Source: a virus
IMG/VR virus record: IMGVR_UViG_3300027782_000365
Span: 1 to 23,699 of that record
Direction: 5' to 3' (one strand)
Length of the DNA stretch: 23,699 nucleotides
Of this stretch, positions 1-23,699 are shown piece by piece (positions within the stretch are counted from its first letter, which is position 1; the number at the start of each line of letters is the position of its first letter). Both the position numbers and the translations under genes were made by a program. Under the pieces are notes generated by a model. It was given only the letters and a program-made list of their open reading frames with translations, was not told the DNA's origin and made no database searches.

Positions 1-50
1 TGTGTATACCTAATCAAACGACGACCTGTGTATACCTAATCAAACGACGA
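1..50 (+). repeat. Tandem duplication of a gene leader
   Basis: A 24-nt unit beginning TGTGTATACC and ending AACGACGA occurs twice in tandem with a 26-nt period (1-24 and 27-50). The second copy runs into the AAAGGA ribosome-binding site of the gene at 63. The unit contains the ACGACGA part of the leader box found before many genes here. It reads as a local duplication of a 5' leader. TGTGTATAC could be a degenerate -10, but it does not match the promoter core found elsewhere in the window. Confidence 0.85.
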
Positions 51-62
51 AAGGAATACCCA

Positions 63-233
63 ATGATAGAACGCAACGAACGATTTGATGATTCAATAAA
101 TGACATCAGTGGTCCTGTAGTTATTCTAGGACTAACATTTGATGCAGCAGACATCCTTTACAAGTGTGACCCAATTGCATATCGCGTTTACTCAGCAGAT
201 TTTGATGATGCGATGGAAGAGGAATACGCATGA
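63..233 (+). CDS. Small conserved phage protein (56 aa), unknown function
   Basis: The ATG follows a clear ACGAAAGGA ribosome-binding box. The protein is acidic, with the stretches GPVVILGLTF and ADILYKCDPIAYR. It resembles small proteins of unknown role that recur in actinobacteriophage accessory arms (recognised by wording, not by search). The stop overlaps the next start as ATGA, so the two genes are probably translationally coupled. It is too short for a 60-residue ORF cutoff. No catalytic motif is visible. Confidence 0.75.
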   Translation: MIERNERFDDSINDISGPVVILGLTFDAADILYKCDPIAYRVYSADFDDAMEEEYA

Positions 234-385
234 ACGACAGAAACTGGGAAGAGATCTACGAGGCTATCCTGAAGGATATTGTCTACGTAGTTGAAGGTAA
301 CAGAGCTGACTATGAGAAAATCGAATTCATTACCTCGATACTCGTGAGTAACGACTTTATGGAGAAGCCTCCGCTCTATTCTTAA
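230..385 (+). CDS. Small hypothetical protein (51 aa)
   Basis: It starts in an ATGA overlap with the upstream gene and is mostly helical in character (NWEEIYEAILKDIVYVVEGN). It ends just before the first copy of the repeated promoter at 392. No domain is recognised. Support comes from the tight coupling, the uninterrupted frame and the promoter starting immediately after the stop. Confidence 0.65.
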   Translation: MNDRNWEEIYEAILKDIVYVVEGNRADYEKIEFITSILVSNDFMEKPPLYS

Positions 386-391
386 ATCCTG

Positions 392-404
392 CCTGATATA
401 ATTA
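392..404 (+). promoter_or_regulatory. Repeated phage promoter, copy 1
   Basis: Core CCTGATATAATTA with -10 TATAAT at 397-402 and an extended TG. The predicted start is near 409. It serves the gene at 433 through an ACGACGAAAGGA leader. Confidence 0.85.
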
Positions 405-432
405 TCCAGTACCAACGACGAAAGGACACCCA

Positions 433-891
433 ATGCAGACTACAGCAGTCGCAGGAAAAGCACTATATCTAGAGTTGCGCAGTGGCGATTACACTACTCA
501 ACTTATATTGACGCCTGAAGGTTTCACAACCTCAAACAAACTCGTCCCGTTGACGCTTTATCGTCGCAGGATCAGTAAGGTTCAACCTCGAAAGACTTGG
601 AAGCAGATATCTGCTAACCAATCTCCAGAGTGTGATTCAATGGGTAAGATCGCTCAATACTCAATTGAACAGGCAAACCTTGTGGCACGAGACAAAGTCT
701 CATTCACAGATTCCCTATTCAACCAACTAGTCAACAATGGCTGGGTTGTCTACAAGCAACCAATCGTGGTGGAGGTTACTCCAGAAGATCTCGATGACGT
801 GCGTCTAGGCAAGACACCATACAAGATTCTAGGTCGAATTACACGTTGCCGTAGGACCTTAGGGTTCGGCGAAGCGTTATTCGTTTCCTGA
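433..891 (+). CDS. Hypothetical protein (152 aa)
   Basis: The ATG follows the standard CGACGAAAGGACACCCA leader. The N-terminal half has alternating beta-like stretches (KALYLELRSGDYTTQLIL); the C-terminal part is basic and hydrophobic. The middle (residues about 50-100) is polar and helical. No family is recognised. It forms a monocistronic cassette between promoter copies 1 and 2, directly upstream of the MoxR/VWA pair. A specific function cannot be assigned. Confidence 0.8.
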   Translation: MQTTAVAGKALYLELRSGDYTTQLILTPEGFTTSNKLVPLTLYRRRISKVQPRKTWKQISANQSPECDSMGKIAQYSIEQANLVARDKVSFTDSLFNQLVNNGWVVYKQPIVVEVTPEDLDDVRLGKTPYKILGRITRCRRTLGFGEALFVS

Positions 892-904
892 CCTGATATA
901 ATTA
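892..904 (+). promoter_or_regulatory. Repeated phage promoter, copy 2
   Basis: Core CCTGATATAATTA, with -10 at 897-902 one base after the stop of the upstream gene. The predicted start is near 909. It drives the MoxR-like ATPase at 938. Confidence 0.85.
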
Positions 905-937
905 GACACGCAATACCCAACGACGAAAGGACACCCA

Positions 938-1921
938 ATGTCTACACTTACGATAGATTACGACAAGCTCCACCCAGGGCTTGCAGAGATCTTATCTAGT
1001 GCTGCGTCATCAAGCGTCAATGCTGAGATGAGTGCAAAGCTAGATGCTTTCATGCCGGCACCAGGTAAGGCTACTGCCCGAACTGCTGTCACAAAGAAAG
1101 TTGTTCCTATGATCTCACCAGATTCACTTACTGCCGATGAGAAGTATCTACGTCCAAATGGCGAGTGGTACTACACACGTCAGTGGGGCGAACACCACGA
1201 TGTAGCAGTACTACGCAAGGCGCGCGAGGACAAGCAATTCATTCTTCTCTATGGCGCTCCAGGTTGTGGTAAGACTGCACTTGTCCAAGCATCATTCGAT
1301 GACTTCGAAACAATTCTTGGTACAGGCGACACAGAGATCGCCGACTTCATTGGTGGATATATCCAAACTCCTTCAGGTGGATTCGAGTGGGTCGATGGTC
1401 CACTCCTAAAAGCTGCGGAGCGTGGTGTACCACTTCTAATTGATGAGGTAGGTCTCGTTGATCCAAAGGTTATGTCTGTTGTCTATTCATTCATGGATGG
1501 CACTGGCACCTATGCAGTTACTGCAAACCCAGAGCGTGGCATAGTAAAAGCTAAACCTGGGTTCTATGTAATCGCTGCAACCAACCCAAACGCTCCTGGA
1601 GTTCGACTTTCAGAAGCGCTTCTATCTCGATTTACTATTCATGCCGAGATGACAACAGACTGGAGTCTTGCTCGCAAGTTGGGCGCTCCTTCAACAATTG
1701 TCACTGCTGCTCAAAACCTAGCAAAGAAGCAGCAAACAGGAGAAGTCTCCTGGGCACCACAGATGCGTGAACTCCTTGGGTTCCGTGATCTTGTGAAAAG
1801 TTTCGGCACAAAGTTCGCAATCGCGAACTTACTCGCTGCAGCACCTGAACTCGACCGCCCCGTCGTAGCGGACGTGTTCACTAGGGTGTTCGGCGAAGAG
1901 TGCCGTCCAGCCAAGATCTAA
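938..1921 (+). CDS. MoxR/CobS-like AAA+ ATPase
   Basis: A 327-aa AAA+ ATPase. Visible motifs are Walker A GAPGCGKT (106-113), Walker B LLIDE (166-170), a sensor-1-like ATNPN (214-218) and an arginine-finger-like SRF (230-232). MoxR/CobS-type ATPases remodel or insert metal into partner proteins and are typically encoded next to a VWA-domain partner. The next gene is exactly such a partner, which supports a two-component ATPase-VWA machine. An N-terminal extension of about 80 residues precedes the ATPase core. It has its own promoter at 892 and is followed by a hairpin at 1939-1965. The phage substrate is unknown. A literal cobalt-chelatase role is unlikely because no cobalamin genes are present. 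Confidence 0.93.
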   Translation: MSTLTIDYDKLHPGLAEILSSAASSSVNAEMSAKLDAFMPAPGKATARTAVTKKVVPMISPDSLTADEKYLRPNGEWYYTRQWGEHHDVAVLRKAREDKQFILLYGAPGCGKTALVQASFDDFETILGTGDTEIADFIGGYIQTPSGGFEWVDGPLLKAAERGVPLLIDEVGLVDPKVMSVVYSFMDGTGTYAVTANPERGIVKAKPGFYVIAATNPNAPGVRLSEALLSRFTIHAEMTTDWSLARKLGAPSTIVTAAQNLAKKQQTGEVSWAPQMRELLGFRDLVKSFGTKFAIANLLAAAPELDRPVVADVFTRVFGEECRPAKI

Positions 1922-1938
1922 ACAATCCTGGCACCGGA

Positions 1939-1965
1939 AGGGTGGGCTCATTGGGTGCCCACCCT
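1939..1965 (+). terminator. Hairpin terminator after the MoxR-like gene
   Basis: A perfect 9-bp stem, AGGGTGGGC with GCCCACCCT, and a 9-nt loop. The tail is only weakly T-rich, as is common in actinobacterial systems. It lies between the ATPase stop and promoter copy 3. Confidence 0.7.
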
Positions 1966-1980
1966 CTCCATAACTTCTTA

Positions 1981-1993
1981 CCTGATATAATTA
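1981..1993 (+). promoter_or_regulatory. Repeated phage promoter, copy 3
   Basis: Core CCTGATATAATTA, -10 at 1986-1991, start near 1998. It drives the VWA gene at 2026, so the ATPase and VWA genes have separate promoters. Confidence 0.85.
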
Positions 1994-2025
1994 TCCTATA
2001 AGCACAAACGACGGAAGGATACCAA

Positions 2026-3813
2026 ATGGCACACATCAAGCATTCAGCAACCCGCGCTGAGGCAACTCCTATGGAGTGGCTAAAGGTTGGGTCACAGATA
2101 GGACGCCTTACCAATACGTTGGCCGGTCGCGACAACATCGTTGCATACGTTGGCCCTAACGCTGGCGATGGCGCTCCTGCAGCATTCAACCCATCACTTT
2201 CAGAAGTAGAAGTCAACTGCACCATCGCATTCGGCAAGGGCATCTTGCCAGAACAGATTGGTGACATCACAGAGCGTTCAGTTCAATATGACTGGCCACG
2301 TGCAACAGGCGCAATCCTTCACGAGGCAATGCATGCTCGCTTCTCACTATACAGTCTTCCAGAAGCAGCAAAGGTTCTTTCAAAGGAAGAGGTTCATGCA
2401 CTGATGATGCTTGAGGAATCTCGCATCGAGGCTCTAGGAGTTCAAGTACTTCCACACAATCGTGGGTTCCTCCGCGCTTGTGCTATCGACATCGTACTTG
2501 CAGATGCGTTCGAAGGTGTCAAAGGTCTTTCAACTACATCATCTGCAGCAACCCTTGCCGCACTTACACTTGCACGAATTGATGCAGACGTTCTTGAGCG
2601 ATCAGACGTTGAGTTCATCGCAGAAGAATTAGAGTTGTTCCTTGGCGAAGATCTACTAAAGGGTCTGCGTTCTATCTGGAATAGATTCCAAATGCATGAG
2701 ATGCACACAAACCCAGAACCTCTATACGAACTTGCTCGTGAATGGGCGCAGCTTGTGAAGGACGCTGCCACAGAACGTGGCGAGCCCGAGGATGGAACTC
2801 AGTCAGAAGAAGGACAAGAATTTATTAGAGTACTACTTGACGCTCTACAAGATGCAGCAGAGTCTGCATCGATTGGTGCGCAGGATGATCTAAATGATCA
2901 GCAGACTTCTGAAGAGTGGGCAGAGGAAGTGCAGGCAAAGTCTTCTGCAACAAAGGAACGCCACGACCACAAGAAGGAAGCACAGGAAGTCTTTATGAAA
3001 GGCACTGGCCCAAGCCCAGAGTCACGCACATCATCACGTTTACACGAAAGACGTATGCCTACAGGTCCAGAGCGAGCAGCAGCAGTAAAGGTTGCTCAAT
3101 TACTTGAGAAGGCAAAGTATCGCGAGCGTGATGCGCACGACATCGTCTCTCAACTTCCTCCTGGTAAGTTGCGCACCCGAGCTATCGTTCAAGGTGCGGC
3201 AGAAAAGTCTAAGGGCATCATGTCAAAGACAGAACCTTGGAAGCGCACTATTCGTAAGCACACTGATGACCCAACACTTACTGTAGGTGTGATGGTCGAC
3301 ATCTCAGGTTCTATGTCAAGTGCAATGCAACCTATGGCAGCCACTGCCTGGGTTATGTCTGAGGCCGCCAAGCGAGTTCAAGCACGTTGTGCAATGGTCT
3401 ACTATGGACAGGACGTGTTCCCTACACTAAAGCCAGGGCAAAGTCTTTCAGAGGTAACTGTTTACACTGCACCTGATGGAACTGAAAAGTTCAACAAAGC
3501 ATTCAAGGCACTCGATGGTTCTCTAAATCTTCTGCATGGCACTGGCGCTCGCCTACTTGTAGTTGTGAGTGATGGTTGCTATACAGGTGAAGAGATCGAG
3601 AAAGCTAAGCGTTGGATACGTCGTTGCCACGAAACTGGAGTAGCAGTTCTCTGGTTGCCGATGGGTCCAAGAGATTACTACGCAGAAGATATCATCAAAG
3701 GTACTGATGCGGTGATGCTTGCAGATGTAAATGATCCAGCGAAGGCTGCACTGGAAATCGGCAGAGCAGCAGCGAAAGCACTTGAGAAAGTGACTTCACG
3801 AACTGCAGCATAA
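2026..3813 (+). CDS. Metallopeptidase-like (DUF2201-type) plus VWA protein, CobT-like
   Basis: A 595-aa, two-part protein. The N-terminal part carries HEAMH (99-103) followed about 27 residues later by EESRIE (130-135), the arrangement of an HExxH zinc site with a downstream acidic ligand. This matches the putative metallopeptidase domain of DUF2201/CobT-like proteins. A charged, low-complexity linker (about 250-330) leads to a C-terminal von Willebrand A domain with the MIDAS motif DISGS (425-429) and a second conserved aspartate near 516 (VSDG). It sits directly after a MoxR-like ATPase, its expected partner. RBS GGAAGGA precedes the ATG. Proteolytic activity is inferred, because the motif could be structural. 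Confidence 0.92.
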   Translation: MAHIKHSATRAEATPMEWLKVGSQIGRLTNTLAGRDNIVAYVGPNAGDGAPAAFNPSLSEVEVNCTIAFGKGILPEQIGDITERSVQYDWPRATGAILHEAMHARFSLYSLPEAAKVLSKEEVHALMMLEESRIEALGVQVLPHNRGFLRACAIDIVLADAFEGVKGLSTTSSAATLAALTLARIDADVLERSDVEFIAEELELFLGEDLLKGLRSIWNRFQMHEMHTNPEPLYELAREWAQLVKDAATERGEPEDGTQSEEGQEFIRVLLDALQDAAESASIGAQDDLNDQQTSEEWAEEVQAKSSATKERHDHKKEAQEVFMKGTGPSPESRTSSRLHERRMPTGPERAAAVKVAQLLEKAKYRERDAHDIVSQLPPGKLRTRAIVQGAAEKSKGIMSKTEPWKRTIRKHTDDPTLTVGVMVDISGSMSSAMQPMAATAWVMSEAAKRVQARCAMVYYGQDVFPTLKPGQSLSEVTVYTAPDGTEKFNKAFKALDGSLNLLHGTGARLLVVVSDGCYTGEEIEKAKRWIRRCHETGVAVLWLPMGPRDYYAEDIIKGTDAVMLADVNDPAKAALEIGRAAAKALEKVTSRTAA

Positions 3814-3820
3814 ATAGAAT

Positions 3821-3884
3821 CCGGAGTGCTTGGTTCTTCCGTCAGATTATCCAAGTGCTCCGGTCCAAAATTCCAATGACGGAA
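3821..3884 (+). promoter_or_regulatory. Structured leader, possible pseudoknot
   Basis: Stem 1 pairs CCGGAGTGCTTGG (3821-3833) with CCAAGTGCTCCGG (3851-3863): 13 pairs including two G-U. Its loop carries TTCCGTCA (3837-3844), which is perfectly complementary to TGACGGAA (3877-3884) downstream, giving an H-type pseudoknot topology. The second arm ends 6 nt before the GAAAGGA ribosome-binding site of the gene at 3903. This intergenic segment has no copy of the repeated promoter. Stem 1 alone may be an intercistronic terminator. Confidence 0.55.
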
Positions 3885-3902
3885 TCTAACGAAAGGAACG
3901 AC

Positions 3903-4148
3903 ATGAGTATCACAGCGACACTCTTGAAGAACAAAGCTCCACAGTCGGCTTGGCTAATATCAGTCAAGTACGACGTCACAGGTGAGTCACGTCACGCAGC
4001 TAGGACAAGCCTAGGTGCCGCTAAGAAGGCCGCGGTTGAGTTAGCCAATAGTCTGGGCGACCTATCACGTTCGCGCCTTCCTTGGGTCGAGGACGAGTCG
4101 CAGAAGGCTGATGGCGTTCAGTACTTCAGAGCGGACGTCGAAGACTAG
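3903..4148 (+). CDS. Hypothetical protein (81 aa)
   Basis: Start chosen at 3903 because GAAAGGA (3891-3897) is correctly spaced. An in-frame ATG at 3876 lies inside the proposed pseudoknot and has no RBS. The sequence suggests a small alpha/beta protein (AWLISVKYDVTG, then a basic helix rich in alanine and lysine). No family is recognised. It probably depends on read-through from the VWA gene, since there is no promoter copy in the gap. Confidence 0.75.
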   Translation: MSITATLLKNKAPQSAWLISVKYDVTGESRHAARTSLGAAKKAAVELANSLGDLSRSRLPWVEDESQKADGVQYFRADVED

Positions 4149-4154
4149 TTCCTG

Positions 4155-4167
4155 CCTGATATAATTA
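4155..4167 (+). promoter_or_regulatory. Repeated phage promoter, copy 4
   Basis: Core CCTGATATAATTA, -10 at 4160-4165, start near 4172. It drives the operon beginning at 4243. Confidence 0.85.
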
Positions 4168-4175
4168 GACTAGTG

Positions 4176-4214
4176 GTGCAGGGGGTTCCAGAATACGGAT
4201 CCGGCCTCCTGCAC
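4176..4214 (+). promoter_or_regulatory. 5' leader hairpin
   Basis: GTGCAGGGGG (4176-4185) pairs with CCTCCTGCAC (4205-4214): 10 pairs with one G-U and a 19-nt loop. It begins about 4 nt from the predicted transcript start, leaving the RBS at about 4226 free. Confidence 0.6.
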
Positions 4215-4242
4215 TACACCTAACAACGACGGAAGGAAACCA

Positions 4243-4470
4243 ATGACATACGACGCATACATCAAAAAAGAATGGGGCTCGCTTATCGGGCGCACCATCA
4301 CCGGCGTTCGTGAAATGACGGACGGCGAGGTAGAAGATTTTGGTTGGGAACACGGTGGCGGTTCGCTACCAGTAGTGTTCACACTTGACAACGGCTTGGG
4401 TTTCGTACCTAGCCAGGACCCAGAAGGAAACGGGCCAGGACACATCTTCGTAGAGAAGATGATTCGATAA
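4243..4470 (+). CDS. Conserved phage hypothetical protein (75 aa)
   Basis: The ATG follows a CGACGGAAGGA box. Its wording (GRTITGVREMTD, then VVFTLDNG..FVPSQDPEGNGPG) resembles a small family common in actinobacteriophages, probably a compact beta fold with a conserved C-terminal GNGPG. The function is unknown. First gene of a three-gene operon; its stop overlaps the next start as TAATG. Confidence 0.82.
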   Translation: MTYDAYIKKEWGSLIGRTITGVREMTDGEVEDFGWEHGGGSLPVVFTLDNGLGFVPSQDPEGNGPGHIFVEKMIR

Positions 4471-4634
4471 TGGCGACCACGATACACGCAGGCGATTGCC
4501 TCAACGGGTGTGACACCTGCAGAGAAAACTATCACAACGGCAGCCCTGACGTATTCCATTTGTACGATGAAGACTCTATTCTTGGAGACGCTTATTATTG
4601 CAACCTGTGCAATGAATTACTCCAGGTAGGGTGA
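4470..4634 (+). CDS. Small zinc-ribbon protein (54 aa)
   Basis: It begins in a TAATG overlap with the upstream stop. Cysteines at 10, 14 and 17 and a CxxC at 44/47 (CNLC) suggest a small zinc-binding ribbon. It is one of about a dozen small Cys-rich proteins in this window. It is probably made by translational coupling. Partner or nucleic-acid target unknown. Confidence 0.72.
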   Translation: MATTIHAGDCLNGCDTCRENYHNGSPDVFHLYDEDSILGDAYYCNLCNELLQVG

Positions 4635-4639
4635 CGGGC

Positions 4640-5047
4640 ATGAATCTTGAAGGCAAGGACCTACTGTCCCTTAGCGCCTTAGGTCGGTTCGTTGATGAAC
4701 GGCTTGCAGGCTTCACCATAGAGCTGGATGAGATGACGGGCGAGGTTATCATACGCTCAGGCTTGACCATCGACAACGATGGACTATTCGTCCCGCTGGT
4801 AATACAGTCAGACGACCCTAGACTGGAAGCTCCCTTTGACCGTGATGAGACGGGGCAATTCGTAAAGCCTAAGGAGTACAGGACGTGGATTGCAAGCCCG
4901 AACGGAGACTGGTGGGATGGAACGCATGCCCCTGTGACAGTTCACGTTGTACACGAGTACGAGCTACCTGAAGACATCGAGGTCGAAGGCGACAAGTTTG
5001 AAGACGTGATTATGGAGTATGGAACTGAAGTAGAGATTCCTACCTGA
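4640..5047 (+). CDS. Hypothetical protein (135 aa)
   Basis: Start placed at ATG 4640, with GGTAGGG upstream; a GTG at 4631 overlapping the previous stop is the alternative. The protein is acidic with beta-rich stretches (FTIELDEMTGEVIIRSG, VTVHVVHEYELP). The stop TGA (5045-5047) is the TGA of the promoter core starting at 5043, so gene end and promoter overlap. No family is recognised. Confidence 0.8.
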   Translation: MNLEGKDLLSLSALGRFVDERLAGFTIELDEMTGEVIIRSGLTIDNDGLFVPLVIQSDDPRLEAPFDRDETGQFVKPKEYRTWIASPNGDWWDGTHAPVTVHVVHEYELPEDIEVEGDKFEDVIMEYGTEVEIPT

Positions 5048-5055
5048 TATAATTA
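5043..5055 (+). promoter_or_regulatory. Repeated phage promoter, copy 5
   Basis: Core CCTGATATAATTA, -10 at 5048-5053, start near 5060. It provides the stop codon of the upstream gene and drives the gene pair at 5085 and 5207. Confidence 0.85.
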
Positions 5056-5084
5056 CACCTAACACAACGACGAAAGGAAAACAG

Positions 5085-5210
5085 ATGAATCTTGAAACTG
5101 TCAATACAGAAGATCTCATCGCCGAGCTAATTAGCCGCGGTGAAACAGAGACTGATAACGAAGGCCAGTACATTGTGTACACCGGAGTTTATGAAAAGGC
5201 ATCAGCATGA
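5085..5210 (+). CDS. Very small acidic protein (41 aa)
   Basis: The ATG follows ACGACGAAAGGAAAACAG, a textbook leader here, and the stop overlaps the next start as ATGA. It is acidic, with an N-terminal helix (TEDLIAELISRGE). It could be a functional microprotein or a leader peptide for the next gene. No domain is seen. Confidence 0.65.
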   Translation: MNLETVNTEDLIAELISRGETETDNEGQYIVYTGVYEKASA

Positions 5211-5434
5211 CGACAGTCGCAGACACAATAAAAAGCTTGATGGAACTCGACCCAAACGAGGAAATCATGATTCAGTGGTTCACAAAGGAACATGCTGAAT
5301 ACATGGATGAAGAAAACCCAATCCCAAAAGAACAATGGGAAATGGCCGTGAGGTTGTTCGACAAGAATCCTCCAGGCGCTGAAGAATTCGGTCTTCAATA
5401 CTGTATTGATGAGGCCGGAGAACGCTTAGCCTAA
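5207..5434 (+). CDS. Hypothetical acidic protein (75 aa)
   Basis: It starts in an ATGA overlap. A helical, acidic protein (DTIKSLMELDPNEEIMIQWF) with no recognised domain. The stop is followed at once by a short inverted repeat (ATCAGG 5435-5440 with CCTGAT 5448-5453) whose second arm is part of the next promoter. Confidence 0.75.
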   Translation: MTTVADTIKSLMELDPNEEIMIQWFTKEHAEYMDEENPIPKEQWEMAVRLFDKNPPGAEEFGLQYCIDEAGERLA

Positions 5435-5447
5435 ATCAGGTTTCCTG

Positions 5448-5460
5448 CCTGATATAATTA
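5448..5460 (+). promoter_or_regulatory. Repeated phage promoter, copy 6
   Basis: Core CCTGATATAATTA, -10 at 5453-5458, start near 5465. It drives the gene at 5505. Confidence 0.85.
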
Positions 5461-5466
5461 TCCTAT

Positions 5467-5483
5467 CATCGGAACGCCCGATG
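5467..5483 (+). promoter_or_regulatory. 5' leader hairpin
   Basis: CATCGG (5467-5472) pairs with CCGATG (5478-5483) across a 5-nt loop, beginning about 2 nt after the predicted transcript start. Confidence 0.6.
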
Positions 5484-5504
5484 GTGAATGACGAAGGGAC
5501 ATAT

Positions 5505-5855
5505 ATGTCTACAAAGACATCATCCGCAGTCACAACAGTCACAACTGTGGCAACTGCAACTACGAAGGTTGACGTAGTCGACCTTACTGCAACAGACGCT
5601 GAAAAGGTTCTGTTCCAGTTCATCGCTGCTCGTGAAGCAATCAAAGCTCACGAGGAACAAAAGGAGAAGGCAGAAGCCCGCCTCCGTGAACTCCTAGGCA
5701 CTGCCGGAATCGGAATGATTCGTGGTGTTGAAAGATTCAAACTGCAAAACTCCAGCAACACTAAAATTGATCGGAAGGCTCTTGAAGCCGGATGGCCAGA
5801 AGCGTTTGTGGCGACTTTAGTAAAGACGCCATACGACTTCATCAAAGCACTGTAA
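5505..5855 (+). CDS. Phage protein with coiled helix and 'SSNTKIDRKAL' C-terminus, possibly recombination-associated
   Basis: Start placed at ATG 5505, behind CGAAGGGA; an earlier in-frame ATG at 5481 lies in the leader hairpin. The 116-aa protein has a Thr/Val-rich N-terminus, a charged helix (AREAIKAHEEQKEKAEARL) and a C-terminal module with SSNTKIDRKALEAGWPEAF and a final TPYDFIKAL. This layout resembles short phage proteins and C-terminal segments found with YqaJ-type exonucleases. That association comes from memory of the family, and no nuclease motif is present. A strong hairpin (5862-5885) follows. Confidence 0.82.
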   Translation: MSTKTSSAVTTVTTVATATTKVDVVDLTATDAEKVLFQFIAAREAIKAHEEQKEKAEARLRELLGTAGIGMIRGVERFKLQNSSNTKIDRKALEAGWPEAFVATLVKTPYDFIKAL

Positions 5856-5861
5856 AAGTTG

Positions 5862-5885
5862 GAGGGGAGTCGAAAGACTCCCCTC
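5862..5885 (+). terminator. GNRA-capped hairpin after the 5505 gene
   Basis: A perfect 10-bp stem, GAGGGGAGTC with GACTCCCCTC, closed by a GAAA tetraloop. There is no T-tract, so it may be an mRNA 3'-end stabiliser, or the first helix of the structured segment that follows, rather than a classic terminator. Confidence 0.65.
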
Positions 5886-6144
5886 ACAACACAGTGAGGA
5901 TTGAACGAATTCCCAGCCGACCATAATGGTTCTGCCACTGGCAGAGTACTCCAAAGAAGAGCAACTGGGATGAAGAGTTCCTTGGCGCCAATTGAGGCGT
6001 TGGGGTATGCGGCGCAGGTCGCAGTGCAAAGGGCATAGGTCTGGTCAACAGCCTACCGAACGTGAGCGGAGGAGTCGCTCTCCTCTTGTTCGGCCAGTGA
6101 GACGCAGTCCGGAGTATGCAGCTCGAGTTCAAAAGTGCACGAGG
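5886..6144 (+). ncRNA. Candidate structured non-coding RNA
   Basis: Gene-free, with stops in every forward frame, yet rich in nested pairing. TCTGCC/GGCAGA forms a hairpin at 5931-5945. CCGAAC/GTTCGG (6056-6061, 6088-6093) encloses GAGGAG/CTCCTC (6069-6074, 6080-6085), and is extended outward by CTGG (6041-6044) with CCAG (6094-6097). A long-range TACTCC (5947-5952) with GGAGTA (6111-6116) is possible. It ends in a strong terminator. No own promoter copy is visible, so it would be the 3' part of the 5505 transcript. It lacks hallmarks of tmRNA, RNase P, SRP RNA or group I introns. Confidence 0.5.
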
Positions 6145-6182
6145 TGGAGCTGGGTGTAAAAGCCCAGCTCCATTTCTTTCTT
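6145..6182 (+). terminator. Rho-independent terminator
   Basis: TGGAGCTGGG (6145-6154) pairs perfectly with CCCAGCTCCA (6163-6172) across an 8-nt loop, followed by TTTCTTTCTT. It closes the candidate RNA segment just before promoter copy 7. Confidence 0.85.
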
Positions 6183-6183
6183 A

Positions 6184-6196
6184 CCTGATATAATTA
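6184..6196 (+). promoter_or_regulatory. Repeated phage promoter, copy 7
   Basis: Core CCTGATATAATTA, -10 at 6189-6194, start near 6201. It drives the genes at 6227 and 6574. Confidence 0.85.
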
Positions 6197-6226
6197 TCCT
6201 AACGACAAAGCGATAAGGAGCACAAA

Positions 6227-6577
6227 ATGGAATTTGTACACGACGCAACAGCAGGCGGAAGCCTTATGGGTTACATCTTCGATGTAACTCGCGCAGAAAT
6301 TGAAACAGTATTTGGAAAACCAACATTTGAAGAATCAGTTGAACCATTCTCAGGAGATGGGAAACTTACTGTATCTTGGTGCCTTCGTTTTGAGGATGGA
6401 ACAGATGCAGAGATCTACGACTGGAAGAGATATGAATTGGGGACTCCAGGAATGAATGAACGCATCACTTGGAACATTGGCGGAAATAAATTCCGTGCGG
6501 TAGAACTCGTTGCTGCAGAGCTCGGAGTTACTCCAAAAAGTTCTCATGATATTCTTACTCGAGCAGGTCTCGCTTGA
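6227..6577 (+). CDS. Conserved phage hypothetical protein (116 aa)
   Basis: The ATG follows ATAAGGAGCACAAA, a strong SD. The motifs DVTRAEIETVFGKPTF, FEDGTDAEIYDWKRY and ITWNIGGN match a small family frequent in actinobacteriophages, with an acidic beta-rich core and no known catalytic residues. The stop overlaps the next start (TTGA). Function unknown. Confidence 0.85.
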   Translation: MEFVHDATAGGSLMGYIFDVTRAEIETVFGKPTFEESVEPFSGDGKLTVSWCLRFEDGTDAEIYDWKRYELGTPGMNERITWNIGGNKFRAVELVAAELGVTPKSSHDILTRAGLA

Positions 6578-6777
6578 GTCTACACAGAAACTGTGATGAC
6601 TGCGGATCTCCCGAGAGGGAGCACGCAGCTCGTGCAGCAGACAACATTGCCACGCTCCTGATGATGAAAGAAGTTGCCGCTTCACTTCCACAGGACTATG
6701 CGGAGACGTTAGAACAAATTCTTATTGACTGGCGAACTCACACTCTTCCTACATGCGACCCCAGCGCAATAACGTAA
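6574..6777 (+). CDS. Small Cys-containing protein (67 aa)
   Basis: It starts with TTG in a TTGA overlap with the upstream stop, so it is probably coupled. CDDCGSPEREH near the N-terminus is zinc-binding-like, but no second CxxC follows, so a complete ribbon is not evident. The rest is helical (DNIATLLMMKEVAASL). The unusual start codon lowers confidence slightly. Confidence 0.65.
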   Translation: MSLHRNCDDCGSPEREHAARAADNIATLLMMKEVAASLPQDYAETLEQILIDWRTHTLPTCDPSAIT

Positions 6778-6778
6778 A

Positions 6779-6794
6779 GCTCCTTCAAGGGAGC
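6779..6794 (+). terminator. Short hairpin after the 6574 gene
   Basis: GCTCC (6779-6783) pairs with GGAGC (6790-6794) across a short loop, immediately after the stop. The 3' arm would contain the RBS of a possible ORF at 6795. Confidence 0.45.
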
Positions 6795-6950
6795 ATGATG
6801 GACGTCTCAGGACGCTACTCGGAAGGCGAGATCGGAACCTTCCGCTTTATCATTGGCTATTACTCCAGGTTCGTCTTGGGTTTACTTCTAAGGCGGAACG
6901 TGTATATAATAGATCAAGCCTCAGCCAAATCGACTGAGGAGACAAAATGA
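6795..6950 (+). CDS. Doubtful small ORF (51 aa), hydrophobic centre
   Basis: An open frame with two ATGs (6795, 6798) and a GGGAG upstream, encoding a hydrophobic middle (FRFIIGYYSRFVLGLLL) and a charged tail. Against it, its RBS lies in a hairpin, its 3' half contains a promoter-like TATAAT (6905) and a leader hairpin for the next gene, and it overlaps that gene's leader. It could be a small membrane peptide or fortuitous. Confidence 0.3.
   Translation: MMDVSGRYSEGEIGTFRFIIGYYSRFVLGLLLRRNVYIIDQASAKSTEETK
6881..6910 (+). promoter_or_regulatory. Conventional -35/-10 promoter candidate
   Basis: TATAAT at 6905-6910, with TTTACT (6881-6886) 18 bp upstream as a plausible -35. It differs from the repeated promoter, lacking the TGA and ATTA flanks. 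The start would be near 6917, serving the gene at 6965. Confidence 0.5.
6919..6939 (+). promoter_or_regulatory. 5' leader hairpin
   Basis: CCTCAG (6919-6924) pairs with CTGAGG (6934-6939) across a 9-nt loop, about 2 nt from the predicted transcript start. Confidence 0.6.
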
Positions 6951-6964
6951 CGAAAGGACAAGTC

Positions 6965-7261
6965 ATGTCCAAGAAACCAACAGCTGTGAAGACAGCTAGC
7001 AAGAAGGTTCTTGTCCAGACGAAGCCTTACACTCGCGTTGAAACTTTACCAACGCTTCCTAAAGGTGTGAAGCTTCCCTCTGGCTACGAACCAGCTTACT
7101 TCCGCAAGCGTAAGACCCTTGCGGTATTGCGTGCGGCAAATCGCTCGCACTACTTGGTCTTCGATATCTCAACAGGTATGAAGACACAGGTAGCCAACAC
7201 CAAGGAAGCATCAAAATTGATGTCTGAATTGCGTCGCGGAAAGAAGAAGCTAGCAGCGTAA
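6965..7261 (+). CDS. Basic hypothetical protein (98 aa)
   Basis: Start chosen at 6965 because ACGAAAGGA (6950-6958) is correctly spaced; an earlier ATG at 6947 overlaps that box. It is strongly basic at both ends (MSKKPTAVKTASKK and LRRGKKKLAA), which suggests nucleic-acid or ribosome association. The centre has YEPAYFRKRKTLAVL. No domain is recognised. Two strong hairpins follow. Confidence 0.82.
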   Translation: MSKKPTAVKTASKKVLVQTKPYTRVETLPTLPKGVKLPSGYEPAYFRKRKTLAVLRAANRSHYLVFDISTGMKTQVANTKEASKLMSELRRGKKKLAA

Positions 7262-7309
7262 ACTAGCTTCTGAAGAGAGCCAGCCTTGGGGAAGTCGCTG
7301 GCTCTCTTC
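7245..7309 (+). terminator. Double hairpin terminator
   Basis: The first stem pairs AGAAGCTAG (7245-7253) with CTAGCTTCT (7263-7271) and has the stop codon in its loop. The second, immediately adjacent, pairs GAAGAGAGCCAGC (7272-7284) with GCTGGCTCTCTTC (7297-7309): 13 perfect pairs. It is followed by a short T-containing tail. Confidence 0.8.
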
Positions 7310-7321
7310 TCCATTTCCGCA

Positions 7322-7334
7322 CCTGATATAATTA
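7322..7334 (+). promoter_or_regulatory. Repeated phage promoter, copy 8
   Basis: Core CCTGATATAATTA, -10 at 7327-7332, start near 7339. It drives the four-gene operon from 7361. Confidence 0.85.
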
Positions 7335-7360
7335 TCCTAACAACGACGAAGGGATACACA

Positions 7361-7543
7361 ATGGCAATCATGCTTACAGATGGAAATGCATTTGCGATTA
7401 TTGGCGCAGGACGCCGAGAGCTAGAGAAGCTTGGACGCGGCGATGAGGTCGCTGCCTTTACTGCGGAGATGACGGCAGGCGATTACGACCACCTACTACA
7501 AACAATGATGAAGTGGTTTCCCGATGTGGACGTGGCAATATGA
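7361..7543 (+). CDS. Conserved phage protein (60 aa)
   Basis: The ATG follows ACGACGAAGGGA. The wording NAFAIIGAGRRELEKLG and AGDYDHLLQTMMKWF matches a short helical family commonly found in actinobacteriophage accessory arms, of unknown role. The stop overlaps the next ATG as ATGA. First gene of an operon with 7540, 7907 and 8106. Confidence 0.85.
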   Translation: MAIMLTDGNAFAIIGAGRRELEKLGRGDEVAAFTAEMTAGDYDHLLQTMMKWFPDVDVAI

Positions 7544-7917
7544 AAACTGCGCTACGCATCAACACTGACTTTACTACCGAGGTTCTTGATCTCAGCTCAA
7601 ACGAGTACAATCAACTGCGTGATGCAGTTGGAGGACTGATTCAACCTGTAGACCTAAAGCCTGATCTTACACTTTGGTGTAACGAGGAAGGTAAGCTCAT
7701 CAATGGCATGGAAGTAAATGTCATCGGCACGCACCTATACGAAAAGTCTTTCGCAATGACGGACGTCATCATGGGCAACATTGTGTTGACCGGTGGCACG
7801 GACGATGAAGGTGAGACGCTTGCACTTCCCTTCCCTTGGCTTGCACAGATCGAAGAGCTTGCTGAACGGCTTCGTAGTGCACGGGCCGGAGAGTCAACGG
7901 TGCACGTTGTCAACTAA
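7540..7917 (+). CDS. DUF3846-like protein (125 aa)
   Basis: It starts in an ATGA overlap. The pattern LTLWCNEEGKLINGMEVN followed by TDVIMGNIVLTGGTDDEGET is typical of DUF3846 proteins of actinobacterial phages and plasmids, whose biochemical role is unknown. The C-terminal helix (WLAQIEELAERLRSAR) is amphipathic. The next gene starts inside its end. Confidence 0.85.
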   Translation: MKTALRINTDFTTEVLDLSSNEYNQLRDAVGGLIQPVDLKPDLTLWCNEEGKLINGMEVNVIGTHLYEKSFAMTDVIMGNIVLTGGTDDEGETLALPFPWLAQIEELAERLRSARAGESTVHVVN

Positions 7918-8101
7918 AAAGAAGAATGCATCGGCGGGCATCTGGGAGATCCGCGATGTTTACACGGGCGAGAAGATTAGTCGGTTTCGTGCAAGACGGC
8001 AAGCTGATGTTACACGGTATTTGCAGATGGCTCACATTGGGCTTGGTAGACCGCTTACAGATTTTGAGGCGGTATTCATAACGGAGTGGGATGGAGCGTA
8101 A
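7907..8101 (+). CDS. Hypothetical basic protein (64 aa)
   Basis: The best start is TTG at 7907, overlapping the upstream gene by 11 nt; no ATG is available near the conserved-looking start STKKKNASAGIWEIRDVYTG. A short alpha/beta protein with RFRARRQADVTRYL. No family is recognised. The weak start makes the exact N-terminus uncertain. Confidence 0.68.
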   Translation: MSTKKKNASAGIWEIRDVYTGEKISRFRARRQADVTRYLQMAHIGLGRPLTDFEAVFITEWDGA

Positions 8102-8105
8102 CGGC

Positions 8106-8348
8106 ATGGTTGAAGAAATAACAACGGTATTAGATCAGCCTCAGCTACTGGCAACGGACCGGTGTGACAGATGTGGCTCGCAGGCACAGGTACGTGCCAC
8201 AATGTTGACGGGCATGCTTTTATTCTGTGGTCATCACGCTCGTAGACACTCGTCAGCTCTATCGAATCAAGCAGCTACGATTTACGACCCCAACGATAGC
8301 ATGGTGTCATACGCATACTTGATGACGGGCGTCATAAAACCTACCTGA
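8106..8348 (+). CDS. DUF7455-like zinc ribbon (80 aa)
   Basis: The ATG at 8106 has GGAG eight bases upstream; ATG 8091, overlapping the previous gene, is an alternative. The motif CDRCGSQAQVRATM..LLFCGHHARRH, with ligands C20, C23, C41 and H44, is characteristic of the DUF7455 family, widespread in actinobacteria and their phages. The role is unknown, probably RNA, ribosome or RNA-polymerase binding. The stop TGA (8346-8348) lies in the next promoter. Confidence 0.85.
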   Translation: MVEEITTVLDQPQLLATDRCDRCGSQAQVRATMLTGMLLFCGHHARRHSSALSNQAATIYDPNDSMVSYAYLMTGVIKPT

Positions 8349-8356
8349 TATAATTG
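8344..8356 (+). promoter_or_regulatory. Repeated phage promoter, copy 9 (drives a leaderless gene)
   Basis: Core CCTGATATAATTG with -10 at 8349-8354. The next ATG (8361) is at the predicted transcript start, seven bases after the -10, with no RBS between. Confidence 0.85.
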
Positions 8357-8360
8357 CTCC

Positions 8361-8522
8361 ATGAAACGTAAACCGCTGTCTTTCTTATACGTTCGTGGAA
8401 CCGGAACAGGACCAACGAGCTTGAATCAGCATGCCCAAATCTTCTCGCATAAGGCAACAAAAAGAAATCGTGATAGGACGTCGATGAGACGTAAGGCGAT
8501 TGATGAGTCAAAAGACTCGTAA
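8361..8522 (+). CDS. Basic small protein (53 aa), apparently leaderless
   Basis: The ATG lies exactly where transcription from the promoter at 8344 should begin, and no SD is possible. It is very basic (KRKPLSF, KATKRNRDRTSMRRKA), suggesting nucleic-acid binding. Its 3' end contains a GAGTC-aaaa-GACTC hairpin (8505-8518). No family is recognised. Support is the uninterrupted frame between two promoters and the precise spacing. Confidence 0.62.
   Translation: MKRKPLSFLYVRGTGTGPTSLNQHAQIFSHKATKRNRDRTSMRRKAIDESKDS
8505..8518 (+). terminator. Short hairpin in the 3' end of the 8361 gene
   Basis: GAGTC-aaaa-GACTC, extendable by an A-T and a G-U pair, ends just before the stop codon. Weak terminator or stabiliser candidate. 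Confidence 0.4.
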
Positions 8523-8527
8523 ACCTA

Positions 8528-8540
8528 CCTGATATAATTA
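8528..8540 (+). promoter_or_regulatory. Repeated phage promoter, copy 10
   Basis: Core CCTGATATAATTA, -10 at 8533-8538, start near 8545. It drives the gene at 8566. Confidence 0.85.
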
Positions 8541-8565
8541 GCCTTACAATGACGAAAGGAACCCT

Positions 8566-8751
8566 ATGGACGAGAAAGAAGACATAGTAATCTATGACTC
8601 ATCTCTAACCACAGATCAGTTGAGACTGATGTGGGGTAATGGAGATGAAGAAAGTTTCGTGGAATACACGAAAGAAGAAATCGACCAATTGGCTGAAGAC
8701 ATCAATGATGCAATTCACCAGGTCATCGAAGACTTTCTAAATCACAGATAA
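8566..8751 (+). CDS. Acidic hypothetical protein (61 aa)
   Basis: The ATG follows TGACGAAAGGAACCCT. It is highly acidic, with a long C-terminal helix (YTKEEIDQLAEDINDAIHQV). The charge and size are compatible with a DNA mimic or small inhibitor, but no family is recognised and this is speculation. A monocistronic cassette ending in a hairpin. Confidence 0.72.
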   Translation: MDEKEDIVIYDSSLTTDQLRLMWGNGDEESFVEYTKEEIDQLAEDINDAIHQVIEDFLNHR

Positions 8752-8763
8752 TCGTAGCAAGGT

Positions 8764-8780
8764 TTAGAGCGGCGCTCTAA
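8764..8780 (+). terminator. Compact hairpin terminator
   Basis: TTAGAGC (8764-8770), a GGC loop, and GCTCTAA (8774-8780); a further AGG/CCT pairing outside is possible. It lies between the 8566 gene and promoter copy 11. Confidence 0.6.
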
Positions 8781-8786
8781 TTCCTG

Positions 8787-8799
8787 CCTGATATAATTG
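8787..8799 (+). promoter_or_regulatory. Repeated phage promoter, copy 11
   Basis: Core CCTGATATAATTG, -10 at 8792-8797, start near 8804. It drives 8834. The leader lacks the usual ACGAAAGGA box and has GGAG (8825-8828) partly inside a CCAAT-gg-ATTGG hairpin. Confidence 0.82.
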
Positions 8800-8833
8800 A
8801 CTCTAACGAACCACCCAATGGATTGGAGTCCAA

Positions 8834-9118
8834 ATGCACAACGAACACGCAAAGGCTTACCAAAACTTCACTCTCCTCACTGCGGTTGCCGCAGGGAACG
8901 AGTGGACGATAGCAGAATCAAATAAGCTAAGAGATATGCGAAAAGCTGGAGTCCCAGTCTCTGAGGCTGCCATAATTCTTGGTCGCACGTTCTACGCGGT
9001 ACAAACGTACCTTGCGGCTAATGGGCTAACAAAAGCTCGCAAACATCCACAAACCACCAAAACAATTACTACCTGCTCTAACTGCAATTTGACTCACACC
9101 TACGCGTGTGAGTTTTAG
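8834..9118 (+). CDS. HTH/SANT-like DNA-binding protein with C-terminal Cys cluster (94 aa)
   Basis: Residues 23-60 (EWTIAESNKLRDMRKAG.PVSEAAIILGRTFYAVQTYL) form a Myb/SANT-like helix-turn-helix: W, a run of acidic and basic helix residues, then SEAAIILGR as the turn and recognition helix. The C-terminus carries CSNCNLTHTYACEF (C81, C84, H88, C92), a possible zinc site. Likely a small DNA-binding regulator. A terminator hairpin overlaps its last codons. Confidence 0.82.
   Translation: MHNEHAKAYQNFTLLTAVAAGNEWTIAESNKLRDMRKAGVPVSEAAIILGRTFYAVQTYLAANGLTKARKHPQTTKTITTCSNCNLTHTYACEF
9092..9118 (+). terminator. Terminator overlapping the 3' end of the 8834 gene
   Basis: ACTCACAC (9092-9099) pairs with GTGTGAGT (9106-9113), ending in TTTT around 9113-9116. 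It is encoded inside the last codons of the gene. Confidence 0.7.
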
Positions 9119-9139
9119 CAGAGAGGTTGAAAAAACCTT

Positions 9140-9152
9140 CCTGATATAATTA
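9140..9152 (+). promoter_or_regulatory. Repeated phage promoter, copy 12
   Basis: Core CCTGATATAATTA, -10 at 9145-9150, start near 9157. It drives 9205. Its leader (TAACAACTTAATA) is nearly repeated after promoter copy 17. Confidence 0.85.
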
Positions 9153-9204
9153 TCCTAACAACTTAATATCGAACCCAACGACGCAAGACGAAAGGAAAAC
9201 CCAA

Positions 9205-9447
9205 ATGCAAAAGAAATGGTGTTTACTAAAAACCAGTGATGGTGAACGCGGTACCAATGGCAAGCAAAAAGTCTACGAAGTAATCGTAGATGGCTCAAAG
9301 GTAATCACAGTGTGGGGAATGGCTGAGAAGACTCAGCGCCAGACTGCGGTAAAGCAAGTGTACAGTGAATCGTATGCTCGCCAGCTCGCCTTCATCAAAG
9401 TCCAGGAAAAGCTGGATAAGGGATACGAGCTAGCCTACGCCGTATAA
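9205..9447 (+). CDS. WGR-like domain protein (80 aa)
   Basis: The ATG follows GACGAAAGGAAAACCCAA. The pattern VITVWGMAEKTQRQ (W37, G38, M39) and a C-terminal AFIKVQEKLDKGYELA match the layout of WGR-type domains, with Met in place of the eponymous Arg. WGR domains are found in PARPs and bacterial proteins and are thought to bind nucleic acids or proteins. The stand-alone size fits a single domain. Two terminators follow. Confidence 0.72.
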   Translation: MQKKWCLLKTSDGERGTNGKQKVYEVIVDGSKVITVWGMAEKTQRQTAVKQVYSESYARQLAFIKVQEKLDKGYELAYAV

Positions 9448-9458
9448 CTAAATAGAGT

Positions 9459-9486
9459 TCCGCGCTGTACTCCAATCCAGCGCGGA
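9459..9486 (+). terminator. Hairpin after the 9205 gene
   Basis: TCCGCGCTG (9459-9467) pairs with CAGCGCGGA (9478-9486), 9 perfect pairs, immediately followed by a second hairpin. Confidence 0.7.
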
Positions 9487-9488
9487 CG

Positions 9489-9523
9489 CCGGAGCTCTCG
9501 GATACTGGGAGCTCCGGTTTTTC
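9489..9523 (+). terminator. Strong rho-independent terminator
   Basis: CCGGAGCTC (9489-9497) pairs with GAGCTCCGG (9509-9517), followed by TTTTTC. It sits directly upstream of the compositionally different cassette starting at 9535. Confidence 0.9.
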
Positions 9524-9538
9524 TTGTCAAAAACTTGA

Positions 9539-9551
9539 CATGATATAATTA
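9539..9551 (+). promoter_or_regulatory. Repeated phage promoter, copy 13 (variant CATG)
   Basis: CATGATATAATTA, -10 at 9544-9549, preceded directly by TTGA. The string CTTGACATGATATAATTA recurs at copy 15. The TTGACA is too close to be a -35. It drives 9596. Confidence 0.82.
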
Positions 9552-9555
9552 ACAC

Positions 9556-9582
9556 ATAACGAAATACGTTATACGCATAACG
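9556..9582. promoter_or_regulatory. Three alternating half-sites, operator candidate
   Basis: ATAACG (9556-9561), CGTTAT (9567-9572) and ATAACG (9577-9582) lie within the leader, forming two overlapping inverted repeats. They could bind a repressor or form alternative short hairpins near the transcript start. Confidence 0.5.
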
Positions 9583-9595
9583 AATCGAGCCCACT

Positions 9596-9970
9596 ATGCA
9601 AAACGCAAACGATTTTATAAACGACAAAAACTGCTACGACTACCCACAACTTGCTTTCTCGCCAACATCGCGCGTCAATCTTAACGAGCCATTCTCCGTC
9701 GCCGTCGCTCTGCAATTTCTTGCCGAACGCTTCCCTGACACGCCGATTACACTCGTCGCTACAATCCGTGCCGGCTACAACGACTATCAAATCTTGAACA
9801 TCCCTGCCGAACATCTTGACCACTTCATCGGCCATTCTGGCTTCGACGAATTCGACAATACCGACGACAACTTCATCACAATCGAAAATAACGTCTACGC
9901 TCTTTACACTGCCTTCGCCGAACTTTCGCACAACCTCGATTCTCCAATCGACGTCGACACCTTCTACTAA
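9596..9970 (+). CDS. Hypothetical protein (124 aa) of an atypical-composition cassette
   Basis: The coding strand is C-rich and G-poor (positions 9841-9900 contain 18 C and 8 G). The leader AACGAATCGAGCCCA replaces the usual ACGAAAGGA box, so no strong SD is present. It is acidic in its second half (HLDHFIGHSGFDEFDNTDDN). No domain is recognised. First of three similar-looking genes, each with its own variant promoter. A long antisense frame over it is a by-product of the GAC-rich codons. Confidence 0.78.
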   Translation: MQNANDFINDKNCYDYPQLAFSPTSRVNLNEPFSVAVALQFLAERFPDTPITLVATIRAGYNDYQILNIPAEHLDHFIGHSGFDEFDNTDDNFITIENNVYALYTAFAELSHNLDSPIDVDTFY

Positions 9971-9980
9971 TCACTCGCAC

Positions 9981-10009
9981 TGCGCGGCCTCTGCTCTGCA
10001 TGCCGCGCA
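9981..10009 (+). terminator. Hairpin after the 9596 gene
   Basis: TGCGCGGC (9981-9988) pairs with GCCGCGCA (10002-10009). No T-tract follows. Confidence 0.6.
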
Positions 10010-10028
10010 CCTGCGCTTGAAAATCTTA

Positions 10029-10041
10029 TACGATATAATTA
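10029..10041 (+). promoter_or_regulatory. Repeated phage promoter, copy 14 (variant TACG)
   Basis: TACGATATAATTA, -10 at 10034-10039; the extended TG is replaced by CG. It drives 10074 through the shared AACGAATCGAGCCCA leader. Confidence 0.75.
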
Positions 10042-10073
10042 CCTTATAAACCCACTAACGAATCGAGCCCATC

Positions 10074-10346
10074 ATGACAACGACACAAACAAACACCCAC
10101 AATCGTCACTACGACTCATACATCGAAATCGAATTCACTACTGACTATGCCGACGACATCTGGACTTCTGACTTCGAATACTTTTCAATGCTCGTCGCCA
10201 AAACAAACTCAACTGGCATCACCTGCGAATCCTGCACTGCCGACTTCAATCTCGCTACGCCGTTCTACAAAATCGACAACTCTGTCGCATTCTGTCTTTC
10301 GCACATTCCTGCGCCGCTTCTCAACGAAATCACTCTGGCCTTATAA
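10074..10346 (+). CDS. Zinc-ribbon-like protein (90 aa) of the atypical cassette
   Basis: Ligand pattern CESC (51-54) and CLSH (74-77), a CxxC...CxxH ribbon spaced like the DUF7455-type protein at 8106. The C-terminus CLSHIPAPLLNEITLAL resembles CLSHQPQALRDFIAAL at the end of the protein at 10394, so the two are probably paralogues. Same C-rich coding strand and AACGAATCGAGCCCA leader as 9596. Function unknown. Confidence 0.8.
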   Translation: MTTTQTNTHNRHYDSYIEIEFTTDYADDIWTSDFEYFSMLVAKTNSTGITCESCTADFNLATPFYKIDNSVAFCLSHIPAPLLNEITLAL

Positions 10347-10353
10347 ATCTTGA

Positions 10354-10366
10354 CATGATATAATTA
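10354..10366 (+). promoter_or_regulatory. Repeated phage promoter, copy 15 (variant CATG)
   Basis: CATGATATAATTA, -10 at 10359-10364, with the same CTTGA prefix as copy 13. It starts 8 nt after the upstream stop and drives 10394. Confidence 0.82.
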
Positions 10367-10393
10367 GCTCACCACTACGAATTGGAGACTGAC

Positions 10394-10669
10394 ATGACAC
10401 AAATCAAAATCATCAAAAAAACTGACGACACGCTTACTCTCGAAATCGACCCACTTGTTTTCGACGACACTGACGCTGCCGACGACAACGAACTCTACAA
10501 CGTCGAAATCAACTTTGCCGACGACGACTTCGACTGCGAACACGACGACTGCGTCGAACCATCGCTGCCGTCCATCTCGTTCCTCGACATGTCTCCCGTC
10601 CAATCCATCATGACTAACTGCCTGTCGCACCAGCCTCAAGCTCTACGCGACTTCATCGCGGCCTTATAA
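10394..10669 (+). CDS. Very acidic protein (91 aa), diverged paralogue of 10074
   Basis: Start at ATG 10394, with GGAG (10384-10387) correctly spaced. It is extremely Asp-rich in the middle (FDDTDAADDNELYN, FADDDFDCEHDDC). The first Cys pair of its neighbour is altered (C48/C53) while CLSH (76-79) is kept, so the zinc site may be degraded. Same C-rich coding strand as 9596 and 10074. The charge would also suit a DNA mimic, which is speculation. Confidence 0.78.
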   Translation: MTQIKIIKKTDDTLTLEIDPLVFDDTDAADDNELYNVEINFADDDFDCEHDDCVEPSLPSISFLDMSPVQSIMTNCLSHQPQALRDFIAAL

Positions 10670-10676
10670 AATCCCG

Positions 10677-10689
10677 CCTGATATAATTA
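10677..10689 (+). promoter_or_regulatory. Repeated phage promoter, copy 16 (drives an RNA)
   Basis: Core CCTGATATAATTA, -10 at 10682-10687, start near 10694. No gene with an RBS follows for 200 nt; the transcript begins at the closing helix of a structured RNA. Confidence 0.85.
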
Positions 10690-10694
10690 TCCTA

Positions 10695-10777
10695 ATACGC
10701 GGGGACAGTCGCTGGCCAAACGAAAGACTCGACACCTGCAGGGGTCCGAAACAATACGACGCCCGCGTATCTATTTT
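10695..10777 (+). ncRNA. Promoter-driven small structured RNA (about 83 nt)
   Basis: The predicted transcript starts at or next to ATACGCGGG (10695-10703), which pairs perfectly with CCCGCGTAT (10762-10770), followed after two bases by TTTTTT. The 5' and 3' ends therefore close in a 9-bp helix that doubles as a terminator. Internal pairs include GGAC (10703-10706) with GTCC (10744-10747) and GTCG (10708-10711) with CGAC (10730-10733). There is no usable ORF or RBS. It has its own copy of the phage promoter. It is not a tRNA, because no anticodon or T-arm is found. A regulatory sRNA or RNA decoy is possible. Confidence 0.72.
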
Positions 10778-10800
10778 TTAGCGTGCGATGGTGGGCAGAA

Positions 10801-10837
10801 GGGAGAGGGTTGTGGGACCCTCTCTCTTCCTTCCTTT
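10801..10837 (+). terminator. Rho-independent terminator
   Basis: GGGAGAGGGT (10801-10810) pairs with ACCCTCTCTC (10817-10826), 10 pairs including one G-U, then a pyrimidine/T-rich tail. It insulates the sRNA unit from the next promoter. Confidence 0.8.
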
Positions 10838-10843
10838 TTCCTA

Positions 10844-10856
10844 TATGATATAATTA
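10844..10856 (+). promoter_or_regulatory. Repeated phage promoter, copy 17 (variant TATG)
   Basis: TATGATATAATTA, -10 at 10849-10854, start near 10861. It drives 10895. The leader shares TAACAACTTAATA with copy 12. Confidence 0.82.
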
Positions 10857-10894
10857 TCTTAACAACTTAATACAACCCACAAACAAAGGACAAA

Positions 10895-11374
10895 ATGATG
10901 AATCAACAAACACCATCAGAAGTATTCCACCAAGTATTCAAAGATCACCCAGGCAAACCTTTCTCAGAGATCTACTTCAACATCTTCGGACACCAAGATG
11001 ATGCGGACAAGGGTGGTCTCACAGATATCCTAGATAAGAACAAAGTTCAGTTGTGGCACCCTTCACTACCTCAAGACAAAGCAGTGATAGTGGCTATGTA
11101 TGAACATCAGGCATTCATCCTCAGATACCCAGATAACACCTACCACCACCTAGATATCGGTGGTTATTGGACAGATGAAACCACAGGTCAAGAGTACCTT
11201 TACCCAGAAGCAATGAATGATGATGAAGACCTATCCTTAGGTCTCCTCCGAGATATCCTAGATTCAGAAAGTGTATTCTGGGCATATGGTCTCATCACAG
11301 ATGAAGATACCCAGGACAGAATCCACAGCGGTGAGTTTAATGAATTGAAGGAAACCCTTCCAATAAATGAATAA
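10895..11374 (+). CDS. Hypothetical acidic protein (159 aa)
   Basis: Two adjacent ATGs (10895, 10898) follow AAAGGACAAA; either could initiate. The protein is acidic, with aromatic-rich beta-like segments (AVIVAMYEHQAFILRYPDNTYHH) and a Gly/Trp stretch (LDIGGYWTDETTGQEYLYP). No family is recognised. It is monocistronic, enclosed by its own promoter and an 11-bp hairpin. Confidence 0.82.
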   Translation: MMNQQTPSEVFHQVFKDHPGKPFSEIYFNIFGHQDDADKGGLTDILDKNKVQLWHPSLPQDKAVIVAMYEHQAFILRYPDNTYHHLDIGGYWTDETTGQEYLYPEAMNDDEDLSLGLLRDILDSESVFWAYGLITDEDTQDRIHSGEFNELKETLPINE

Positions 11375-11386
11375 GTAGAAGTTGCG

Positions 11387-11412
11387 GGTACCCTACTCAC
11401 AAGTAGGGTACC
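11387..11412 (+). terminator. Perfect 11-bp hairpin
   Basis: GGTACCCTACT, loop CACA, AGTAGGGTACC; an outer GTTG/CAAC pair may extend it. No T-tract, so it may act as an mRNA 3'-end stabiliser. Confidence 0.7.
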
Positions 11413-11425
11413 TTCAACATACCTA

Positions 11426-11438
11426 CCTGATATAATTA
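11426..11438 (+). promoter_or_regulatory. Repeated phage promoter, copy 18
   Basis: Core CCTGATATAATTA, -10 at 11431-11436, start near 11443. It drives the four-gene operon 11464-12779. Confidence 0.85.
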
Positions 11439-11463
11439 TCCCATAACGACGAAAGGACAAATC

Positions 11464-11730
11464 ATGGCAAGCAACTACCCACCAGGCGTCACAGGATTTG
11501 AACCCCAGATTGCGGGTTACGACTCAAGTGAAGACATCGACCATCGCGAGGCATCATGCCAAAACGACGAGTGTGCTGAGTTTGATATTACAGAAGAACG
11601 CGAAATCGTTCTAACAAAAGAGTACGGAAGCCACAACGTGGTCTTCGAGTACTGGACTTACAAGTGTCCCACTTGTGGTACTAGCGCGGACTTCGAGCGC
11701 GAGTACGAAGATGATGGATACGATGGATAG
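11464..11730 (+). CDS. Zinc-ribbon protein (88 aa)
   Basis: The ATG follows ACGACGAAAGGACAAATC. The N-terminus NYPPGVTGFEPQIAG resembles a family widespread in actinobacteriophages. Ligands C32 and C37 with CPTC (68-71) form a split zinc ribbon around a charged beta hairpin. The C-terminus is very acidic. Function unknown. Confidence 0.85.
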   Translation: MASNYPPGVTGFEPQIAGYDSSEDIDHREASCQNDECAEFDITEEREIVLTKEYGSHNVVFEYWTYKCPTCGTSADFEREYEDDGYDG

Positions 11731-11747
11731 GTGGAAAGGAACACACT

Positions 11748-12008
11748 ATGACTCTAACTAACCTACAAATTGTAAACGCAGACTACCACCGAAATGGAGT
11801 TGCGGGAATGCCGTTCAAGGTCGCACTTGTTGATGACCCAAATGAAGGCGACACAAAACTCGTCATCATGTTCGAAGCTGAAGGACACACTGCGGTGTTG
11901 TCACTCGACAAACTTCTTGAAAGTGAAGACATCTCTTTCGGTTCTAACTCGTTTCGCGGAGATCGTTATGAAGAAGCTCTTAGAGATGAGCTCTGGTCTG
12001 ATGAGTGA
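11748..12008 (+). CDS. Conserved phage hypothetical protein (86 aa)
   Basis: The ATG follows GGAAAGGAACACACT. The wording VNADYHRNGVAGMPFKVALVDD followed by KLVIMFEAEGHTAVLSLDKL is typical of a small beta-rich family of actinobacteriophages with no known function. Its last codons overlap the next gene start by 8 nt. Confidence 0.83.
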   Translation: MTLTNLQIVNADYHRNGVAGMPFKVALVDDPNEGDTKLVIMFEAEGHTAVLSLDKLLESEDISFGSNSFRGDRYEEALRDELWSDE

Positions 12009-12315
12009 CAAACAAGAAAAGGTTATGGCATCTATCTGGTGTCGCGGTCCAGGAGTTCCCTGGTCGACTCTGACTGGTCACGAACGTCTGTCAATTGTGT
12101 TTCGTAAGAGCGCCGAGGAAGAGGGTAGAGGTCTACTTGAAGATCTAGCTCTTAATTTTGGCGAGTGCGGTCTTCAACTTGTTGAGCTTGATATGTCAAA
12201 CCCAGACGACATCTATCCTACTGAATGTTCTATCTGCAAGACAGATATGAACTGGGACATGCAAGGATTCTACAAAATGTATCCACAGTACAAAAATCCA
12301 GATTTGGAATACTAA
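12001..12315 (+). CDS. Hypothetical protein with CxxC (104 aa)
   Basis: The likely start is ATG 12001, overlapping the previous gene; ATG 12025 is an alternative with an AAAAGG too close to it. Contains WCRGPGVPWSTLTGHERL and CSIC (76-79), a lone CxxC. The stop overlaps the next start (TAATG). No family is assigned. Confidence 0.72.
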   Translation: MSDKQEKVMASIWCRGPGVPWSTLTGHERLSIVFRKSAEEEGRGLLEDLALNFGECGLQLVELDMSNPDDIYPTECSICKTDMNWDMQGFYKMYPQYKNPDLEY

Positions 12316-12779
12316 TGAGCGTGCGGTTAGCGTCTAAAGGTATTGCCGATCCAGCTACAGCTTTCGGTCAGTGCTTGATGCAGTCAAGCATGTATGCGGA
12401 GAAACACAAGCTAGGTCTGATTAGAGTCACAGGTCTTAGCTACACACGCAGAGAGCACTGGGCAGTCTATGAAGACATTGGTGAAGATGCTAAAGGCAGA
12501 TACTTTACTACTGAACCCGAGTGGGGAAAAGTAATTGATCTCACTGCGCGGCAGTTCGTTACCACTGTTCCAGCGAGATACGAAGATGATTGCCTTGCCT
12601 GGGTTGAGAGCGCCTGCGGTTGGCTCAATGACTCGCTGGTATATGAGATCTATCTGACTCATGATTCACAACTTGAGCCTGCGCATGTAGGTGAGCTACG
12701 CGTTGATGACAGCAACAACCACACAGGTGTGACGTATGCCGCGTTTGCTAAAGGCGAAGTCGAGACCTACCTGATATAA
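12315..12779 (+). CDS. Hypothetical protein (154 aa)
   Basis: It starts in a TAATG overlap with the upstream gene. A mixed alpha/beta protein (LGLIRVTGLSYTRREHWAVYEDIG). Its last codons CTG ATA TAA are part of the promoter core at 12770, so the promoter supplies the stop and fixes the C-terminus as YLI. No family is recognised. Confidence 0.8.
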   Translation: MSVRLASKGIADPATAFGQCLMQSSMYAEKHKLGLIRVTGLSYTRREHWAVYEDIGEDAKGRYFTTEPEWGKVIDLTARQFVTTVPARYEDDCLAWVESACGWLNDSLVYEIYLTHDSQLEPAHVGELRVDDSNNHTGVTYAAFAKGEVETYLI

Positions 12780-12782
12780 TTA
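12770..12782 (+). promoter_or_regulatory. Repeated phage promoter, copy 19
   Basis: Core CCTGATATAATTA, -10 at 12775-12780, start near 12787. It contains the stop TAA of the upstream gene and drives 12813. Confidence 0.85.
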
Positions 12783-12812
12783 GCCTAACGACAACCCCTA
12801 AGGAGGGACAAA

Positions 12813-13145
12813 ATGACGCTAACACTAGAGGCAGTTAAGGCTGCCATCGAAAGTGGTGAGTTGGACAACGACCTTGGAGCACTGAACACCTCGGTTGAGT
12901 CTCGACTTGCGGCACTCCGTTCTACTAAAAAAGCTACCGACTTCGGTATTGGTGACAGAGTTCGATTCAACAACAGTTGCGGTACCCGCTATCTCGTGGG
13001 TGAGTACGCACGAGTTACCGGTATGAAGAGAACCAAGATTGTGGTTCAGTTGGAAAAGCCTCAGGGTAGATTCGCAAGATATACCCCAACAGGTACTGAA
13101 TCTGCCAACATAACAGTTCCTATCTCCATAGTAGACCCAGCATAA
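12813..13145 (+). CDS. Conserved protein with SH3/KOW-like stretch (110 aa)
   Basis: The ATG follows CTAAGGAGGGACAAA, a near-perfect SD. After an N-terminal helix, residues about 45-85 (IGDRVRFNNSCGTRYLVGEYARVTG..KIVVQLEKPQGRF) look like a small SH3-like beta barrel, as in KOW or similar RNA/protein-binding folds. The assignment is by pattern only. A strong hairpin follows. Confidence 0.82.
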   Translation: MTLTLEAVKAAIESGELDNDLGALNTSVESRLAALRSTKKATDFGIGDRVRFNNSCGTRYLVGEYARVTGMKRTKIVVQLEKPQGRFARYTPTGTESANITVPISIVDPA

Positions 13146-13160
13146 TTTTGATAGGTTGTT

Positions 13161-13193
13161 CCTAAGCTTACCGCCCTGTGCGGTAGGTTTAGG
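13161..13193 (+). terminator. 13-bp hairpin between the 12813 and 13224 genes
   Basis: CCTAAGCTTACCG (13161-13173) pairs with CGGTAGGTTTAGG (13181-13193), 13 pairs with two G-U. It would also bury the TAGG in front of the TTG at 13200, arguing against that start. Confidence 0.65.
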
Positions 13194-13202
13194 ATACAAT
13201 TG
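13190..13202 (+). promoter_or_regulatory. Degenerate relative of the repeated promoter
   Basis: TAGGATACAATTG matches the core CCTGATATAATTG at 9 of 13 positions, with TACAAT at 13195-13200. Start near 13207, placing the GGAG and TTG at 13224 downstream. Confidence 0.45.
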
Positions 13203-13223
13203 ACTAAACCCTGGGAGACTCTA

Positions 13224-13814
13224 TTGACAACGCTTGCTGCTTTTCAAGGAAATGGCTGGGCAGTCATTGGCTGTGATTCACGTGCAAGCGACGAAGGTGG
13301 TCGCGCAATGGATCTTGCAACTCCAAAGGTTGTTGCGAATGGCGAGTACCTTATTGCAGTCTCCGGCGCATCACGCGGTGGAAACATCTCGCAGTTTGGT
13401 TGGACGCCACCAACGCCACCAAAGAACGTAACTCAAGATGGTCTCGATAAGTTTATGACTCGCTCCTTTATACCTTCTTTGCGTAGTGCATTTCAAGATG
13501 CTGGCTACGATGCAAAGGACGATGGTGATGCGGCGTTTCAAGACTCGAACTTACTTATAATTGTTCGCGGTGTTATCTATCCAATCTTTGAGGATTACTC
13601 GTGGGACAGAGAAGTACGTAACATTTATTACGGAGGTTCAGGTGGTGACGTAGCTCTTGGAGCTTTGGTTGCCCTTGGAATTGAAAAGCTAAAGGACAGC
13701 CCAGAGAAAGCTCTAAAGGTTATTGAAAAGTCAGTTGCGGTTGCCTGCGAGTGGGACGTCTACACTAAGGCTCCCATCATTACCCGAATCCAATACGGAA
13801 AGAAGCTAAAATGA
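13224..13814 (+). CDS. Proteasome beta/HslV-like Ntn hydrolase
   Basis: The N-terminus TTLAAFQGNGWAVIGCDSRAS aligns with proteasome beta/HslV. Counting the first Thr as Thr1, Asp falls at 17 and Arg at 19, followed by a lysine in ATPK (one residue beyond Lys33) and an SGA turn like Gly47. These are the nucleophile and charge-relay positions. Start set at TTG 13224, because GGAG is six bases upstream and removal of the initiator Met would expose Thr1 directly. A TTG at 13200 would add nine residues, with its RBS in a hairpin. Length 196 aa fits a single beta-type subunit. No dedicated unfoldase lies adjacent. The substrate is unknown. Confidence 0.85.
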   Translation: MTTLAAFQGNGWAVIGCDSRASDEGGRAMDLATPKVVANGEYLIAVSGASRGGNISQFGWTPPTPPKNVTQDGLDKFMTRSFIPSLRSAFQDAGYDAKDDGDAAFQDSNLLIIVRGVIYPIFEDYSWDREVRNIYYGGSGGDVALGALVALGIEKLKDSPEKALKVIEKSVAVACEWDVYTKAPIITRIQYGKKLK

Positions 13815-13960
13815 GCTACATTCATCTTTATAGTGCCGACGACACATGGATTGGGCAATTTCGTTCGGTTGACGCCGTTGAGACGTATCTTGATGACAAG
13901 GGCGAGGACATCAACGACTACAAGCTCGTGTTTGGCGCTTCTAAATATCCACCTGCCTGA
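13811..13960 (+). CDS. Small hypothetical protein (49 aa)
   Basis: It begins in an ATGA overlap with the Ntn-hydrolase gene, with GGAAAG upstream. The wording IHLYSADDTWIGQFRSVDAVETYLDD suggests a compact alpha/beta domain. The stop TGA (13958-13960) is inside the next promoter core. It resembles the 57-aa protein at 14312 in style: both pair a short strand with a charged helix. Confidence 0.7.
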   Translation: MSYIHLYSADDTWIGQFRSVDAVETYLDDKGEDINDYKLVFGASKYPPA

Positions 13961-13968
13961 TATAATTG
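13956..13968 (+). promoter_or_regulatory. Repeated phage promoter, copy 20
   Basis: Core CCTGATATAATTG, -10 at 13961-13966, start near 13973. It supplies the stop of 13811 and drives 13996, 14211 and 14312. Confidence 0.85.
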
Positions 13969-13995
13969 TCCTAAGAAACTACGAAAGGACAACGT

Positions 13996-14214
13996 ATGGC
14001 ACTCATAGACGAAACATATGTGGTGGAGACACCAACCTGTTCTTGGTGCAACAAGGGTGGAGTAGTTGAGGTCCCAGCAGTGGGATTCTTTGCTCGCCAA
14101 CTTGGTGCGGCAATCCAAGATGCTTACCCAGACTTAGATAAGTCTCTACGTGAGCAACTGATGACTGGTTATCATCCAACATGCTGGACAGAGATGTTTG
14201 GAGAACACAAATGA
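13996..14214 (+). CDS. Small zinc-binding protein (72 aa)
   Basis: The ATG follows CTACGAAAGGACAACGT. CSWC (15-18) and HPTC (60-63) form a CxxC...HxxC zinc site flanking a helical segment. The architecture resembles small phage zinc proteins. Function unknown. The stop overlaps the next start (ATGA). Confidence 0.82.
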   Translation: MALIDETYVVETPTCSWCNKGGVVEVPAVGFFARQLGAAIQDAYPDLDKSLREQLMTGYHPTCWTEMFGEHK

Positions 14215-14315
14215 TAGGTGTAGTCATTGTAGTTGCCGTTGCTATGGCACTGCTGTTTGCGGTGCTTGAGCTCGACCACAAAATCAACAAAAACGACCCA
14301 GAGGTTCGTTGGTGA
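14211..14315 (+). CDS. Single-helix membrane microprotein (34 aa)
   Basis: It starts in an ATGA overlap with GGAG seven bases upstream. A hydrophobic N-terminal helix (IGVVIVVAVAMALLFAVL) is followed by a polar tail. It could be an accessory lysis or membrane peptide, but sits far from the lysis genes. The stop overlaps the GTG of the next gene. Confidence 0.65.
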   Translation: MIGVVIVVAVAMALLFAVLELDHKINKNDPEVRW

Positions 14316-14485
14316 GTACTCTTTACGAAATGGTGAACGTGTTCCTACCCAGCGGCGTCTGGGCAGGACAGTTCACTGATGAGGATGCCGCCAAGAGCTG
14401 GCTGAAGTCCCAGGGACTAAAACCGGACCAGTGTGAAATCTCAAGGCGCCGCCCCGAATTCAAGCGCCGTGGAGAACCTACCTGA
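14312..14485 (+). CDS. Small hypothetical protein (57 aa)
   Basis: GTG start with AGAGG at 14300-14304, overlapping the upstream stop. Contains VFLPSGVWAGQFTDEDAAKSWLKSQ and a very basic tail (SRRRPEFKRRG). The stop TGA (14483-14485) is inside the promoter core at 14481. The W..Q/E..D-helix pattern recalls the small proteins at 13811 and 14698. Confidence 0.65.
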   Translation: MSTLYEMVNVFLPSGVWAGQFTDEDAAKSWLKSQGLKPDQCEISRRRPEFKRRGEPT

Positions 14486-14493
14486 TATAATTA
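14481..14493 (+). promoter_or_regulatory. Repeated phage promoter, copy 21
   Basis: Core CCTGATATAATTA, -10 at 14486-14491, start near 14498. It provides the stop of 14312 and drives 14539 and 14698. Confidence 0.85.
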
Positions 14494-14496
14494 TCC

Positions 14497-14518
14497 TATC
14501 ACCAAATACCTGGTGGTA
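14497..14518 (+). promoter_or_regulatory. 5'-terminal leader hairpin
   Basis: TATCACCA (14497-14504) pairs with TGGTGGTA (14511-14518), 8 pairs with one G-U and a 6-nt loop. It begins at the predicted transcript start. Confidence 0.65.
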
Positions 14519-14538
14519 AACGACGAAAGGTACCCACA

Positions 14539-14697
14539 ATGATAAGCTACCACTTAGGAAACGCGCTAGACGCAGTATCAGACTTTTTCGGAAACATCAC
14601 AGACTGGTTGAACGACAACCTAACCACTGATGGACCTTGGCCAGCATTCGTTGGCGTAGGAATCGCGTTAGCTCTATGCTTCATCTTTGGACTCTAA
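14539..14697 (+). CDS. Small membrane protein (52 aa)
   Basis: The ATG follows CGACGAAAGGTACCCACA. An amphipathic N-terminal half (ALDAVSDFFGNITDWLND) precedes a C-terminal transmembrane helix (FVGVGIALALCFIFGL). No family is recognised. It is followed directly by a GTG-start gene. Confidence 0.72.
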   Translation: MISYHLGNALDAVSDFFGNITDWLNDNLTTDGPWPAFVGVGIALALCFIFGL

Positions 14698-14874
14698 GTG
14701 AAGAACGTCCCAGGAAACCAAACTAAGTACTACTACACCCTGAGTAGCGGGGAAACCGTCTACCAGTACTGCCGTTCAGAAGCAGAGGCTGAATCTTGGG
14801 CCGAAGCTTACCGCCGAAGCAACTTCCTTGCGGACAAGGTGATCTCGCTGGTTACCTGGGGAACAAAGAGCTAA
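14698..14874 (+). CDS. Small hypothetical protein (58 aa)
   Basis: The GTG lies immediately after the upstream TAA with no clear SD, so translation probably depends on reinitiation. Contains KYYYTLSSGETVYQYCRSEAEAESWAEAY, a short hairpin plus helix. In layout it resembles the proteins at 13811 and 14312. No function is assigned. Confidence 0.65.
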   Translation: MKNVPGNQTKYYYTLSSGETVYQYCRSEAEAESWAEAYRRSNFLADKVISLVTWGTKS

Positions 14875-14887
14875 TCTTCCCAACCTA

Positions 14888-14900
14888 CCTGATATAATTA
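14888..14900 (+). promoter_or_regulatory. Repeated phage promoter, copy 22
   Basis: Core CCTGATATAATTA, -10 at 14893-14898, start near 14905. It drives 14934. Confidence 0.85.
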
Positions 14901-14933
14901 TTCCAACAACCCAACTACGAAAGGTAATACGAA

Positions 14934-15134
14934 ATGACACAATGTAAAGTTATCAACTGCGAAAACACAGAGCTAGTATACTCAGGAATTGATGCATTCA
15001 TGCTCGGTGGGATTCCAACTGAAACCTACTGCTACAACTGTGCAAACGCTTACAACCAAATCTCCCGCGACGTCGAAGCTGCTCGTGAAACAGTAGTTAC
15101 GTACCAGGGAGCATTCGGAGTAACAAGCGACTAG
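14934..15134 (+). CDS. Small zinc-ribbon protein (66 aa)
   Basis: The ATG follows CTACGAAAGGTAATACGAA. Ligands C4 and C9 with CYNC (33-36) form a ribbon, followed by a helix (QISRDVEAARETVVTYQG). Monocistronic. No specific family is recognised. Confidence 0.8.
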   Translation: MTQCKVINCENTELVYSGIDAFMLGGIPTETYCYNCANAYNQISRDVEAARETVVTYQGAFGVTSD

Positions 15135-15143
15135 TCGCACCTA

Positions 15144-15156
15144 CCTGATATAATTA
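15144..15156 (+). promoter_or_regulatory. Repeated phage promoter, copy 23
   Basis: Core CCTGATATAATTA, -10 at 15149-15154, start near 15161. It drives the operon from 15201. Confidence 0.85.
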
Positions 15157-15163
15157 TCCCAAC

Positions 15164-15178
15164 GCCGGAACCTCCGGC
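15164..15178 (+). promoter_or_regulatory. 5' leader hairpin
   Basis: GCCGGA (15164-15169), loop ACC, TCCGGC (15173-15178): a perfect 6-bp stem beginning 3 nt from the predicted transcript start. Confidence 0.65.
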
Positions 15179-15200
15179 AAATGACGAAAGGACTTCCCAA

Positions 15201-15434
15201 ATGAAAATAAACAAGTTTCGTGGATACCGTTACCGCCGCTATGGCGCAGCACTAATCGTAGCAGCAGTTGCCTGGTTCCCATACGCAGCTCACACATTTT
15301 TCATCTTCCCTAGTTTCCTCGCACTTGCGGCAGCTATAGTTCTCGTACTTGGTGGATGTATTCCACTTCTAGTATTTGCGCTTCACTGCTTCAACGTTGC
15401 GGACGATGAGTTCAACCTAACGAAAGGAAAGTAA
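15201..15434 (+). CDS. Two-helix membrane protein (77 aa)
   Basis: The ATG follows TGACGAAAGGACTTCCCAA. A basic N-terminus (KINKFRGYRYRRYG) is followed by two hydrophobic helices (AALIVAAVAWFPYAAHTFF and ALAAAIVLVLGGCIPLLVFA). The size is holin-like, but location argues against a simple assignment. The next gene's RBS (AACGAAAGGA) lies within its last codons. Confidence 0.78.
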   Translation: MKINKFRGYRYRRYGAALIVAAVAWFPYAAHTFFIFPSFLALAAAIVLVLGGCIPLLVFALHCFNVADDEFNLTKGK

Positions 15435-15635
15435 ATGGAGTTTACAATTGAAAGCTGGGTGGTGTCACTGTACATCACCAACACAATCGAGCTGTACCTT
15501 CACGTGTGGGTACCTGCAGCTATCGCGGTTCTAGCTTTAGCTCGCAAGTTCTACAAGTACAAGAAGGATGAAGTAAAGATCCAACCTCTACTTGGCGTAG
15601 GCTACAAGCCAGGCAGCCGAAAGCTAGACATCTAA
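15435..15635 (+). CDS. Small membrane protein (66 aa)
   Basis: The ATG directly follows the previous TAA, with GAAAGGAAAG upstream. One hydrophobic helix (LYLHVWVPAAIAVLALA) is followed by a basic, Lys-rich cytoplasmic tail. It is probably co-expressed with 15201, and the two may form a membrane pair. No family is recognised. Confidence 0.75.
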   Translation: MEFTIESWVVSLYITNTIELYLHVWVPAAIAVLALARKFYKYKKDEVKIQPLLGVGYKPGSRKLDI

Positions 15636-15636
15636 C

Positions 15637-15900
15637 TTGAAGTTCATAGCAAAGGACCAGAGGGTTCCTCGTCGTAGAGACGACAATACCTTTGAGATCT
15701 GTATCTCCTGCGGGCACTACATCTACAATCCGCAGGAGATTCAGTACGTGCCGCTAGGTTCAAAGGCTAGAGGCAACTTTAAGATGTCTGCCCATCACGT
15801 CGACCACATCGACTGTCAGGTATCCATCAACATTGGGCTACCTTCCAGCCAGTTCGGCCCAAGGCGACAAAGAGTTTTGGATAGCGGTTTACAAGATTAG
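15637..15900 (+). CDS. Zinc-finger protein (87 aa)
   Basis: TTG start at 15637, one base after the upstream stop; no good SD or alternative ATG. CISC (22-25) and HIDC (57-60) give a CxxC...HxxC site. A basic N-terminus (KDQRVPRRRDD) suggests nucleic-acid contact. It may be an HNH-like zinc scaffold, but no HNH catalytic triad is apparent. Confidence 0.7.
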   Translation: MKFIAKDQRVPRRRDDNTFEICISCGHYIYNPQEIQYVPLGSKARGNFKMSAHHVDHIDCQVSINIGLPSSQFGPRRQRVLDSGLQD

Positions 15901-15938
15901 GTAGACAGGATAAAGTTCTACCACTACAGGAGGATGCA

Positions 15939-16253
15939 ATGACGCGAGGTACCATTCAAAAAGATCAGGTATACGTTTACGGAACATGCGAACGATGCCA
16001 GGAAACTAACGCACTTGTGTATGAGTGTGGTGAGCAGCTGCTATGCGCTGAGCACTCACGTCAATACGCACATTCACATCCATTGAAACCTTATTGCGAT
16101 AGGTGCATGAAACAAGACAAGGTGGTCCGCGACCCATCGCATCGACGCAACGAGTATCTCTGCATGAGCTGTCACGCTGATGATGGATTCCTCATCCGGG
16201 ATTCCGTTACCGGTCGTGCCATCCTTGAGACTCTCAAGCTGGAAGAAAAATAG
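15939..16253 (+). CDS. Double zinc-ribbon protein (104 aa)
   Basis: The ATG follows a strong CAGGAGGATGCA SD. Two ribbons: CERC (17-20) with CAEH (36-39), then CDRC (53-56) with CMSCH (75-79). The first uses the CxxC...CxxH scheme seen at 8106 and 10074, so a common ancestry is plausible. The C-terminal tail is helical. Function unknown. Confidence 0.83.
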   Translation: MTRGTIQKDQVYVYGTCERCQETNALVYECGEQLLCAEHSRQYAHSHPLKPYCDRCMKQDKVVRDPSHRRNEYLCMSCHADDGFLIRDSVTGRAILETLKLEEK

Positions 16254-16255
16254 AT

Positions 16256-16555
16256 TTGGGTAGCTCGCAGCTGCAGTTACTCAAGGAGGCCGAGGAACTT
16301 CATAGGAAGTCCCGAGCCTGGTTAGAGGCAGAACCTCCAGCCGAACTAAAAGAAACACCGACGAAAGGTACTGAAATGACAGAAGCAACGCCGCAAGCGG
16401 CAGCTCAGCTTTACAGCCAAGGCAAGCCGGTAGTTGAGGTAGCCAAGGAGCTAGGAGTTACCTATGGTAAAGCCCGCAAGCTCATCGACGCATCAGGAAC
16501 TACCATTCGGGATGGCTCCAGCCGTCTCAAGGGCCGAACACGCCCAGTCAAGTAG
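16256..16555 (+). CDS. HTH protein (99 aa, or 59 aa from an internal start)
   Basis: The C-terminal 59 residues contain a clear helix-turn-helix (LYSQGKPVVEVAKELGVTYGKARKLI) and a basic tail, resembling small HTH proteins of actinobacteriophages. TTG 16256 gives the long form with a weak SD. ATG 16376 sits behind the phage's standard CGACGAAAGG box and is probably the main start. The 40-residue upstream part still looks protein-like, so both forms may exist. Confidence 0.75.
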   Translation: MGSSQLQLLKEAEELHRKSRAWLEAEPPAELKETPTKGTEMTEATPQAAAQLYSQGKPVVEVAKELGVTYGKARKLIDASGTTIRDGSSRLKGRTRPVK

Positions 16556-16560
16556 GAATC

Positions 16561-16731
16561 ATGCCAAACTGGATTACTAGACTTCAGGAGCTGGTCTGGC
16601 CTGCGGTACTGGCCTTGGTATTTGCCGTGCTTTCCGTGGGAGTAGCCCTCATTTCCCCTGAGAGCCTCTCTAAGGTGGTTTCCTTGGGTATGGCAGGCAT
16701 AACTATGGCACTGTTGGCCCAAAGGGCTTAG
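16561..16731 (+). CDS. Two-helix membrane protein (56 aa)
   Basis: The ATG follows GTAGGAATC. Two hydrophobic segments (VLALVFAVLSVGVALI and GMAGITMALLAQRA) are separated by a short SPESLSK turn. The size and topology are holin-like, but it sits about 1.6 kb upstream of the lysis genes. No family is assigned. Confidence 0.72.
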   Translation: MPNWITRLQELVWPAVLALVFAVLSVGVALISPESLSKVVSLGMAGITMALLAQRA

Positions 16732-16737
16732 CCTCTC

Positions 16738-16797
16738 GCTCCTTTCCTGGACCCACCTGATATAATTAACCTATCAAGAGGACCCCAGGAAAGGAGC
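16738..16797 (+). promoter_or_regulatory. RBS-sequestering inverted repeat straddling a promoter
   Basis: GCTCCTTTCCTGG (16738-16750) is perfectly complementary to CCAGGAAAGGAGC (16785-16797), which contains the SD of the gene at 16803. The promoter lies between the arms, so its own transcript (starting near 16773) lacks the left arm and has a free RBS. Read-through RNA from upstream would fold and hide it. Confidence 0.65.
16756..16768 (+). promoter_or_regulatory. Repeated phage promoter, copy 24 (last)
   Basis: Core CCTGATATAATTA, -10 at 16761-16766, start near 16773. It drives 16803, 16967 and 17557. Confidence 0.85.
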
Positions 16798-16802
16798 CCA
16801 AC

Positions 16803-16970
16803 ATGTTCCACGGAATTATGAAAGACAGCGCAGTTGTATACGCCGGCACGAAGGCAGTCAAGAAGTCTCGCAGAAAAAGCAAGGACGTGGAGTTCTTCAC
16901 ACCAGAGTTCAAGGCACAAATCAAAGAAGCCTTTGACAGCTGGGTAGAAAGAAACAAGGTGGCCAAATGA
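16803..16970 (+). CDS. Small basic protein (55 aa)
   Basis: The ATG follows CCAGGAAAGGAGCCCAAC. Lys/Arg-rich in the middle (TKAVKKSRRKSKDVEFF), then an amphipathic helix (AQIKEAFDSWVERNKVAK). Probably nucleic-acid binding. The stop overlaps the next start as ATGA. No family is recognised. Confidence 0.75.
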   Translation: MFHGIMKDSAVVYAGTKAVKKSRRKSKDVEFFTPEFKAQIKEAFDSWVERNKVAK

Positions 16971-17548
16971 CTCAGATGACTCTTCCAATCGTGAAGGATG
17001 CTGCCAGCGAAAAGCAGGTAGCCTTCATCGATTCACTACTTACCGAGCGTGAGCTCGATGCGATTCAAGTTTCTAGCTTCCGCTCGATGCTTCCAACGCT
17101 GACTAAGAAGCAAGCCTCAGGAACTATTGATCTTCTTCTCCGTCTGCCTCAGAAAGCTACAAAGGTTCCCGGAGCTGATAAGTCCGTTCTTCAGGAAGCA
17201 CTTTCAAGTGCGCCTAAAAGCAAGTACGCAATCCCCGTGAGTGAGCTAGATATCTCGCTCGAAGGTACGCCGCTGACTGGTGACCTCCTGTTCATCGAGG
17301 TAAAAGAATACATGGGCAACCTATACATGCGCCGACTAACTGGCTCAGTAGGCGGATTTACCCGTCATCGCGTGCCTTCACAGGATTCAATCACGATTAT
17401 GAACTTAATCAGCCAGGACCCATACAAGTACGCAAAGATCTTTGGGCAACACTACAGCTGCTGCGGTAGCTGTGGAGCCGAGCTAACAGATCCAGTTTCA
17501 AGGGATCTTCAACTTGGGCCTGAATGCCGCAAGAAGTTCGGAAGGTAG
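16967..17548 (+). CDS. DUF6011-like zinc protein (193 aa)
   Basis: The N-terminus ASEKQVAFIDSLLTERE and the C-terminal CGSCGAELTDPVSRDLQLGPECRKKFG (C166, C169, C187, with H162 or C165) are the hallmarks of DUF6011-type proteins of actinobacterial phages, small zinc modules of unknown function often attached to replication- or ATPase-related regions. The middle carries a beta-rich domain (DLLFIEVKEYMGNLYMRRL). It is coupled to 16803 by ATGA. Confidence 0.85.
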   Translation: MTQMTLPIVKDAASEKQVAFIDSLLTERELDAIQVSSFRSMLPTLTKKQASGTIDLLLRLPQKATKVPGADKSVLQEALSSAPKSKYAIPVSELDISLEGTPLTGDLLFIEVKEYMGNLYMRRLTGSVGGFTRHRVPSQDSITIMNLISQDPYKYAKIFGQHYSCCGSCGAELTDPVSRDLQLGPECRKKFGR

Positions 17549-17556
17549 GCGATACT

Positions 17557-17754
17557 ATGGCACCTATGGAAGATGTAGCAAAGTACTATAAGCTGAACAT
17601 CACGAACAGTGATGGTTCTCCTTACATGACACTCTACGTTTCGGGTGACAAGATGCGCAAGGCCAAACACATGTATTCCTTTGACGAGGGATACCAGGTT
17701 GAGGCCGAGGCAATGGACCAACTACCTGAAGGAGTAGAACTAGACATCGCCTAA
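17557..17754 (+). CDS. Hypothetical protein (65 aa)
   Basis: Start set at ATG 17557 behind GGTAGG; an earlier in-frame start at 17524 would overlap the previous gene without an RBS. A short beta-rich, acidic-ended protein (YYKLNITNSDGSPYMTLYVSG). The stop codon lies in the loop of a terminator. No family is recognised. Confidence 0.73.
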   Translation: MAPMEDVAKYYKLNITNSDGSPYMTLYVSGDKMRKAKHMYSFDEGYQVEAEAMDQLPEGVELDIA

Positions 17755-17763
17755 GGCGTCTAG
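17740..17763 (+). terminator. Hairpin with the stop codon in its loop
   Basis: CTAGAC-GCC (with a 3-nt bulge) pairs with GGC-GTCTAG, and the TAA of the 17557 gene forms the 3-nt loop. Confidence 0.6.
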
Positions 17764-17778
17764 TTCGTAAACAAACAT

Positions 17779-17815
17779 GAAACAAAAAGGTTCTATTTCT
17801 GTCCCTTTTTGTTTC
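17779..17815. terminator. Bidirectional A/T-rich terminator
   Basis: GAAACAAAAAGG (17779-17790) pairs perfectly with CCTTTTTGTTTC (17804-17815) across a 13-nt loop. It ends the accessory block served by the repeated promoters. Confidence 0.75.
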
Positions 17816-17827
17816 CAAAAAACAGCG

Positions 17828-17840
17828 TCTGATGTTATTA
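17828..17840 (+). promoter_or_regulatory. Degenerate relative of the repeated promoter
   Basis: TCTGATGTTATTA keeps the CTGAT start and ATTA end, but the -10 is TGTTAT (17833-17838). Start near 17845; TGACGAAAGGACG follows, serving 17871. Confidence 0.55.
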
Positions 17841-17870
17841 TTGGACGCATGACGAAAGGACGTAATACTG

Positions 17871-18242
17871 ATGTGGATATTTACTGAGACTGGATTCGTG
17901 AGTGCTGTTCAGCATCGCGAAAACCCTGAGTACCTGATGGTCCGTGCACGTGACCGTCAATCACTCGAATCGCTAGCTGTAATGATTAGCGTCGAGATCA
18001 AGTCAACGCCAGATGCCGACTACCCATACCGCCTTGTGGCAAGTAAGGAAGACGTCAAGAGCTGGATGAATGACTCAATAGATTTCCTTGGATATAGCAA
18101 CTTCAAAAACCAAGTTGCCATTACCCGAGGAAAGGAATACGCCTACACGTTGGGAAGCGTGTGGTCGACGATGCATGAGGTCGAGGACGAGGAATCTCGT
18201 AAGCGACTCTCGGAGTATGAATCGTCGTTGGGCTTTAGATAA
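17871..18242 (+). CDS. Conserved actinophage hypothetical protein (123 aa)
   Basis: The ATG follows TGACGAAAGGACGTAATACTG. The pattern MWIFTETGFVSAVQHRENPEYLMVRAR followed by TPDADYPYRL and the NFKNQV region is widely found in actinobacteriophages and actinobacteria as a protein of unknown function, probably a compact alpha/beta fold. The C-terminus is charged. It lies between the double terminator and the lysis genes. Confidence 0.87.
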   Translation: MWIFTETGFVSAVQHRENPEYLMVRARDRQSLESLAVMISVEIKSTPDADYPYRLVASKEDVKSWMNDSIDFLGYSNFKNQVAITRGKEYAYTLGSVWSTMHEVEDEESRKRLSEYESSLGFR

Positions 18243-18257
18243 GTCTAGCGCATTCCG

Positions 18258-18275
18258 CCAAGCCTGCGGGCTTGG
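18258..18275 (+). terminator. Hairpin before the lysis genes
   Basis: CCAAGCC (18258-18264), loop TGCG, GGCTTGG (18269-18275). No T-tract. Confidence 0.5.
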
Positions 18276-18310
18276 TTGTCCCTGTCCCCTAACAAAGGAG
18301 GCTAACTAGC

Positions 18311-18934
18311 ATGCGAGTTTCGAAGATGAAATTAGCAGTGACGTCAGTAGCTTACGCGGTGACACTGATTGCAGTCGCAATGACTGCGTCGTCGCAATTC
18401 AATGCTGACTCAAAGGCAGTTGCCAGCGAGTCAGAACAACTAAATAGTAAGCTGGAACCAAAGGTCATACCTGAAGTTTCAGCATCAGTTCGTACTTCAG
18501 CTGAGGTGTTTGCTTCCTACCGGAACAGCAAGATACCTCTATCTGGTGGTCAACTCTCAGAGCTTCTAACAGCTGTGGGCTTTGAAGGAGAGGCACATCG
18601 GATTGCCTGGGGTATAGCTATGCGGGAATCAAACGCCCGTCCGCTAGCTCATAACAAGAGCACAAGAACTGGTGATAGCTCATACGGCATATACCAAATC
18701 AACATGATATTTGATTTGGGACCAGAACGTCGCAAGAAGTTTGGACTTACATCCAACGAGCAGTTATTCGACCCAGTGCTAAACGCACAGGTTGCATTCC
18801 TGATGACAGGTGGAGGTAAGGACTTTGGCTCTTGGGGCATTGGTCCTAACGCGTATCGTGAAGGTGCGGGTATGTCCACATTAAAGAGACTTAACCAATA
18901 CCCAGGTGTTGTCAAAGTCACTTTACCAGAGTAA
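18311..18934 (+). CDS. Membrane-anchored lysozyme/transglycosylase-like protein
   Basis: The ATG follows AAAGGAGG. A 207-aa protein with an N-terminal signal-anchor helix (about 8-26) and a linker. A lysozyme-like domain starts around 75: GIAMRESNARPLAHN with E106 as the likely catalytic acid, followed by GDSSYGIYQINM, as in SLT-type transglycosylases. It would cleave the peptidoglycan glycan strand. The signal anchor implies host-assisted export, either as endolysin or virion-associated hydrolase. The next gene has a peptidoglycan-binding domain, which supports a lysis module. Confidence 0.88.
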   Translation: MRVSKMKLAVTSVAYAVTLIAVAMTASSQFNADSKAVASESEQLNSKLEPKVIPEVSASVRTSAEVFASYRNSKIPLSGGQLSELLTAVGFEGEAHRIAWGIAMRESNARPLAHNKSTRTGDSSYGIYQINMIFDLGPERRKKFGLTSNEQLFDPVLNAQVAFLMTGGGKDFGSWGIGPNAYREGAGMSTLKRLNQYPGVVKVTLPE

Positions 18935-18949
18935 GGATACATTTAACCT

Positions 18950-19465
18950 ATGAGCGAAAACGAAGATAACTACCAGTCCTATGCGGCTGGTGTCCCTATG
19001 GACGAGCCTAAGGCTACAGAGGAGGCGCTGTATGAGTTTACCTCAGCAACGTTTACATCTGAAGATCCTGTGGTAGTGGTTGAGGCTATCGAGCCTGAGC
19101 CAACACCTGAACCTGAACCAGCGCCAGCCCCAAAGGCTAAGGCAAAGGTACGGGTCGAGGATACGGAGGCTGCCCACGTGGTAGGCCTTGGTGATAAGGA
19201 CGAGGTAGTCCTCGCCCAGTGTGTGTATAAAAACATATATGCACGCAAGTCACTAACCGTACATCACCTACAGCGCCGCCTTGCGGAGCTAGGGTACGGC
19301 GATGCCTCAGCAGATCTTGATGGCTGGTACGGTGACCTAACCAAGGAATCCGTAAGGCAATACCAGGGAGATAATAACCTTGAGGCAACAGGCGTCATGG
19401 ACGCTGACACCCTTAGGCGTATCTTCAATGGCGACCCAAACGTACTGGTCGTCGCCCCAGAATAA
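18950..19465 (+). CDS. Peptidoglycan-binding-domain protein (171 aa)
   Basis: The ATG follows TAAGGATACATTTAACCT, 15 nt after the upstream stop. An acidic N-terminus, a Pro/Glu-rich spacer (about 48-66) and a C-terminal PG_binding_1 domain (about 102-158) with LQRRLAELGYGD.., DGWYGDLTKESVRQYQ and GVMDADTLRRIF. It has no catalytic domain, so it is probably a targeting subunit or cell-wall anchor partner of the lysozyme-like protein. A terminator follows. Confidence 0.87.
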   Translation: MSENEDNYQSYAAGVPMDEPKATEEALYEFTSATFTSEDPVVVVEAIEPEPTPEPEPAPAPKAKAKVRVEDTEAAHVVGLGDKDEVVLAQCVYKNIYARKSLTVHHLQRRLAELGYGDASADLDGWYGDLTKESVRQYQGDNNLEATGVMDADTLRRIFNGDPNVLVVAPE

Positions 19466-19480
19466 CAGTTAACAATAGTA

Positions 19481-19518
19481 AGAGGCCTGGCTATATGTCA
19501 GGTCTCTTTCTATTTCTA
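19481..19518 (+). terminator. Rho-independent terminator after the lysis genes
   Basis: AGAGGCCTG (19481-19489) pairs with CAGGTCTCT (19499-19507), 9 pairs with one G-U, followed by TTCTATTTCTATA. Confidence 0.75.
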
Positions 19519-19986
19519 TAACTATAGACGCTCAGCCTGTAGGCTAGCTCGCAACACAAAGGCTGGCAGGTCTGCTCGTTACTCGTAGGTAAGCTAACTT
19601 CCACTCAGATGTTTTGTCTGCTAGCTGCTAGCCTCTAGCTCGCTAGCTTCATCTGTCTACACATAAGACATAGACACTACAACTATAAAAATAAATATAA
19701 ACTACTTATAGATAGTGTAGACAGGTATATCTACACATTATTTATCCATAGTACTTTACAGCCTTTTTGCTACAAAAACTTATGAAGGACAGGCACCTGC
19801 CTGCCTCTGCTTCCATTTCTCCCACTTCTTAGCAGAAAGATCTTTCACAGAAAAAAATGTTGGAGACACTTGGAGAGACTTCTCCCGTATACAACCTCGG
19901 TCTCTCACGCCCAAGGCAATTAGCCTTAACGTACTATTTATTACTCCTCAGTACATAAGTATTCCGCCCTGGTTCTAAAGCGCACG
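19519..19986. other. AT-rich gene-free region, candidate genome-end or origin region
   Basis: No convincing gene on either strand. It contains a cluster of CTAG tetranucleotides (19551-19650), the inverted repeats described at 19654-19737, an AT-rich stretch around 19680-19710, a one-mismatch DnaA-box-like TTATCCATA (19742-19750), and small hairpins TTTTTG/CAAAAA, GGAGA/TCTCC and AAGGC/GCCTT. Placed between lysis genes and terminase, it is the natural place for cos/pac or an origin. This is inferred from position. Confidence 0.5.
19654..19737. repeat. Iteron-like TCTACAC/GTGTAGA repeats
   Basis: TGTCTACAC (19654-19662) is inverted as GTGTAGACA (19715-19723), and TCTACACA recurs at 19730-19737, forming a second, tighter inverted repeat with 19715-19721. 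The spacer is almost pure A/T. A protein-binding array or cruciform is plausible. Confidence 0.6.
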
Positions 19987-20001
19987 ATAACATGTTATAA
20001 T
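19983..20001 (+). promoter_or_regulatory. Promoter and operator of the first HTH gene
   Basis: Extended -10 TGTTATAAT (19993-20001), six bases before the ATG, predicts a leaderless mRNA. It overlaps the perfect palindrome ATAACATGTTAT (19987-19998). CACGATAACATGTT (19983-19996) recurs inverted at 22013-22026. Confidence 0.7.
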
Positions 20002-20007
20002 ATACAC

Positions 20008-20598
20008 ATGACAAAACATACTAAGCAAGGTCACGTTCTTCCACAGGAGGTACTTGACACCTTCACCTCGCTCTCTGCTAGAACCACTAGTAATGAGCTC
20101 GAGCGCAACGCCTACATAAAGGCACTTCGCGAGCGCGGCTGGACACTTGACTCAATTGGCATTGCCGTTGGGGTCACCCGTGAGCGTATTCGTCAGATTG
20201 CAGTTGCCGTCCCGATGGGTGAGGCTATTCGTGTCGCCGCAAATGGGTATCCAATTCCTGAGCCGCCAAAGATCATTGAGAAATCTTCACCGCAGTTTGT
20301 TGAACCATCCGAGGAAACGCTAAAGCGTCTACTTGAGCTTCAACCGTATGCACAACAGGTACGTTCATATGGAAAGGCTTATCGCAAGGAGGCTGAGGAG
20401 TACACCTGGTTGGTTAACTATGCCCACACTGTTGAGGGTGTAACTCTGTATCGTCTTGCAAAGCGTCTTGGCGTTACGCACGGCGCTCTTCGTTTTCGTC
20501 TTGCACGTTACGGATACAAGGCTCCTGTTTCAGGTGCGTCAAAGGCGTACACTCCAATCCTAGAAGAAAATCGCATCAACCTTCGTCCTACAGAATAA
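20008..20598 (+). CDS. Two-HTH DNA-binding protein upstream of TerL
   Basis: A 196-aa protein with two helix-turn-helix stretches: about 43-66 (RGWTLDSIGIAVGVTRERIRQI, sigma-region-4-like) and about 145-168 (VTLYRLAKRLGVTHGALRFRL). Related in layout to the protein at 22033 on the other side of TerL. Likely roles are a repressor acting on the shared operator, or a terminase small-subunit equivalent recognising packaging DNA. It is apparently leaderless. Adjacent TerL begins 9 nt after its stop. Confidence 0.85.
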   Translation: MTKHTKQGHVLPQEVLDTFTSLSARTTSNELERNAYIKALRERGWTLDSIGIAVGVTRERIRQIAVAVPMGEAIRVAANGYPIPEPPKIIEKSSPQFVEPSEETLKRLLELQPYAQQVRSYGKAYRKEAEEYTWLVNYAHTVEGVTLYRLAKRLGVTHGALRFRLARYGYKAPVSGASKAYTPILEENRINLRPTE

Positions 20599-20607
20599 GG
20601 TAGTAAC

Positions 20608-22005
20608 ATGGCAGAGTCAATGGCAGAAAGAATCGCCAAACTATCTCCCGAGCAAAAGGCTATGGCGCTTCAAGGATTTGATCCTGAGCGCTTACAGTGG
20701 GACTGGTCGTTTTGGGGTCGTCCCGAGCAGCAACGCCCTGAAGGCGATGACTGGAACATCTGGCTTTATCTTGCAGGCCGCGGTGCTGGAAAGACTCGCA
20801 CCGCCGCGGAGTGGATAAGAGAAGAAGCAAAGTACACAAACAAGGGACAGATACGTTTTGCGCTTGTTGCTCGTACTGCCGCTGACGTTCGTGACGTTAT
20901 CGTCGAAGGCGAGTCAGGTATCATCAACGTGACGCCTCCAAGTGAGCGCCCGCTGTATGAACCGTCAAAGAGAAGATTAACTTGGCCAAATGGAAACACG
21001 GCTACATGTTTCACCGCAGATGAGCCGGATTCACTTCGTGGTCCGCAATTTACACACGCCTGGGGTGACGAGGTTGCCGCCTGGCGTCAAACTCCTGACG
21101 CGGCAGGTATGACCGCGTTTGATAACTTACGTGTTGGTACACGTCTTGGATCTAATCCTAAGATCGTCGTTACTACAACTCCAAAGAGAGTTCCTCTTCT
21201 TTATCAACTAATGGCCGAGGCTGAAAAAACTGGAAAGGTTATCATTACCCGTGGTTCGACTATGGATAACCAGGGAAACCTGTCTAACGCTTATCTAGAC
21301 GCCATCAAGGGCGTATATGAAGGAACTCGGCTAGCACAGCAGGAACTATACGGCGAGATGCTCTCGGACGTAGAGGGTGCGCTCTGGACACCAGATCTTA
21401 TTGACCGTAATCGTGAGTCGCAACTTCCAATGGGAACACCATTACGTGTTGTTGCCGTTGACCCGTCGGTTGCAGAGAATCCTCGGGATGAATGTGGAAT
21501 TGTTGTTTGTGCGTCAACTGGCGAGCGCGATTTGTATAAGCGCAACTCGTGGGTACTTGAGGACGCAACCGTTCACGGCTCTCCTGACGTGTGGGCAAAC
21601 AAGGTAGTTCAAATGGCACGCAAGTGGGGTTGCCCTGTGGTCGCGGAAGTTAACCAAGGTGGTGCGCTCGTTCGCAACGCAATTAACACCATTGATCCAA
21701 GCATTAAGGTTTTAGAGGTTCACTCCAAGTATGGCAAGGCTTTACGTGCAGAGCCGATCACGCTCGCATACGAGCAAGGCCGTGTTCATCACGTTAACTA
21801 TCTTGCAGACTTAGAGAGCCAGATGATCTCGTGGATTCCTGGCGAAGGTAAGTCTCCAGACCGCGTTGACGCTTTGGTACACGCATTAACCGCGCTCCTC
21901 ATTAAACCTCCTGCTGGTTTTGTTGGTGGAAAGATCACCGCGCGCTCTATGGCAGGTCGCAAGATTCCAAGCGATAGAACTGGCGGTGTTTTTAAAGTTC
22001 GCTAG
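20608..22005 (+). CDS. terL: Terminase large subunit
   Basis: A 465-aa packaging motor. Walker A-like GRGAGKT (57-63, LYLAGRGAGKTRTAAEW), Walker B ending in D154-E155 (FTHAWGDEVAAW) and a C-terminal nuclease domain beginning at VVAVDPS with D285 as a metal ligand. ATP hydrolysis drives DNA into the capsid, and the nuclease cuts concatemers at genome ends. Length is normal for actinobacteriophage TerL. It is preceded by AAGGTAGTAAC and directly follows the HTH gene. No separate classic small subunit is visible. Confidence 0.96.
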   Translation: MAESMAERIAKLSPEQKAMALQGFDPERLQWDWSFWGRPEQQRPEGDDWNIWLYLAGRGAGKTRTAAEWIREEAKYTNKGQIRFALVARTAADVRDVIVEGESGIINVTPPSERPLYEPSKRRLTWPNGNTATCFTADEPDSLRGPQFTHAWGDEVAAWRQTPDAAGMTAFDNLRVGTRLGSNPKIVVTTTPKRVPLLYQLMAEAEKTGKVIITRGSTMDNQGNLSNAYLDAIKGVYEGTRLAQQELYGEMLSDVEGALWTPDLIDRNRESQLPMGTPLRVVAVDPSVAENPRDECGIVVCASTGERDLYKRNSWVLEDATVHGSPDVWANKVVQMARKWGCPVVAEVNQGGALVRNAINTIDPSIKVLEVHSKYGKALRAEPITLAYEQGRVHHVNYLADLESQMISWIPGEGKSPDRVDALVHALTALLIKPPAGFVGGKITARSMAGRKIPSDRTGGVFKVR

Positions 22006-22012
22006 TGTACAC

Positions 22013-22026
22013 AACATGTTATCGTG
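22013..22026 (+). promoter_or_regulatory. Operator/promoter of the second HTH gene
   Basis: AACATGTTATCGTG is the exact inverse of 19983-19996. TGTTATCGT can serve as an extended -10 (22017-22025), placing the transcript start at the ATG 22033. No SD precedes the gene. Confidence 0.6.
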
Positions 22027-22032
22027 TACCTT

Positions 22033-22536
22033 ATGGAAGAGAAGCGTCGTCCCGCACGTAAGCAGGAACTACCAGCGTCTGAGGTTCAGCTTCTTTCTAC
22101 TCTATTTCACAAGGAGTTCTACACCCGCGTAGGACAGTTGTTCGAGGCAGGTTGGCCTCTTCAAAGTATAGGTAACGCGTGTAATCCTCCGCGTAGACGT
22201 TCTACAGTTAAGTTTTGGGTTGCCCGTAAACATGAGCATTCTCCTCTCGATGTACCGGTCCCTCTGCCTAAGCTTAAGACAGGACCTCGCGGTTACGTAT
22301 CACGACGCCCAGTCTCTCCAGGAATAAGTGAAGCAGAACGCACACGTATCGAGCAGTTGTCTCCGCTGGCTCGTCGCTACCGTTCAAAGATGACAGGGTT
22401 CTCCCCACAGGCAACTGCCAATGAAGAACTTACAGCTATTTGCACTCGTCTTTACGAGTCAAACGTTCCAGTTCGCGAGCTTGCCGAGGCGGCAGGCGTT
22501 ACATATCGCGCAATGGCAAGAAGGCTAGGTAAATGA
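22033..22536 (+). CDS. Second two-HTH protein, related to 20008
   Basis: Start set at ATG 22033; a GTG at 22024 lies within the operator. 167 aa, with a degenerate N-terminal HTH (about 38-65, LFEAGWPLQSIGNACNPPRR) and a clear C-terminal HTH (146-165, PVRELAEAAGVTYRAMARRL). The arrangement, with a central basic linker and a helix IEQLSPLARRYRS matching LLELQPYAQQVRS in the 20008 protein, suggests paralogy. The stop overlaps the next ATG (ATGA). Confidence 0.83.
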   Translation: MEEKRRPARKQELPASEVQLLSTLFHKEFYTRVGQLFEAGWPLQSIGNACNPPRRRSTVKFWVARKHEHSPLDVPVPLPKLKTGPRGYVSRRPVSPGISEAERTRIEQLSPLARRYRSKMTGFSPQATANEELTAICTRLYESNVPVRELAEAAGVTYRAMARRLGK

Positions 22537-22901
22537 AAATACTACAAGACGTATTTCCAGCGTTTGTTGGAGTTGCCCAGCCAGACCTCGTTCCTACGCT
22601 GCAGGATCTTAAGTCTGCGCCAATTACCGTTGGTGCCTATCAGGTAACAAAGGCTCGTATCGTTGTGACCGACGAGGTGGTAATGGTTGCGGTAGACGGT
22701 AACGAAGGGCCAATGATTATCTTCCGTGAACGGTACACCGAACATCACAAGTCAAATGTACGAACCGAGGATTCCTATATCCTCACCGAGACGGGCAAGA
22801 TGCTCGCCTATAAGAAGGACGAGAACTGCGGTTGCGGTTCACGTTTACGCTCGTGGAATCCGTATCGCCACGTGTACTCAGACCAAGATCCAACCGAATG
22901 A
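22533..22901 (+). CDS. Hypothetical protein (122 aa)
   Basis: It begins in an ATGA overlap. The beta-rich middle (KARIVVTDEVVMVAVDGNEGPMIIF) is followed by CGCGSRLRSWNPY near the C-terminus, a motif I associate with a small actinobacteriophage family of unknown role. It sits between the packaging and portal genes, so it may be a structural-module accessory. Confidence in any function is low. Confidence 0.82.
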   Translation: MKILQDVFPAFVGVAQPDLVPTLQDLKSAPITVGAYQVTKARIVVTDEVVMVAVDGNEGPMIIFRERYTEHHKSNVRTEDSYILTETGKMLAYKKDENCGCGSRLRSWNPYRHVYSDQDPTE

Positions 22902-22912
22902 AAGGAATAACA

Positions 22913-23206
22913 ATGGAAATAGCCTTTGGCAATTTCATCATACTCGCGCTTGCAGTCTACCGTGCTAGCCGTCTTATTATCGAGGACACAGTTCTTGAGA
23001 AGTTCCGTAAGAAGGTCTGGAAGAAGTATAAGCCAGCTGACGGAGGGATTGGATATTTACTAACCTGTTACTGGTGTGTGTCATTTTGGGTCTCATCACT
23101 AGTTATAGTTTCCTATATTATAGTACCCATACCTACGATTGCCGTGTGCGCTGTTTTTGCGCTATCTGCCGCCGCAGGAGTAATAACCGCGTGGCTGGAA
23201 AAGTAA
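22913..23206 (+). CDS. DUF1360-like membrane protein (97 aa)
   Basis: Start at ATG 22913 behind GAAAGGAATAACA; the upstream in-frame extension overlaps another gene. The pattern YRASRLIIEDTVLEKFRKKVW, GYLLTCYWCVSFWV and a C-terminal hydrophobic helix (AVCAVFALSAAAGVITAWL) is typical of DUF1360, a two-helix membrane family with a conserved CxxC. It is often encoded near head genes of actinobacteriophages. Function unknown. Confidence 0.87.
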   Translation: MEIAFGNFIILALAVYRASRLIIEDTVLEKFRKKVWKKYKPADGGIGYLLTCYWCVSFWVSSLVIVSYIIVPIPTIAVCAVFALSAAAGVITAWLEK

Positions 23207-23241
23207 TGCCCAGCTATTCCGTTAACAAGGACGAGGAGTAA
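23206..23241 (+). CDS. Possible 11-codon micro-ORF before the portal gene
   Basis: ATG overlaps the DUF1360-like stop (TAATG), encodes MPSYSVNKDEE and ends three bases before the portal GTG. Its last codons carry the GAGGAG SD of the portal gene, so it may only keep ribosomes moving into that gene. It may be fortuitous. Confidence 0.25.
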   Translation: MPSYSVNKDEE

Positions 23242-23244
23242 TAA

Positions 23245-23699
23245 GTGGCAGTATTTAGTCGCGATTCAAGCGGCAACAGATCACAGCGCCCTAGGTCGGC
23301 AGCAGCTACTCGTCGTGCAATTAACTCACCTGCTCTTTCACTCAGCTCAATAGCAACCATTCCTGGTTTTGCATCACCCGTTGCGTACTCAGCTCCTCGC
23401 GGACTTACTGCAGCAGCAACGCAGCTTCGTCTCAATGATAAAGGCGAGGCCGAGCAATTTCGTAGTCGTCGCACTTCAGGTTCAAACGCCTGGCAGTCTG
23501 AGGCGTGGGAATACTACGATGCAATCGGTGAAATTAAATATGCCTTTAGCCTAGTTGGCTCAGTAATATCTCGTATTCGTATCTTTGCAGCAGTAATTGA
23601 TAATCCTGCAGAGCCTCCATTCCCAGTTCGCAATAACCCGCTTCTTGATGAGCGTCTTGCCTCAGCAGCAGAGCGTGCCATCGTTCGTCTTGACTCAGC
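23245..23699 (+). CDS. Portal protein, N-terminal part (cut by window end)
   Basis: GTG start behind GACGAGGAGTAATAA. The first 151 codons are present and the frame is open to the window end. After a Ser/Arg/Ala-rich N-terminal arm comes AWQSEAWEYYDAIGEIKYAF followed by VISRIRIFAAV, a signature of actinobacteriophage portal proteins. The portal forms the dodecameric DNA gate of the capsid. Position right after terminase fits the standard head-gene order. Confidence 0.9.
   Translation, partial: MAVFSRDSSGNRSQRPRSAAATRRAINSPALSLSSIATIPGFASPVAYSAPRGLTAAATQLRLNDKGEAEQFRSRRTSGSNAWQSEAWEYYDAIGEIKYAFSLVGSVISRIRIFAAVIDNPAEPPFPVRNNPLLDERLASAAERAIVRLDS

Follow-up and report, generated by a model that had tools for sequence, protein, structure and literature searches.

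Repeated extended -10 motifs in one arm of a phage genome: putative promoters heading exchangeable gene cassettes

The motif array and its genomic setting

The DNA described here, referred to as the window, is a linear IMG/VR fragment of 23,699 nucleotides. A motif search finds 24 plus-strand copies of CCTGATATAATTA in it, spanning positions 392-16768, and no copies on its minus strand or in its lysis/packaging region. Every copy is followed by an ORF whose start is plausible or, at 10677, by a unit resembling a non-coding RNA. Seventeen copies are exact, three read CCTGATATAATTG, and four are variants (CATG at 9539 and 10354, TACG at 10029, TATG at 10844). A first-pass annotation had already listed these 24 sites, as 20 copies ending in A or G plus four variants, each ahead of a gene or small RNA and none in the lysis/packaging region; its coordinates and strands are all correct, and the rest of that description agrees with the search. 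The copies and two associated features are as follows.

Copy 1, 388..409, +: about -21 to +1; ahead of ORF 433-891
Copy 2, 888..909, +: ahead of MoxR-type AAA ATPase 938-1921
Copy 3, 1977..1998, +: strong stem-loop upstream; VWA protein 2026-3813 downstream
Copy 4, 4151..4172, +: strong hairpin in leader; ORF 4243 downstream
Copy 5, 5039..5060, +: ahead of ORF 5085
Copy 6, 5444..5465, +: leader hairpin; ORF 5481/5505 downstream
Copy 7, 6180..6201, +: terminator-like site 6141-6176 directly upstream; ORF 6227 downstream
Copy 8, 7318..7339, +: strong stem-loop upstream
Copy 9, 8340..8361, +: predicted +1 falls on the first base of the ATG at 8361, making ORF 8361-8522 leaderless
Copy 10, 8524..8545, +: segment 8344 to 8528 missing in G001, joint on motif
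Copy 11, 8783..8804, +: from motif search and G001 alignment
Copy 12, 9136..9157, +: segment 8787 to 9140 missing in G001
Copy 13, 9535..9556, +: CATG variant; terminator-like site 9488-9518 upstream
Copy 14, 10025..10046, +: TACG variant, without TG
Copy 15, 10350..10371, +: CATG variant
Copy 16, 10673..10694, +: ORF-less RNA-like unit (about 10694-10830) downstream; segment 9539 to 10677 missing in G001
Copy 17, 10840..10861, +: TATG variant; terminator-like site 10798-10829 upstream
Copy 18, 11422..11443, +: segment 10844 to 11426 missing in G001
Copy 19, 12766..12787, +: from motif search
Copy 20, 13952..13973, +: from motif search
Copy 21, 14477..14498, +: leader hairpin
Copy 22, 14884..14905, +: from motif search
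Copy 23, 15140..15161, +: leader hairpin GCCGGAACCTCCGGC
Copy 24, 16752..16773, +: in loop of inverted repeat; ribosome-binding site in the right arm of that repeat
Inverted repeat GCTCCTTTCCTGG / CCAGGAAAGGAGC, 16738..16798, +: encloses promoter copy 24
Separate extended -10 promoter TGTTATAAT, 19993..20008, +: predicted, leaderless; HTH gene 20008-20598; outside the array

Column analysis of the 24 copies shows the 9-mer GATATAATT to be identical in all of them; it occurs 24 times on the plus strand and never on the minus strand, against a chance expectation of 0.06 per strand (first-order Markov estimate). With up to three mismatches allowed, the window holds 26 matches to the motif, versus 4.9 +/- 2.4 in dinucleotide shuffles. 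The flanks are conserved too, as had been claimed: CCTA lies upstream, four bases before the core, and TCCTAac downstream, and the conserved stretch corresponds to about -21 to +1 of the predicted promoter. Further upstream there is little signal, no column beyond 12 bases from the core exceeding 0.45 bit. An extended -10 element, TGnTATAAT, is present in 23 of the 24 copies, as is TGATATAAT. The exception, the copy at 10029 (CGATATAAT), lacks the TG, and the 'perfect extended -10' originally ascribed to every copy thus holds for all but this one.

A full-window megablast against phage records returned no match. The window encodes a terminase that shares 78% identity with its counterpart in Actinomycetia phage DSL-LC01, a 129-kb genome metagenome-assembled from Dishui Lake, and about 60% with the terminases of Microbacterium phages, Big4 and Pumpernickel among them; together with gene order and relatives, this protein places the window in the DSL-LC01/Microbacterium/Gordonia group. 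These relatives, and the WhiB-family genes in the large records (three in each), point to Actinobacteria as hosts, and the virus probably infects members of this phylum living in lakes. A terminase search of GTDB genomes for the host found no relative. The sequence CCTACCTGATATAATT, tried as a host pointer in GTDB, gave 30 single, scattered matches in unrelated organisms, which we read as chance.

The contig G001 (131.4-131.5 kb), whose terminase is 99.6% identical to the window's, is probably a complete circular unit, since its first bases recur at 131395. When it is reverse-complemented and up to two mismatches are allowed, 19 of its 20 plus-strand copies fall within 26955-41881, a single 15-kb block that also has an TGATATAAT site at 33731. 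The outliers are one copy at 95707 and a one-mismatch copy on the other strand at 21157. The block is flanked by endolysin (about 26.0-26.7 kb) and by peptidoglycan-binding/terminase genes (terminase at 45.8 kb); MoxR lies at 28.8 kb, portal at 48.5, capsid at 66 and DNA polymerase at 84. Because the copies are confined between the endolysin and packaging genes, the array marks one arm of the genome, in keeping with the initial view that the motif defines an accessory arm. Two G001 copies, at 27634 and 26955, lie upstream of the ortholog of the copy at 392, so the array probably begins ahead of the window. The isolates Pumpernickel, A3Wally and GodonK have no TATAAT array in the 49-kb stretches searched, where genes are tightly packed.

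Predicted promoters and local RNA structures

The copies look like extended -10 promoters that dispense with a -35 element, a reading well supported by their sequence features. A hidden -35 is not apparent: with legal spacing imposed, the best TTGACA match scores a mean of 2.33 of 6, less than the 2.87 +/- 0.17 of random positions, and no column in that region is informative, as the first-pass annotation had also concluded. Sigma-70-type holoenzymes are expected to start transcription at a purine 6-8 bases after the -10. We compared 63 related contigs, each having eight or more sites. In 58 of them A predominates at position 7 after TATAAT, placing a predicted purine start within the expected range; pyrimidines occupy position 5 in 57 contigs and position 6 in 61, and positions 1-4 vary with lineage. 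In two genes, at 8361 (copy 9) and at 20008 (the promoter TGTTATAAT), the predicted +1 coincides with the A of a leaderless ATG.

Many copies are also associated with RNA secondary structure. Nine of the 24 have a strong upstream stem-loop (z below about -3.5), often terminator-like, and a few more have a hairpin in the leader; terminator-like sites closely precede three copies (6141-6176, 9488-9518 and 10798-10829). Around the copy at 16756, the inverted repeat would pair the ribosome-binding site in read-through RNA (z -5.5); RNA starting at the promoter itself would leave that site free. One relative (L193) keeps this hairpin-around-promoter layout with a different paired sequence. Together, the pyrimidine-A signature, the two leaderless ATGs and the composites of stem-loop and promoter favor the promoter function proposed at the outset. 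An Rfam search of the small RNA unit gave nothing above the gathering score.

Several kinds of reader were considered. The copies do not resemble T4 middle (MotA/AsiA) promoters: there is no activator box near -30, where the far-upstream columns are almost uninformative (see above). The T7-type RNA polymerase profile PF00940 has no match in G001, G002 or DSL-LC01, and the control genomes are likewise without a match. It is improbable, in our estimation, that the copies are mainly operators, that is, sites for a phage repressor that overlap promoters as in temperate-phage immunity systems. DSL-LC01, classed as lysogenic (PMC10611076), does have its version of the element inside an inverted repeat, GATTC...GAATC; however, the window and most lineages show no consistent dyad, no repressor was identified, and the copies all point in the direction of transcription, close upstream of gene starts.

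What we favor instead is that host RNA polymerase with its housekeeping sigma factor reads the copies without a -35 contact, recognizing TGnTATAAT together with conserved spacer bases to about -21 and initiating at the A seven bases past TATAAT. Each copy would then start a short unit, presumably of early genes, in which a leader is followed by a single small gene, a few of them or a small RNA, and often by a terminator.

Cassette joints and lineage-specific turnover

When the window is aligned with G001, blocks of similarity stop just past one motif copy and restart at the next. Four window segments (8344-8528, 8787-9140, 9539-10677 and 10844-11426) are missing from G001, and one motif copy remains at each of the four joints. 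The motif search over relatives that had been suggested as a check located arrays in 69 TGATATAAT contigs, and other versions of the motif in further lineages. Of 105 clean indels among the 69 contigs, 26 run from motif to motif, defined as having both ends and the joint no more than 30 bp from a motif; the events are partly dependent, coming from 13 query contigs in different contig pairs. The median shared overlap at these indels is 17 bp. Another 25 have their left joint in a promoter or leader and their right joint further downstream. Random placement of breakpoints predicts 0.5 motif-to-motif indels, with a maximum of 3 in 500 trials, under a model that takes no account of any preference for gene boundaries. 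Many gene boundaries carry the motif, so an excess could also arise if indels simply fall between genes, and the strength of the result therefore lies in the exact positions of the joints. The tight joints and the shared overlap of about 17 bp argue for involvement of the motif itself, although another process could leave the same joint.

Because every unit begins with the same sequence of about 20 bp, homologous recombination could add, delete or swap whole units. That joints fall on the motif would also be expected if the copies were neutral, spread with cassettes by recombination and serving as homology blocks alone. This we regard as very improbable: the copies lie on one strand only, at the heads of units, and the -10 and pyrimidine-A signature are kept across lineages while neighboring bases change, which suggests selection for transcription.

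The motif sequence differs between lineages. DSL-LC01 has no CCTGATATAATTA; the same arm instead carries about 18 copies of GATTCTAAAGATGTTATAATTGAATC, written GATTCTAAAG(A/T)TGTTATAATNGAATCA. Versions in other relatives include ACCTGATATAATAGTACTA, ACATGATATAATTAACTTA and CCTGATATAATTGACCCAA, and the classes among MoxR-bearing relatives include CCTGATATAAT, CTAAAGnnnTATAAT, CCAGAGTTTATATAAT and CTAGGGATTGTATAAT. Elsewhere in the family, outgroups included, TTGACA promoters or other repeats occur. The classes cluster on the MoxR tree, with 13 changes versus 31 in shuffles, although the class labels were assigned mechanically and TTGACA counts near 5 amount to background. For the copy upstream of MoxR, mean similarity to other copies of its own genome exceeds similarity to the ortholog in 82% of the 136 genome pairs compared. 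Genomes differ in the base that directly follows TATAAT (chi2 385, 68 d.f.): it is near fixed in some and mixed in others, a pattern that fits gradual homogenization better than an abrupt switch by a strict reader. These observations support the view that each lineage has altered its signal sequence across its genome, the copies apparently evolving in concert. Recombination between copies, the same process that would exchange the units, may also keep copies alike within a genome; changes would then spread through the array and each lineage acquire its own version. The annotation's proposal of recombination between copies, or concerted evolution, gains support from both the motif-to-motif indels and the lineage-specific consensus sequences.

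Turnover of this kind could also reflect a changing reader. A phage protein might substitute for the -35 contact by binding host polymerase, or sigma region 4, together with the block spanning about -22 to -17, and block and factor would then co-evolve in each lineage; we consider this unlikely, but less so than the other alternatives. Lineages differ in the conserved block that immediately precedes the -10 (CCTACC, CTAAAG, CCAGAG, AGGGA), some CTAAAG lineages lack the TG of the extended -10, and several of the outgroups use TTGACA promoters. WhiB-family proteins, encoded in the large records, bind sigma factors in known cases. Against this, no candidate could be shown to track motif class, and many genomes contain mixed variants, unlike a strict one-factor code. 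The sigma-4-like HTH protein encoded at 20008-20598 was rejected as the specificity factor: it occurs in several motif classes and is undetected in DSL-LC01. Sigma70 region 2 was not found in the window or DSL-LC01. Mixed variants in many lineages argue against a reader that is very strict about the discriminator, and strict recognition involving a phage factor, as first envisaged, seems unlikely. Genome-wide replacement, several times over, of a box read by such a factor, with other lineages using TTGACA promoters, is an unlikely account of the four blocks; if true, it would provide a natural series of co-evolved promoter codes in one phage family.

Overall, we think it quite likely, judging from sequence comparisons, that the copies are host-read promoters without a -35 that head cassettes exchanged by homologous recombination, and that they are kept similar in the process.

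Comparison with known systems

In the literature searched, mostly non-subscription journals, we found no description of this array, and an earlier one may exist; the words 'promoter' and 'repeat' are absent from the text of the DSL-LC01 paper. Two repeat families of actinobacteriophages bear some likeness to it. SAS/ESAS elements of cluster K mycobacteriophages (GGGATAGGAGCCC near the start codon, no -10 hexamer; PMC12699233) are also short and repeated before many genes outside the structural module; the window's element differs in sequence and has a -10 hexamer. Cluster O mycobacteriophages contain more than 30 copies of a 17-bp repeat, and some indels have been ascribed to recombination between them (PMC4351075), as proposed here for our array. 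The cluster O repeat, however, is palindromic and unoriented, lies inside genes in about a third of cases and has no promoter hexamer, whereas the window has 24 plus-strand copies, no minus-strand copies and no full dyad.

If our reading is correct, the idea of promoters as joints for gene-cassette exchange extends from T4-type phages to a large, probably actinobacterial, phage family. Dozens of natural lineages in which the whole promoter set has changed together offer a rare chance to weigh concerted evolution against co-evolution with a recognition factor, and the copies supply predicted start signals, ready-made and independent of a -35, on which to test actinobacterial RNA polymerase.

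The nearest known cases are the PeSL elements and a motif of the virus HGTV-1. PeSLs (promoter early stem-loops) of T4-type phages (Arbiol et al. 2010 and Comeau et al. 2014, as presented in PMC4503421 and PMC3950731) are densely spaced promoters, each paired with a stem-loop or terminator, where genes shuffle intensely. The window likewise has many near-identical promoter-like copies (24 within 392-16768) in a variable region of small genes, and modules are gained and lost at these elements (the G001 segments and the 26 of 105 indels). The differences are that the window's phage family is unrelated to T4 and probably grows on Actinobacteria, that its copies lack a -35, that stem-loops accompany only part of the set, and that its motif turns over between lineages. 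As the phage is not T4-like, we do not file the array as PeSL; by analogy, it would be a set of promoter cassettes that work like the PeSL elements of T4. In HGTV-1, a haloarchaeal tailed virus, a conserved TATA-box-like motif with an inverted repeat precedes most ORFs of one arm, and the authors compared it with PeSLs (PMC3950731). Virus and host are archaeal in that case, and the likeness to the window lies in a conserved promoter-like motif set before the ORFs of one genome arm.

Hairpin around promoter copy 24

16738-16798, hairpin enclosing promoter copy 24

This hairpin is predicted to hide a ribosome-binding site, and would do so in read-through RNA only. It is retained in two contigs of related viruses, L014 and L090, and also in L193, where the paired sequence differs.

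An RNA-like unit, and repeats in relatives

10694-10830, unit without an ORF, headed by a motif copy

The window unit has a closing stem, ATACGCGGG/CCCGCGTAT, plus a T-run. A related unit occurs at 36469 in the near-identical relative G001, and a second that resembles it at 27634; this last folds better than shuffles (z -3.6), unlike the copy in the window (z -0.8). An Rfam search of the unit returned no family above the gathering score. Inter-gene repeats unlike the window's occur in contigs of other relatives: L271/L274 (GTATCCACTTTTTTAC), L272/L273 (TATTTTTTAGGGGAAC) and L254/L256 (GGGTAAAAAT).

Regulatory and other genes

20008-20598, HTH protein, N-terminal stretch sigma-70 region-4-like

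The HTH gene, with a predicted leaderless promoter, lies immediately upstream of the terminase gene; its protein was undetected in Actinomycetia phage DSL-LC01. WhiB-family genes, of which the window has none, number three apiece in G001, two further large records (G002 and G003) and DSL-LC01. The accessory arm encodes a Peptidase HslV-family (proteasome-like) protein (PHROG 1040; window 13200-13814), whose G001 and DSL-LC01 versions are 42% identical.
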